Below are positions 1-64,000 of a stretch of DNA of 64,000 bases, piece after piece; positions within the stretch are counted from its first letter, which is position 1; every line of letters begins with the position of its first letter. This DNA is from Chrysogorgia sp. JL179-B06 (lineage: Eukaryota > Cnidaria > Anthozoa > Scleralcyonacea > Chrysogorgiidae). The notes under the pieces were generated by a model. It did no database searches, was not told the origin of the DNA, and saw only the letters and a list, made by a program, of their open reading frames with translations. The DNA lies in contig JAYKKM010000072.1 in assembly GCA_035772405.1 (NCBI GenBank), positions 62,001-126,000 on the forward strand. Reading direction: 5' to 3'. The translations under genes and the position numbers were made by a program.

Positions 1-81
1 ATCATAACCGAGACGTTGTGGTAAAAAGCGTCCATAAATTAAGCCAACTTTTCCCAACCTCGTACCCACGGCATTACCCAG

Positions 82-485
82 GGCATTTTGCCTCCAGGTG
101 GAAGGTCGGCGAAAATGGCCCTGGGATCGGCTGGTCACATGACACCCAGAATTTCTGGGTGTTTAAGGCGCTGTTACACTGTGCAATTTTTCATGCAACT
201 TGTCTCGCAACACTGATCTCGAGGCATGCTAAGTAAAAAGTGTAAATGCAAGCATGGGCCCACGTTGCACATAATAATCCACCATACATCCATGGTTATC
301 TCTCACACAAAAGGTATGAAGAAGCATATATCTAATTTAGCGAAAGCTATCACTTCTAATTTGCTGTAAAATTTGAAGACAGCATTCAGATTTAGATGAA
401 TAAATTATACTCGGCTGAATTAATTGAGTTTTATGACAAGCCAATCGCCATTTTCGCCGACCTTCCGCCGTGGAGGCAAAATGCC
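82..485. repeat. MITE-like element with ~38-bp inverted ends
   Basis: Bases 82-119 (starting ggcattttgcctcca) return as reverse complement at 447-485 with one indel and a few changes. The interior has no coding signal. This fits a short non-autonomous DNA transposon; no clear target duplication was found. Confidence 0.5.
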
Positions 486-1308
486 GAATAGAAATGCTGC
501 TAAGTCGGGCAAATTTTCAACGTAAGTCGGGCGAAAAATATTGGGAAAAAATAAAAATAGGATGAAAATGGGGAAATAAAGTAATCAAAACAATTTATCA
601 AAACATAGTCATATCCATACGAACACGTATATATGATTACCGGTGGGCTTTTTTATATCACAAGTCAGGTAATTTCCTTTTCAGTCTGGCAAAACGTTCT
701 CTGCCCCCAACCCCCCCCCCCCCCCCCCCCCTATAAATTTGTGCACGTACGCCTATGGTAAGCTTTATCTTTTATCTATAATTAGTTTTATAAGTAACAT
801 TAAGAATATATTGTTGTAAGAGCGTTGAGACTATTGTATAATGCTCCTAATACGTCTTTTATTATTATTATTATTATTATTAAAAGAGGATTCGAGTTAC
901 CACACGGTGTCCTTATGTGACACATGGAGTCGGTTATTGAAAGCCTGGACAACTCGCTATCCAATGGGTAACCTTTATCCACTGGATAACTTATAATAAC
1001 TGTAGGCTTTGCCGCTTTAGCTACGGAGACTAGGTTTCTGCAGCACAGGAAGTATTTGCGAAGTTATTATACCTTCAATGATCCATACTTGGTGTAATTT
1101 TCCCATCTCTTGTTATCCCTTGTATATTCTAACACAAACTGTTCTACTCCGTGGGTGGAGACGTTCTCTCCCCGAACAGTTATCTTCGTTATTCGAACTT
1201 GATGAATAAAATCAACTTGAAGGTATTGATTATTGTTTAAAACGGAAGCACACCATAAACCACGACCATCTAAAAGCCAACGAAGATGGAAAAATAAATT
1301 GAAATGAA
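486..1308. other. Gene-free stretch with simple repeats
   Basis: No coding region recognised. It holds a 21-base C run (711-731) and an ATT microsatellite (861-882). Nothing else stands out. Confidence 0.6.
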
Positions 1309-1382
1309 ATTAGACCCTGGTCTGACCAAAGATTGAACCAGATTCTCCCAGACATGTGTGGTAATCACTATACCACAACAGC
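1309..1382 (-). repeat. tRNA-derived SINE head fragment
   Basis: Read on the minus strand it has a tRNA A-box-like segment (GTGGTATAGTGATTACCAC) and a B-box-like GGTTCAATC, followed by a 'GGTCAGACCAGGGTCT' stretch also seen in the copy at 30635-30870. A truncated SINE is the simplest reading. Confidence 0.4.
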
Positions 1383-1428
1383 TGATTTAATTATAAACTA
1401 GAAATACGTATGTCCGCAGTAACCCCTC

Positions 1429-1431
<3 letters not shown>

Positions 1432-1466
<35 letters not shown>
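1432..1466. repeat. (TA)n microsatellite
   Basis: Uninterrupted alternating TA of about 35 bases; a more degenerate AT-rich stretch follows at 1555-1680. Confidence 0.95.
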
Positions 1467-1467
<1 letters not shown>

Positions 1468-1550
1468 CAAAGTGATAAGGTGGTAAACTGCCAAGAATTT
1501 TAGTGACGAAATACTGACGTTTCGAGCGGAGCCCTTCATCAGAGTAAGAC
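1468..1550 (-). repeat. Dispersed repeat, copy 1 (inverted to 2761-2850)
   Basis: Contains 'gacgtttcgagcggagccc' next to 'ggtggtaaactgcc'. The same ~80 bp occurs in reverse orientation at 2761-2850, and a diverged copy lies at 29971-30040. No coding capacity. Confidence 0.7.
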
Positions 1551-2040
1551 ATTTATATATATATTTATACATATATTCATATATATTTATACATATATTC
1601 ATATATATATATATATAAATTAGTATAATATAATATATAAATAATATATAAATTAGTATAATATATTAATAATATTTCGAGTTCTCCTAAACTTTTACGA
1701 GTGTTTCTATAACTGTATGTAAACACGGAAAGATGTTTTCTGTTTCTTTTATAAAATAACACTGAGGAAATAAGTAATAAGACTCTTTTATTAAAATGAT
1801 GAAAATATACATTCTCCTTACTCACGCTAGACAACGTCGTCGGCTGCTCAAATGAACATAAACGCTCTTAACTGTGAAGAAAAGCATCCAATCTTCTCGT
1901 TTTTCTTCTTGTTGGCTGTCACAGAACATATTTATCGACATTTTTAGCTGTTTGTGAGCAAAGTTTCGTCTTACAGTCAAAGTAATATTTGGCATTTCAC
2001 TCGATTAAACAACAGGTTCTAAGGATTTATGGTGAAGGAA

Positions 2041-2164
2041 AATTTCGAGCGTTGGAATATATACATTTTAAGACCAAACCGGGACCAGTTGCGAAAAATG
2101 CAACTTCAAGGCCTTCCGGCTGGAATTGAACCCGCGACCCTGCGATGCTAGTGCAGTGCTCTGA
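2041..2164 (-). repeat. tRNA-Ala-like SINE, truncated copy
   Basis: Matches the better copy at 48419-48620 from its 3' tail ('ttggaatatatacatttta') through the B-box region, then breaks off inside the tRNA-like head at about 2164. Confidence 0.75.
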
Positions 2165-2299
2165 TTTGGGATCGGATCGGACTACGATTTTACTGCTTCG
2201 GATTGACAGTATAGGCAAACCCTCGGATTATAAGGGGTCAATCCGACGCACACCTCTACTTGGCACGTGCAGTAATATTGAACAGATTCGTCTTACGTA

Positions 2300-2430
2300 G
2301 ATTATGAACGTCAATATCTCGGTCAATATTTACTCGATTTCAATTCTGAAAACAGATTTTGAATTACCGAGTCTAAGTACATAACATACGTGACTATTAC
2401 ATTACGCAAACGTGCATACCCTTCGTAAAA
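2300..2430. repeat. Dispersed ~130-bp repeat, copy A
   Basis: Shares 'ctgaaaacagatttt', 'acataacatacg' and 'cgtgcatacccttcgt' in the same order with 47731-47860 and 63618-63746. Family unknown. Confidence 0.65.
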
Positions 2431-2760
2431 ACCGAGCATGTCGGAACATTGTCTGAACTACCAGTTGTAGGTCCTACCATTTTACACACAAAAAACAAAA
2501 TAAAATTGTCGCTATATTCAATCATAAACCATTGGGTATAATAAATTTTACCCATTTTTCCTCTGAAAGCTTCGTAACCAAGCATGTGGGATGATGATGT
2601 CATTTGATGGTCCTTGATGTAACCATTACTGATTCCAAGTTTCTTGGAGCAACCTGCAAGTGAAAAAGGGACGATAGTTGTGTGATATAATATTCAGTAC
2701 TGCGAATCACCAGAAATTGCCAAACAACAAAATTCCCGCCGCTTGTCAGAAAATAGACCA

Positions 2761-2850
2761 GAGTAAGACTCTGACGAAGGGCTCCGCTCGAAACGTCAGT
2801 ATCTCGTCACTAAATTCTCGGCAGTTTACCACCTTTTCACTTTGCTATAT
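2761..2850 (+). repeat. Dispersed repeat, copy 2
   Basis: Plus-strand partner of 1468-1550, with 'gctccgctcgaaacgtcag' and 'ggcagtttaccacc'. Confidence 0.7.
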
Positions 2851-3027
2851 ATACAAAACACTGTCTACGCAGCACTCTACTTTTTTATTCATAAATGGCC
2901 GACAATTTAAAATTCTTTTATTATACGCATATAAATTGGTCCTGATGACCTCGTTTTCCTTTTCAATTTCGACATTTCGTACTTGAAAACGAGTTCATGG
3001 ACCTCTTTCATAATGGCGGTCAGTCTA

Positions 3028-3795
3028 AGGCTGCGTTTACCGGACAAATTTGGATCCGCTATGAAATTCGTACAGTTAGGCCTTGCGTTTACACGGATTT
3101 ATACCTGCAAAAAAACAGGTCTAATTTTGTACCTGTCTGGTTCCAAATTCGTCCGGTATATGCGTGTAAACACTTTCGACCGGATAAGTTTGGTACCGAT
3201 GGCACGGTTTAGGATTAAGCCCTAGTGAGATTTGGCTGCAGGTTACCTAATTCGTTCAGAAATAGTATGTTTTCGTTTTTGTATGTTGTTTTATTGCTTT
3301 TTAATCGAAAAAGTTGTCACTACTAACAGCATGCAGAGAAGACTAGTATTGTGCATTGTTGCATTAGTGGAGATAATTGTTTCTCCTGATGATGTTAAAC
3401 ATGTCTGCTTAGCAAAGCAGAAGACGAAGGTGAATTTAAGCTTTCTCCCTCATTAGATCAGATTGTCTGGTAGATTTCCTTTTTTGGTTGCAGGTAGCCA
3501 TTTTGAATTTGCTTTGCATGAGTTAATAGAGACCTTTAGATTTGAGGACGAAGACGAGTACGAAGACGAGTTTACCATTGTGCATGGTTCTTTTCCATTG
3601 TTGTTTCTCCACTGCGCAGAAAAGTTTGTCTTCGTACTCCTACTCGTACTCAATCTAAAGGTCGCTATTGTATAAATGTCGGTACCGTGTAAACTCAAAA
3701 ATAAGTGGATCAAAATAAAAACGGTAGAGTGTAAACAAAACTGAACCGTACGAATTTCATACCGGATCCAAATTCGTCCGTGTAAACACAGTCTA
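3028..3795. mobile_element. Non-autonomous element with ~45-50-bp inverted ends
   Basis: The left arm (3031-3076, including ttggatccgctatgaaattc) returns as reverse complement at 3739-3790. A smaller 133-bp MITE (3531-3663) is nested inside. No transposase reading frame is present. Confidence 0.5.
3531..3663. repeat. 133-bp MITE, copy 1
   Basis: Starts gacctttagatttgag and ends with the inverted ctcaatctaaaggtc. The interior (cattgttgtttctccactgc) is shared with the copy at 6875-7001. Confidence 0.8.
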
Positions 3796-4082
3796 AATAT
3801 TCTTTTACATGCATGCAAATTAGTCTTTCTGACCTTGTTACAAAGCAAAGATTCTTTGGAATTACAGACACATGGGTCAATGTGTTACAATACAATTGGT
3901 CTCCTGCAAAAAGAGCAGAAGACCAGACACAAAGCGGGCGCGCTTCATATTGTGTTTGTGCTTTCGTGTGTGACATTTGTCCAACCAAACGATCCATGAA
4001 CACCCGCGCACCAACCCTGCACCCAGCCCCCACTCAATACATATATTGTTGTACCTAGGTGTAAAACTACTACATATACCAG

Positions 4083-4304
4083 AGATCTTATATTGTTCGA
4101 GCAATAAGAACTTGGAATATCTTAGTCGATGAACTAGTTATTACTATGGACAATTTGAACACCTTTAAAATAGCCTTACGTCATTATTATTTTGCTGCTG
4201 TTAATAATAACTATAACGCAGATGATCCAATAACTTATAAGACAATTTGTTGTAAGTGCAACACTGTCCGCAGTCTTACGCGTTCTATTATTTGTTGCTT
4301 TTAA
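4083..4304 (+). mobile_element. 3' end of a non-LTR retrotransposon ORF2
   Basis: One open frame ends at a stop at 4302-4304. It contains the C-terminal pattern seen in animal LINEs: an 'IRTWNIL' segment, then 'DDPITYKTICCKCN' with paired cysteines. Two related relics lie at 44195-44604 and 58521-58651. The upstream part of the reverse transcriptase is missing, so this is a 5'-truncated copy. Confidence 0.6.
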
Positions 4305-4890
4305 TATTGTCATTTATTAGGATTTTAGATCTTATTCCTTGGGTCCGCTGTAATTGGCTATGCTGTAGCGGTGTCGCTGCCATTTGTTTTGTTGTTATTG
4401 TACGTCTGTATGTAGTTGTAATTGTTGGCGAAGTTAATAAATCTTAAATCATAAATCAATTATATAGAAGATTATACGGTTAGTTTCAATATACGCAAAA
4501 ACGATTTTCAAATTATCCAGACCTGGGATTTCAACTTCGATGGAGTATGTGTTAAAAGGACGAGTGTGTAAAGTATTTGATGGAATATATTCGGGTCGAT
4601 CAGCGTAGTCTTTCCACGATAACTGAGTATGCATGACAACGAAATGACGACCAGATTTAAGGGACGATTCAGGATCAAAGACGAAGATTGGGCTGAAACA
4701 TATCTCCTTGTGATGAGCCAAATGGTGGACCTAGAAGACGACAAAAAACACAGATCAATGTCGTCTTTCACGAGTTAGTACAAATTTGGATAAAATGTCC
4801 TTGAAAGATATTGACTCCGGGTTGTGAATGACAAAGAAGTGCATGATGATGCGTCATGGGCGATCGTCAAGCTCGTATCCTCAGAAAAAT
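4305..4890. other. Gene-free stretch
   Basis: Short open frames on the minus strand (4449-4771) show no recognisable domain. No repeat identified. Confidence 0.4.
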
Positions 4891-4897
4891 GATTCTG

Positions 4898-4985
4898 AGT
4901 CCTGGACAGGAATCGAACCTGTAACCTTCTGATTGCCGGCGAGACGCTCTAACCATTGAGTCACTAAGATTCGGGTGGAGAGCGA
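4898..4985 (-). repeat. Degenerate tRNA-like sequence (SINE or tRNA relic)
   Basis: On the minus strand a 'CAATGGTTAGAGCG' A-box region and a 'CAGGTTCGATTCCTG' T-arm are present. The T stem pairs, but the anticodon stem and acceptor stem do not pair well, so this is unlikely to be a working tRNA gene. Confidence 0.4.
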
Positions 4986-5032
4986 AGGTTACAATGATGT
5001 ACTGGTTCGATTGATATATGTACTCTATACGT

Positions 5033-6043
5033 ACGGCACGAACAAAAAGTCCACCGCATGAACAAAAGGTCCACGGCACGAACAAAAAGTTCACGGCACG
5101 AACAAAAAGTTCCACGGCACGAACAAAAAGTCCACGGAACGAACAAAAAGTTCACGGCACGAACAAAAAGTCCACGGAACGAACAAAAAGTTCACGGCAC
5201 GAACAAAAAGTTCAAATTGACCCAAACAAATTGACCCAAATTGAAACGAACAAAACGTTCACGGCACGAACAAAAAGTTTACGGCACGAACAAAAAGTCA
5301 CGGCACGAACATAAAAGTCCACGCCACGAACAAAAAGTCTACGGCACGAACAAAAAGTTCACGGCACGAGCAAAAAGTCCACGGCACGAACAAAAAGTCA
5401 GGGCACGAACAAAAAGTTCACCGCACGAACATAAAAGTCCACGGCACGAACAAAAAGTCACGGCATGAACATAAAAGTCCACGGCACTAACAAGTGCCAC
5501 GGCACGCACAAAAAGTTCACGGCACGAACAAAAAGTTTACGGAACGAACAAAAAGTTCACGGCACGAAAAAAAGTCACAGCACCAACATAAAAGTCCACG
5601 GCACGAACAAAAAGTCCACGGCACTAACAAAAAGTTCACGGCACGAACAAAAAGTCCACGGCACGAACAAAAAGTCCACGGCACGAACAAAAAGTTCACG
5701 GCACGAGCAAAAAGTCCACGGCACGAACAAAAAGTCAGGGCACGAACAAAAAGTTCACCGCACGAACATAAAAGTCCACGGCACGAACAAAAAGTCACGG
5801 CAAGAACATAAAAGTCCACGGCACTAACAAGTGCCACGGCACGCACAAAAAGTTCACGGCACGAACAAAAAGTTTACGGCACGAACATAAAAGTCCACGG
5901 CACGAACATAAAAGTCTACGGCACGAACATAAAAGTCCACGGCACCAACAAGTGCCACGGCACGCACAAAAAGTTCACGGAACGAACAAAAATTTCACGG
6001 CACGAACAAAAAGTTACGGCACGAACATAAAAGTCCACGGCAC
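5033..6043. repeat. Minisatellite, ~20-bp unit acggcacgaacaaaaagtcc
   Basis: About 48 imperfect copies of a 20-21-bp unit with variants (aacataaaagt, aagtttacgg, aacaagtgcc). Blocks of variants recur in order (for example near 5490 and 5830), which points to higher-order duplication. It stays open in several frames, but the product would be simple repeat. Confidence 0.95.
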
Positions 6044-6560
6044 AAGAGCAATCATCGCTGCTGAAGACTGGCAACTAAAACATGGCCGACGAGTGGGAAA
6101 GCCGGAAGAGATGACTCTCTGTGGAACCTCTTCGAAAATGGTGCTCAGTACGTACCCTAACACTACCCTAACCATCCCTAATCCTAACCCCCCGCCCGTC
6201 CAAGCCTGAAACATCCTTCTCCATACAATAAGCTAGGTTCTCCTACCTCAAATTTGATACGAAATGAATCAACGCGTGTGCTTATTTCTGGACCAATTGT
6301 TTGAATCAATCCACGAAACGTCATGAACGACGGAAACAGCCAGTACAAATGAACATTAAAGGCATCACCAATCGAAGCAGAGGCATGTCGGACGCATGCA
6401 TGAAACAAAAGTTTATCTCTAAAAACGCAAGGAATTTGTCATTAACAAAAGATGAAGTAAATGGTTTGAACCTATAGGAGTATCATTAGATGTGTGAAGT
6501 TGATCGTCCAGGTTGTTGTAGTCTTGAGAAAGACTATATTGTTGGCGGCTTTTTTGGCGT
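6044..6560. other. Gene-free stretch
   Basis: No coding region or clear repeat; a short run of telomere-like 'ccctaa' variants at about 6155-6190. Confidence 0.4.
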
Positions 6561-6874
6561 TTCGGTCCAACAGCTAAACAACGATGCAACATCGAAAGAA
6601 TTAAAAAACGAGCATTCCGTATAATTTATCCAGGACAAGATTACGAACATGTATTGAAAGAGAACAAGTTGACAACATTAGAAGAACGAAGAAAAGAAAA
6701 CTGTTTAAAGTTAATATCTGATATGGCCGAAGAAGATCACAAGCCTAATCATTTGCTTCCTCCAAAAAGATCTGAGGTAACGGAAAGAAACACTAGAGCG
6801 AACAAAAACTGTTTTTATAACTTTCTTAGTAGAACTAATAGATTTAGAAATAGTCCACTTTTACATGCTATTGA
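6561..6874 (+). mobile_element. 3' end of a LINE ORF2, interrupted by a MITE
   Basis: The open frame upstream of and through 6654 reads 'NIERIKKRAFRIIYPG', then 'LEERRKENCLKLI' and 'RTNRFRNSP', the usual C-terminal region of CR1/jockey-type reverse transcriptases. A 127-bp MITE (6875-7001) sits in the last codons and is read through in frame; the frame ends at 7037. The 5' part is absent. Confidence 0.6.
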
Positions 6875-7001
6875 GACCTTTAGATTTGAGTACGAAGACG
6901 AGTACGAAGACGAGTTTACCATTGCGCATGGTTCTTTTCCATTGTTGTTTCTCCACTGCGCAGAAAAGTTTGTCTTCGTACTCGTACTCAATCTAAAGGT
7001 C
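6875..7001. repeat. 133-bp-type MITE, copy 2
   Basis: Near-identical to 3531-3663 with the same inverted ends (gacctttagattt / aatctaaaggtc). It lies in the 3' end of the LINE fragment, so it inserted later than the LINE. Confidence 0.8.
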
Positions 7002-7659
7002 GATATTAACATTTTTAGTACTATAAAGAACGATTAGGATAGTACATAATTGTAATTTTAATATATAATATAGTTGTAAACTACATAGTAATTTAACTTG
7101 TGTTATTGTATGTAGTTATAAATTCAGTAATAATAATAATAATAATAATAATAATGAACTCACAGTGAAAATGTCATGCATATAGGTCAAATATTTTTGA
7201 TATCACAAAAATAGCATCTCGTGGCCTTTGTTGGTGTTCAAGGTAAGACACTTTGTCTTTTTGTTGCTCGCTTGGAATGTGTTCATTGCATAGCTCTAGT
7301 GGTGGTCTTGTTTACTGAAAAATTTTATACCCTCAAAGTTTACCTGAGTGGAGAAATCGTGTTTCCAATAAATCCAGAAAACTAATATACATAAACTCTG
7401 CCGCTTATCATAAACACAATTTCTCTAGAAGTACAAATGCTACAAGTATGAAACGTTTCAATAATAAAGACCACCGCTAGAGCTAGGCAATGAACCAAAA
7501 TAAAAAAAATGCAATTTCTCAACTGTTGAACAACTTACCCAGAATTTACCCATTGTGTCGCATTCCAAGAAACGTTTAGCATTAGTACTGCAGGAGACTA
7601 GTCGGCAAAATAAAGAACTGGTCAGTAAAACAAGATATATTGTATGATTGCAGGTTCAT
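7002..7659. other. Gene-free stretch with (AAT)n
   Basis: An AAT microsatellite at about 7128-7155; otherwise no coding or repeat signal recognised. Confidence 0.5.
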
Positions 7660-7692
7660 GACAACAACAGCAGCAACAGCAACAGCAACAGC

Positions 7693-7754
<62 letters not shown>

Positions 7755-7755
7755 C
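7660..7755. repeat. (CAG/CAA)n microsatellite
   Basis: A short CAG/CAACAG part followed by a long CAA tract. The minus-strand frame would be poly-valine, which is not a plausible protein. Confidence 0.95.
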
Positions 7756-7780
7756 CCAATATTTGCCACCCGCGGTGCCA

Positions 7781-7846
7781 CGTGAATACGCGTGACGATC
7801 ACTGAAAGCTGATTCACATGCTGTGATCGTCACGCGTGTATTCACG
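7781..7846. repeat. Inverted repeat (22/24-bp arms)
   Basis: Bases 7781-7802 (starting cgtgaatacgcgtgacg) pair with 7823-7846 with a 2-base indel. The 20-base loop could allow a hairpin. Function unknown. Confidence 0.7.
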
Positions 7847-7883
7847 CTGTTTCGAGTTTCAAATTACCGCGCGTGCACTATTC

Positions 7884-7940
7884 ACATAAGCGCCGCGGTC
7901 TCATAAGCACCGCGGTCTCATAAGCACCGCGGTCTCATAC
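7884..7940. repeat. Three tandem copies of an 18-bp unit
   Basis: The unit 'cataagcgccgcggtct' is repeated with a g/a change, with a fourth partial copy ending at about 7951. Confidence 0.8.
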
Positions 7941-7951
7941 AGTAAGCGCCG

Positions 7952-8444
7952 CTCATCATCAACATCAGAATTTCCATAATATAGAATAAAACTGATGCCT
8001 GTGATGTGTTTCTCTGTTCCTCTGAGGTGGGCTCCCTGTGCTTTTCCCCAAACATTTAGCAATTTTTCAGCTTTTATATATCCTTGATGAATTGAATATG
8101 TATTGTCGCTGACGATTTAACATGTGTCCATTGTGTCGTGTAACAAACCAGAGTAATTTATAAACTGAAAAGATTCTTCTATCATAAAAAAACGATGAGG
8201 GAAGCGAAGAAGGAAGCATATATATTTCCTTCTCACCAGGTCATATAGTTGTCATAAACACCGGGTCATAAACCTGTTGATGCGATGTTCTACATATGTA
8301 TATGTTTTTGGCTTAAGCAGCTTTTGGCCTAAGCAGGACCGAAAACAACAAGATCATAAAAGAACGATAACAGCGATAATGACGATTATCACGGCTATCG
8401 AGTTTTGAATATTGTAATTTCTTTAGTTTTATAAAGAATAATAC
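7952..8444. other. Left flank of the Polinton, no gene seen
   Basis: No coding region or recognised repeat up to the target duplication at 8445. Confidence 0.5.
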
Positions 8445-8450
8445 ATCGGG
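8445..8450 (+). repeat. Target-site duplication, left copy (ATCGGG)
   Basis: The same six bases occur at 26219-26224, immediately outside the other terminal repeat. Six-base duplications are the rule for Mavericks/Polintons. Confidence 0.95.
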
Positions 8451-8618
8451 AGTAGTATAGCAAGTAGGGCTGCGAGCCCAATCGACTTCAAACGTGAATA
8501 TAAACACCAAAACATCACCAAATTTGCCAAATCACGATTCGACAAATTTGGTGATGTTTTGGTGTTTATATTCACGTTTGAAGTCGAATAAGCTCTCAGC
8601 CCTACTTGCTATACTACT
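8451..8618. repeat. Near-palindrome at the left terminus
   Basis: The terminal 84 bases (agtagtatagcaagtagggc...) are followed by their own reverse complement ending ...gctatactact at 8618, with roughly eight mismatches between arms (for example gcgagcccaa versus gagagcttat). It could fold into a long terminal hairpin. The same structure is at 26051-26218. Confidence 0.93.
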
Positions 8619-8898
8619 ACAGCGATCGTTAGTCAATCTAGACACCCCTCGCACGTTTTCTACTAAATTGATGTCAAACACACGCGAGACTAGCGAAACA
8701 ATACCAAATTTATACTAAATTTGACACCATTTCAGCCACATTTAAAAAATAGAGAGTGTCGTTTCAAAATTCTCACAAATTACATTTAGGAAAAAATAGA
8801 AAGTGTCGTTTCAACATTTTCGCGTGTTAAAAAAATAAAATGTGGAGCGAGCCCACTTTCGCATATTAAAAAATAGAGAGTGTCATTTCAACATTTTC
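8451..8898 (+). repeat. Polinton left terminal inverted repeat (448 bp)
   Basis: Reads as the reverse complement of 25771-26218 with no mismatch that I can see. The outer 168 bp form a near-palindrome. The inner part holds three copies of a motif read on the other strand as TGAAACGACACTTTCTATTT (8740-8900). Matching stops after 'tcaacattttc' at 8898. Confidence 0.95.
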
Positions 8899-8955
8899 GC
8901 ATTTTTGTTCAACAAACTACGACCGACGCGTTCTCAATTCACGCGCGAAAAAAAA

Positions 8956-8980
8956 ACCACTAGATTTTGATTCTAGTGGT
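8956..8980. terminator. Perfect 9-bp stem-loop downstream of the polymerase gene
   Basis: Stem accactaga / tctagtggt with a 7-base loop, 85 bp beyond the polymerase stop (minus-strand transcription). It may mark a transcript 3' end, but that is a guess; no family-level precedent is claimed. Confidence 0.35.
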
Positions 8981-9064
8981 GATGTTTATCCAAATGGATA
9001 GCAAAATGGTGCTCTTTTGATCGGCTAACAACGTTAGCTAACAAATAGCCAACTACTCTACGAA

Positions 9065-12000
9065 TTAGTCCGTTTGCTCACTACTCTCAGTGGTGTCTCT
9101 CACTACAATGTTTTTGTGACCATATGCATAGGAGTCAATACCATTTTCTAAAAGGTATCGTTTATCGTCGAAGCAGGATAGCGATACTTTATTAATTTCA
9201 TAACTACCAATCTGATGCTTGACACTTCTAATGGTCTTCATTGTGTGTCGCAATTGTTTCTGCTCAAGTAACACACTTTTGTAATCTTCGTGTCTGATTA
9301 CTTTTTTAATTATATTCTTTCTAATGCCTTTAGCGGTTTTCCCACCACCCCCACCCTCTTTCAAATAGCTATACATTTTACTGCGCAACCCAACGAACTC
9401 AATAATTGGTGTTCCAGCGCACTCGTCCTTCATCTTCCCAATAACTTTCTTATTCTCTTTAAAAGCGAATGGGCTGTCTGCGGGGTAATCGCTATTGTCA
9501 AACTTTTCGCGCTCCATCATAAAGTCAGAGTAGACGTCGCCAGTTTTGATTGAGTACAACAGACTGTCAGTGTCAGTGAAGTGCAATCTACAGGTGTCGC
9601 TAGAGTACTTTTTCATAATATAATTATAGTGAAAATTGTACATCAGCGTTTTGCTCAAGTCTAGTATGCACATACCCACGTATGCGGGTCTATTTAATGT
9701 CAGCGTTTCTTTGACTTTGTGGACAGCGACTAAGTTCTCGCTAAATATTTTGCAAGACACAAACGTCAGCTTCGAGACAAGCTTTTCTAACTTTTTCTCG
9801 GTGGTCACTAATCTTACATCCACACGCTTCCTCAAATTCTCCATCGTTTTTCCGAACACACTATTGTTCATCAACTTGAAAAAGTCCTTCTCAAAAGCGT
9901 TCTTAGCCGCAGTTCTTTTGACTGTGTTAAAGTCAATGTACTTACCCAACCACTTGGACTGGTCAAACTGTAGGACCCTATGCACCTTTTTGATTTTCAA
10001 TCCAAGATCTACATACAACTGCAGATTTCTATAGTGACACACATACTTTTTTTTGTTCATCAAATTAGTCACCAGCTTCTTCACACCGCCAACACTCACA
10101 TCAAACTTATTTTTAATTTTCGTGCAGTACTCCGACAACATGTCGACAGTTATTTCCATCTTCTCAGGAGCCACCGGGTAGTCGTTGTGTAGGTCATGCA
10201 AATGGTCTGGGTATTCCAAGTCGACTTCAAGCAACAGACCCTTTTTACTACCGTCGTGATAGTCGCATAGATTAACTTTTTTTATCTCTTTCTCAGTCAA
10301 CCACTTGAAGCCACCCGTAGGTAAACTTTGACTCATCGCCCATCCATACAGATTGTTGGCATCAAGGTACATCAAATACTTCGACTCTCGCTCTTTGTCA
10401 TACCCTTCCATGTACTTATTATTCGCCACGCCATGTCTGTTACATATGTAGCTCACACCACCACGCATACCTAGTTCTACGAACTGGAACATGTCGATGT
10501 CGGACAATAATTCGAGTTCTACTCCAGTCATCTTTAGCATGGCGTCCCAAGCCAATCCAGGCGATGTGAAATAATGGCAAGGGTCTAATTTATACTCGCG
10601 ATGGCATGTCTTTCTAAAGTTCTCAAAAACGTCGGCAAGCAAGAGCACATCGCTTTTCAAATACAGGTCGTGGTACTCACCCATACTCTCAACGTCGAAG
10701 TAGTCCCACACGTCGATGGCGCGCTCGTGCATTTCCTCCGTGATGTGCTCATCGTTCAGAATGCTGTAGAAGTCCTTTTTGGAGGGTAGCTCGCTTTCGT
10801 CGAATTTTTCAAAGGAGTCCATATAATCATAAGGATAGACCCCCTTTCTTGTCATAAGTGCCAACCCGTCGTCACGAAACACTTCTGACGTGTATTTGAA
10901 AGCGTCCCTTGGTAGGTTCTTCACCAAGTTGTCTAGACCACTACTCATGAACTGGAAGCTGTCCAAAAATACTAAGTTTTTTCCAAGCATGAACGCCATG
11001 TACTTCTCCATGTTGTTTGGTATCACATTTATGTCTTGACCAAACTTGCCAATCTCCTGCATAATGAAATGGCTATCGTAACCGCGCAAGTTATGGAAGA
11101 TCACAGGAATTTTATCAGTCAATCTAAAGTTCACGTTACACTGACGATGCGCAGACCCTCTGTACTTACCTGAGACATGACAGTGGTCTCTCACTCTAAC
11201 GTCAGCACTAGTGTACTCAACACTGCAAATATGACAACTTTTAGCCTCGTCGAAATTCTTCTTATCGTCGTCAGTCAACACCATTTCTTTGTTAAAGTGG
11301 CTCTCAGATGTCTTTTTACAATACTCAACAATTTCTAACATCTCCCCAATGAACTTGTTGACTGCGTTTTCACCGCGATACACTTTCACTGGCTTACTAT
11401 ACGCATTATCATAGCAACAAACCAGTTTATACCCATAACCACAGTCAACGTGCCTCTGGTAAGCATTTGTGTAGCTACGCTCGCTTGATGGTGTCGCTGT
11501 GTGCACCTTCTGTGTGATAGCCTCAAAGTCTGCGTACACCACAAATGGCACATTTAGCTGTCTACTAAAATTCTCGTATTTCACTTTCGCACCTTTTTGT
11601 GGCATTTTAATAGCTTGCTTCCCATTGATGACCAAACACACTTCAATATGACTTTCAAGCACATCCGCGCGGGTGAAACACTGCAAACAATACCTGCAAA
11701 AGTGCTTTCTCGCCTTATACTTTGTCTGACGGTACATGAACTTGTTAAAATCGCGAATGTACACATAATGCTTGTTGCCCGCGTCATTAGTTATCAACAG
11801 TAGGTCCATATGGTCAGGATACGCCTCCTTAGAAACGTACACAGGGAATGGCTGCTTATTTTCATACCCAAAAACATTTATGCTAATATCGTTCGCCTTT
11901 TCGATCTTGTTGTAGTCTTTGAGTGTGACTGGGAAGTCAATTCCGTCATAATTCAACTCACTGGCATGCCTAGCGTACTTCGACGTTCTATCGGAGTGTT

Positions 12001-12676
12001 TTCCAACAGGAAACTTATGCGCTAGGTGACACCATCTAAAGCACTTGTTGTCATCATCGTTATTTACATTTATCAGACCCTTCATACTGTTGCGCAGCTC
12101 CTTTGGCAACACAATGTAGCTACTCCCACGCAAAGGTCTGTAAATAGCGACATTAACGTAGTGTGCATCTATTTTGTCGATAGTCCATCCAGACCCCTCA
12201 GATAACCACCCAGCTATCCGCGTCAAAATCTGCTCCGATCCACGATTGGCAACACCCTCGATGTCATGCTCGTTAATGACGACGAACGTCTCGCTGTTAA
12301 AGTAGGCAGTTTTGTACGTGGTCTTATCGAGTTCTAAAACTTTCTCAAAAGTGACCTTGACTGTCTCCACCACTTTCATCCCGTTGGTCTCACCTAGTTC
12401 ACGTCTCAAAAGGTTAGTGACAGCGCTTCTACTACCATTTACCTGATTGATGTCTCTGTCGTCAATTACTTCGACTCCATAGGACCTTGTGAACCCTCTC
12501 AGTGCTCGATCCAACAGATGCGTTGACGGTGCGAGGTCTTCGACTAGAGGTTGTGTTTCTTGGTCTCTAAAGAAGCCGTGAACGTTGGTCGCTTCATCTG
12601 TTAGTGAATTGACAACGGCTGCACTCGTCTTATGCGCCCGTCTTTTTTTCAGCGGGTTCCTCACAGTCCGACTCAT
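9065..12676 (-). CDS. PolB: Protein-primed family B DNA polymerase
   Basis: Copies the linear element DNA by protein-primed synthesis with proofreading. 1203 residues, close to the usual Polinton size. Visible in order: N-terminal region of unknown fold (1-310), a Cys/His zinc-finger-like segment (327-347), exonuclease motif I 'YADFEA' (381-386), an endonuclease-VII-like zinc site (C481, C484, D497-H500, C514), exonuclease II 'FHNLRGYDS' (527-535), exonuclease III 'YLKSDVLLLAD' (672-682), polymerase A 'YLDANNLYG' (770-778), B 'KLMNNSVFGKT' (934-944) and C 'FTDTDS' (1033-1038). All key residues are present. The ATG overlaps the preceding gene's stop by four bases (ATGA). Its last residues 'SSEQTD' resemble those of the gene at the other end. 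It is the left terminal gene. Confidence 0.97.
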   Translation of the reverse strand: MSRTVRNPLKKRRAHKTSAAVVNSLTDEATNVHGFFRDQETQPLVEDLAPSTHLLDRALRGFTRSYGVEVIDDRDINQVNGSRSAVTNLLRRELGETNGMKVVETVKVTFEKVLELDKTTYKTAYFNSETFVVINEHDIEGVANRGSEQILTRIAGWLSEGSGWTIDKIDAHYVNVAIYRPLRGSSYIVLPKELRNSMKGLINVNNDDDNKCFRWCHLAHKFPVGKHSDRTSKYARHASELNYDGIDFPVTLKDYNKIEKANDISINVFGYENKQPFPVYVSKEAYPDHMDLLLITNDAGNKHYVYIRDFNKFMYRQTKYKARKHFCRYCLQCFTRADVLESHIEVCLVINGKQAIKMPQKGAKVKYENFSRQLNVPFVVYADFEAITQKVHTATPSSERSYTNAYQRHVDCGYGYKLVCCYDNAYSKPVKVYRGENAVNKFIGEMLEIVEYCKKTSESHFNKEMVLTDDDKKNFDEAKSCHICSVEYTSADVRVRDHCHVSGKYRGSAHRQCNVNFRLTDKIPVIFHNLRGYDSHFIMQEIGKFGQDINVIPNNMEKYMAFMLGKNLVFLDSFQFMSSGLDNLVKNLPRDAFKYTSEVFRDDGLALMTRKGVYPYDYMDSFEKFDESELPSKKDFYSILNDEHITEEMHERAIDVWDYFDVESMGEYHDLYLKSDVLLLADVFENFRKTCHREYKLDPCHYFTSPGLAWDAMLKMTGVELELLSDIDMFQFVELGMRGGVSYICNRHGVANNKYMEGYDKERESKYLMYLDANNLYGWAMSQSLPTGGFKWLTEKEIKKVNLCDYHDGSKKGLLLEVDLEYPDHLHDLHNDYPVAPEKMEITVDMLSEYCTKIKNKFDVSVGGVKKLVTNLMNKKKYVCHYRNLQLYVDLGLKIKKVHRVLQFDQSKWLGKYIDFNTVKRTAAKNAFEKDFFKLMNNSVFGKTMENLRKRVDVRLVTTEKKLEKLVSKLTFVSCKIFSENLVAVHKVKETLTLNRPAYVGMCILDLSKTLMYNFHYNYIMKKYSSDTCRLHFTDTDSLLYSIKTGDVYSDFMMEREKFDNSDYPADSPFAFKENKKVIGKMKDECAGTPIIEFVGLRSKMYSYLKEGGGGGKTAKGIRKNIIKKVIRHEDYKSVLLEQKQLRHTMKTIRSVKHQIGSYEINKVSLSCFDDKRYLLENGIDSYAYGHKNIVVRDTTESSEQTD

Positions 12677-13251
12677 TGGCTTCTATATACTACACTTGTT
12701 TTTTTCCTAAACCACTCGTTGTAATAATTGTCGCCACTTTCACACCATCCTAGCTTTGGGTACACCACCCCAAACAAATTGTCGTCGAACAAGTCTTTCA
12801 CCTTCCCGTCTTTGAGGTCTGACACCTTCTTGAGTGTCTTGACTCGTCTTCTGTGGCACAACCTAATAATGTAGTATCCGTATCTGCTGACATTTCTACC
12901 CTTTATCAAATTGCATGAGTGCAACACGTTGACAACTTTCAAGAAGTCCTCTTTTATCAACTCAAGGTGCTCACCCTTCACAACGTTCCGTAGTCTCCTC
13001 CCCATCCACCAAGACCGTTTGTGAACGCTTTTTAGTCGTGTGAGTCTCATGTCGCTGTAACTCTGAGTGTAGCCCCATTCGGTGTCGCCACACTTTGGAC
13101 ATGCGTACCCACCACAGTCAGTCACATTTTTCACAACGTCACAATCCGAGCAGTAGTAAAGCCTGAAGGTGCCTCCACACTCAATTTGCGTCTCATTCGC
13201 GATTTCGTCAATTGTGCAGCCGTAACTCATCTGCCTCATAAGTTTGTCCAT
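12673..13251 (-). CDS. Zinc-ribbon protein, candidate VLTF3-like late transcription factor
   Basis: 192 residues from the first ATG (13251); a GTG just upstream was not used. Near the N-terminus a four-cysteine zinc ribbon is visible (CSDCDVV ... CPKCGD, residues ~33-56), followed by a basic, tryptophan-rich region (KRSWWMGRRLRN), a 'GEHLELIKEDF' helix and a 'RYGYYIIRL' segment. The order zinc ribbon, basic patch, acidic helix and tyrosine-rich helix resembles poxvirus-type late transcription factor 3 proteins of large DNA viruses, but this is my pattern judgement only. It sits directly upstream of the polymerase gene with a 4-base overlap, so it is probably co-expressed. Alternative: an unrelated DNA-binding zinc protein. 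Confidence 0.45.
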   Translation of the reverse strand: MDKLMRQMSYGCTIDEIANETQIECGGTFRLYYCSDCDVVKNVTDCGGYACPKCGDTEWGYTQSYSDMRLTRLKSVHKRSWWMGRRLRNVVKGEHLELIKEDFLKVVNVLHSCNLIKGRNVSRYGYYIIRLCHRRRVKTLKKVSDLKDGKVKDLFDDNLFGVVYPKLGWCESGDNYYNEWFRKKTSVVYRSQ

Positions 13252-13276
13252 CACTCTTATACTACTCCAACATTTT

Positions 13277-13696
13277 TTACCGAGTGAGTACCCACACTAC
13301 TATTCCACTACCCAAACCTAACGCGCTAACAAACAACAATTGGTATTCCTTCATTTCCGCACTCGGTTGGTAGTAATCCGCAATCTTCGGGGAGTTAGTG
13401 AACACTCGTCCGCTGTACTGTATGGTCATTACGCTTCTAAGCTCTTCCAACGCGTGGTTTGTGTCATTGATGTCAGCATTAGCATCAGAGAGCCGTTGTC
13501 GTAAACGCTGGATCTTATCTTTCTTAGCGACTTCATTCTCATACCACACTTCTTTCGCACTGGCTAGCTGTTCCAACGCATGGTTATGTCTTTTCATCTC
13601 AGCTTCATAGCCTGAATGATTAAACTTTGAAAACATAAAGCCAGCGCCTGCAAAAGCCACTGCATTAAATATCCCTCCAGCCACAACGCTCGCCAT
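13277..13696 (-). CDS. Small protein with two membrane segments and a coiled coil
   Basis: 139 residues. A hydrophobic glycine/alanine-rich N-terminus (residues ~3-23) and a hydrophobic C-terminus (~119-137) flank a charged middle (~30-90) with heptad-like leucines and 'RLRQRLSDAN', suggesting a coiled coil. No family identified. The short spacing to both neighbours suggests one transcription unit with the polymerase block. A virion membrane or core protein is possible, but not shown. Confidence 0.7.
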   Translation of the reverse strand: MASVVAGGIFNAVAFAGAGFMFSKFNHSGYEAEMKRHNHALEQLASAKEVWYENEVAKKDKIQRLRQRLSDANADINDTNHALEELRSVMTIQYSGRVFTNSPKIADYYQPSAEMKEYQLLFVSALGLGSGIVVWVLTR

Positions 13697-13700
13697 TAAC

Positions 13701-13937
13701 TTACGTTGATTTGAATGGATCTGTCGGTATCCACTTTTTCGATTGCATCCATTTTACTAACAACGTTCCTGCACCAACAGCTGCAGCAAGTTTCACTGTA
13801 CCTTTCACTGTCTCTGGTGTTCCCAATGGTTCTCCCAAAGCCTTTTTAGAGATCATACTCACTGCCACAGCACCAGTCGTGACAAGTAACGCGTCGTACA
13901 GTTCATTCATAAGTTCTTTTCGATCGATCGCGGACAT
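13701..13937 (-). CDS. Small hydrophobic protein
   Basis: 78 residues with two hydrophobic stretches (residues ~16-30, 'ALLVTTGAVAVSMI', and ~48-62, 'KLAAAVGAGTLLVKW'). The start ATG is preceded by 'GTATAT'. It ends only four bases before the next gene begins. Function unknown; size and hydrophobicity fit a minor virion membrane-interacting protein. Confidence 0.65.
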   Translation of the reverse strand: MSAIDRKELMNELYDALLVTTGAVAVSMISKKALGEPLGTPETVKGTVKLAAAVGAGTLLVKWMQSKKWIPTDPFKST

Positions 13938-13960
13938 ATATACATTGTCGTGTGTTTTGT

Positions 13961-14308
13961 TTAAGAATCAAACGTGTCTAACGCTGGACGACAAGTTCTA
14001 CGATTTTCTGACGTGGGTGACGCTGCAGTACTCACAGGTTCTAGTCGTGTTTCTTTTTCACTACTAATTGTGTACCACAATGAAGCAGCAGCAACGATAA
14101 CACCAAGTGTTCCTACAATATAACCATAGCTCCACTCACTACTCTGTTCTTCGTTGACTATCATTTCACGCATTTTCTTTTCTTTCGCAGCTTTCGATAT
14201 CTCAGCCAGCTTTTTACCAGCAGCGACGCGCTTTGGGTCCTTCACCTTAACACTTTTCACATCAGCTGTGATCTTAGCTTCAACAGCCGTCTGTGAGTCC
14301 TCAGTCAT
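13961..14308 (-). CDS. Single-pass membrane protein with basic N-terminal half
   Basis: 115 residues. The N-terminal half is lysine-rich ('DPKRVAAGKKLAEISKAAKEKK', about residues 24-45), then one transmembrane segment 'YIVGTLGVIVAAASLWY' (~61-77) and a polar tail. A basic region next to a membrane anchor would suit a DNA- or core-binding virion protein. First gene of the left minus-strand block, transcribed away from the thymidine kinase across a 181-bp divergent region. Confidence 0.65.
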   Translation of the reverse strand: MTEDSQTAVEAKITADVKSVKVKDPKRVAAGKKLAEISKAAKEKKMREMIVNEEQSSEWSYGYIVGTLGVIVAAASLWYTISSEKETRLEPVSTAASPTSENRRTCRPALDTFDS

Positions 14309-14489
14309 CTAATACACTATCACGTGTTATCTTACTCACAGATGACCTCACAGGTGTCTCACAGATGACCTCACAGATATCTCACAGTTCCAGACCAAAC
14401 GCATTAAAACTTAGAGCTCCAGCGGTTATTTAACAACGAACGACGGTTTCCACCACAATAAAAAATATTTCTCCGAAGGTATAGTAACC
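14309..14489. promoter_or_regulatory. Divergent control region with direct repeats
   Basis: Lies between the starts of the 14308 (-) and 14490 (+) genes. It contains two tandem copies of 'ctcacagatgacctcacag' (about 14336-14376) and a third partial 'tctcacag'. 'GGTATAGTAACC' abuts the thymidine kinase ATG and 'TAGTGTATTAG' abuts the other ATG. It probably drives both operon-like blocks. Confidence 0.5.
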
Positions 14490-15059
14490 ATGAGAAAAGT
14501 TGGTAAACTAGAGATCGTGATTGGTCCCATGTTTGCAGGAAAAACAACCGAGACTCTTCGCAGGTTAGTCACGTTAAGTAAGTCAGGGCTCAAAGTCCTT
14601 TACATGAACAACACAGGTGACACTAGGCGAACTGACCACGCGTTCTCCACACATCGTCAGACCATTGTTGTCGGATCAGACAGTTTACCTGCGAAGTTAA
14701 TCACCAACCTTCCAAGTTCTTCCGAGATAGCTGATTATGACGTCATCGGCATTGATGAAGGCCATTGGTACTCCGATCTGTCAGTTATTCGCGAATACAT
14801 TAAAGCTGGCATTCACGTCATCATTTGTGGTCTCATATCAACAGAGCATTTAAAAAGACTTGGTGAGCTCGACACACTGTTCCCAGTAGCAGACGACATC
14901 ACATTTCTAAAAGCGTATTGCGCCGTTTGTCGTGACACTTACGGAACAACTGTTGAAGCGCCATTCAATTGGAGATACAACCCAGGACCATCGTTTGTTG
15001 GTGGTGCTGAGCAATATCGTGCAGTGTGCAGACGTCATCATCCTTCCACACAAAATTAA
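14490..15059 (+). CDS. TK: Thymidine kinase, TK1 type
   Basis: Phosphorylates thymidine to dTMP and would feed DNA synthesis in cells with low dNTP pools. 189 residues, normal for the family. P-loop 'GPMFAGKTT' (residues 12-20), Walker-B-type 'IGIDEGHWY' (about 85-93), a CxxC pair 'CAVC' and a C-terminal 'AVCRRHH' forming the zinc lasso, with 'GGAEQYRAVC' as the substrate-binding end. One difference from the usual DEGQ is a His in the fourth position. Reads alone on the plus strand between two minus-strand blocks. TK is not a core Polinton gene, so acquisition from a host or another virus is likely. Confidence 0.95.
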   Translation: MRKVGKLEIVIGPMFAGKTTETLRRLVTLSKSGLKVLYMNNTGDTRRTDHAFSTHRQTIVVGSDSLPAKLITNLPSSSEIADYDVIGIDEGHWYSDLSVIREYIKAGIHVIICGLISTEHLKRLGELDTLFPVADDITFLKAYCAVCRDTYGTTVEAPFNWRYNPGPSFVGGAEQYRAVCRRHHPSTQN

Positions 15060-15296
15060 GGGTGTTCTCGGATACCCCACTTTTTTAAATTTAGACATTG
15101 GTCACATGAAGCGTCCAATGTATCGTAGAAACATTTTTTCACACAGTGGTCAGAAGGTTTGTGAAATAAAGAGAGAAAGTTTCGCAGATATTTTTTACCA
15201 AGTTAAAAACGTCTTTAGAAAATGCTAGAGCAGTTGTCGCCTCAAACGTCGTCTCAACAACGAGAGCGAGTGCTAATTCGACTTATTACTCGCTGT
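15060..15296. other. Short intergenic region between convergent genes
   Basis: The thymidine kinase (+) and the BRO-nuclease gene (-) converge here. An open frame (14932-15228) overlaps the TK end in another frame, but its overlap and composition do not support a gene. Confidence 0.5.
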
Positions 15297-16064
15297 CTAA
15301 AAAGTCTCTTTACAATAGCGTCTCTCATGGTTGCTCAACGCTGATTTATTTTTAAATTTACGAAAACACTGAGAGCACTGAAACCCAACGTCAAAGAGAT
15401 ATTTTATCACTGTGGTAATAGCGTCGTCGTACGAGTCGCACAAGAGTGTTAGATAACCAGCAGATTTGTATCTAAGCAGCAGAGACTCCTGCTCTTTGGA
15501 CGTCTTGCCTGTACCACCTGGATTCTTGAACTCAATCACAAGCCCGCTGTGCTGTCGGTTTGCGTTGGCAATAATCAAGTCAGGCGTTCCACGTTGGTAA
15601 CCTTTTTTCCACGAATTTATTCTTTTACTCGAAGTGTCTTGATTCTCACCACAAGCGGCTATCAAAATAGCTTCTGGATAATATCTCCTAAGAAAACCAA
15701 CAACTTTCGTGTGGAGATCGAACTCAGTGATCATTTTAAACTGATTGTGTTTGAGACCAACGTCAGCTAAACTTTTTCTAACGCTTGGCAAGACCTCTGA
15801 GTGCACCCACCTTCCAAAGTGTTTCGCACGCTCCATTTTACTTGAGAACACTAATGAGTAGACCCCAAGTTCGTTGATAAACGAGGTCTGTTCCATCTTC
15901 ATTTTGCAATCAGGTTCGACGTGGTCGTTGACTACATCTTTTGGTCGAGCATAACCTAGAGCGCTCGCGACTTCTTTCGCTTTGAACCATATTTCACCGT
16001 TGTCCATAACCGTTGTGATTTGGTGGCCATCGAAGTCGAATAATCGAAGCGCTGTGGAGGTCAT
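15297..16064 (-). CDS. BRO-N / VRR-type nuclease / C2H2 fusion
   Basis: 255 residues from the first ATG; a GTG seven codons earlier is open but unlikely. N-terminal BRO-N DNA-binding domain (residues ~5-100: 'EIWFKAKEVASALGY', 'FGRWVHSEVLPSVRKS'). Middle: a restriction-type nuclease core ('KKGYQRGTPDLIIANA' then 'GLVIEFKNPGGTG', matching the G-x-P-D ... E-x-K pattern of VRR_NUC/PD-(D/E)xK enzymes; ~155-230). C-terminal C2H2-like finger 'CSQCFRKF ... HERRYC'. A likely DNA-binding structure-specific nuclease in replication, repair or resolution of termini. First gene of its minus-strand segment on the left; preceded by 'TATAATATAGTG'. Confidence 0.85.
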   Translation of the reverse strand: MTSTALRLFDFDGHQITTVMDNGEIWFKAKEVASALGYARPKDVVNDHVEPDCKMKMEQTSFINELGVYSLVFSSKMERAKHFGRWVHSEVLPSVRKSLADVGLKHNQFKMITEFDLHTKVVGFLRRYYPEAILIAACGENQDTSSKRINSWKKGYQRGTPDLIIANANRQHSGLVIEFKNPGGTGKTSKEQESLLLRYKSAGYLTLLCDSYDDAITTVIKYLFDVGFQCSQCFRKFKNKSALSNHERRYCKETF

Positions 16065-16241
16065 CACTATATTATAGTCTCCCACAAAAAAACTATTCGA
16101 CGTGGGTGTTAGGTTTTTTATAGATCTGGTTTGTTGTGTACCAGTGCAGCAGATGTGTTTTATTAGTCCCCAGTTTTCTACGTCGTCTGAAAAAGTTTCT
16201 AATGTTACGAACCAGCTTTCTAAGCCAACCCATCACATAAC
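16065..16241. other. Intergenic region upstream of the BRO gene
   Basis: AT-rich with 'ACTATAATATAGTG' just upstream of the BRO ATG, the candidate start-site motif. No other gene is visible. Confidence 0.5.
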
Positions 16242-16451
16242 TTAGGTCACGTCTCCTACCACTCCCACAGTGTCTGATTCTGCGGGTAGCATAATAGGTT
16301 CGCCGTAAGTCTTTTTAGACCTCATACCAATCTCAGCGTGGAGCTCGAGGGTAACGTCACCGCGGCCAAATGATCCACCAGCTTTGAACATGTGATCAGT
16401 CGTCTTATTTATCTTATATATTTCGTGGGGTCTCGAAAAACATGCTCCCAT
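16242..16451 (-). CDS. Small protein with N-myristoylation/palmitoylation-type N-terminus
   Basis: 69 residues. The N-terminus 'MGACFS' has Gly2 and Ser6, the N-myristoylation pattern, with Cys4 as a possible palmitoylation site. The rest is polar with no recognised domain. The ATG begins immediately after the TAA of the upstream fibre-like gene (16452), so the two are probably on one transcript. A membrane-targeted, virus-encoded accessory or tegument-like protein is a reasonable guess. Confidence 0.65.
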   Translation of the reverse strand: MGACFSRPHEIYKINKTTDHMFKAGGSFGRGDVTLELHAEIGMRSKKTYGEPIMLPAESDTVGVVGDVT

Positions 16452-17402
16452 TTACTTTACACCATATTCCTTCATCATTTCTCCACCCATGATTATGATG
16501 TCTCGGTTCGTCATGTAACCACTCACAATTTTCACACCGTAGAACTCTATCAACGATGGGTATGCATAGGGTGCGAGTGGTATTCTTGGTCGATGTATTC
16601 CAAAAATTGTTCCATAGGGTGTGCCTATTTTTTTCATGTTCGCTACGAAGTCTGAGTCGGTTGACTTAACGTTATTGACCCTGACATGTGAATTGTACAT
16701 TTGCCAGTGTATCGATATCATATGCATTTTACTTATGTCAACACCACTCGGAATAGTGCATATGCTCTCCATCGCTGGGATGCTACCACCATACGCGAGT
16801 CCGTTAGTCATACCAGTCTTGTACCCTATGAACTTATCCCACTGACCGTCGTCGTTCGATATAATTGTCTCCCAATTTGATCCAGCGGTGCGAGTAGGTA
16901 ACCTCACCACAACAAAAATAGAGAGATCACACCATTGCATACTGGGGCAGTTAAAATGGAGACCTGACTCAAGTGGGATTGGTGTTAACACGGGGGATAG
17001 AAAACTTTGACTCACACCGCTGATGCCAACAATAGGACCATAAGCCGGGTTGTTTTGCACTAATTTACTTGTTTCACCAATAGCTTTCACTTTGTTTGAA
17101 CCATTGGTGTGAAATTCCACATTTTTCAAGGCGTGTGTGCTAACGTTGAAGTCGAGCACAACATTGTAGGACTGACTCTTGAGGAAACCTGCTAGCAATT
17201 GCTCTAGAGTTCTTTTATTCGCAGCGTCTGAGTCATCGACTGGGTCTGCTACGTTTTTTATCGCTGAGCCTTGCATGTCTATTATTCCAGACATCCTTCC
17301 ACCGGTCGCGCTTAATTTAGGATCTTCGTCCAGATGCCTTTTCGTTCTCTTTAGTATTTTATCGTGAGGGTCGTCAGACTCATACCCGTAGTTTAGACTC
17401 AT
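16452..17402 (-). CDS. Fibre-like protein with tail-fibre motif and lectin-like C-terminal domain
   Basis: 316 residues. Near the N-terminus 'GRMSGIIDMQGSAIKNVADP' followed by 'DSDAANKRTLEQ' (residues ~35-68) matches the 'G-x-I-x-M-x-G-x-x-I-x-N-(V/L)-x-(D/x)-P ... DAA-x-K' repeat motif known from phage tail fibres and some other viral fibres. The remaining ~200 residues (from ~110) are rich in beta-strand patterns ('CDLSIFVVVRLPT', 'MHMISIHWQMYNSHVRVNN') like a concanavalin/laminin-G lectin fold. This suggests a trimeric virion spike that binds a host surface glycan. Neighbours are the 495-residue membrane protein and the MGACFS protein. Confidence 0.65.
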   Translation of the reverse strand: MSLNYGYESDDPHDKILKRTKRHLDEDPKLSATGGRMSGIIDMQGSAIKNVADPVDDSDAANKRTLEQLLAGFLKSQSYNVVLDFNVSTHALKNVEFHTNGSNKVKAIGETSKLVQNNPAYGPIVGISGVSQSFLSPVLTPIPLESGLHFNCPSMQWCDLSIFVVVRLPTRTAGSNWETIISNDDGQWDKFIGYKTGMTNGLAYGGSIPAMESICTIPSGVDISKMHMISIHWQMYNSHVRVNNVKSTDSDFVANMKKIGTPYGTIFGIHRPRIPLAPYAYPSLIEFYGVKIVSGYMTNRDIIIMGGEMMKEYGVK

Positions 17403-17404
17403 TA

Positions 17405-18892
17405 CTACTTCAAGGTGTATTTGGTTAACAGATAGCCAGAGACTGCTGAGAACCCCAAGATTATCACCAGCGTTGTCGTGTCTGACTCACTTGTGGTAGT
17501 GACCACTGTTTTTTTCACAGGAGGTGGTGTCACATTTTCTTGGTGAACTTTTTTAGCCACAGTCGTTGGTGCCACCACACTTTCTTGGTGAGCTTTTTTC
17601 TTCACGGTCGTTGGCACTACTAGGGAGTGAGTCACCACATTTTCTTGGTGGACTTTTTTAGCCGTAATTGTTGGTGTTGTTGCATTCAAGCTAGTGTTCA
17701 CTCCAAATCTCATGGACTCTGTAGCAACCTTTAATAAGTTGTTGTACCCAGCGATTTTATTCTTGAGAATCACCACGTTACTTGGCATCAACCATGTACT
17801 TGGCGACACTGCAAGATTTTGAACAACGTTGGTGTCTCTAATCGATTTATTCATGTTGAGAATCCATGTCGACACGTCATACTGAATAACACTGTCAGAA
17901 AACAACTTGCGGAATTCTTGTTGGGTCTCTAGACTTCCTGCAGAACCACCAACGACTGATACACGTGTTCTCGCTTGCGCACCAAGTGTGGAGTACACAA
18001 AGGACTCTATGCTCTGATTTAGATATTGCAGTCCAATGTTGGTAAAGCCGTCTGAGAGTCGTGCGACGTATCGTTTGTAATCGTTGTGGATGTCGTTGAG
18101 TGTGAAGACTCTGGATTCACCTGTTGTGCCATCGCTCAGGACTTTATTCTGGTAGTAATGCTTTTTGGGGATCTTGGAAATCTTACCATACAATTCGGAA
18201 GCGTTGAATTCTCTACTTATTGATTTCATTGTCTCACCACCCTCCATTCTTCTAAGAAGTCTTCTAATGGTGAAGTACAAATGAAACCTCATCACACTTG
18301 TGACCACGGGGTGAACTTCTTGTGACACTGATAAATGTTGCAATGACACCCCACAACAGAAACTCGCACAATACGTTGCAAACACAACACGGTAGTAAGA
18401 TTCGTTGTCATCCCACTCTGATTTTGTCTTTGACGTGGTGATTTGTAAGACTGGTAGCTTTGACATGAAGTAGCTACTCTGGTTAACAAAAACTTTAAAG
18501 TTATTCACTGGATAATTCAACACGTTTTCTGTTGGATAGCCATCCCAAAGCCCCCAGTGGTTCTTATGACCTTTTGGCAATGGTTGGATAGTCCCACCAC
18601 CTTGCCATATTATTGGGAACTTGCTATTGTGTAACCACTTCCACATGTTTTTGTTATTTTTGAAGGTTGCGCTGGTTATGTCTGTGCTAAGGATGTCGTT
18701 GTTTCTGAAATACACGTCAACACTCATGATTTTACCATCTTGTGAAATATTTGGATAGAACTCGAATTTGCTTAAAGTAGCGTGGGGGTACTTTTTGATG
18801 AGGTCTGCCTTTGCGTTGTGTGTAGCCTTTGATGTGTTAGCCATCGCGAGTTTGTAGTACTTCCCATAGTACTCACGAAGGGCTTTCTGCAT
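17405..18892 (-). CDS. Tail-anchored 495-residue virion-type protein
   Basis: No family recognised. The N-terminal ~380 residues look globular ('LDTQQ'-like 'SLETQQEFRKLF', 'APSTWLMPSNV'-type 'SPSTWLMPSNVVILKNKIAGYNN'). Residues ~410-455 contain three imperfect copies of 'KK(V/A)HQE.VV' separated by Thr/Val/Pro-rich linkers, followed by one C-terminal transmembrane helix 'TLVIILGFSAVSGYLLTKY' (~470-489). This suggests a protein held in a membrane by its tail through a flexible stalk. It is divergent from the penton gene, with only 12 bp between the two start codons, so they share a promoter. Confidence 0.75.
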   Translation of the reverse strand: MQKALREYYGKYYKLAMANTSKATHNAKADLIKKYPHATLSKFEFYPNISQDGKIMSVDVYFRNNDILSTDITSATFKNNKNMWKWLHNSKFPIIWQGGGTIQPLPKGHKNHWGLWDGYPTENVLNYPVNNFKVFVNQSSYFMSKLPVLQITTSKTKSEWDDNESYYRVVFATYCASFCCGVSLQHLSVSQEVHPVVTSVMRFHLYFTIRRLLRRMEGGETMKSISREFNASELYGKISKIPKKHYYQNKVLSDGTTGESRVFTLNDIHNDYKRYVARLSDGFTNIGLQYLNQSIESFVYSTLGAQARTRVSVVGGSAGSLETQQEFRKLFSDSVIQYDVSTWILNMNKSIRDTNVVQNLAVSPSTWLMPSNVVILKNKIAGYNNLLKVATESMRFGVNTSLNATTPTITAKKVHQENVVTHSLVVPTTVKKKAHQESVVAPTTVAKKVHQENVTPPPVKKTVVTTTSESDTTTLVIILGFSAVSGYLLTKYTLK

Positions 18893-18904
18893 ATAATATA
18901 CTGT
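18893..18904. promoter_or_regulatory. 12-bp divergent start region
   Basis: Only 'ataatatactgt' separates the ATGs of the 495-residue gene (-) and the penton gene (+). Both directions have TATA/TATTA within a few bases of the start, so leaders must be very short or the promoters lie inside coding sequence. Confidence 0.5.
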
Positions 18905-19615
18905 ATGTTATACATGACGCGAAAGTTGACAGTGTTCATTGAAGGTGCGGAAAAAGTTGTGTCATTTGACAACGCGATGATGGTCATACATGATAACCCA
19001 TACATTGTGGTCAAGACAGCCACTGTGTTTTGGGACTATCATAACACAACAAATGACGACAGCATTCAGGTCTTCACGCTGGATAGCTCTAGGGCAGGCT
19101 CTTTTAAAAAGATTAAAGTGGGTGAAGGGTACTTTAGCTTCGACGCATTGGTCAAAGTCTTGAAACACGAGTCTAGCGAGCTTAGGGTGGATCTTGAGAT
19201 AGAGAAACTAGTGCCCACAGGCAAATGTAGGGTCAAGGTTAGTAGCTCAGCTGTGTTAGACACCATTGGGCCTCTACTTGGTTTCGCGAAGGGTGAGGTG
19301 ATTCAGAATGACTCACAGTGGCACACTAGCCCGAACGAGGTCGACATGTATAAAGGTCTGAAGTACATAGAAGTTTCGTGTGACGTCGTTGAGACGGAGA
19401 GCGACGTGGGTATTGATGGGAAGCGTAGCGATGTGATCACAACGTTGCCAATACCTACCGAACAGTCATTGAAAGGGTCAGTGCAACGTCATGTAGACAT
19501 TGAGTCAAAGGTGGGTATTAAAAAGGGTGTTTACTCAAGTATGACGTTTCGCGTCAAACCAAATAACGACGATCTCAAAATTGGCGCGGTGTTATTGGAA
19601 CTGTATATTGTGTGA
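18905..19615 (+). CDS. mCP: Minor capsid (penton-like) protein
   Basis: 236 residues, typical of Polinton penton proteins (single jelly roll). Seen: beta-rich pattern, 'DTIGPLLGFAKGEV' (~88-101 after the first half), then 'LKYIEVSCDVVETESDVGIDGKRSD' and a final 'SMTFRVKPNNDDLKIGAVLLELYIV'. The 'LGF...v.CD' order and the terminal strand are those of the penton family. It heads the plus-strand capsid block; an in-frame second ATG at 18914 could also serve. Confidence 0.75.
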   Translation: MLYMTRKLTVFIEGAEKVVSFDNAMMVIHDNPYIVVKTATVFWDYHNTTNDDSIQVFTLDSSRAGSFKKIKVGEGYFSFDALVKVLKHESSELRVDLEIEKLVPTGKCRVKVSSSAVLDTIGPLLGFAKGEVIQNDSQWHTSPNEVDMYKGLKYIEVSCDVVETESDVGIDGKRSDVITTLPIPTEQSLKGSVQRHVDIESKVGIKKGVYSSMTFRVKPNNDDLKIGAVLLELYIV

Positions 19616-19620
19616 ATTAT

Positions 19621-20724
19621 ATGGAGCTTGGTGTGGAGACAGAGCAAGGGTTGAGAGACATCTATTATAATCCTAAGACAGGGTACAGTGGTGCAGAGAG
19701 GCTGTATCAAAGTGCGTTGGGAGACGGATTGAAAGTAACTAGAAAAACAGTGAAAGAATGGTTGACAGCGCAGGACACCTACACTAGGTACAAACCTATC
19801 GTGAGAAGGCATAAATTCCGTGCTACCCTCGTCGGATTTCTTGGTGAAGAGCTCCAAATGGACTTAGTGGACATGAGTAAGTACTCAAAACAGAATGGAG
19901 GTTATTATTGGATATTGACAGGCATTGAAATATTGAGTAGATACGCTTTTGGAATCGCAGTTTATAGAAAAGACGCTAAGAACATGACTAAGGCTGTTGG
20001 AAAATTGTTGGTTGACTTTAAAGATCGGTTTGGAACCATGCCTAAATTAGCGCAATTTGACGACGGACTTGAGTTCTATAACGTTGGTGTGAAAAGTTTG
20101 CTGAAAAAACACGGTGTTGAATATTTCAGCACTAAGAGTGATAAAAAGGCCGCTGTTGTCGAGCGTTTTAATAGAAGTCTGAAGAGTATTATGTGGAAGT
20201 ACTTTTACACCCGTGGAACGTATAAATGGATTGGGGGTCTCGACCAGTTTGTGAGCAATTACAATAGCAATGTGAATCGAAGTATTATGATGAAGCCAAA
20301 GGATGTCAATAAGTCGAACGAAGGTGAAGTTTGGACTACTTTGTTTGGTCATCAATTTGCGGACAATCCATTGCCAAAGTTTAGAGTTGGTGAGTCAGTG
20401 AGAATTAGTAAATACAAGAGCGTGTTCACAAAGGGCTATGAAGCCAACTTCACTGAAGAGCTGTTTAAAGTGGTGAAAGTTATTCGCGGTGATCCAAATG
20501 TGTATGAAATTGAGGACATAAGTGGTGAACAGATTATTGGTAAATTTTATGAACAGGAATTATCGCTGGTCAATAAGAAACATGGTGACGATGTGTACAG
20601 AGTTGAAAAGGTGTTGAAAAGAAAGAAAGTCAGAGGGAAGAAGATGGCGCTGGTCAAATGGTTGGGTTATGAGAGCAAACATAATTCATGGACACCAGAA
20701 AGCGATATTCAAAATGTGAGCTAA
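19621..20724 (+). CDS. INT: Retroviral-type integrase with chromodomain
   Basis: Catalyses insertion of the element and creates the 6-bp target duplication. 367 residues from the first ATG; a GTG nine bases upstream is not needed. Numbered from that GTG, the DDE core shows D84 ('LQMDLVDMSK'), D150 in 'FDDGLEFYN' and E184 in 'VVERFNRSLK'. The C-terminus (~328-368) is a chromodomain ('YRVEKVLKRKK', 'ALVKWLGYESKHNSWTPE') that may guide insertion to chromatin marks. All catalytic residues are present. Five bases after the penton stop. Confidence 0.97.
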   Translation: MELGVETEQGLRDIYYNPKTGYSGAERLYQSALGDGLKVTRKTVKEWLTAQDTYTRYKPIVRRHKFRATLVGFLGEELQMDLVDMSKYSKQNGGYYWILTGIEILSRYAFGIAVYRKDAKNMTKAVGKLLVDFKDRFGTMPKLAQFDDGLEFYNVGVKSLLKKHGVEYFSTKSDKKAAVVERFNRSLKSIMWKYFYTRGTYKWIGGLDQFVSNYNSNVNRSIMMKPKDVNKSNEGEVWTTLFGHQFADNPLPKFRVGESVRISKYKSVFTKGYEANFTEELFKVVKVIRGDPNVYEIEDISGEQIIGKFYEQELSLVNKKHGDDVYRVEKVLKRKKVRGKKMALVKWLGYESKHNSWTPESDIQNVS

Positions 20725-20730
20725 TGTAAT

Positions 20731-21681
20731 ATGGCTGAAGGTGGCTTCGACGACCTTGAGGTGGAGAGATCTGACGAATACAAAGATGTCACTGACGACG
20801 AACTAAAGTATAGTCTCGAAAAAGCCACTCAAGATCGCAAACTATCTCGGAACGATCCAAACGTCACAGTCGATGAGAAAATTAGACTAATTAGAGTGGA
20901 GAGTGGACTGAGGCGTGAACGTGATGTAAGATTTCGCCAACACATGAAGGAGGATTTTAACGATATTACAACGCGGGTTAATGACATCGTAAGAGATCGT
21001 GAAGACGTCGCGAGGAGTGTACCATTGTTAGACACCACACGTGCAGAGTACGTTGACATACCTGGGCTAACACCAATCGAGAACCGTGAGTTGGATAGCG
21101 CGCTCAATCCAAGCGAGAGTGTGACGTCTGAGTCGAGAGTAGGCGACACTGGCACATTGCAAATACAAGCGGACCACTTTCAAGACTTGATAAATGAAGC
21201 GAGCGAAAGAATGGCGGAGCTTGATAGGGAGGGCTCCACGATCGCAGAGAACGAAGAGTATATCGATCTAGCTGAAAGAATGGTTGGACTTAGACAGGCT
21301 AGAGACAAAATTATTAAACAGCGAGAAATGGAAGAAGTTAGAGAGCGACAGGAAGTCGATATTGACAGATTGCAGAAGTTCAAGAAGTGGGCTAGAGAAA
21401 ATATGGTTGGGTCTAGCGCTTTAGCGATTGCAATAGCTGCAATTATAACAACTATTATTATCGCTGGGAGGTCTAATGTTATGAGAGGCGCTATGGTCAC
21501 GAGGTCGTTTGCACAGGCTGTTAAAAATGCGATAACGAAGATGGGTCCATGGGCTGTTGGATTGGCGAACTTAGTTTATGACACGCTGGTGACAGGCGCG
21601 AGGGGCCTCGCTTGGTTAGCTCAAAATCTGTGGGTGTTTGCGGTGACATTCGCGTGGCTTGCGTACAATTATTTAAACTAA
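20731..21681 (+). CDS. Duplicated membrane protein, short copy
   Basis: 316 residues. Acidic, helical N-terminal part ('DEYKDVTDDELKYSLEKA'), a central 'LLDTTRAEYVDIPGLTP' motif and coiled-coil-like charged region (~130-215), then two or three hydrophobic helices (~225-316: 'ALAIAIAAIITTIIIA', 'GLAWLAQNLWVFAVTFAWLA'). About the last 200 residues are closely related to the next gene. Not a recognised enzyme; similar multi-pass tails are seen in Polinton virion proteins, and a role like the adenovirus pX/pVI membrane-active proteins is conceivable. Starts seven bases after the integrase. Confidence 0.75.
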   Translation: MAEGGFDDLEVERSDEYKDVTDDELKYSLEKATQDRKLSRNDPNVTVDEKIRLIRVESGLRRERDVRFRQHMKEDFNDITTRVNDIVRDREDVARSVPLLDTTRAEYVDIPGLTPIENRELDSALNPSESVTSESRVGDTGTLQIQADHFQDLINEASERMAELDREGSTIAENEEYIDLAERMVGLRQARDKIIKQREMEEVRERQEVDIDRLQKFKKWARENMVGSSALAIAIAAIITTIIIAGRSNVMRGAMVTRSFAQAVKNAITKMGPWAVGLANLVYDTLVTGARGLAWLAQNLWVFAVTFAWLAYNYLN

Positions 21682-21682
21682 A

Positions 21683-21739
21683 AGCAAACGTAACTTATGG
21701 ACGCCGGAAAGTGACGCTCAAAATGTGAGCTAGTGTAAT
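21683..21739 (+). pseudogene. Remnant of the integrase 3' end between the paralogues
   Basis: Bases 21683-21749 match 20674-20740 (agcaaac, then tatggacgccggaaag versus catggacaccagaaag, then caaaatgtgagcta and taatatggct). In 20674-20724 this encodes the last residues of the integrase; in the second copy it is non-coding leader. It marks the boundary of a tandem duplication of the downstream gene. Confidence 0.9.
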
Positions 21740-23083
21740 ATGGCTAAAGGTGGGGGAGATTACGACGAGATCCAGATGGGGGACCTCGATAAGTACAAAG
21801 ACATGAGTGATGAGCAACTAGAAGGAGAGCTCACCAAGACTAATGAGTGGCTCAGCAAGACAACCCTCGAGCACAACACGAGTGAGATGCCGAGAGACGT
21901 TCGTGTTAATTATGACAACTATCGCGACGACGCAAAAAAGATAAGAAGTGAGCTAGCTAGAAGGCGAGGTGGGAAAAAAGAGACGTCATTTATCGACACT
22001 GACGATGGTAGAACGGTGACAATAAGGGGGGGCACCAACACAGAAGTCCCAACGTTTGGTGTCGACGATTTGCCATCGAATCCTGAGAACCAAATTTTGA
22101 TAAGCTTAGAAAAGTTCATTAGTAATGAAACTGGGGTGCAATTCAAACTTGACAATCATGACCCCGACGTGTTAACGCTGCTACACAGAACGTCAACAAA
22201 CAAGAGTAACAACATACAATTCAGACCCAGGCTCAATAGTAACGATTTTGGTAAAAAGCAAATAGTTCTCAAACGTGGAGAAGGTGGTGCTCTGCAGTAC
22301 AACGACGCTAATATCGCGCAACGCTCAGTTAACCAATTTAAAACCCTTATACGTAAAATCCTAACCAACTTGAAAGACCGTGGGAAAACTGTGAGGAGTA
22401 TGCCGTTGTTGGACACCACACACACGGAACACGACGACATACCTGGATTAACACCAGACGAGAGCCGCGAGCTGAATGGTGTGCTTAACCCAAGCGATAG
22501 CGTGTTGCGTGAATCGAGAATAGGTGACGATGGCGCACTTCAAGCGCAGGCAGACCACTTTCAAGAAACGATAGATGGGGTGAATGAGGGATTGGCGGAG
22601 CTTGACATAAAAGATAACCAAAGTGATCTCACGAGTGATGAAGAGCAAGACTACTCTGCTGTGTATGAAAGAGTGGGAGGACTCGAGCGAGCCAGAGACA
22701 AAACCTTGGCACAGCGTGAGCTTGAAGAAGTTAGAGAGCAGCAAGAAGTCGACATTGACAGGTTGCAGAGGTTCAAGAAATGGGCTAAAGAAAATATGGT
22801 TGGGTTGAGTGCTGTAGCAATTTCAATGGCTGGGATTATAACAACAATTATTATCGCTGGGAGATCTGCTGTTATGAAAGGCGCTATTGCCACGAGGTCA
22901 TTCGCACAGGCTGTTAAGAACGCGATAACGAAGATGGGTCCATGGGCTGTTGGGTTGGCTAATTTAGTTTACAATATGTTGACGTTGGGTGCAAAGGGTC
23001 TCGCTTGGTTGGCTCAAAATCTCTGGGTACTCGCAGTGGTACTTGCGTGGTTCGCTTATGATTATTACAAGCTAAAACGGTAG
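21740..23083 (+). CDS. Duplicated membrane protein, long copy
   Basis: 447 residues, a paralogue of 20731-21681: same N-terminal 'DKYKDMSDEQL' pattern, same 'PLLDTTHTEHDDIPGLTPDE' motif and same hydrophobic C-terminal domain. It has an extra ~130-residue insert (~80-215, 'GRTVTIRGGTNTEVPTFG', 'QILISLEKFISNETG') absent from the short copy. Upstream, 21683-21749 repeats 20674-20740, including the integrase 3' end, so the duplication copied that junction. Confidence 0.75.
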   Translation: MAKGGGDYDEIQMGDLDKYKDMSDEQLEGELTKTNEWLSKTTLEHNTSEMPRDVRVNYDNYRDDAKKIRSELARRRGGKKETSFIDTDDGRTVTIRGGTNTEVPTFGVDDLPSNPENQILISLEKFISNETGVQFKLDNHDPDVLTLLHRTSTNKSNNIQFRPRLNSNDFGKKQIVLKRGEGGALQYNDANIAQRSVNQFKTLIRKILTNLKDRGKTVRSMPLLDTTHTEHDDIPGLTPDESRELNGVLNPSDSVLRESRIGDDGALQAQADHFQETIDGVNEGLAELDIKDNQSDLTSDEEQDYSAVYERVGGLERARDKTLAQRELEEVREQQEVDIDRLQRFKKWAKENMVGLSAVAISMAGIITTIIIAGRSAVMKGAIATRSFAQAVKNAITKMGPWAVGLANLVYNMLTLGAKGLAWLAQNLWVLAVVLAWFAYDYYKLKR

Positions 23084-23105
23084 CGATAAAACATATGTAA
23101 AGTAT

Positions 23106-24344
23106 ATGAACGCCACGTCAGCAGAGTTGAGTCCTGGTTTTAGACGAGCGACCATGGGTGGCATAAAAGGGGTGAGAACACAGCATGTGATCACGTTGAA
23201 CCCTAATAAAGTCAGTCCTGGCGAGGAACTTTACATTGATATACCGAAGCTCAAGGTTAGTAGCTGTTTGGTGCCTGGATCGTTGGGTCTAGTGTTCGAC
23301 TTTAAGAATGCAAACGCCAAAAGCTGGTTCTTGAACAATGTCAGCAAGTTGTTGGTTGAGAAACTTGTTGTGAGACTAGCTGGGGAAACTGTGTATGACA
23401 ACAATGGGGAAAATTACACTGGTGTTTATCGCGACCTTTGGGAAAGTGTTACTGCGCGAGACCGAATGATTGATTATGGTATTGGTGGTGAGAACTTGAG
23501 AAAGCTAGTTTCTAAGGATGACAGTGGTGCGACGAGTGGGAACGCCGCTAAAGTTAGTGACGCGTTAATGTTTGGTGTGATTGGGACGAAGCAGCGGATT
23601 AAGCTTGGTAAAATCATGAACGACCATGGGTTGTACGCTCCTTTTAGCATGAACAACAACTTGCAGTATGTGATCACACTTCCGAAGGCCACAGACATCA
23701 TGGTGGCACAATCCGGTAGCGCTGTGGGTGGATACACTCTGGAGAACCTCGAGCTTGAGTATGAGACGATTGATAACCAGGAGCTCGCTGACGAAATAGC
23801 GTCGGGCTATGCAAGTGGTCGTAGTTTGTCATATGAGCACATCACGTTGATGAAAACCACTGAATGGGATAAAGGTACGACCATCGTAAACGAGAACATA
23901 AATCTTCCAAGAAAAAGCATGAAGGCAATTGTGTTGTTATTCACGAATAAGGTGCGAACAGACAGTGAGGAGTTTCTCTACCCAAATATTGAGAGTGTTA
24001 GAGTCACAATTGAAGGTGTGCCAAATAGCGTGTACTCACAAGGCATCCCAAAGTCGAAGTTCTATGCAGAAGCGAAACGACTGTTTGGGTTGGGTGAAGA
24101 ACACGCTCAGTTCATGACCATACAGAAGTTCTATAAAGATGGCTTTGCGTTGGTCATCGACTTGAGGAGCGTTCAAGATAATCGCAATGTCGCCACTGGC
24201 AAGAACATTGTAAACACACAATCTGGCGTGCTTCTTGAAATCACTAAAAAAGTGACGACCGCGAATGTTATGTGCAGGGTGTTTGTGATAAGTGATGGGT
24301 TGGTCAACTTCATGAACAATGGGTTGCAGTCAATCCAGTATTAA
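23106..24344 (+). CDS. MCP: Major capsid protein (double jelly roll)
   Basis: 412 residues, at the small end of the Polinton MCP range. Recognised by 'KVSSCLVPGSLGLVFDF', 'NNVSKLLVEKLVVRLAGE' and 'YRDLWESVTARDRMIDYG' in the first half, and by alternating strands in the second ('MKAIVLLFTNK', 'SVRVTIEGVPNSVYSQG', 'GFALVIDLRSV'). This order is that of cnidarian Polinton/adintovirus MCPs. It builds the icosahedral shell. Followed by the packaging ATPase, the usual pairing. No transmembrane segment. Confidence 0.82.
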   Translation: MNATSAELSPGFRRATMGGIKGVRTQHVITLNPNKVSPGEELYIDIPKLKVSSCLVPGSLGLVFDFKNANAKSWFLNNVSKLLVEKLVVRLAGETVYDNNGENYTGVYRDLWESVTARDRMIDYGIGGENLRKLVSKDDSGATSGNAAKVSDALMFGVIGTKQRIKLGKIMNDHGLYAPFSMNNNLQYVITLPKATDIMVAQSGSAVGGYTLENLELEYETIDNQELADEIASGYASGRSLSYEHITLMKTTEWDKGTTIVNENINLPRKSMKAIVLLFTNKVRTDSEEFLYPNIESVRVTIEGVPNSVYSQGIPKSKFYAEAKRLFGLGEEHAQFMTIQKFYKDGFALVIDLRSVQDNRNVATGKNIVNTQSGVLLEITKKVTTANVMCRVFVISDGLVNFMNNGLQSIQY

Positions 24345-24359
24345 ATCAAACGTGAGTTA

Positions 24360-24959
24360 ATGGAGACTCCGTTTAATATGTTAATTGTTGGTATGACAGC
24401 TTGTGGTAAGACGCATTATTTGCTGGAAACATTGGAATCTGAGTATCGTGGTAAATTTGACTACATTGTGTTGATTTGTCCTACTTTCGAGTGGAACAAA
24501 GCGTACCAAGATTGGAAATATGTGCGTGACCCTGACGTGCTAGCGATAGACTGTGCGCAGGACAGTGTCGACGCTGTTCTCAAGTGTGTAACAAATGTTT
24601 TTAAAGGCACTAACACTCTGATTGTGTTGGACGACTGTGCGAGTGGACAGGATGTCAAGAATAGGACTAGTCAATTGGTCAACTTAGCTTTTAGTGCGCG
24701 ACATTTTACGCTGAGCGTTATTGTCATCACACAACAACTGACGTCGATCGCAAAACCGTACAGAGAAAATATTAGTAAGCTTGTTTGCTTCTACTGCCCA
24801 AGTAGGAGTGATATGAAGGTCGTTATCGACGATTACCTTGGAAACATTAGCAGAGAAAAATCGTCGGCGATTGTGACCGCATTAAAAAATAATAAGTACG
24901 CTAGACTCGAAATCTCACTGCGCTATCCATACAGTCACGAAGTTGTTATTCCGCAATAA
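24360..24959 (+). CDS. ATP: Genome-packaging ATPase (A32/FtsK type)
   Basis: Pumps element DNA into the capsid. 199 residues, usual for the family. Walker A 'GMTACGKTH' (residues 11-19), Walker B 'TLIVLDDCA' (~86-94), and a sensor-type 'VIVITQQ' (~121-127). All needed residues are present. Fifteen bases after the MCP stop. Confidence 0.96.
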   Translation: METPFNMLIVGMTACGKTHYLLETLESEYRGKFDYIVLICPTFEWNKAYQDWKYVRDPDVLAIDCAQDSVDAVLKCVTNVFKGTNTLIVLDDCASGQDVKNRTSQLVNLAFSARHFTLSVIVITQQLTSIAKPYRENISKLVCFYCPSRSDMKVVIDDYLGNISREKSSAIVTALKNNKYARLEISLRYPYSHEVVIPQ

Positions 24960-24962
24960 AAT

Positions 24963-25472
24963 ATGGGTATAAGTAATAACGTGATGGTGAAACGCAAAAG
25001 TGAAGAAAACCCTACGATTGAGGAATTAGTTGAGGAGACTGACGACACCCCAACTGTGGAAGACAACGTCGACGCTAGGAGATCTGAACTAATTAGACTG
25101 TCTGGCGATGGTGTGGTGAGCCAATCTGAGGCGTATATTAAAAAAGCGTCCGCAAAGGTTATCGACAAGATATGGCGCCAATACGAGTTGAAGAGAATGG
25201 AAATCGCAAACGCTTTTCTCACTGACTTGCTAATCAGCAAATTCGCTAGCTTACTAGATGGGTTGAACGCCATTGAGAACCCTGACGAACTAAACGACGA
25301 ACTACAAAAAGACCCGCTATTAAAAAAAGACGTTGAGAGCATTGTCGCGGTTGTGACGCCGTACGTGCCTTTCTTGGGCTTGTTGTCGGGAGGAATCACA
25401 ACGTCAAAATATGTGTACGATCATCATTTTAGAAGTGCGACAAACGCTGAAAATAGTGAACAAACGGACTAA
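24963..25472 (+). CDS. Terminal small protein, possible virion component
   Basis: 169 residues, starting three bases after the ATPase stop. Acidic N-terminus, then a helical middle ('KKASAKVIDKIWRQYELKRM') and a hydrophobic patch ('SIVAVVTPYVPFLGLLSGGIT', residues ~123-143). No known family. The last seven codons and stop (ENSEQTD) closely match the polymerase end (ESSEQTD), because 27 bases containing 'caaacggactaat' are inverted copies at 9060-9090 and 25449-25475. Confidence 0.72.
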   Translation: MGISNNVMVKRKSEENPTIEELVEETDDTPTVEDNVDARRSELIRLSGDGVVSQSEAYIKKASAKVIDKIWRQYELKRMEIANAFLTDLLISKFASLLDGLNAIENPDELNDELQKDPLLKKDVESIVAVVTPYVPFLGLLSGGITTSKYVYDHHFRSATNAENSEQTD

Positions 25473-25545
25473 TCTATTATTAACAGGTGGCAATAACCTA
25501 ATTTGCATAACAGGTGGCAATTTTATCACGCGTGAGACACTTTTA

Positions 25546-25800
25546 CGATACATAAATTTGTAAAAATGTGATTTGACAAATTTGTGAAAATGTTGAAACG
25601 ACACTTTCTATTTTTTTAAACGTGATTTGACAAATTTGTGAAAATGTGATTTAACAAATTTGTGAAAATGTTGAAACGACACTTTCTATTTTTTAAAATG
25701 TGATTTGACAAATTTGTGAAAATGTTGAAACGGCACTTTCTATTTTTTAAATGCGATTCGACAAATTTGTGAAAATGTTGAAATGACACTCTCTATTTTT
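25546..25800 (-). repeat. Subterminal tandem array (~54-bp unit), right end only
   Basis: Units beginning gtgatttgacaaatttgtg at about 25568, 25622, 25646 (after a shortened unit), 25700 and 25753. Most carry the 'tgttgaaacgacactttc' motif. The left end has no such array, only the three motif copies inside its terminal repeat. Confidence 0.85.
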
Positions 25801-26218
25801 TAATATGCGAAAGTGGGCTCGCTCCACATTTTATTTTTTTAACACGCGAAAATGTTGAAACGACACTTTCTATTTTTTCCTAAATGTAATTTGTGAGAAT
25901 TTTGAAACGACACTCTCTATTTTTTAAATGTGGCTGAAATGGTGTCAAATTTAGTATAAATTTGGTATTGTTTCGCTAGTCTCGCGTGTGTTTGACATCA
26001 ATTTAGTAGAAAACGTGCGAGGGGTGTCTAGATTGACTAACGATCGCTGTAGTAGTATAGCAAGTAGGGCTGAGAGCTTATTCGACTTCAAACGTGAATA
26101 TAAACACCAAAACATCACCAAATTTGTCGAATCGTGATTTGGCAAATTTGGTGATGTTTTGGTGTTTATATTCACGTTTGAAGTCGATTGGGCTCGCAGC
26201 CCTACTTGCTATACTACT
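25771..26218 (-). repeat. Polinton right terminal inverted repeat (448 bp)
   Basis: Reverse complement of 8451-8898 as far as I can read. Ends ...gctatactact at 26218. Confidence 0.95.
26051..26218. repeat. Near-palindrome at the right terminus
   Basis: Mirror of 8451-8618. The outer arm has gcgagcccaa-type bases and the inner arm gagagcttat-type, in the same arrangement relative to the end as on the left. Confidence 0.93.
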
Positions 26219-26224
26219 ATCGGG
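26219..26224 (+). repeat. Target-site duplication, right copy (ATCGGG)
   Basis: Perfect match to 8445-8450. Confidence 0.95.
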
Positions 26225-28950
26225 AATATGGAATTTATTTCAAGTGCTGAACAGGATAGCTCACGAATATATAAAAAGTACTGTAATAGCCTCCCATTTC
26301 CTAATTACAAACATTACAGCATCGAGTAACAATAACTTATAACTATATCGGGCACATGCAGGTGGATTATCGAATTAATTAGGGTCGGTCATTATTTGTA
26401 GTCGGCGAAGAGAAATAGATTTGGCGGTGCTAAAAAATTGTTTACCCAACCAAATTAAGATCAGAAATTGAACCGTCCCCAACCATTTATGGGTAAAGAA
26501 AATTTTAAACCCAACCCCAGTATATCGTCGATACAAGTTTTAATAACAAACCCAAATAGATATACAGACAGATCCCTACTGTAACTTTCAGATTATTGCC
26601 TCCCTATACATAGCAGGAATCCAAGGAAAACAAGGAGAGGAATACAGCAAAAGGTAATGTGCAATGATGACTAAGGAGAACGGATGACGAGATTCCAATT
26701 TTAAATGACGAACTCTTAATATTTTTATGTAAATAGTCATGAAAATGTTACCCAACCATTTAGGTCTTAGAATTTTCAGTTACCCAACCATTTTCTCTTC
26801 GACCCCCCACCCCGGCCATAAATAATGGCCGGCTCCTTAGTGGCGAAAATCCTGATAAAACCACCCAATTTATAATAACGTTATTCTCTATTTACCACTT
26901 TGAATTCTCGTCTGTTTCTCAGCTTTGCCACCCAATATTTGTTGTCCTGAGAATCTTCCAACCCTGCCTGACAACCTAATACAATTGTTGTTTTGATATA
27001 AAATACAAAAAAAAAACACAATTAATGGCAGTCTGTATAATCATTTTGACAATCGAAACTGCGAGCGAACAAAACAAAATAGAGATATTTTTATTTTGAA
27101 CACCGTGTCCAATTTATATAATAAAAAGAAAAAATGGCCTTTACTCTTTAGCCTATCTGAACACCTTTTCGAAATATTAGTTTTTCGAAATATTAGTATT
27201 TAAAAATACGATTTTTTTTGAAAATTTTCGGATAAATACGACGTAATACAGACAAACTATATACAAAGCAAATAAAAAATACGAACGAATGTTGGTAAAT
27301 GTTCGAAATCGTTGTATAAGAGTTGTAAAATTTCAAGCGAAAGCACTTTTTTAGAGAGTAAACTAAAATCTAAAGCTCCCATAATACACAAGACCAATTT
27401 TCCTTGATAAGTTCACCTAGTTCACTTTGCCCGTGTGTTCGAAGAACAATTTTTCTAGCATCAGTGAACAGTGAAACAGATTTTCTTATTGCAGCAATGC
27501 TCGCGAATGAACCTACATGACGAACACGTTACCCTTGTTCAATAGTTACCCTTGTTCAATAGCTCTTTATCGTCAATAACAAACTTGTCAATTCGTGTCA
27601 CACACACACGAGATAAGTATATACTTGTCAAAGAAGAACTCATGTCAACCAAAACGTGGTCGCATCAAAGACTATACGTACTAATATTTAGGTAGTTGTT
27701 TTCCCCACCAATTTTCTAGTATTTTTTCAATCCTTATTTCAACACTGCTACGCAGCAATATATTTTACCGATACACCAGGCAGGTATCAGTCATAAAAAT
27801 TTCCAATATCTTTCACCATAGTGTATTCTATTTTTTGTGCTTGTAAATATTCCTTATTATAAGATACTACATATACATAACTCACCTCTCAAGCTGAAGA
27901 AACAGATTGCCAGTAACGCCAGCAAACATACGCAACTTCGCGGCATTTTTATTTCAAGAAATGGAGTGAATCTGATCATCACCGACTGTCTTTATACCTT
28001 CGGAAAACATCTGCTCATTTGTCAACAATATTATCTATACTTCCGATCGCAGGCACAAAATCTAATATACGAATCTGATAAAGGCATGATATTACGGACG
28101 ACGACAAACATATACATGTGCGTTCAACTGGGTCTGTACTTAAATCGATTGAAATATTACGTAAATTCGAGACCATTATGTGAAAGAAGGGACACAGATA
28201 GCTTGTAGAGTTAGTGGGAAAGACAATGAAGTATACCTTCTTATATGAAAGTGGTGAATTTAACGAGTAGTAATGTTAATTACAAGATGCGTATAGTAAT
28301 CGTAGTGACTACTCGATATTAAGAAATACTCTTTAGAGATGTTTCTAGTATCGTGGAGCTGAGCTTTGGAATGGTTTGATGGTATATACCTACTCATCTT
28401 AAAAACCTATAAGTAACTGACGCTTTTACAACACTGTAGAATAATTATTTTGGAACAATTGTTTTAAAATCGCTTATTATATATTCCTTATATGCACTAT
28501 TTTTAGATTTTAATATTTTAGTATCATTGTATAATTGGGGTAATCAGATTTCGAAATCACTTCATGAATAAAAAGGATCATAAAAATACAAAATAAAATT
28601 ACATGTTATACAAACTATGTAAATATATTTATATGTATACACATGTAAATATAGTTGTTTGTTTCTGAATGCTTCTAAATCGTATTTTACCTCGTATTTT
28701 AAGCTGGATTTAGGCGGGATTTTTCGGGTAGAGCGACATTTTGTCTCATCAGCCCTTTCATGGTGGAAAATAGGCTGGTTGAGAAGTTCCACTAGCTCGC
28801 GCATGAGGAACTAAATAGTTTATTTCGACTAATTTTCATCCCGTAAGAACACTCACAACAGCTATCACTATGTGATCACCATCACGATAACGAGGCACTC
28901 AAGACGTCATATCTGAGAAACGAATATGGCGTCAAAATCCTCAAATTAGT
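26225..28950. other. AT-rich gene-free stretch
   Basis: No coding region of recognised family. Open frames (for example 27837-28208 and 28562-28804) have no domain and unremarkable composition. No large repeat seen. Confidence 0.5.
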
Positions 28951-29008
28951 CAACCTCGTACCCAGGCTCTTCTCTCCCTAGGGAGAGAAGAGCCTGGGTA
29001 CGAGGTTG
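28951..29008. repeat. 58-bp perfect palindrome
   Basis: 29-base arms around CCCTAGGG: caacctcgtacccaggctct... is followed exactly by its reverse complement, with no spacer. Such structures are unstable in cloning, so its presence is notable. Possibly two abutting MITE termini. Confidence 0.95.
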
Positions 29009-29308
29009 CAAATTACTTTCAACTTCAACAAGCCAAATCTTCTTAACTAAATGCTTAAACTTTGGGAAAAGTCAGTAAGATCTTTGATATGAACTTTACG
29101 CGTGTATTTTGGCTAGATATACCCATTAAATACATCAGAAATGTGAAAAGCGGTGAAACTCATGTCGGCATCAAATGTCCAAACAACAACCCAGGTCGAT
29201 TGAATCTTAAGAAAAATCAAATCCAATGTGGAACTTAGGAACCAGCCCTCTTGGTACGGCTATCCCTCTAAAGAGGACTGGATTTCACGGTCATATCGGA
29301 CGTATCTT

Positions 29309-29760
29309 TCACAGCAAATACGTTGCCCTAGTATACCAGCCCACGCGGATAGTTAACACGTTACGATATGTTCGATTATCCGCTCTTTTTAAGAAAAGTA
29401 CGTTCGCTAGCCGGATAAGCTGTACGCATATTGTAAACAGATAATTTACCTTTGTTTTAATATATATTGTAGCTTTGGGAGTTGATTATTTCTCAAGAAA
29501 ACGTTCGTCGAAGACAGTCGAAAGTTCGTTTACAAAATGGTATCCGTAATACGAAAATTATATTTTTGGGCATGTTCGATTATTCTCTTTCAAAGAGAAC
29601 TAAGTTAGCTACCAGGATAAGCTGTACGCATGTTGTAAATAGATCATTTAACTTTAAAAGAATATATTCTATAGCTTTGTGGGAGGGTTAGTACCTTTGT
29701 TGTTTTGGGGTCGGTTACAATCCAATTATCTTGGAGGCTGGTACGAGGGCAATGTATTTG
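29309..29760. repeat. ~450-bp MITE-like element
   Basis: The outer ends are inverted: 'caaatacgttgccct' at 29309 and 'agggcaatgtatttg' at 29746. The interior shares long stretches with 36882-37152 in opposite orientation ('ttgtagctttgggagttg', 'gatatgttcgattatcc'). Confidence 0.6.
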
Positions 29761-30634
29761 CTCGTTCCCAGTCCCGTTCGATATGACCTAATGACCTTAT
29801 ATGGAATACGTCGTTCTTGTGATTTCTCTACAAGTATCGATGTTCCTCGTTTACATTTTCCCAAAAGTATCACCTTTTAATACTTTGAAAAATTAATGAG
29901 ATGAACAGAAACACCTAGTTGTTTTATTTGCTTCACTAACAACGCCTAGTTTTATTTAAATATCTAAAAAGGTTGGTGTACTGCCGAAATAGCGTGTAAG
30001 TTGTCTAACGTTTCGAGCGAAGGCCCTTCGTCAGAGAGTGAAACGTGTATTCTTAATTTGTATTCTTGCATATTTTATGAAGAGACCCCGTGTTTAAATA
30101 AAGTTCATTCATTCATTACATTCAACTGTTTGACATGAGTGACACAATTGGGCTCTACTTCGTGTACCGGACACAACCAATATTACATCATTGAAATCTT
30201 TAGGTTAAAAGTAGGGTTAATATTCCTTTATTTCAGGGTTAGGACTAGAGTTTTTATTTGGGTTATGGTTAGGGTTTTTGTTCTTGTAAAGCTTCTGAAT
30301 CCCGAGAAAATAACCTTGATGTGTCAATATGACGTATAGTCTGTATCCATTGTGTGTGTCCAGTACACGAAGACGATGCCCATAGTTGTTTGTGCCGATA
30401 TTTATGTTATGAAGTTTCGTAGATACTCAAGCACTGCGTTGTCTTGTCGTGTTTACAACGAAAAAATGCTTTATCTGCGTTGCCCGACTTATCTGGGTCA
30501 CAACGGTGTGAGGAATATCTAGGAACCAAATTTCTAAACTCCGTTTGTGTAACGTTTTAAACAGACCGCGAGATCTGAAAACAGCGAGTATTTGAACATT
30601 TAACTCTGTCAAATCATGCTATAATTTATTCCAC
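29761..30634. other. Gene-free stretch
   Basis: Contains a diverged copy (29971-30040) of the 1468-1550 repeat. No gene. Confidence 0.5.
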
Positions 30635-30870
30635 CATTGTCGCAGTCCGCGTTGTCGCCTAGTGGTTACGACACATGCATGTCTATGAGCTGGGATTCGA
30701 TTCTTGGTTCAATCCGTGGTCAGACCACCACTCAGGGTCTTAAAATAATTGAGGAGAAGGTTCTGCCTTTGCAACAATAGAAGAAAATGGTCAGACTTTC
30801 TGGTCTTCTCGGAAAATGACCTTAAATCGTAGACCCTCGTGGAGCCCCGTATTGCAGTTGTGTTTTTCGT
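30635..30870 (+). repeat. tRNA-derived SINE with conserved-type body
   Basis: tRNA-like head ('GCCTAGTGGTTACGAC', then 'GGTTCAATCC'), followed by 'ggtcttaaaataattgagga' and 'gactttctggtcttctcgga', a body shared by many marine invertebrate SINEs. Confidence 0.5.
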
Positions 30871-32158
30871 TCACCTAAGAGTGATAAACTGAACAGTCGA
30901 GCGCTTAAAATCGGATAAATAGGGCAACATCATCCTTAATGTTCCTTTTATTGTGCAGGCTTGCAGGCTTCGTATAAATTCCTTACCCTTGGCCATAAAA
31001 AACAACAGCTCTTTGTTGATATAGGATGTAAATACTTTGGCTTATCGATTCATCTTCAGCTCATTGTCTTTGTTCAACATGCCCACAATCCAACCAATTA
31101 TTTGCACACAACCAACCACCATGTGATGATATTCAAAAGTATTTTTGGCTCCAAGATGACTGACTATATAAGGAATGCGTCAGCAGATGTGTTGAATTCT
31201 GAAAATCTGTTCATTCAGTTTGGGACAACATCGAGATGTACGATATAGAGAGCTTTGTCCATCTTGTTTCTTCTCAGAGAAGTTACGACTTACCAGAGTC
31301 GTCGTACGGTGGAACGTGTGGCACAGTCGAGCTAATCACGTGTATTGGCTATATTTAACCATGAGTCACTATAAATTGTTTACAGGTACGATGCGGGATG
31401 CGATTGGTTCTTTCTGGATCTTTGGCATTTAATTCCTACAATCACGAGGGTGCGTTCATTTGCATGGACAATCGACTGCGAACAAAAAGATCGAATAATT
31501 GCGGTTAAATATAATTGCCATGTGCAGATAAACAAAGCGTTCTTCGGATAATTGCTTTCATCTCATGATTTCGAGTGGAAATGCCAAATATGATCACCTA
31601 TGACATCAACACAGAACTCGTGACGAAGCTAACACAATAACAACGGAAGGCCTTGAAGTTGCATCTTTACTTTCATCTATATTCTGATCACAAAGGGCCT
31701 TCGCTCGTTAGACCCCCTCCATACTTTACCAGCAACTTTTTAGAGTATTTTAGAGTATTGAAAAGCAGATAATAATATAGCATTGTTCTAAAGCCACTCA
31801 TATAGCGGCGACGGTCACCGATGAGGGATTTGCGACATATTGGCGACTGGTTTGCGACATATGTCTATGAGAACGCGTTTGAAATTTCAACGACGATCAT
31901 CGGCGATACCCTTCGTCGTCAACCATCGCAATCGACAAGAAAGGCTCGTTTCATTCTCAAAAGTGCGATTATTAGTCGTAGTTGACTAGTAATAATCAAT
32001 GAGTATTCAAAATAGCCATTTTGACGAAGATTCGGCTTTAAATTTAACATTTAACGGCAAAAATCAGGCCACATATACTCGATGTTCCCGACATATGTGA
32101 ACGCATCATTGGCAATAATCTGCGATGATCGGCGACCTTTTGAGAACTAGGCTTCGGG
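30871..32158. other. Gene-free stretch
   Basis: Short frames (30961-31248, 31220-31432) show no domain. No repeat recognised. Confidence 0.4.
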
Positions 32159-32212
32159 GTTTATGGTGATGGTAAATTTCGAGTGTTGGAATATATACAT
32201 TTTAAGACCAAA
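32159..32212 (-). repeat. SINE 3'-tail fragment
   Basis: Shares 'gttggaatatatacatttta' and 'aagaccaaa' with the SINE copies at 2041, 45588, 48101 and 48419. Confidence 0.7.
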
Positions 32213-32848
32213 ATAATAATAATAATAATGGAAACTTTATTAAATTACTTTTTAGATAATATACAACTGTAAATCTCGCTTATTTAAGGTAACTTACAAT
32301 CGGCTACTTGAATCAACACTAACAATATATAACTAATAACTATACATAACAACATAAAACAAATATATAGCACAATAATTTTAAAAAGTTAGCAGTTCGA
32401 GATTTGTCCATTCCTTGTTTCGGCAACAGAATATATAATATGTGGTTCTGATTGCGATCGTCGTCATTCTCTTAATACAATACTTTTGGTGAGTCTTGTC
32501 AAGACTAAGATCATTTAGCATTTCTAGGAATGTAGAACATTCTGCTGCAAAGACACCAAGGGAGCTGATTGATAGGTTTACAAATTTAACTGATCTGAAT
32601 TGTTCACTTCGACTTTGTTCCCTAATCAATTCTGAATATTTGGATTTTTTACGATCGATGTTGTTTTGAAGATTTGACTCAAAACCAACAGTCAGTTCAA
32701 CAATGTAGAGGCATCCACTTGCAGTCGATAGGAGCAAGTCTGGACGGTATGTGTCACCAGTTATTATGGATGGACTTTTATAACCAGGAAGATCAACATA
32801 AAGACTTGAACCACTTACGGTCTGTAGGGTCGTTGTTAGAAAGTTCAA
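32213..32848 (-). mobile_element. Non-LTR retrotransposon 3' end with restriction-like endonuclease
   Basis: A 155-residue open frame (32381-32848) contains 'YRPDLLLSTASGCLYIVELTVGFE', a PD-(D/E)xK-like endonuclease core, and a C-terminal 'TYYIFCCRNKEW'. This layout is that of R2/HERO-type LINEs, whose endonuclease lies after the reverse transcriptase. The reverse transcriptase is missing (5' truncation at about 32850, next to an ATA microsatellite). An (AAT)n tail lies at 32213-32230. Confidence 0.6.
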
Positions 32849-32860
32849 GATAGAGTCGTA

Positions 32861-32861
32861 C

Positions 32862-32915
<54 letters not shown>

Positions 32916-32939
32916 TTAATAATAATAATAATAAATAAT
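32861..32939. repeat. (AAT)n microsatellite
   Basis: Runs of ata/aat with a few changes between two LINE relics of opposite orientation. Confidence 0.9.
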
Positions 32940-32940
32940 A

Positions 32941-33744
32941 AAACGAAGGAGCAAAAAACCGAAGAGTCTTGGAATTGGCTAAGCATGAGGGGGGTCTAAA
33001 AAGAGAGACTGAAAGACTCCTAATTGCTGCCCAAGACCAGGCCCTTGAACACCAATTCAGTTAAGAAACAGTTGTATCATATCGGAGAAACGTCTCTCTG
33101 TCGGCTGTGTGGCGAGAAGGTGGAAAATGTGACACACATTGTCAGCTCGTGCAAGATGTTGGCACAAAAGGATGTTGCCATGATAAGGTTTGTTCCAATC
33201 TACATTGGAACTTGTGTAGGAAGTATGGGTTTAACGTGTGTAGGAAGTGGTATCAACATAAATCAGAGAAGGTATTGGAAAATGACGAGGTGAAACTATT
33301 GTGGGATTTCAACGTGCAAACAGATAGCACAATTGAACACAGGAGACCTGATATTATCCTAGTCAAGAAGGAAGCTAACAAATGCATGATCATCGATGTA
33401 GCAAACCCTGGAGATCACAATCTGGAGAAGAAACAGTTCGAGAAGATACAACTATAGCGAACTGCGACTGGAAATATCTCGAATGTGGGATAAATGTGGG
33501 ATTGTTATCCCCATAGTCATAGGTGCTTTGGGCTCTGTGCCACATAAACTCCGTAAATATTTGGATATGTTGGAGATTAAGTATGATATGAACATAATCC
33601 AGAAGTCAGTCCTGTTAGGAACAGCAAACATCCTTCGTAAATTTCTGTGCGTAGAGGGATAGGCAGAAGGAGATGGTGTGAAAGTGGAGATCAGAAGAGT
33701 ATAAAGAACATCATGTGTTAAACTGAAAATAATAATAATAATAA
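32941..33744 (+). mobile_element. LINE 3' end relic with frameshifts
   Basis: Conceptual pieces in different frames fit one protein: 'KRETERLLIAAQDQAL' (about 33000), 'CRLCGEKVENVTHIVSSC' (from ~33094, a zinc knuckle), 'CSNLHWNLCRKYGF' and 'RRPDIILVKKEANKCMIIDV' (a PD ... D-x-V endonuclease-like core), then 'GALGSVPHKLRKYL' (~33520). Frames change near 33060, 33185 and 33456, so it is dead. An (AAT)n tail is at 33728-33744. Confidence 0.75.
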
Positions 33745-33966
33745 TGAACTTTATTTAGTGAAGGTATGAACATCGTTTACAGGAATGTATTCCGCCAGAT
33801 GGCCTTCAACTGTGTAATAAATGTACATTAGTATCAATTAGTTAATGTGTTATACAATTATTAATGTGTTATACAACTACAAGTTAGTCTATATTTACAA
33901 GATGTGCATGCGATTACATCATTATTTTGTTTTAAAAGATATTTTTTAAAAACAAAATAATGATGA

Positions 33967-34100
33967 CAGGAACGGGAGCAGTTGTGAAAAATGCAACATC
34001 AAGGCCTTCCGGCTGGAATTGAACCCGCGACCCTGCGATGCTGGTGCAGTGCTCTGACCACTGAGCTACGGAGGCCGTTGCCGAATGCCTAGTCACGAGT
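33967..34100 (-). repeat. tRNA-Ala-like SINE copy
   Basis: Complete tRNA-like head on the minus strand including 'gaggccgttgccgaatgcct' at the 5' side. The 3' tail is shortened relative to 48419-48620. Confidence 0.8.
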
Positions 34101-34740
34101 TATATATATATAGGCATGAGTTAATATTCACGACTGTCAATGCGATAAATATTTATTTACTCATTTTACAATATATTTATTTGTTAATGCGATATTGATT
34201 CTAGAATATTTAAAAAGTAAACTGAATCACGAGTGTTGGAAGATTAATTTTTGCCGTTTGGAAACGAGATGTTGATCGACATGTCTCCTTCCATGATTAG
34301 CTTAAGGAAACTAAAAGGGGTGGTCGAGCCCCTGCAGTCTCCTGTAATGTTTTGAATTTTAATTGCCAAAGCCAAATATTGTCGAAGTATCGTTTGTATA
34401 TCGGCTGGAAAGTTAACAGAAAGCAAATATTGGATTGATACGATTTAAAAGTCGGACAAATCACACCGCAATCGATGAGTGTGTTTCGGTAATATAACGG
34501 AAACTATATTACAACATCCACCAAGATAGCCCTTCCAGATATCCGCGCGATGGGGGGGGGGGGGGGGGGCTGGCAAACTCAACATTATTTCAAATAACAA
34601 ACACGTGATTATCACTATAAAGCTTTGATGTGATTGGTCTGAACTACCCGATGCCGGTGTTTCATTGGATAATACGTTAGGGCAATTTCCTTAATAAGCG
34701 AGCTGTCTCTAAATCGGTTTTACAGTCTTCACTGACAACG
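34101..34740. other. Gene-free stretch
   Basis: Contains a 17-base G run (34553-34569). It may hold the promoter of the small gene that follows; no TATA box was chosen with confidence. Confidence 0.4.
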
Positions 34741-34801
34741 CCCGTGGATAGAAGAACTGATTCGAAGCAAGGAGAGATCGGAGCACAGAAGCAGTTTCAC
34801 G

Positions 34802-35086
34802 ATGTATTCAAAACTTATTGTCCTTTTCCTGGTCTGTGTAATAACAGTTCGTTTCGCTGTTGATGCTCAAACGTCTTCATCAGCAGCAGCAGTAGCATCA
34901 TCACCACCAGCAGTTATACTATCACCATCTGTTAGTGGCGTAGTTGCAAGTGCTTCAACTGCTAAAAAACCTGTACCAAAAAAACCCCACTTCGGCAGCA
35001 ACTCGCTTTGGTTCAACCGCCTTCTTTCTCTCAGCCATCACAGTCTTCCTCTTTTAATCAAGCAAACTCCACAGTCTTCCACGTAG
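34802..35086 (+). CDS. Possible small secreted protein (Ser/Ala-rich), frame uncertain
   Basis: 94 residues beginning with a clear signal peptide (MYSKLIVLFLVCVITVRFAVDAQ, cleavage likely after DAQ, residues ~1-22), then a Ser/Ala/Val-rich linker and a 'KKPVPKK' basic patch. The frame passes through a run of seven A's (34978-34984). In the next frame the sequence continues with a hydrophobic end ('GSTAFFLSAITVFLF', stop at 35055-35057), like a GPI-anchor signal. AATAAA polyadenylation signals occur at about 35588. No homologue recognised. Could be a real small gene with an assembly or genuine frameshift. Confidence 0.45.
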   Translation: MYSKLIVLFLVCVITVRFAVDAQTSSSAAAVASSPPAVILSPSVSGVVASASTAKKPVPKKPHFGSNSLWFNRLLSLSHHSLPLLIKQTPQSST

Positions 35087-35093
35087 AATTTAG

Positions 35094-36829
35094 TCACCAG
35101 CTATTTCATCAGACGACTGAATCTGAGCGTATACAAGAAAGCATCCTAACTGATTGTAGATTTATAAAGAACTAACACATTAACCGTTCGACGACCGACA
35201 CCGGAGCAGAAGATCGAGAGAAGAGCTTGGGATATATATCGAAAAGATACTCTTAAATCTTCAAAGGCGATATAACAAAAAAGGGAGTGTCGTTCTCACA
35301 TACACACTGTCAACAACAGATTAGTCGGTTTTCTTTTGGCGTTTATTTTTTATATGTTTTATTTATGCTCTGGCGATGAACTACTTCAAGAGACGATATG
35401 TTTTTATATAAACTGATATTTCAACTACATATCGCCCGACAGGCGTTGGACTTCGCTATAGTTTAGTCGTATCCTGTGTTATATAGTAGGTGATTTGATT
35501 GCTAATTTCTTTTGACTGTCGAACGATCTTTATTGTAATAATACTTAGTTTGTTTTAAGATTGTAGGAAGTTTTCTTTTTCTAATGTAATAAATAACTGC
35601 TGTGCGGAGGCTAAGTTGCGACTCTCTTTGGTGTCTTAATGCGTAGCTCCGAGAGAACAGAGATTGATCATGTTCCTATGCAAGGTCGGCATGTGACTGG
35701 CGTGTCGCAATGCTAAACGCCCATGAGGACGCCGACACAGACTAATTCGCGAAGATGTTCGTGGCGTAATCCAGTTACGCGTCGTTGAAAACGCATTGAA
35801 CAAAGCGTTCTTATAGCTCGCACCGTCTTTAAGCTACTAACAAGAACGATTATGCACTCGAGTATCGCCAAAGAGCAGTATAGAGATCGGTAACGCCGAA
35901 GGGCGATTTCGAATGTCGACCTTAAAGTCGATATCTTTTTCGTTAACTCGACACGTTCGTCCCAGAAGGGGATTTACCTGATGGGGTTTCACTTGCGATA
36001 CCGAACACAATTGTATTGGTTTGAAAACAAAGCTAGAGTTGAGTTAATTAAAAATTTGCATAACCTCTTAAGGAACTGGCTGCGTGTTCATCAGAGCACT
36101 AAAGACACATGCTGTAACACTTCCGTTAACTCTACTCGTTTCGAAAAGAACAAGTATATGAACGAAACCGTAAACCGTCGTTGTCGAACTAGAAGAAACT
36201 TCTTTCCATAGAAGAAATCGCTGTTTCATGGGAATAAATAAAACCGAAAATAAATCTCGTGAGATCACAACGCCGTACACAATATCGAAAATTCTTCGCA
36301 TAGTCACGTCGTGTAGGTGTTGTGAGTTCGAAGAATCGTACGAAAATCGTTTCATGTTTCGCGATACGACTCGCAGTCGAAAACTCCCGAGCAATACCCT
36401 GCACGCAATGTGAGCGCTACCGCACATTTGGAATCCGTAAAGCCAGTTTACACAGGCGATTTTTGCTACGATTTTTCTGACCATGACGTATGCGATATAG
36501 TGGATGATCACTCACTCAAGTATTGGACGTCATAAATCTGTCGAAATGGTCCAATATATTCGTAAGACAATCCCAATGTGTTAAAAAGAGAAAAATCCCA
36601 GCCGCAAAAATCACCTGTGTAAGCCATAGTTAATGATGGGATATGGTTTGGAAGCTCCATTGTCTTTCAAGATGATGCAATGGTCATGTTATTGTATTGG
36701 AGAAAGTGTTTGTTATCGGCTGGAGAAAGGAAATTATATGGACACGACTACACTAATTAAATCCGAACGTTGCTTCATTATACAAATTTGCGTTCAGTGA
36801 CCGCGAAAGTGAGATAGGGGCGTCTAGTG
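35094..36829. other. Gene-free stretch, likely 3' UTR then unknown
   Basis: The first ~500 bp could be the untranslated tail of the gene at 34802. Overlapping short frames at 35981-36511 on both strands have no recognisable domain. Confidence 0.4.
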
Positions 36830-37170
36830 CGTATTCCTTATAAGGAAGCGCAAATAGAAGGCATTGAGGTAGTTAACTTAGTTCTCTTTGAAAGCGCGGA
36901 TAATCGAACATGCCCAAAATATAATTTTCCTAATACGGATACCATTGTAAACAAAAACACGGCTGACTTCGACGAACGTTTTCTTGAGAAATAATCAACT
37001 CCCAAAGCTACAATATATATTAAAACAAAGATAAATTATCTGTTTACAATATGCGTGCAGCTTATCCTGCCAGCGAACGTAGTTTTCTTAAAAAGTGTGG
37101 ATAATCGAACATATCGTAACGTGTTAATAATCCCACATCCAGTGGGCTGGTACGAGTGCCATGTATTTAT
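36830..37170. repeat. MITE-like copy related to 29309-29760
   Basis: Shares 'ttgagaaataatcaactccc', 'cttatcctgcc' and 'ggctggtacgag' with the 29.3-kb copy in opposite orientation, but the rest differs. Confidence 0.55.
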
Positions 37171-37840
37171 TTGTTCGTTAATGCCTTGTATTTGCTCGTC
37201 AATGCCTTGTATTTGCTCGTCGGTCACTTCCTTATATGGAATACGTACTAGAAGTACATATGGAAAGTGAACTGACAACACGAACAATGACTTTTGCGGA
37301 CCCTTCAAACCATCCCTTCTACAAACTCTATGTAAACAGACCTTTATAGACAGTCGATATAGACCTTATTCATAAATGGCCGACAATTTAAAATTCCTTT
37401 ATATGCATATAAATTGGCCCTTATGACGACCTCGTTTTAAAATAAGAATCGTTTTCAATTTCGTACATGAAAACGAGTTCATAAGAGCCAATAAGTCAGT
37501 TCGTAATGTCGACTGGGATAAAACTTATTTCAATTCATAACATCAGGCTGGGGAATTCAGTATAACGAATTTGCAAGTGTAAATAGAAATGCAAATGTAT
37601 ATTGTGGTTGTAGCCGGATGTTATGAATTGAAATAAGTTTTATCCCGACTTAGAACACGTCATTTTGATGCACAGTCGACATTACGAACTTCTTATTTAT
37701 ATGCATATATATATATATTAATTTCAACCAAATTCCACATCATATAGACATTTCAATGTCCTTTTCTCCCACTAAAACATTTCTGAAGCAATCCTAGTTG
37801 ACGGGTTGAGGGTAAAAACAACCGACAGTTTTCTACGTCT

Positions 37841-38106
37841 ACCTAAGGCTACCTACCTAAGGCTACCTAACTAAGGCTACCTAACTAAGGCTACCTAACT
37901 AAGGCTACCTACCTAGGCTACCTACCTAGGCACCTAGGCTACCTACCTAGGCTACCTATCTAGGCTACCTGCCTAGGCTACCTACCTACCTACCTACCTA
38001 CCTAGGCTACCTACCTAGGCTACCTACCTAGGCTACCTACTTAGGCTACCTACCTAGGCTAGGTAGCCTAGGTAGGTAGCCTAGGTAGGTACCTAGGCTA
38101 CCTACG
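37841..38106. repeat. Minisatellite, ctacctaggctac-type
   Basis: About 25 copies of 'ggctacctacctag' / 'ctacctaaggctac'. The end (38046-38095) runs back in reverse complement, giving a local palindrome. Confidence 0.92.
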
Positions 38107-38247
38107 TGGCTAGATAACGTTGTCGTAAAACTGACGTGAAAATGCTCACAGCAACGTTTCTTTCTGAGCCAGACGATGCCTCTTAGGCTTTCCTGCGTTT
38201 TTGTATTGTTTACTGTTCTCAAGTTTACTGTACTCGATAAAGTATTT

Positions 38248-38728
38248 AAAGTGCCCGTAACCTCAAAATGTTTTATTGTCTTGTTTGAAAGAACTTTAAA
38301 AATGATAAAGTAACTTCTTTTGAAGATTTTCGTTTCTTTGCTTTCTTTTTGAGATATATCAGTTTGTTTGATATGCAAATATCTGGAATTTCGTCACACA
38401 TGCATAATGAGTTATCAGAGAATGTTATATATCTTTGCGTTCATGAAATAAAAACACTAAAGTGTGAATAACACGTGTGTGCGTGCTTCTCCCACAACAC
38501 CAAACGTCTTGATTTTAAAGGATTTCGTTCGAGAATGAAAGAGATATACACATTTCTCCAATAAGTCATTATGCATGTTGACGAAATTCCATACATTTGC
38601 ATATCAAACAAACTGATATATCTCAAAAAGAAAGCAAAGAAACGAAAATCTTCAAAATAAGTTACTTTATCATTTTAAAAGTTCTTCCAAACAAGGCAAT
38701 AAAACATTTTGAGGTTATGGGCACTTTA
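38248..38728. repeat. Inverted-repeat element (~165-bp arms)
   Basis: Bases 38248-38413 pair with 38561-38728 at high identity ('tatcagtttgtttgatatg' / 'catatcaaacaaactgata'), with a ~147-bp spacer. A foldback MITE; the two encoded-looking peptides (38046-38378 and 38597-38791) are just the two arms. Confidence 0.85.
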
Positions 38729-40097
38729 ACTGAAACTCACAGTAGCCGGCCTCAATTGAACAACTTATACCCATGCACATCATGCTACTGAAGGACACTT
38801 TACCAGATTAACCAGCTCATTACTTGAAACAATACAAAAACGCAGGAAAACGTTTCCGTGTGTACGGGGTCTGAATCACTTTCACTTGACATAATAATAT
38901 AACAAATGCGTTGTTGTTTACACCGAACTATAGCGAAGGTGCAATCCAGGTTACTTCATAACTGGGATTATTTGGCTCAAATTGTAGTGAAAGTTTTGTT
39001 CCCCAAAATTCAGAATTTGTTTCCCCCTCCACGTTTTCGCAGCTTGCTATATAGTACTGTTGTTGTCAGAATTAACGTTGCTCTGTCCTTACAAACACAA
39101 GACAAGATTCCTACGCACAGCATGGAATGACGTTGATGACTTGTACATCATGGTCATACCGTAACTGTTCCTGTCACCGAGTGTAGTTTTCTAATGTACC
39201 AACTGCTTAGATTCCACGGAGCATAACAGCTTCAACCTCGTTCTTTTGAATTCCACTCAGTTTTACTCATTTTGTTCTTTCAGTGGAGTTAGGAAGAATG
39301 GGGTTGGTGCTGTGTGTGTGTTGGTCTTTATGTATTGACTTTTTGGTTGTTCTTATACATCTATTTTTGATAATATTTTTAATCTATTTAGGTCCTCGAG
39401 TCCCGTTCGCGCTCTTTCCGTTTGGGTATTTTTTTGTAATACATTAATATCTATTATAAAATAACCGGAAGTAAATGAGCGAGTACACGCTATCTGATTG
39501 GTTACTGAGCTCAAAAACCGTGCATTATAACTCAATAAAGCATAAGCTGACGTGATTCCTCGCGTAGATTTTGTCGTTTTGGACGGATTTTAAGTAGTTT
39601 AAATCACAAAAGAAAGTCAAAGAATAGATGGATACAATGCTAATCAAGGTACTAACACAACAGAATGTTTTAACTGCAACGTTGAGTGCATTTTCATCGC
39701 TAAAATCGCCAACGTGTTTTCATCGTAGGCTTCCTAGCAACGCACATAGCAACGTCATTTATAACAGGTAAATCTACATTTTTCATGGCTTTATTGTTAA
39801 TTTAATGGTGTTATTTTTTATAAAAGAAATAAAAAACTTTGTGATATAATGGCACTCGAGAAGCTAGTAAAACACTCGGCTATCGCCTCGTGTTTTACAC
39901 GCATCTCTCGTGCCATTATAACTCGATAATCACACGCGACACGTTTTTTTATTTCTTAAATAAAATCGTTCAAAAAATGTGGACGGAGGAAACAAAAACA
40001 TACGATAAGAATTAATAAATAAATGTATTAACCGAGTGTCTGTGCTAGGAAATGATTTGCCCGAGGTTTTCGTACAGTACTGTGTAAAGGCAAATAT
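38729..40097. other. Gene-free stretch
   Basis: No domain in any frame. Contains an AT-rich region with an 'ataaaataaccggaag' context at 39450 but no recognised repeat. Confidence 0.4.
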
Positions 40098-40105
40098 ACG
40101 GAGCC

Positions 40106-40618
40106 CACTGATCTCGAAAGAAGACTGGATCAAGCAACTATTGTTCAGAAAATGAAGCCGGAAGTCCGCCATTACTGAGGGACCAACTGAGGATCCTGAG
40201 GCTTTTTGTTGGATTATGTGCTCTTAAGTCTTACCATCGACAAAATAAAGTAATTTTACTATAAAGAGGACCAGAAGAGATTTTTCAAATTACTGGGTAA
40301 AACGATTCATGGCCTACCTACAGATTTACTGCAACTTTGGTCCCTTAGTAATGGCCGCCGTCGGCTCTAATTATCCAGTGAGAGAAGCCTAATATGAGAC
40401 GTCAAATTAGATTCAAGATTTTATGCATTTAATGTTAACAAAGAAACTATATTGGCCAGACACTAAACCTATTTCGCGAGCGTCACAGTTTGATTTGCTT
40501 GCAAACTCGGAGCTTCTAATGATCTCTCGTTAATTTACATCATGCAAATATGCAGGCTTCAAATCAGCTCATCAGATACAATGGAAAGCTCAATCCAGTC
40601 CTATTTTTGAGATCAGTA
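40106..40618. mobile_element. hAT-like MITE, copy 1
   Basis: Inverted ends 'cactgatctcgaaagaagac' and '...gatcagta'. Flanked by acggagcc / atggagcc (7 of 8 match), an 8-base duplication as for hAT elements. Interior (ggtcccttagtaatggccgc, gccagacactaaacctattt) is shared with the copies at 47052 and 49016. No transposase. Confidence 0.8.
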
Positions 40619-40660
40619 ATGGAGCCCCATAGGTGTCATTGAAATTCAGGAAGGTACATG

Positions 40661-41594
40661 TCATCGACCTAAATCAGGTGCGCCAACAATCAGTCATCCA
40701 CGTGTCAGCGGTACATTAAATTTCCGGTCGTTTATAGAATAACATGTACGCAACAAGCGCTCTGATTGGTCAATATCTGTGTTTGGATAAGAGTATACAA
40801 ACACAGGAATTTTGCGGTCATGTACTGTACCAAGCAAATCATGCCGGCCCATCATCATTTTTAAACATTTATTAACATTCTAGATATGCACAATAACTAT
40901 AAATAAAATATAGCAATATTCCCTGTTAATTTTAACAAGAATTTGTGAAAATAGGCCAAAAATATATAGGAATTATAAGTATTTAAAGTGGACAAAGCAA
41001 CGCTAAAGCGAACGAGAATTTCCGTATAATTTGTGAGGGCGAAGTTTACCAATATTGAAAGTTTCAATAAAACCCAAAAAGACAACACTTTTATAGATGC
41101 AGTCCACCAAGAGAACATGGAAAAGGTGTAAAATGGTTTCACGAAGAAACCATTCATTTTGTTCCTGTAGCCAACAAAAAATCACCGAACAACACTTCGA
41201 CAGTGAGAGAAAACCACAAAAAAGATTCTGTGTTGTAGAATATGAAGGCTAGGCAAACTCACAACATCATTTTACATCTGCAGCGGCGAGTGTTTTTTAG
41301 CTTTTCTCAAGTCTCGCAACTTCCCGCGTGTTTGGATCACGTTATCCAAACACGGAAACACATTCGGTATTTCTTAAATACATAATAGAACTGCTAATCC
41401 CAAAACAAATTAGATCCTAACCCTAACCCACCGCCTAATGAGTTTTCCAACACCAGCCCCCCGCCTTAAGTGTCTTCCTAACCCTAATCCCCGGCTGTAT
41501 TTTGACGTATTTACCAAAATCTAATAAATCAACAGTTAATGTACCGCTGACACGTGGATGACTGATTGTTGGCGCACCTGATTTAGGTCGATGA
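40661..41594. mobile_element. Non-autonomous element with ~57-bp inverted ends
   Basis: 40661-40717 (tcatcgacctaaatcaggtg...) returns reversed at 41536-41594. The interior has no transposase. Other repeat copies may be nested inside. Confidence 0.65.
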
Positions 41595-41726
41595 TATCTA
41601 GTACTTTTCTGAAATCCACTCCACTTTTTCGATGCTGATATGGAAATCCATTCCACTTTTTGTATTCCGACTTTGTTGTTGACGTTTTTGTTGAGTTTTA
41701 TGTCGACTCTGACTTTTTTGAGCATT

Positions 41727-42298
41727 ATTTTTCTGGCTGTTTATTTTATATTATAATGCTGCTAGTTTTATTGTCCAAAGTGGAATGTATTTTACTACTA
41801 TTTTTCCAACAATATATTCCCACCCTCGGGAGCAATAATTTGAAAGGAGCCAATCTGATAAGATATTGCGAATTCATAGTAGAAACGGACCATGGTTCAT
41901 TACAAATGCTGCATTCTGATTGGCTACTCAACCGTTGTCTATTGGTGATAGACCATGATGGCGAAACGCGCTCAAAACAATGGCAGAAAACTCTCGTTTT
42001 GGGGAGGTTTCAGATGAGTTTCGTACCACGTTCTGTCGTCATCTGTGCATTTATAACTGAACAGACAACGGCAAAATGGAATCTATTTGTCAATTGGATC
42101 GTATACCTACAGTTCAGTCCACGTCATCTAAAAAGAATAATAAAGAATCTGGACATAAAGAGAAGAAATCAAAAAATATCTTCTTATCAGATCAACTCTT
42201 CCCAAATTATTACTCCCGAGGGGATATGGCGGAAAAATACATTCCACCTTGGACATTATAACTAGTAGCGTTATAATGAAATAAACAGCCGGAAAAAT
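41727..42298. mobile_element. MITE with ~65-bp inverted ends
   Basis: Left 'tttctggctgtttatttta' and 'ttgtccaaagtggaatgtat' recur inverted at 42235-42296 ('aataaacagccggaaaaa', 'attccaccttggacattata'). Confidence 0.75.
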
Positions 42299-42454
42299 AC
42301 ATTATGAACGTTGTTTTGTTGAAAGAATATGCTAATAATGCTCAAAAAACTCAAGTCGGAATACAAAACAATTCCTCTCTGTTTCAATGCAACCATGAGG
42401 TGATAAATCAGACATAGTTTGACGCTACTCTGGCTTAAAATGTTTTTTGAACGT

Positions 42455-42770
42455 AACTAAAATAGTTACTGTCCATGACCCAACGTTTCGACACTCCAAC
42501 CATGAGATTGCGTGGGAAAATTCCAAAATTATTACCACTAATCCCCGGACCGTCAGAGACCGTTGGCTGGAGCGCGCACGCTCCATTGAATCGCGATGAC
42601 GGTGGTTTATTACCAGCAGATTATTAGCATCTTGTTAATAGATAACGTCATCATCGGTTCTATGAGGGTATAAATAGGGATCCTAACTTTATAACGATCA
42701 CCCCTGATAAAGACACTAGATTGGAGTGTTGAAACGTTGGGTCATGGCCAGTAACTTTTAAAGTTACGTT
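42455..42770. repeat. MITE-like element with inverted ends
   Basis: 'gtccatgacccaacgtttcg' and 'cactccaa' near 42470 recur inverted as 'ttggagtgttgaaacgttgg' at 42722-42745. Family unknown. Confidence 0.65.
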
Positions 42771-43548
42771 AACTCTTTCCTGTACGGCTGAAAAACATCC
42801 AAAATTGAACTACCTCTTTGTTCTATTGATATCTCAAGAAATATCCATAACTGTTGCGAAACTATACCTTTTCTGAAAGCCCAATAAACCGGCTGTTACC
42901 AATGCTTTTGAAATTTCCGAACAAGACACATTATGTTAATATAAATTAGCATTAATTATTATAAATCAGGTTGAAAAACTCCCATTTTTCTAGAAAAGGC
43001 CATCTTGCATGCGCGCGTAGCATCATGAAAATTCAAAATGCCACCAATCACAGAGTTATTTATGAAATAAAATCAAACTTGGCGTGTGAGTGGATCTCAT
43101 GTCCCTGGCGCTTGTCGTATATCAATTTTTAATCTTGCGTTACCGTGTGCCGTGTTTTTCGATTGACGACTTCTGGGGTCTTCTATGACCCCTTTTGACT
43201 GGGCCGGACAGGAAAGAGTTAAAGTACCTATATCATCATTGGGGATTTTACCCATTCGTAATATTTGGGCCTTCCTGAACAAAATCATAATATATCTTGT
43301 CAGACGAAAAATTCATCTTGACGGAGTTTTTCGCTGTCAAATTTACCGGACGTGACGTCGAATGAGGCAATGCAAATCAGTTTTCTTTTGTTTCTTGCTT
43401 CAAAAATTCCTCATTTGACGTCATATCTGGTAACTTTAACTGCAAAAAAGTCCACGAAGATGAAATTTTCGCCTTAGAAGATATATTACAAATCTTCTTA
43501 GAATGTTCCAATTAGTATGAATATGTAAAGTCCTCGAGGATGACATCG
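42771..43548. other. Gene-free stretch 3' of the LRRK-type gene
   Basis: Beyond the stop at 43549 on the minus strand, so the 3' untranslated region and polyadenylation site should be here; no clear signal was chosen. No other gene seen. Confidence 0.4.
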
Positions 43549-43985
43549 TTAAACTATGTCTGACTGTTTGACCATATAGCTATTTTTGACTATGGTGTTA
43601 CTACACTTTTTACAGGTTTCCCGTTCGTCTGCAAGCCACACAAGTATGCACGACTTATTGCGTTTACCAGGTGAACTTAGTACGCTCGCGCTAGTCCCGT
43701 CCCCAGCTCGACCAGGGCAGATGCTGCGATAGCCTTTCCCACAAGTCAACACAAGCCGGCTGTGTTCCTCCTGACATGATTCCTCGTTGCCTGCACTCCA
43801 CGTCACAGGCAATGTCGTCGTCGTCGTCGTCAATGGCAACAAGCACTCGAGGGACGATTCGTGGCACCGTATGACGGTGTAGACGAGCAACGATAGGCTG
43901 TTGCAGACCAGAAAGCAACCACTGGTGGTGCCGATAAAGAGCTCGCGATTGACAACCAACAGCGAAAGAACTTGGGACTTCGTAA
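43549..43985 (-). CDS. LRRK exon (last): end of WD40 domain and stop
   Basis: Acceptor 'cttccag'. Codes the C-terminal WD40 blade(s), with '[20 protein letters not shown]' early and '[13 protein letters not shown]' later, both typical of the LRRK C-terminal region. Stop at 43549-43551. Phase-1 junction with exon 46229-46940. Confidence 0.85.
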
Positions 43986-46900
43986 CTGGAAGAAAATGTT
44001 ATTGCTGTAAGAACTTGTCCAGGTTGAAATCGCTAACCCTAATCACTCTTCTGTTGTAAGTCATGTGCAATAACTCCGTCTAGGGTCTCGCCTGACTGCC
44101 TGAGGAACTATAAGAACTTGAACTATAGAATAATCTTCGTCAGATGAACGCTAAAGTGATCGCCCACAAAACAAAACCTACAAACCACCGACAACCTACA
44201 AACAACGTCTGATAATATTACTATCTCCTACTGGCACGAATACCTTGACTTAATATTCTTCTTCAAAGCTGTCAATAACCTGGCTAAAATCCATACGAAT
44301 CTCTTACCTACCCACACCAACAAGACCAACAACAAGAACCTGCTCAACACCTGATATTTTCACTTTCGCCCGCGCAAATGTAGAACACTTACGTTCCAGC
44401 GTTCGCTCTTCTCGAGAATGTGCAGGACATGGAATGTTTTACCGCTTCACATGTGTGTAAAGCAAATTACTTTTACAAAATTTAAAAACTACGCTCTTTC
44501 GTATTATATGGTAGCAATGGTTCAGTTATACAACCCTGAAGACCCAAGGTCGTGGAAATCTATTTGTCCAAAATGTAACTCAATCCACTGCTGCAACTAA
44601 CATTAATCCTGCACTATAATTTTATATATTTAAATAAAAAAACAAACAAACGAAAAAGCACTCAGTGACATCAAAATTTGAAGACCTCTGACAAATCGCG
44701 TCTGCTCGAGAAAGACAACATGGCGTCGAAAACTTGGCGTTTTTCTCTGATTTCTACTCGCTATTTCTCGTTAACGAAAGACAACTACGCTATAATATTT
44801 CAGGGTTAAGCTAATTGAGGTAAGGTGTTTCATATGAACACAACTTGTGGAGTTCCCCTTGAAAGGGATATGGCAATATAAATTAACTTTGTCTCATTTG
44901 AAAGAACGCGTGAAATGGTATAACAAGACCTTTTACAATTTTCCCTTATCTTTTTTGGTTTTCGAAATAATTTGACGAAAGACAGCGTGCTGTCCGCCAT
45001 CTTGGAATTATTTTCGATATGCATGTGACGTCATAAGTAGGGAAAAGTGAAATTTTTATCTTGCCAACCTTACGACATTATGAGCCAGAAACTCGATTAT
45101 GTTGCACTATTTCCATTTTCAATTGGCCCACAACATTTTAAAAAGCCTTCCGCAGAAATTCGGTCACCTATGGAGTAGTTTCGTCAGGTTTACCCTGCTT
45201 GTGACGTCACCAATTTTCTAGTTAATTAGGTCAAATATTACAACAAGATGGCGGATTGTAGACTGTCTTTTGTCATAATTATCTGAAATAATTCAAAAAC
45301 CAAGAAAGATACCGAAAAATTGTAAAAGGTCTTCTTATACCATTTTACGAGTTCTTTCAAATGAAACAAAGTTAATTTATATTGCCATATCCTTTAACAA
45401 TGTTGTCAGCAAGGTTGTTCAGAGCCATGATAACAATGCTGTTTCAACATTGTTTAGTCATTAATACTGTTACAACTTGTAACAATATCTGTCTTTTTCT
45501 GTACCTTGAACAACCATTGTTGGTTCATCAATGACGAACAACATTGTTGAAACAATGCTAACATTGTTGAAACAATGCTAAATAACATTGGAATATATAC
45601 ATTTTAACACAAAACCGGGACCAGTTGCGAAAAATGCAACTTCAAGGCCTTCCTGGAATTGAACCCGCGACCCTGCGATGCTAGTGCAGTGCTCTGACCA
45701 CTGCGCTATATAGAAGCCGTTGCCGAGAGCCTAGTCACGAGTTTTGTATATAGGCCATGATAGCCGCATTGTTACAGTATTGTTTAGCAAACATGTTGTA
45801 ACAACTTGTACTAGTCTTAACTGTGTAATGCAGGCAATAATATAAGGAAAAATTATCACAACTACACCTGTAGATCTGGTCTAAATGGCATTTTCTGCAT
45901 TTCGATGTAAAAAATGGCATTTTCTGCATTATATTTTCTGCATTTTCAACTCGAGATTGCCTCGTCAACTTCGACGCAATGTTAATCTCGTTGTTATGTG
46001 TCTATAGTGCAATGTAAATCAACCAAAAGATACATGTGTCAATATTTATCTCAGTGAATACAACTTACTGTTACGCTGACTCCCTGGCCCGGAAATTTGG
46101 TGAGATCCTAAAACGTAAAAGTTGAGAAGATATTGCTCTGTTTATCATTTAGATATCAAATGCGTTTCAAATGGGTTTCAAATGCGTAATCAGTACCCCT
46201 GGCTACGTTTTCTTCATTTCCGGCTTACCTTCAGGACTGGGTCTGTTCTGCGCACAATCAACACTATTCACGACGCGTTTCACGCGCGCGTCATAACGGT
46301 ACACGCTCGTGCCAGGGTACACGGCCACCCACACGGATGACACAAGGGGATCGAGATTCGATAAACTTCCTGAATACGTCTGACACGTCTCCAGCTTCGT
46401 CACCGTCAGGTTATCCAAGCAAGGATTATCCAAGTCACAGTCCTCGGCAGCGAGAAACGTCTTCTCTTGTAATGTCTCTGCATTTAGGACTACGATACGT
46501 CCCTTCTGTTCACCACACCATACTTCGTAACACAACTCAGTGGTGGCTCCATCCGACCTTCCAGTCTCGTTACCACCGCGTATTTCCTTGGGTATTGCCA
46601 CAGCAGCCATACAGTGTATGCTGCGTGTCCCTGGGTATGTTCGTAAGGGGGATAGATCCTTTGGCGAGGTCAAATCACAGCTCTCTTTGAAACGATTGTG
46701 ACTGTAGACGTTGTCAGAGTAGGCCATCACCTGGCCGTTGGAGAGAGCAACCAAGACACAGTTGCATTTCGGTACGTGGATCATACTCAAGATGTACTTG
46801 TCACTGAGCAAGGTGCCTTGGCACAGCTGTTTGTAGGTAATGGCGCAATAGACGTAAATGAAACCATCGTCAGACGCCAACCACACAGTGCTGCCAACGC

Positions 46901-49900
46901 TACACGCCATACGGATGACATTTTTGCCAACCACGAATTCCTAATTGAAAAAAGGAAATCAATCAGCCATTCCAACGCACCGACCGATCAATTGATCGAT
47001 ACAGTACTAAACCAACCAACCAACAAAACCAACCAACCAACTGATCGATACCACTGATCTCTAAATAAAGACTGGATTGAGCTTTCTATTGTATCTGATG
47101 AGCTGATTTTGAAGCCTGCATATTTGCATAATGTAAATTAACGAGAGATCATTAGAAACTCCGAGTTTGCAAGCAAATCAAACTGTGACGCTCGCGAAAT
47201 AGGTTTAGTGTCTGGCCAATTAGTTTCTTTGTTAACATTAAATGCATAAAATCTTGAACCTGATTTGACGTCTCATATCAGGCTTCTCTCACTGGATAAT
47301 TAGAGCCAACTGCGGCCATTACTAAGGGACCAAAGTCGCAGTAAATCGGTAGGTAGGCCATGAATCGTTTTACCCAGTAATTTGAAAAATGTTTTCTGGT
47401 CCTCTTTATAGTAATATTATTTTATTTTGTCGATGGTAAGAGCACACAAACCATCAAAAACCTCATAGGATTCTCAGTTGGTCCCTTAGTAATGACGGAC
47501 TTCCGGCTTCATTTTCTGAACAATAGTTGCTCGATCCAGTCTTTTTTCGAGATCAGTGATCGATACAGTACTTGTATACTAGAAATATATTCCGCAATAA
47601 CCCCCCACCCCCTCTGTTCTATCTCCCCTATTTTCATCCTAACCCCCTGCGGGATTTTCCCCATCCATGGTCCCCAGACCTCGCACGCCGTGCATTTGTA
47701 GATGCACAAATTGCAAAAAGCCGTTTCGTCGCAGATTTTGAACGTTATCTCGGCCAATATTTGATTTCAATTCTGAAAATAGATTTGGAATTACCTATTT
47801 TTAAATACATAACACGCGTTCCTATTATATTGCGCAAATGTGTATACCCTTCGTAAGAACCTGCTTATGTAGTTCGTCAGATCAAAAATCGCCATTGACC
47901 GCTTCGCTTTTTCAAACGGATCAGCCAAAACGACTTTTTGCTCCTCATATTAATTGCGTAATTTTATACGTGATTACGTAATTTAATCGAAGCGAGCGTG
48001 ATTACGTAATTCACTATCCCTAGTTATCCATTGATTACTAATAATTCAGTGGTAAATATAGCTAAAGTAGCCAAAGAAAAGCCTCTGCGGAGGAAAGTGG
48101 TGTTGGAATATATACATTTTAAGACCAAACCGGGACCAGTTGCGAAAAATGCAACTTCAAGGCCTTCCGGCTGGAATTGAACCCGCGACCCTGCGATGCT
48201 AGTGCAGTGACCACTGAGCTACGGAGGCCGTTGCCAAGAGCCTAGTCACGAGTTCTGTATATATAGTGGTGGTAATGCCGGGATAAGATTCTGGGTATAT
48301 TACAAGTAATATTTGCCATTTCACTCGATTAAACTACATGTTCTCAGGATTTATGGTGACGGAAAATTTCGAGTGTTGGAATATATACATTTTAAGACCA
48401 AACCGGCACCACCATATATACAGGACTCGTGACTAGGCTCTCGGCAACGGCCTCCGTAGCTCAGTGGTCAGAGCACTGCACTAGCATCGCAGGGTCGCGG
48501 GTTCAATTCCAGCCGGAAGGCCTTGAAGTTGCATTTTTCGCAACTGTTCCCGGTTTGGTCTTAAAATGTATATATTCCAACACTCGAAATTTTCCTTCAC
48601 CATAAATCCTTAGAACATGTACGGTCGCTTAGCGACCTCGCTCGCGAGAAGATTAAAGTATGACAACATACCTCAGAATGATGATAACGACCATTAATAT
48701 AACACAGAACATCAACAGTCTCCTTATGTTGTCCTTCGTTTATTTTACTGTGAAATAGCCACACCTCTTTGCCAACGCTGAGCTGACCGTCCGCACCATG
48801 ACCTAAACAGCAAGAATTAAACTGAGGAATTATTTACTATAAAAACGTCTGATGAAAATTCAATATGTTTGCAAAACAACCACGGTATGTCCAATGGTTT
48901 ATAAACAACTAATTGACCCAGATATACTACATATTCAAAATATTGTGCAGGAATTCCAATTCCTGCACAATATTTGGACAGTACACCGCAACATTTTAGA
49001 CGCTTGTGTTCATACCACAGATCTCTAAATAAAGACTGGATCGAGCAACTATTGTTCAGAAAACAAAGCCGGAAGTCCGCCATTACTAAGGGACCAACTG
49101 AGAATCCTATGAGGTTTTTTGATGGTTTATGTGCTCTTACCATCGACAAAATAAAATAATATTACTATAAAGAGGACCAGAAAACATTTTTCAAATTACT
49201 GGGTAAAACGATTCATCGCCTTAGTAATGGCCGCCGTTGGCATTACGGCATTAACAAAGAAACTATATTGGCCAGACACTAAACCTATTTTGCTAGCGTC
49301 ACAGTTTGATTTGCTTGCAAACTCGGAGTTTCTAATGATCTCTCGTTAATTTACATTATGCAAATATGCAGGCTTCAAAATCAGCTCATCAGATACAACA
49401 GAAAGCTCAATCCAGTCTTTATTTAGAGATCAGTGGTTCATACCTGTGTAGTCACGTGACCCGGTGGTGATGGACGTGGAAAGATGGAGCATTTCGTCAA
49501 ACGTGAGGACATCGAGGAGCCTCGGGAACTCCGAACTCGTAGAGATGCTATAGATTTGGCTACTCGAGGGGCGTTCGTCTGGATTTTGCGACCAGCACCA
49601 CAACATAAGCTCAATAGCAAATACTGGAGCACGTTTGTCCTATAAGGTATTTGAAAAAAAGAAATGAGAAACCTCGGTCTGTTTGTCTTTCAATCCTTTT
49701 ACAACATCCTAACCAGCTTGAAACAAGAAGTTGAAACAAGAGGCAAAATCGAAGCTAGTGAAGGTCAGCGACATCAACCAGAACTACACAGTTTGCTATT
49801 AAATTTGAGCTTTAAATTTGGCAACAAAAAATACATGTAAGTGCCTTTTCGATCAAAGCACAACCTTTTACAGTTTTGAACTGTTGGCTAGCCGCTCAGC

Positions 49901-52900
49901 CATTTACACACCCACGTTTCTGGATTTGACTAAATTAAGGGAGCTATCATTAATTCCACCCGGGTGGTGGGCAGAAGGAAAACTGAAAATTCTTGTTAAA
50001 GTTTCGTGACCCAACCAAATTTCTCTGGATGGTTTCATGACCCAACTATACATTTTATTTTAGTTTCGTGGCCCAGCACATCTTAAACTTCCATTCATAC
50101 CGACAACACAGCTAGAGTGCTGGGAACTGAGGGTAGTCTTCCATATAGAGCAACGAAAACAATCAACTTTGTTTTCAGCCGGGTTTTCGTGTTCCTGAAC
50201 TCTTAGTCTCGAACAACTGAAATCCAAACTATATATACATGTACATCATTTCTGGGGGCAAGGGGTTCTCAAAAGCGTATATCAATTCCTATGTTATAAA
50301 TATTTGTTTTCTTCGATTACTTTTGATACTAATCAAAAAGGTTTCATGGCGCATCAAAGGTTTTCCAAATGTTTTCGTAGCCCCACCAACTTTTGATTTA
50401 TAGTTTCATGGCCCAGCATTTCTCCCTGGTGGAATTCATGACAGCTCCCTAACAACGAGCCCGAGTTGTCTATGAGCTGATAGTCAACGAGGGCGAGTTG
50501 TCTATTTCTTTAACGCAAAAAAGTCTTATCAGACATTGTTCCAAATTTTCAGATAGTTTTACCTTTTTGTTTGTAGAACTCTCCCCATTCAAAATGTAGA
50601 GCAGCTCGATTTCTTCACTCGTATATAAATTTTAGCGGACGCCATCTTTGGCCTAGATTTCAGGTTTTTCTTGCAGCGTGAATATGTCGTGACTTCTGAT
50701 TGGTCAGGATTGGAATATTCCAGTTATAAGGTTTGTGATTGGATAACACTATTAGTGGTCTATCACAAATAGACCACTAGTATCTTCAGCCAATCAGAAT
50801 GCCGAATTTGTAATAGAACACTAATTGGTTGATACCAATACAGTAGGTGTAAGGGTAATTCAATATCTTCCATGCTTACCTTTGCAGTCAGCGGTGGTCT
50901 TTTGCCTTCAACAATAAGTTGCTTAACTTGGCCAGGTGTGAGGTCGGAGAACGGTTGACTTAGAGTGATCAATTCGTAAATAAACATACCAAATGAAAAC
51001 GAATCAACCTTTAAAAAGGCAAGAACGATCATGAGTTTCTTCTAGAAAAATTTACTATTTGACAAAAATTTCCCAATTCGAACCTTATCAGTGTACGCTT
51101 CCCGACCAGAGTATTTCTCAATCTCCGGGGCCATAAAGCCGGGGGTTCCGCCTAGACCTTTGGCACCGGTGACAACCACTGCTCGGCTAATCCCGTAGTC
51201 AGCGACTTTGACGAGGACTTGCTGGCCGAGCTGTTTCGGGGTAAATGGATCGGGGAATTCCCAGACGAGGATGTTCTCTGACTTGAGGTCTCTGTAGATG
51301 ATGTGACGCTTGTGGAGATACTTGAGAGCGGCAGAGCACTGCAAGAGACGATATCATAAAATTTCAGAGAGCGAGAGAGAGAGAGAAAGAGCGAGAGAGA
51401 GAGAGAGCGAGCGAGCGAAAGAGAGAGAGAAAGAGAGAGAGAGAAAGAGAGCGAAAGAGAGCGAGCGAGCGAAAGAGAGCGAGCGAGCGAAAGAGAGCGA
51501 GCGAGTGAGCGAGCGAAAGAAAGCGAGCGAGCGAAAGAAAGCGAGCGAAAGAAAGCGAGCGAGCGAGCGAGCGAGCGAGCGAAAGAAAGCGAGCGAGCGA
51601 GCGAAAGAGAGCGAAAGAGAGCGAAAGAGAGTGAGCGAGCGAAAGAAAGCGAGCGAAAGAAAGCGAGCGAAAGAAAGCGAGCGAGCGAAAGAAAGCGAGC
51701 GAAAGAAAGCGAGCGAAAGAGAGCGAGAGAGAGAGAGAGAGAGAGAGAAAGAAAGAGAGAGAGAAAGAGAGAGAGAGAAAGAGAGCGAGCGAAAGAGAGC
51801 GAGAGAAAGAGAGCGAGAGAAAGAGAGCGAGAGAAAGAGAGCGAGAGAAAGAGAGCGAGAGAAAGAGAGCGAGAGAAAGAGAGCGAGAGAAAGAGAGCGA
51901 CGGGGGGAGAGAGAGGAGAGCGAGAGAAAGAGAGCGAGAGAAAGAGAGCGAGAGAAAGAGAGCGACGGGGGGAGAGAGAGGAGAGCGAGAGAAAGAGAGC
52001 GAGAGAAAGAGAGCGAGAGAAAGAGAGCGACGGGGGGAGAGAGAGGAGAGCGAGAGAAAGAGAGCGACGGGGGGAGAGAGAGGAGAGCGAGAGAAAGAGA
52101 GCGAGCGAAAGAGAGCGAGAGAAAGAGAGCGAGCGAAAGAGAGCGAGAGAAAGAGAGCGAGCGAAAGAGAGCGAGAGAAAGAGAGAGAGAGAAAGAGAGC
52201 GAGCGAAAGAGAGAGAGAGCGAAAGAGAGCGAGCGAAAGAGAGCGAGCGAGCGAAAGAGAGCGAGAGAAAGAGAGCGAGAGAAAGAGAGCGAGAGAAAGA
52301 GAGCGAGAGAAAGAGAGCGAGAGAAAGAGAGCGAGCGAGAGAAAGAGAGCGAGAGAAAGAGAGCGAGCGAGAGAAAGAGAGCGAGAGAAAGAGAGCGAGA
52401 GAAAGAGAGCGAGCGAGAGAAAGAGAGCGAGCGAGAGAAAGAGAGCGAGCGTGCGAAAGAGAGCGAGAGAAAGAGAGCGAGAGAAAGAGAGCGAAAGAGA
52501 GCGAGAGAAAGAGAGCGAGAGAAAGAGAGCGAGAGAAAGAGAGCGAGAGAAAGAGAGCGAGAGAAAGAGAGCGAGCGAGAGAAAGAGAGCGAGAGAAAGA
52601 GAGAGAGAGAAAGAGAGCGAAAGAGAGAGAGAGAAAGAGAGCGAGCGAAAGAGAGCGAGAGAAAGAGAGCGAGAGAAAGAGAGCGAGCGAGAGAGAAAGA
52701 GAGCGAGAGAAAGAGAGCGTGCGAAAGAGAGCGAGAGAAAGAGAGCGAAAGAGAGAGAGAGAAAGAGAGCGAGAGAAAGAGAGCGAGAGAAAGAGAGCGA
52801 GAGAAAGAGAGCGAGAGAAAGAGAGCGAGAGAAAGAGAGCGAGAGAAAGAGAGCGTGCGAAAGAGAGCGAGAGAAAGAAAGAGAGCGAGAGAAAGAGAGA

Positions 52901-55900
52901 GAGAGAAAGAGAGCGTGCGAAAGAGAGCGAGAGAAAGAAAGAGAGCGTGCGAAAGAGAGAGAGAGAAAGAGAGCGTGCGAAAGAGAGCGAGAGAAAGAGA
53001 GCGAAAGAGAGAGAGAGAAAGAGAGCGAGAGAAAGAGAGAGCGAGAGAAAGAGAGCGAGAGAAAGAGAGCGAGAGAAAGAGAGCGAGAGAAAGAGAGCGA
53101 GAGAAAGAGAGCGTGCGAAAGAGAGCGAGAGAAAGAAAGAGAGCGAGAGAAAGAGAGCGACGGGGGGAGAGAGAGGAGAGCGAGAGCGACGGGGGGAGAG
53201 AGAGGGGAGAGACAGAGGGGAGAGAGAGAGAGGCGAGAGAGAGGGAGAGAGGAAGCGAAGGAGAGAGAGAACTTTATTGCAACACGGTAATTTCATCAAT
53301 ACAAATATATTGTTTTTCACGAAAGCCGTAACTAATATATATGTAAAAGAAAATTTAGTTTAGTCTTGTTACAATTATCAAAAATTATATGCATTAATAC
53401 AAGTAATAAAATTATTAAATTGCCTATGCAATGAAAAATTCAGTTGTAAAATAACTTTTTGAAAGAACCTTATTAATTGTTCCACTTACATGTTTATTGT
53501 GTCGTAATATTCTTCCTTGTGAAACTTGGCGCCATTTTCTTCCTTGTGAAACTTGCCAATGCGGCAGAATTACGACACAATAAACATGTAAGTTTCACAA
53601 CAAGGTTTATAAATGTTTATTTTGTTGAGTATTCATAGGTATAATGTTTGATATAAACAATGTGGCCATTATATTGCATTAATGTCGCCATGTCGCACTG
53701 CAACTGTCCTAAATCTCACCAAACTTACAACACATTCACCTCATGGTAGATATAAATACACATTATTTCATTTATATATTGTAATAATAAACTGCAAATA
53801 ATACATGAAAATATCCTCTAATTTTGACAAATAGCTTGAGCCACTGTGCATGAATATGGTCAGCCCAACTGAGTTTTTCATCAACAATAACTCCAAGTAA
53901 TTTAGCTCTAGATTCACGTTTAATTACTTCTTGGTAAATTTTTAAATAATCATTAATCATGGCGGGAAGGAGAGAGGAATAATAATGAGTTTATTAATTA
54001 ACCACCTGAACAACACATTTCTGTAGAACGTAAGGGTCTAGTCGTGGCCCAGCTCTCTTGTAATCAGCGAGAATTTTCTCCAGGCTTTTTCGAGGCGCGA
54101 ACTCCAAGATCAAGGACATAGGATTTAAACAGAACCCTTTGAGTTGCAGGATGTGAGGATGGTTGAGATTGATCAAAATGGACAACTCTTGTCGGACAGT
54201 TCTACGATTGAACATTTTATATTAGATGGGTATAATATATTAAGGAGAAGGACGGGGGGGGGGGGCTAATCATCCTTACTTGCAGCCAGTGGTTGAATTG
54301 CAATGGACACAGATCAAACGTGGCCAAGTCGAAGGTATATTAACTGTTAGATATCATTGTGTTGGAGGTAGGAACCATAGGCGCCTAAGCATCCTGCACC
54401 ACCAAATCCTGCACCACCAAATCCTGCACCACCAAATCCTGCACCACCAAATCCTGCACCACCAAATCCTGCACCACCAAATCCTGCACCACCAAATCCT
54501 GCACCACCAAATCCTGCACCACCAAATCCTGCACCACCAAATCCTGCACCACCAAATCCTGCACCACCAAATCCTGCACCACCAAATCCTGCACCACCAA
54601 ATCCTGCACCACCAAATCCTGCACCACCAAATCCTGCACCACCAAATCCTGCACCACCAAATCCTGCACCACCAAATCCTGCACCACCTAATCCTGACCG
54701 AAATTATATTTGTATAACATATCATGTACAGTAATGTAAAATATACCTAATCCTGACCGAAATTATATTTGTATAACATATCATGTACAGTAATGTAAAA
54801 TATACATGGTTTGGAATAATCCTGAACCTAATCCTGAACCTAATCCTGAACCTAATCCTGAACCTAATCCTGAACCTAATCCTGAACCTAATCCTGAACC
54901 TAATCCTGAACCTAATCCTGAACCTAATCCTGAACCTAATCCTGAACCTAATCCTAATCCTGAACCTAATCCTGAACCTAATCCTGAACCTAATCCTGAA
55001 CCTAATCCTGAACCTAATCCTGAACCTAATCCTGAACCTAATCCTGAACCTAATCCTGAACCTAATCCTGAACCTAATCCTGAACCTAATCCTGAACCTA
55101 ATCCTGAACCTAATCCTGAACCTAATCCTGAACCTAATCCTGAACCTAATCCTGAACCTAATCCTGAACCTAATCCTGAACCTAATCCTGAACCTAATCC
55201 TGAACCTAATCCTGAACCTAATCCTGAACCTAATCCTGAACCTAATCCTGAACCTAATCCTGAACCTAATCCTGAACCTAATCCTGAACCTAATCCTGAA
55301 CCTAATCCTGAACCTAATCCTGAACCTAATCCTGAACCTAATCCTGAACCTAATCCTGAACCTAATCCTGAACCTAATCCTGAACCTAATCCTGAACCTA
55401 ATCCTGAACCTAATCCTGAACCTAATCCTGAACCTAATCCTGAACCTAATCCTGAACCTAATCCTGAACCTAATCCTGAACCTAATCCTGAACCTAATCC
55501 TGAACCTAATCCTGAACCTAATCCTGAACCTAATCCTGAACCTAATCCTGAACCTAATCCTGAACCTAATCCTGAACCTAATCCTGAACCTAATCCTGAA
55601 CCTAATCCTGAACCTAATCCTGAACCTAATCCTGAACCTAATCCTGAACCTAATCCTGAACCTAATCCTGAACCTAATCCTGAACCTAATCCTGAACCTA
55701 ATCCTGAACCTGATCCTGAACCTGATCCTGAACCTGATCCTGAACCTGATCCTGAACCTGATCCTGAACCTGATCCTGAACCTGATCCTGAACCTGATCC
55801 TGAACCTGATCCTGAACCTGATCCTGAACCTGATCCTGAACCTGATCCTGATCCTGAACCTGATCCTGAACCTGAACCTGAACCTAATCCTGAACCTAAT

Positions 55901-58900
55901 CCTGAACCTAATCCTGAACCTAATCCTGAACCTAATCCTGAACCTAATCCTGAACCTAATCCTGAACCTAATCCTGAACCTAATCCTGAACCTAATCCTG
56001 AACCTAATCCTGAACCTAATCCTGAACCTAATCCTGAACCTAATCCTGAACCTAATCCTGAACCTAATCCTGAACCTAATCCTGAACCTAATCCTGAACC
56101 TAATCCTGAACCTAATCCTGAACCTAATCCTGAACCTAATCCTGAACCTAATCCTGAACCTAATCCTGAACCTAATCCTGAACCTAATCCTGAACCTAAT
56201 CCTGAACCTAATCCTGAACCTAATCCTGAACCTAATCCTGAACCTAATCCTGAACCTAATCCTGAACCTAATCCTGAACCTAATCCTGAACCTGATCCTG
56301 AACCTGATCCTGAACCTGATCCTGAACCTGATCCTGAACCTGATCCTGATCCTGAACCTGATCCTGAACCTGATCCTGAACCTGATCCTGAACCTGATCC
56401 TGAACCTGATCCTGATCCTGAACCTGATCCTGATCCTGAACCTGATCCTGAACCTAATCCTGAACCTAATCCTGAACCTAATCCTGAACCTAATCCTGAA
56501 CCTAATCCTGAACCTAATCCTGAACCTAATCCTGAACCTAATCCTGAACCTAATCCTGAACCTAATCCTGAACCTAATCCTGAACCTAATCCTGAACCTA
56601 ATCCTGAACCTAATCCTGAACCTAATCCTGAACCTAATCCTGAACCTAATCCTGAACCTAATCCTGAACCTAATCCTGAACCTAATCCTGAACCTAATCC
56701 TGAACCTAATCCTGAACCTAATCCTGAACCTAATCCTGAACCTAATCCTGAACCTAATCCTGAACCTAATCCTGAACCTAATCCTGAACCTAATCCTGAA
56801 CCTAATCCTGAACCTAATCCTGAACCTAATCCTGAACCTAATCCTGAACCTAATCCTGAACCTAATCCTGAACCTAATCCTGAACCTAATCCTGAACCTA
56901 ATCCTGAACCTAATCCTGAACCTAATCCTGAACCTAATCCTGAACCTAATCCTGAACCTAATCCTGAACCTAATCCTGAACCTAATCCTGAACCTAATCC
57001 TGAACCTAATCCTGAACCTAATCCTGAACCTGATCCTGAACCTGATCCTGAACCTGATCCTGAACCTGATCCTGAACCTGATCCTGAACCTGATCCTGAA
57101 CCTGATCCTGAACCTGATCCTGAACCTGATCCTGAACCTGATCCTGAACCTGATCCTGAACCTGATCCTGAACCTGATCCTGAACCTAATCCTGAACCTA
57201 ATCCTGAACCTAATCCTGAACCTAATCCTGAACCTAATCCTGAACCTAATCCTGAACCTAATCCTGAACCTAATCCTGAACCTAATCCTGAACCTAATCC
57301 TGAACCTAATCCTGAACCTAATCCTGAACCTAATCCTGAACCTAATCCTGAACCTAATCCTGAACCTAATCCTGAACCTAATCCTGAACCTAATCCTGAA
57401 CCTAATCCTGAACCTAATCCTGAACCTAATCCTGAACCTAATCCTGAACCTAATCCTGAACCTAATCCTGAACCTAATCCTGAACCTAATCCTGAACCTA
57501 ATCCTGAACCTAATCCTGAACCTAATCCTGAACCTAATCCTGAACCTAATCCTGAACCTAATCCTGAACCTAATCCTGAACCTAATCCTGAACCTAATCC
57601 TGAACCTGATCCTGAACCTGATCCTGAACCTGATCCTGAACCTGATCCTGAACCTGATCCTGATCCTGAACCTGATCCTGAACCTGATCCTGAACCTGAT
57701 CCTGAACCTGATCCTGAACCTGATCCTGAACCTGATCCTGAACCTGATCCTGAACCTGATCCTGAACCTAATCCTGAACCTAATCCTGAACCTAATCCTG
57801 AACCTAATCCTGAACCTAATCCTGAACCTAATCCTGAACCTAATCCTGAACCTAATCCTGAACCTAATCCTGAACCTAATCCTGAACCTAATCCTGAACC
57901 TAATCCTGAACCTAATCCTGAACCTAATCCTGAACCTAATCCTGAACCTAATCCTGAACCTAATCCGGAACCTAATCCTAAACCTAATCCGGAACCTAAT
58001 CCTAAACCTAATCCTAAACCTAATCCTAAACCTAATCCTAATCCTAAACCTAATCCTAATCCAGAACCTAATCCGGAACCTAATCAGGAACCTAATCCTT
58101 TTCAGGGCGCCATGTTTGGCGGAGGAGGCTAGGTCACATGCATAGATACAGTCACATGCCTCAGTTTCGCAAAGCCTGTTGGGGCCAAATCTCAACCCCA
58201 AAAATAAAAAAGCCGAAACCTAGACTGTGGTCGCCCGAGTAATAAAACTTATCGAACTGTACTCGCTGTAGACACACGCGCCATGATTTTGCTCCGAACA
58301 ATCCACATTATCCTTTGTTGCTTACACTTTTTCAGTCCATGGCCAGCATTGTGTGAACGCGCACGACTGCTATTTATAACATTTTTTGCTGTTTGACATC
58401 TTTACGTCACGTACTAAAAAGCGTTTAAGTTTCGCGAAATTTTGAGCTGTAAAAATACCGGTATATTCGATATTACCGTTATTTCTTTTTTTTCGGTATC
58501 GGTATTCGGATTTTTTTTTCAATACCGCATCAACCTACAGACAGCAGTAGACCAGCTGTACGACCCAGAAGAACCAAGGACATGGAAATCCATGTGCACC
58601 AGATGCAACACAGCGCGTAGTCTCACGAGTTTGACCTGTTGCTGTAACTAATGTATCTGGTGTTACGATGGGTTTTTGGTTTGGGGGTAGATAATGAGAA
58701 CCACACTGGTTTCCTTGGTGTCTAAACAGTAAAACTATGGTGGCGGTAATTAGAATAACGAGCGCATTTAGCCTATGGCTATAATGCGTGTAATATTACC
58801 GCACGGTTGGACATGCAGTGTAAACTGAATAATAAGTATGAATAAAACAGAAAAAGAATAAAGATGCGTATAATTGTATAGTGCATAGAATACCACGGGA

Positions 58901-61900
58901 TACAACCCTGTACGAACACACCGTTTCGACCTTCTTTGTTGGTCTCTTCAGCAGGGATTTGGGGCTGGCAGTTGATGTTTTTACGTTGGAAGATAAATAA
59001 TAGTGCGCGTAGCCAACAAAATATACATGTAAAGAAAGGAAAAGTGATTGCTTAGCAGCACGCACGCACCTGTAAGCTTCCGTATATATCTGCTGCGGCA
59101 CTTCTGCAATCTTCCTCTGTGCAGCCTTCGAAGCGGCAATTTCCTCTTCGGTTGGATTATCGCCAGTGTCGTTATCTAGGGGCATCTTCAATGCCACTTG
59201 TATTATCTTGCCATCTTGTTTCATTTCACCAGCATACACAGTGCCAAAGGCGCCACGACCGAGGAATTTCGTGCGACAAATATTGCTAGGCTCGATCTTA
59301 AGTTCAGGAGCAATGTCTGCAAAAACCTTAATGAATAACAAAACACGAACAATGTCACAAAGATCATACTGTACTTAGCTATAGCCTGAATACAAACTCT
59401 TGTCTACCAGCTCTCATCAACTCCCATCCTTGTTTGACCAGGAGCAAGGAGAGTCCAATCAAATTTCATACAAACTCTTGTCTACCAACTCTCATCGACT
59501 CTCATCCTTGTTTGACCAGGAGCAAGGAGAGTCCAATCAACTTTCATACAAACTCTTGTCTACCAACTCTCATCAACTCCCAGAGTCATAACAACTTTCA
59601 TACAAACTCTTGTCTACCAACTCTCATCGACTCTCATCCTTGTTTGACCAGGAGCAAGGAGAGTCATAACAACTTTCATACAAACTCTTGTCTACCAACT
59701 CTCATCAACTCTCATCCTTGTTTGATCAGGAGCAAGGAGAGTCATAACAACTTTCATACAAACTCTTGTCTAACAACTCTTATCAAGTCCTCTCCACTCC
59801 ACTCTCAATCCCGACACCAGCATTCACCCTCCCCCACTTTGGGGACTTCACTTTGTTCTTCCTACCCTACTCCTACCCCTATACTCCTACCCCTATACTC
59901 CTACCCCTATACTCCTACCCCTATACTCCTACCCTACTCCTACCCTACTCCTACCCTACTCCTACCCTACTCCTACCCTACTCCTACCCAACTCCTACCC
60001 TACTCCTACCCCTATACTCCTACCCCTATACTCCTACCCTACTCCTACCCAACTCCTACCCTACCCTACCCTACTCCTACCCTACTCCTACCCCTATACT
60101 CCTACCCCTATACTCCTACCCTACTCCTACCCAACTCCTACCCTACCCTACCCTACTCCTACCCTATTCCTACCCTACTCCTACCCTACTCCTACCCTAC
60201 CCTACTCCTACCCTATTCCTACCCTACTGTTATCCTACCCTACTCCTACCCTACTCCTACCCTATTCCTACCCTATTCCTACCCTACCCTATTCCTACCC
60301 TACCCTACTCCTAAGTTAGTCCTACCCTACTCCTAAGTTAGTCCTACCCCTACCCAACTCCTACCCAACTCCTACCCTACTCCTACCCTACTCCTACCCT
60401 ACCCTATTCCTACCCTACTGTTATCCTACCCTACTCCTACCTACCGCTACCCTATTCCTACCCTACACCCAGGACTCCTACCCTACTCCTACCCCTATAC
60501 TCCTACCCCTATACTCCTACCCTACCCTACCCTACTCCTACCCTACTCCTACCCAACTCCTACCCTACTGTTATCCTACCCTATTCCTACCCTACTCCTA
60601 CCCTAATCCTACTCCTACCCTACTCCTACCCTACTCCTACCCTACTCCTACCCTACCCTACTCCTACCCTACTCCTACTTGACTTACCACATCCGGAGCT
60701 ATTTCCCTCAAAGCAAGTTCTCCGTCCACAGGACACACAACATTGTCACTGTTATGAGACGTCACAACACACTCCTCAAATTCAAACGCAGTGATTGTTC
60801 TAACACCAGCTCGACTTTCGTGTCTTGGACTACGACCTACACCAGAGGTCTGGGAACTAGCGCTGGACCGATCCGTTTCGCCGTCAGTGTCGTCATGGTC
60901 GAACCCATTCCTCCGGTGAAATAAATCCTCGTGTTTGATACCCATGCCTTGAGAGCCCACGGAGGAACCTGGTTGGAAAGCAGTTTCGTCATGATCCACG
61001 TTGCCATAGCTATCAGTGCCGTGCCCGCTGCTGGAATCACTGCTCGGGGACTCTCTTGCATCATCAGTCAGAAAATCGCCGTAAAAGGTACTGTTTCCCA
61101 ACGCAACGCTGGACGGCGATGCATGATGATCGTCGTAGCAATCATAATTATCGAAATCAGGCCTCTCCTTACCAGGCTCTCGTTCAGCCTCGTCATTTTC
61201 CGTGTTCTGCTTGTCCGATTGTCGCGGAGAGAACGAAGACCCACACTGCAAAGCGATCACTCGGCGAACACATTTATCGCACGGTATAAGTCTGGAAACG
61301 AGGTTCTCGCCGAAGATGTTTGTGGTGTCTAGCCCTGGGTACCAGTCACTGAGCAGAGTATCGATGTGCTCGACGGTGAGAGCGAGGAAGCGAGCGGCGG
61401 TGTTCAAGTTCGAGTCACTTACAGTTTTGACACGAAAACCAACGTAGTTCTTCCCAGCGGGCGAGCCATTTTCACGAACTGTGAGAAAAAAGGAAAGATG
61501 ACGTGTGGATGTTAATGTGTTTATCTATAAATATACATCTATACATACAGTACACATGACGCACATTGTATGTTGTGTGTTTTACGCTGTATGCTATATG
61601 CTGCATGTCGCGTGTTGTATGTTGCGTGTTGTATGTTGCGTGTAATGTTGCATGTTGCATGTTGTCTGTTGTATATTGTGTGTTGTGTATTGTATGCTGT
61701 ATGTTGCATCCTGTATGTTGCATGTATGTTGCATGTATGTTGTGTGTTGCATATTGCGTATTGTATATTGTATATTGTATATTGTATATTGTATGTTGTA
61801 TCCTGTATGTTGTGTGTTGCATGTTGCCTGTTGTATATTGTGTTGTCTATTGTCTGTTGTACATTGTATAATATTGTATGTTGTGTGTTATATGCTGTGT

Positions 61901-62333
61901 TGTATGCTGTGTTGTATGCTGTGTTGTATGCTGTGTTGTATGCTGTGTTGTATGTTGTGTGCTGTATGTTGTGTGTTGTATTATGTGTGTTGTATGCTTT
62001 GTTTTGCGTGTTGTGTGTATTGTGTTTGTGTCATGTTTGCGTGTTGTGTGCTAGGCGCCGTGTGTGTTGTACATAATAATTTCCATTGCTTTAACATACG
62101 CATTTATGAATCCTCACCCGCGTCTCCTGCATGTTTGCCGCTCTTGGGCACGACAAATTTCTCCAATCCCATCATAACACTAGGAGCAATGATCTCCACG
62201 GCATTCGACGGTGTCATTTGCTGTTCTTGACCGTTGACAAGAAACGAGAATGTTTGGCTTCCTCCTTGACGAACGATAATAAAACACAATATAGTTTTAC
62301 AACACAAGTTTTACCACGATTTCGCTTTAATAT

Positions 62334-62398
<65 letters not shown>

Positions 62399-62674
62399 CT
62401 ACGGCCCTAGACTCATCGAGAAGCAGCAAACCATTCAATCACACATAGCATTCCCTCACCTTCAGGACATCCATAGAAAGGTGTGCTTTTTAACTGACAA
62501 ATACGCAACAGCTTCACACCGTAACACGACAACTCGAGCCCAGTCTTCCAACATGACCACTCGAGTTTTGCATTCTTCGACCTCTCGCGATCCTCCACGG
62601 TAACCGAATGACCATCCATGACAAACTCCATGCATTCTCCCACCACCCCTTTTAACTGTTTGTCGTTGATCATT
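43549..62674 (-). CDS. LRRK: LRRK-family ROCO kinase gene (11 exons; 5' part outside window)
   Basis: Cytosolic multidomain Ser/Thr kinase. Exons 62674-62460, 62264-62118, 61478-60688, 59326-59070, 54201-54006, 51338-51084, 51008-50880, 49639-49444, 48802-48672, 46940-46229 and 43985-43549 all have GT-AG boundaries. After the leading base (frame 2 of the first visible exon), spliced length 3465 gives 1154 codons plus stop. Order: C-terminal COR ([15 protein letters not shown]), acidic insert, kinase with glycine loop [23 protein letters not shown] (DYG instead of DFG, typical of LRRKs), GTPGFMAPE, then a WD40 domain. The [12 protein letters not shown] stretch is closer to the LRRK1 than the LRRK2 type. 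The Roc GTPase and leucine repeats must lie upstream of the window. Introns 4-6 carry huge tandem arrays. Kinase residues are intact. Confidence 0.9.
44195..44604 (+). mobile_element. LINE 3' end relic in the last LRRK intron
   Basis: Frame pieces such as '[21 protein letters not shown]' and '[17 protein letters not shown]' match the C-terminus of the LINE type at 4083-4304; internal stops and a frame change show it is dead. It lies in antisense orientation to the host gene. Confidence 0.6.
44862..45395. repeat. Inverted-repeat MITE (~145-bp arms) in the last LRRK intron
   Basis: 'ggatatggcaatataaatta' (44866) through 'gtccgccatcttgg' (45004) returns reversed from 45244 to 45395. Spacer ~240 bp. 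Confidence 0.85.
45588..45750 (-). repeat. tRNA-Ala-like SINE copy in an LRRK intron
   Basis: Same order of tail, tRNA-like head and 'agcctagtcacgagtt' as the 48419 copy, with small deletions. Confidence 0.8.
46229..46940 (-). CDS. LRRK exon: first part of WD40 domain
   Basis: 712 bp. Begins '[20 protein letters not shown]' with '[13 protein letters not shown]' and '[15 protein letters not shown]' blades, ends in frame at donor GTAAGC (46228). The exon includes a charged insert ([13 protein letters not shown]). Confidence 0.88.
47052..47558. mobile_element. hAT-like MITE, copy 2 (LRRK intron)
   Basis: Ends 'cactgatctctaaataaaga' and '...gatcagtg', flanked by ATCGATAC at 47044-47051 and 47559-47566 (perfect 8-base duplication). 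Confidence 0.9.
47731..47860. repeat. Dispersed ~130-bp repeat, copy B
   Basis: Shares its order of motifs with 2300-2430 and 63618-63746. Confidence 0.65.
48101..48416 (-). repeat. tRNA-like SINE (minus) plus tail fragment
   Basis: A full minus-strand copy (48101-48267) followed by a separate minus-strand tail piece (48350-48416). Together with the plus copy this makes an inverted cluster. Confidence 0.75.
48419..48620 (+). repeat. tRNA-Ala(AGC)-like SINE, best copy
   Basis: tRNA-like head at 48449-48522: 'GTAGCTCAGTGGTCAGAGCAC' (A box), 'CTGCACTAGCATCGCAG' (anticodon loop CTAGCAT, AGC), 'GGGTTCAATTCC' (B box). The anticodon and acceptor stems have mismatches, so not a tRNA gene. The tail ends 'cttcaccataaatccttaga'. 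Confidence 0.85.
48672..48802 (-). CDS. LRRK exon: kinase/WD40 junction
   Basis: 131 bp; first two bases complete a glycine codon with the previous exon's last base. Encodes '[18 protein letters not shown]' and '[13 protein letters not shown]'. Donor GTATGT. Confidence 0.85.
49016..49435. mobile_element. hAT-like MITE, copy 3, inserted at a splice donor
   Basis: 420 bp with ends 'cacagatctctaaataaag' and 'ctttatttagagatcagtg'. Flanked by perfect GTTCATAC at 49008-49015 and 49436-49443. The right copy is the first eight bases of the LRRK intron (GTATGAAC on the gene strand). Confidence 0.93.
49444..49639 (-). CDS. LRRK exon: kinase C-terminal end
   Basis: Reads '[20 protein letters not shown]' then '[11 protein letters not shown]', kinase subdomain XI. 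Ends with donor GTATGAAC. Confidence 0.87.
50880..51008 (-). CDS. LRRK exon: kinase subdomains VIII-X
   Basis: 43 codons: '[20 protein letters not shown]' and '[16 protein letters not shown]'. The Asp of 'VDSFSFG' is the structural aspartate of kinase subdomain IX. Phase 0 at both ends. Confidence 0.87.
51084..51338 (-). CDS. LRRK exon: kinase catalytic core
   Basis: 85 codons, from '[22 protein letters not shown]' through '[12 protein letters not shown]' to '[15 protein letters not shown]'. The catalytic Asp (YRD) and metal-binding Asp (DYG) are present. Confidence 0.92.
51360..53272. repeat. Tandem array, 12-bp unit gagaaagagagc (GA-rich), in an LRRK intron
   Basis: About 1.9 kb. The transcript-sense strand is polypyrimidine (ctctctttctcg). 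Blocks of 'cggggggagagagaggagag' recur (51900, 51966, 52031, 52068, 53161). Long frames on both strands are artefacts of this repeat. Confidence 0.97.
54006..54201 (-). CDS. LRRK exon: kinase N-lobe/hinge
   Basis: 196 bp, begins completing an Arg codon: '[20 protein letters not shown]', '[15 protein letters not shown]'. Acceptor 'caatcgtag', donor GTGGTT. The conserved Glu of the alpha-C helix is the 'QEL' glutamate. Confidence 0.87.
54390..54694. repeat. 15-bp tandem array aatcctgcaccacca
   Basis: About 20 near-perfect copies in an LRRK intron. Followed by a 59-bp sequence duplicated once (54690-54805) and then by the 12-bp array. Confidence 0.97.
54818..58102. repeat. 12-bp tandem array cctaatcctgaa, 3.3 kb, with higher-order blocks
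   Basis: About 270 copies. Four blocks of the variant unit 'cctgatcctgaa' (55712-55880, 56294-56455, 57032-57185, 57608-57765) alternate with pure 'cctaatcctgaa'. The gene strand reads 'aggttcaggattaggttcag', GG every six bases. Lies in the intron between the COR-adjacent and kinase N-lobe exons. Confidence 0.98.
58521..58651 (+). mobile_element. LINE 3' end relic
   Basis: '[19 protein letters not shown]' then 'TCCCN'-type end with stop at 58649-58651, the family seen at 4083 and 44195. Very short. Confidence 0.6.
59070..59326 (-). CDS. LRRK exon: kinase glycine loop
   Basis: Reads '[20 protein letters not shown]' then '[20 protein letters not shown]' and '[10 protein letters not shown]'. 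The lysine of 'VALK' is the ATP-binding residue. The acceptor was chosen at 'cattaag' (59327-59328), which fits the preceding exon; the nearer 'ttgcag' would break the frame. Confidence 0.85.
59395..59775. repeat. Tandem repeat of ~60-80-bp units
   Basis: Five copies of 'ctcatccttgtttgaccagg' / 'aacaactttcatacaaactc' blocks, directly upstream of the pyrimidine-rich array. Confidence 0.9.
59850..60680. repeat. Tandem array ctcctaccctac, in an LRRK intron
   Basis: Degenerate, mostly 11-12-bp units, with 'tcctacccctatac' blocks. On the gene strand it is GTAGG-rich. Confidence 0.96.
60688..61478 (-). CDS. LRRK exon: COR C-terminal region with acidic insert
   Basis: 791 bp. Starts '[19 protein letters not shown]', then COR end '[19 protein letters not shown]' and '[13 protein letters not shown]'. 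Then ~130 residues of Ser/Asp/Gly-rich low complexity (~[20 protein letters not shown]), and 'LREIAPDV' at the exon end. The low-complexity insert is unusual in LRRKs. Confidence 0.82.
61565..62070. repeat. Tandem array tgttgtatg-type, LRRK intron
   Basis: Imperfect 10-13-bp units of 'tgttgcatgttgtatgttg', then five copies of 'tgctgtgttgta' at 61893-61950. Confidence 0.94.
62118..62264 (-). CDS. LRRK exon: COR region
   Basis: 147 bp with '[20 protein letters not shown]' and '[20 protein letters not shown]'. Acceptor 'cgtcaag', donor GTGAGG. Confidence 0.75.
62331..62398. repeat. (AC)n then (GACA)n microsatellite
   Basis: About 18 AC units followed by about seven GACA units. Confidence 0.95.
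62460..62674 (-). CDS. LRRK exon (first in window): COR region
   Basis: 215 bp; '[20 protein letters not shown]', '[20 protein letters not shown]', 'YGCPEG'. Acceptor 'ttgtctag', donor GTGAGG. Upstream exons are not identified. Confidence 0.72.
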
Positions 62675-63617
62675 CTAGACAAAGACAGAAACAAAACTTG
62701 ATTGCTCTCCGAGCTCTCTCATTGGCGTTAACTCAGGCTAGTTTTGGGCTGGCAGCGTGACATACTGTATGTATCTTTTATATACTGGACTTTGGATAGA
62801 ACTCGGTCGATCTGGTGGTCCTAACTGCAATCATAACCCTAACCCCCCTGCCGGATTCCCCCCCCCCCCCCCCCCATCCATGGTCCCCAGACCTCGTACG
62901 CCATGTATTTGTTGATCACAAATCGGAAAAGATGCATGTTCATTAAAGAGTGAGTGTCAGGGTAGGCTTTGCGCGCGCTTGTGTTTTTGTTTTCATACGA
63001 ATTGATTGCAGTGCATCGCATCGTTAGAACTATAATTTGCATGTGAACTCTAGATTTATTTGGAAATGTTGAAATTGGAGTCCGATCCTGACTTCGGGGC
63101 GTTATGAAGTTAATGTTCCAGACGATTTGAACAGTTGCGGTTCGCTTGTTTGTGAACCACTGCGGGCCGCGCGCAACGCCGTTTCTGACGAACAAGCTGG
63201 CCCGGATGGCTTCAGTTCCTGAATCTTTGCAAATTCAAATTAACAAAACATCAGAAGAAACAAAATATATTTCTTTACTAGTCACTCATCAAACACTTCC
63301 ATTCGCAAAGTTATGCGCGCTGTTTCAGCAGCATAACCCGGCCTTCCACGCTTCGGAGGCGAAGCGCTCGTAGCAGTTTCTGTGTATCGAAAAGATTACT
63401 ATAGTAAACGATCAATTTTACGAAAAATATCACAATAATTGATCACTCAGGTATATTTACTTCTTAGAAAACTTGAAAATGGATAATTTATAAGAAGGAT
63501 TGATCAAATATCGACGGATTCGTTTGTGAACTGAAATACTGAGGCGTCCCATAAAATGGCCGCCAAGAAGAAAACAAGCGCGCAAAGCACTACCCTGACA
63601 CTCACTCTTTAATTGTA
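62675..63617. other. Intron or gene-free stretch
   Basis: An 18-base C run (62858-62875). No more exons of the kinase gene recognised. Confidence 0.4.
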
Positions 63618-63746
63618 GATTTTGAACGTTATCTCAGTCAATATTTAACCGATTCAAATTCTGAAAACAGATTTGGAATTACCGAGTCCAAATACATAAC
63701 ATACGTATTTATTATATTACGCGAACGTGCATACCCTTCGTTAAAA
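63618..63746. repeat. Dispersed ~130-bp repeat, copy C
   Basis: Matches copies at 2300 and 47731; a partial duplicate of its start follows at 63806-63870. Confidence 0.65.
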
Positions 63747-64000
63747 ATTTAAAATCTGTTTATGTACTTAGAAATTAATCGGCAATACGCGCGAAGGCAG
63801 CTTCGTCGTAGATTTTTGATTCTGATACTCGATTTCAATTCTGAAAACAGATTTGGAATTAATGAGTCAAAGTATGTATACTTTTGGCATTCAAAACTAA
63901 CGTGGCATTCATTATAGTCTCATTGAGATCGCGGAGCAACCGTTTCGAAATCGCTCGTCACCTTTTAGTATACATGTCTACCGCGATCAGCGTGTGCAGT

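What the first reader, a model, noticed from the sequence alone, without database searches (positions are those of the whole stretch)
8451..26218. Apparently intact, young Polinton/adintovirus-like provirus
Seen: 448-bp terminal repeats reading as identical, perfect 6-bp target duplication, and 17 uninterrupted long frames including all replication, capsid, packaging and integration genes. Known: such a set defines Polintons/adintoviruses. Inferred: recent insertion, perhaps able to make virions.
Basis: partly seen in the sequence, partly recalled or inferred. Interest (0 to 1): 0.85.

Follow-up and report, generated by a model that had tools for sequence, protein, structure and literature searches.

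The report
One of hundreds of young Polintons
This is a recently inserted, nearly gene-complete DNA virus (a Polinton) in an unidentified, probably animal, genome that carries hundreds of similar copies, whose capsid genes look kept in working order and whose ends carry an unusual hairpin-like palindrome.

Summary
Confirmed: a 17,768-bp Polinton at 8451-26218 with 448-bp identical terminal repeats and a perfect 6-bp duplication. I count 15 coherent frames, not 17, including polymerase, integrase, ATPase, double-jelly-roll capsid, thymidine kinase and a Bro-N/VRR-NUC fusion. No adenovirus-type protease was recognised.

It is not a lone provirus. An exact end pattern occurs 828 times in the 781-Mb genome. 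Of 20 copies chosen by their ends, 18 have perfect 6-bp duplications and 17 an uninterrupted capsid frame; 3 are broken. Terminal repeats differ 0.4% within copies but 6.1% between copies. Capsid dN/dS is 0.054. So many recent insertions came from a diverse pool that still needed its capsid, which favours particle-borne re-infection over a burst from one master.

New: the outer 168-170 bp of each of 80 end sequences (78 places) is an imperfect, co-varying palindrome of fixed orientation. Poxvirus- or parvovirus-like flip-flop is not supported. Its role, in end recognition or end repair, is inferred.

Not established: host species, empty site, transcripts, particles, competence of this copy.

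The parts
8445..8450 (.). target-site duplication ATCGGG, left copy
8451..8898 (+). left terminal inverted repeat (448 bp identical to right)
8451..8618 (+). terminal imperfect palindrome, two 84-nt arms with 7 mismatches
9065..12676 (-). protein-primed-type family B DNA polymerase, 1203 aa; exonuclease- and polymerase-like motifs present (motif names recalled); embedded endonuclease VII-like stretch at residues 467-516
12673..13251 (-). 192-aa protein with a cysteine-rich, zinc-ribbon-like N-terminus, unidentified
13277..13696 (-). 139-aa protein with two hydrophobic segments
13961..14308 (-). 115-aa protein with one hydrophobic segment
14490..15059 (+). thymidine kinase
   Evidence: Pfam TK E 6.9e-28; NCBIfam
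15297..16064 (-). Bro-N + VRR-NUC nuclease + C2H2 zinc finger fusion
   Evidence: zinc finger below Pfam cut-off
16452..17402 (-). 316-aa fibre-like protein (inferred)
   Evidence: weak phage tail-fibre match E 8.9e-5
17405..18892 (-). 495-aa conserved protein of unknown fold with C-terminal hydrophobic segment
   Evidence: 127 homologues; model; no PDB match
18905..19615 (+). 236-aa minor capsid (penton) candidate
   Evidence: position next to the integrase and recalled resemblance only; no Pfam, NCBIfam or PDB match
19621..20724 (+). retroviral-type integrase with chromodomain; D81, D147, E181
20731..21681 (+). first copy of a tandemly duplicated membrane-type protein gene, 316 aa
21740..23083 (+). 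second copy of the duplicated gene, 447 aa, with extra N-terminal region
23106..24344 (+). double-jelly-roll major capsid protein, 412 aa
   Evidence: model pLDDT 71.3
24360..24959 (+). A32-type genome-packaging ATPase
   Evidence: Pfam Pox_A32 E 3.1e-16, (listed); Walker A
24963..25472 (+). 169-aa protein with hydrophobic segment, no cysteine; shares its last residues SEQTD with the polymerase
25554..25807 (+). 54/78-bp tandem repeats that interrupt the inner part of the right repeat
25771..26218 (-). right terminal inverted repeat (448 bp identical to left)
26051..26218 (-). terminal imperfect palindrome, right end
26219..26224 (.). target-site duplication ATCGGG, right copy

Best explanation
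A young provirus of a Polinton (Maverick) family that has entered this genome hundreds of times. Shown: anatomy, 6-bp duplications, high copy number, near-identical ends within copies but diverged ends and genes between copies, and strong purifying selection on capsid and ATPase genes. Inferred: the genome is copied by its protein-primed polymerase, packed by the A32-type ATPase into double-jelly-roll capsids, carried to new germ cells, and inserted by the retroviral-type integrase; most divergence between copies arose in that replicating pool before insertion. Inferred with less certainty: the conserved terminal palindrome is a hairpin or cruciform used to recognise or restore the ends, its inner arm serving as a spare copy of the terminus.
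For: Exact TIR and TSD. 420 + 408 exact end matches, reversed-pattern control 0 + 0. Capsid search: 101 of 101 scored hits, out of 4,053 candidates, full length, 97-100% identical, no stops (best-scoring only). Sample of 20 copies chosen by ends, not genes: 18 of 20 perfect TSD, 17 of 20 uninterrupted capsid frame. Within-copy TIR divergence median 0, mean 0.42% in 21 copies (12 of 21 zero) against 6.1% mean between copies, n = 210 pairs. Capsid dN/dS 0.054 in 17 copies plus window, 0 of 153 pairs with dN > dS; ATPase 0.087, 0 of 171; 0.038 in a sample picked from the best-scoring hits, 0 of 210. Palindrome in 80 of 80 end sequences (78 places), 46 two-sided paired changes against at most 28 in 300 shuffles.
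Against: No transcripts, particles or extrachromosomal DNA were tested. No maturation protease recognised. In the sample of 20, 3 capsid frames and 6 polymerase parts are interrupted, so defective copies exist. Singleton changes in the capsid gene have a higher N/S ratio (0.169) than shared ones (0.056), as expected of some decay after insertion. Capsid-dependent spread could also be within one germ line, without free infection between animals. Ongoing gene conversion between TIRs could make copies look younger. The covariation test did not control for relatedness of copies.
Confidence: 0.77

Rival explanations
1. Capsid-free transposon burst: a few master Polintons copied themselves inside the genome and the capsid genes are passengers.
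For: Very high copy number; the integrase and polymerase alone could suffice in principle.
Against: Capsid dN/dS 0.038-0.087 with no pair above 1; smallest capsid distance between any two sampled copies 2.7% or 3.6%, not the near-identity expected of a burst from one master, although TIRs within copies are nearly identical.
Confidence: 0.12
2. Poxvirus- or parvovirus-like replication through inverting hairpin ends (flip-flop), using the VRR-NUC or endonuclease VII-like domain as resolvase.
For: Terminal hairpin-forming palindrome with a bubble; Holliday-junction-resolvase-like match of the VRR-NUC region (E 2.8e-11); endonuclease VII-like stretch in the polymerase.
Against: The bubble has the same orientation in 80 of 80 end sequences, and a genome-wide pattern for the flipped form gave 2 hits: one a chance host flank, one an end in which both arms carry the outer form. 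Flipped ends: 0 found. Sampling caveat: ends were collected with outer-form or window-end queries, and ends with other changes in the pattern would be missed.
Confidence: 0.05
3. Old, fixed and domesticated copies kept by the host (for example for antiviral defence).
For: Some families of related elements are discussed as defence systems (abstract starts in the listings); not tested here.
Against: Near-identical TIRs and perfect TSDs point to recent insertions; selection on hundreds of dispersed insertions is less economical than selection before insertion.
Confidence: 0.04

Closest known systems
Polintons / Mavericks (vertebrate set in PMC8097293, passages read; PMC4028283, passages read)
   Same: TIR length within 46-1,447 bp, 6-bp duplication, (AGT)2//(ACT)2 ends, size within 12.7-24.6 kb, protein-primed polymerase, retroviral-type integrase, ATPase, double-jelly-roll capsid, strong purifying selection.
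   Different: No protease recognised (PRO was identifiable in 74% of Polintons there); thymidine kinase and Bro-N/VRR-NUC present; terminal palindrome; at least several hundred copies with mostly uninterrupted capsid frames, against at most 38 intact copies in one vertebrate genome and up to 287 copies, all defective, in axolotl.
Hydra Polinton capsid (PMC4028283, passages)
   Same: Its capsid protein also retrieved PBCV-1 VP54 as only significant hit there; ours matches PBCV-1 and iridovirus capsids best.
   Different: No direct sequence comparison was made.
Unnamed and Paramuricea clavata (gorgonian) protein relatives
   Same: Capsid 57-65% identical, full length, in rows named Paramuricea clavata.
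   Different: Best capsid hit is 73% and unnamed; no DNA of these relatives could be compared.
OmPLV, dinoflagellate Polinton-like virus (PMC12721341, passages)
   Same: Bro-N fused to VRR-NUC, stated there as not previously described.
   Different: OmPLV has tyrosine recombinase and helicase-polymerase fusion; ours has retroviral-type integrase and an added zinc-finger-like end.

Membership tests
[quoted passage not shown]
   18 of 20 other copies
[quoted passage not shown]
   3,868 homologues, PF03175 precomputed on 8 of the 120 listed; motifs present; the window protein itself gave no PF03175 hit; protein priming not testable
Polinton / Maverick | Retroviral-type (RVE) integrase | tested here: met
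   rve E 8.2e-6 (below Pfam cut-off), chromodomain E 5.7e-11, D-x65-D-x33-E
Polinton / Maverick | FtsK/A32-type packaging ATPase | tested here: met
   Pox_A32 E 3.1e-16
Polinton / Maverick | Double-jelly-roll major capsid protein | tested here: met
Polinton / Maverick | Single-jelly-roll minor capsid (penton) | tested here: inconclusive
   236-aa candidate, no database match; not folded
Polinton / Maverick | Adenovirus-type cysteine protease (found in most, not all) | tested here: inconclusive
   no Pfam hit up to E 0.1; PRO identifiable in 74% of Polintons
Adintovirus family | Adenain-type protease and adintovirus-type hexon | tested here: inconclusive
   protease not recognised; an Adintovirus sp. 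protein is only rank 12 by fold at 9% identity; defining paper not held
Hairpin-telomere viruses (pox-/parvovirus type) | Both orientations (flip and flop) of the terminal hairpin | tested here: not met
   0 flipped among 80 end sequences and none by genome-wide pattern, with the sampling caveat given

The most novel reading that the evidence does not exclude
This genome is a living reservoir of a circulating virus: hundreds of recent germ-line insertions, drawn from a diverse, capsid-dependent Polinton population, many still able to re-emerge. The virus combines protein-primed replication with a terminal palindrome of fixed polarity whose inner arm acts as a spare copy from which eroded ends are rewritten - an end-maintenance scheme different from plain protein priming and from flip-flop hairpins.
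Probability: 0.22. Interest if true: 0.82.

Novelty: new variant of a known kind. Interest (0 to 1): 0.62.

Why it matters
Polinton particles had not been observed according to the abstract of PMC8097293 (2021; seen). A host with hundreds of near-intact, recent insertions whose capsid genes are under strong selection is an unusually good place to look for them, and for how an animal genome tolerates such a load. The conserved, oriented terminal palindrome gives a concrete, testable feature of how these genomes keep their ends.

Tried and rejected
Relatives' DNA: no relatives of the capsid or polymerase in viral contigs, phages or plasmids (polymerase only); one polymerase relative (45%) on a 5.1-kb contig filed under a bacterial MAG, with no inverted repeats. 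PDB sequence searches of polymerase, penton candidate (77) and fibre candidate (78): no hits. The 495-aa protein: no PDB fold match, best E 0.46; the VIA second look was not run for it. Families not listed by fold search are not excluded.

Flip-flop replication: rejected on orientation. I at first took sampled copy C1's short capsid match (53%) for a cut at the edge of the fetched stretch (my notebook says so); one search shows residues 1-190 are absent next to the match inside the fetched stretch, so C1 is counted as broken.

The empty-site search, the thymidine kinase search and a mitochondrial-gene search for the host did not complete, so host, empty site and how many copies carry thymidine kinase are open. 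My idea of C1-type 'cut' copies and of a lone insertion were dropped.

Literature: palindromic or hairpin Polinton ends were looked for (listings only) and by word in PMC11071308, PMC8097293 and PMC10328495 (0 occurrences of 'palindrom'); thymidine kinase in Polintons. None of these showed a report, but the library lacks most subscription papers and the paper that defines adintoviruses.
Full report
Observation. The element's borders are exact: 448 bp identical in inverted orientation, then 458 bp at 99%, flanked by ATCGGG on both sides. Inside are 20 ATG frames of at least 80 aa, of which 15 are coherent. Named by profile or fold: thymidine kinase, Bro-N with VRR-NUC, integrase with chromodomain, A32-type ATPase, a family B polymerase with thousands of homologues and a double-jelly-roll capsid protein. 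The penton and fibre labels are inferences (weak fibre match; nothing for the penton). The integrase keeps D81, D147 and E181, and the ATPase and kinase keep their P-loops (motif names recalled). No adenovirus-type protease was recognised.

Two membrane-type genes at 20731-21681 and 21740-23083 are a tandem duplication with dN 0.32 and dS 1.11 over 316 aligned codons, much of that alignment uncertain; over the last 150 codons dN is 0.19 and dS 0.78. The duplication is thus older than the insertion and was under constraint.

Setting. The window is one stretch of a 781-Mb, 522-contig genome. The host could not be named: the only organism named among the 120 listed capsid relatives is the gorgonian Paramuricea clavata. 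That the host is an animal is an inference.

Copy number. The terminal repeat finds many further ends (99 matches listed, 40 of 3,054 candidates scored). The capsid protein finds 101 scored hits out of 4,053 candidates, all 101 full length, 97-100% identical and without stops; these are the best-scoring ones and so favour intact genes. An exact 30-base end pattern occurs 420 times forward and 408 times in reverse; the reversed-pattern control gives 0 and 0. Among the first 100 ends listed, I paired neighbours by eye: 35 of 44 facing pairs lie 15-22 kb apart, nine lie 25-44 kb apart. This suggests about 400 copies, of which a good part are full length.

A sample not chosen by genes. I took the first 20 facing pairs at 15-22 kb in contig order. 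They have exact ends by construction, so copies with damaged ends are not represented. Of 20, 18 have a perfect 6-bp duplication, each a different sequence; two differ at one base. The capsid frame is uninterrupted in 17; C1, C34 and C35 are broken. The fetched part of the polymerase is uninterrupted in 14 and interrupted in 6, reading two aligned pieces or a stop as a break. Ten of 20 show no break in the capsid, ATPase and polymerase pieces read. In an earlier set of 10 copies found by terminal-repeat similarity, 8 have perfect duplications and 2 do not.

Age against divergence. Over the outer 440 bp, the two ends of a copy differ by a median of 0 and a mean of 0.42% (20 copies and the window; 12 of 21 identical; the largest value, 3.8%, is a copy with a large gap). 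Left ends of different copies differ by 6.1% on average, range 0.9-12.6%, 210 pairs. Insertions are therefore much younger than the split between their lineages, unless ends are continually converted to one another.

Selection. In 17 of those 20 copies plus the window (3 dropped as broken), capsid dS is 0.245 and dN 0.0131, ratio 0.054, with 0 of 153 pairs above 1. For the ATPase, 18 copies plus window (2 dropped), the ratio is 0.087, 0 of 171 pairs above 1. Capsid changes seen in one copy only have N/S 0.169 against 0.056 for shared ones, which fits slight decay after insertion. In 20 copies picked from the best-scoring capsid hits plus the window the ratio is 0.038, 0 of 210 pairs above 1, and no two copies are identical. 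A passenger capsid gene would drift; this one has been kept. PMC8097293 (passages) draws the same inference for cyprinid Mavericks: spread through particles and re-infection. There, intact copies reach at most 38 in a genome, and the largest totals (287 in axolotl) are all defective. My 'hundreds' is not a count of intact copies; it is a count of ends, with intactness known for samples.

Ends. The outer 168 bp fold into one hairpin of two 84-nt arms (-80.1 kcal/mol against a shuffle mean of -13.5, z -24) with 7 mismatched positions. All 80 end sequences examined have it, at 168-170 bp; they come from 78 places, as two ends were fetched twice. The 48 distinct sequences pair at 93.0% of cells over 74 pairs against at most 92.2% in 300 shuffles, with 46 two-sided changes against at most 28. 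Shuffling does not allow for relatedness, and no slid control was run. One mismatch, position 29, is invariant in 48 of 48, and the bubble always points the same way. A pattern for the flipped form gave two hits in the genome: one is chance host flank, the other, at C47, has the outer form in both arms at one end while its other end is normal. So arms are occasionally copied onto each other but ends are not inverted. All ends were collected with window-end or outer-form queries, so divergent forms may be missed.

Reading. Best supported: a Polinton virus family that has entered this germ line many times recently and depends on its capsid. Inferred: protein-primed replication, packaging, particle transfer, integration. 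The palindrome is most simply an end-recognition or end-restoring structure; which protein uses it is unknown, candidates being the integrase, the endonuclease VII-like stretch in the polymerase (E 3.8e-4, below Pfam's cut-off) and the VRR-NUC protein.

Novelty. The element is a Polinton by the features tested. [quoted passage not shown] I found no report of the last in the searches or by word in three papers, which is weak evidence of absence.

Noticed in passing
window 15297-16064: Bro-N fused to VRR-NUC and a zinc-finger-like end in an integrase-bearing Polinton; the fusion was described as new for a dinoflagellate Polinton-like virus.
   Followed up: partly
window 14490-15059: A complete thymidine kinase in a Polinton; whether other copies carry it could not be searched.
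   Followed up: partly
window 9064-9104 and 25434-25473: Polymerase and 169-aa protein end in the same residues (SEQTD) through a 41-nt inverted similarity, apparently the inner edge of an older, longer terminal repeat.
   Followed up: partly
window 17405-18892: 495-aa conserved protein; residues 1 to about 340 are modelled mostly with high confidence, and no PDB chain matches. Possibly a new fold.
   Followed up: partly
G000 C47:3082845-3083012 (L109): An end whose two palindrome arms both carry the outer form, while the other end of the copy is normal: apparent arm-to-arm conversion.
   Followed up: partly
G000 C185:936219-970028: Facing ends 33.8 kb apart with nearly identical repeats and a perfect duplication, probably a copy with a large insert; nine of 44 listed pairs are 25-44 kb apart.
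   Followed up: no
L001: A relative of the polymerase (45%) on a short contig filed under an Oligoflexia MAG, probably misbinned eukaryotic or viral DNA.
   Followed up: partly
window 51366-53160 and 54817-58099: Large simple tandem arrays: 14-bp unit, about 128 copies, and 12-bp unit TAATCCTGAACC, about 276 copies, with strong strand skew.
   Followed up: no
window 34003-34075 and 48450-48522: tRNA-Ala-like sequences inside dispersed repeats, probably tRNA-derived short interspersed elements.
   Followed up: no
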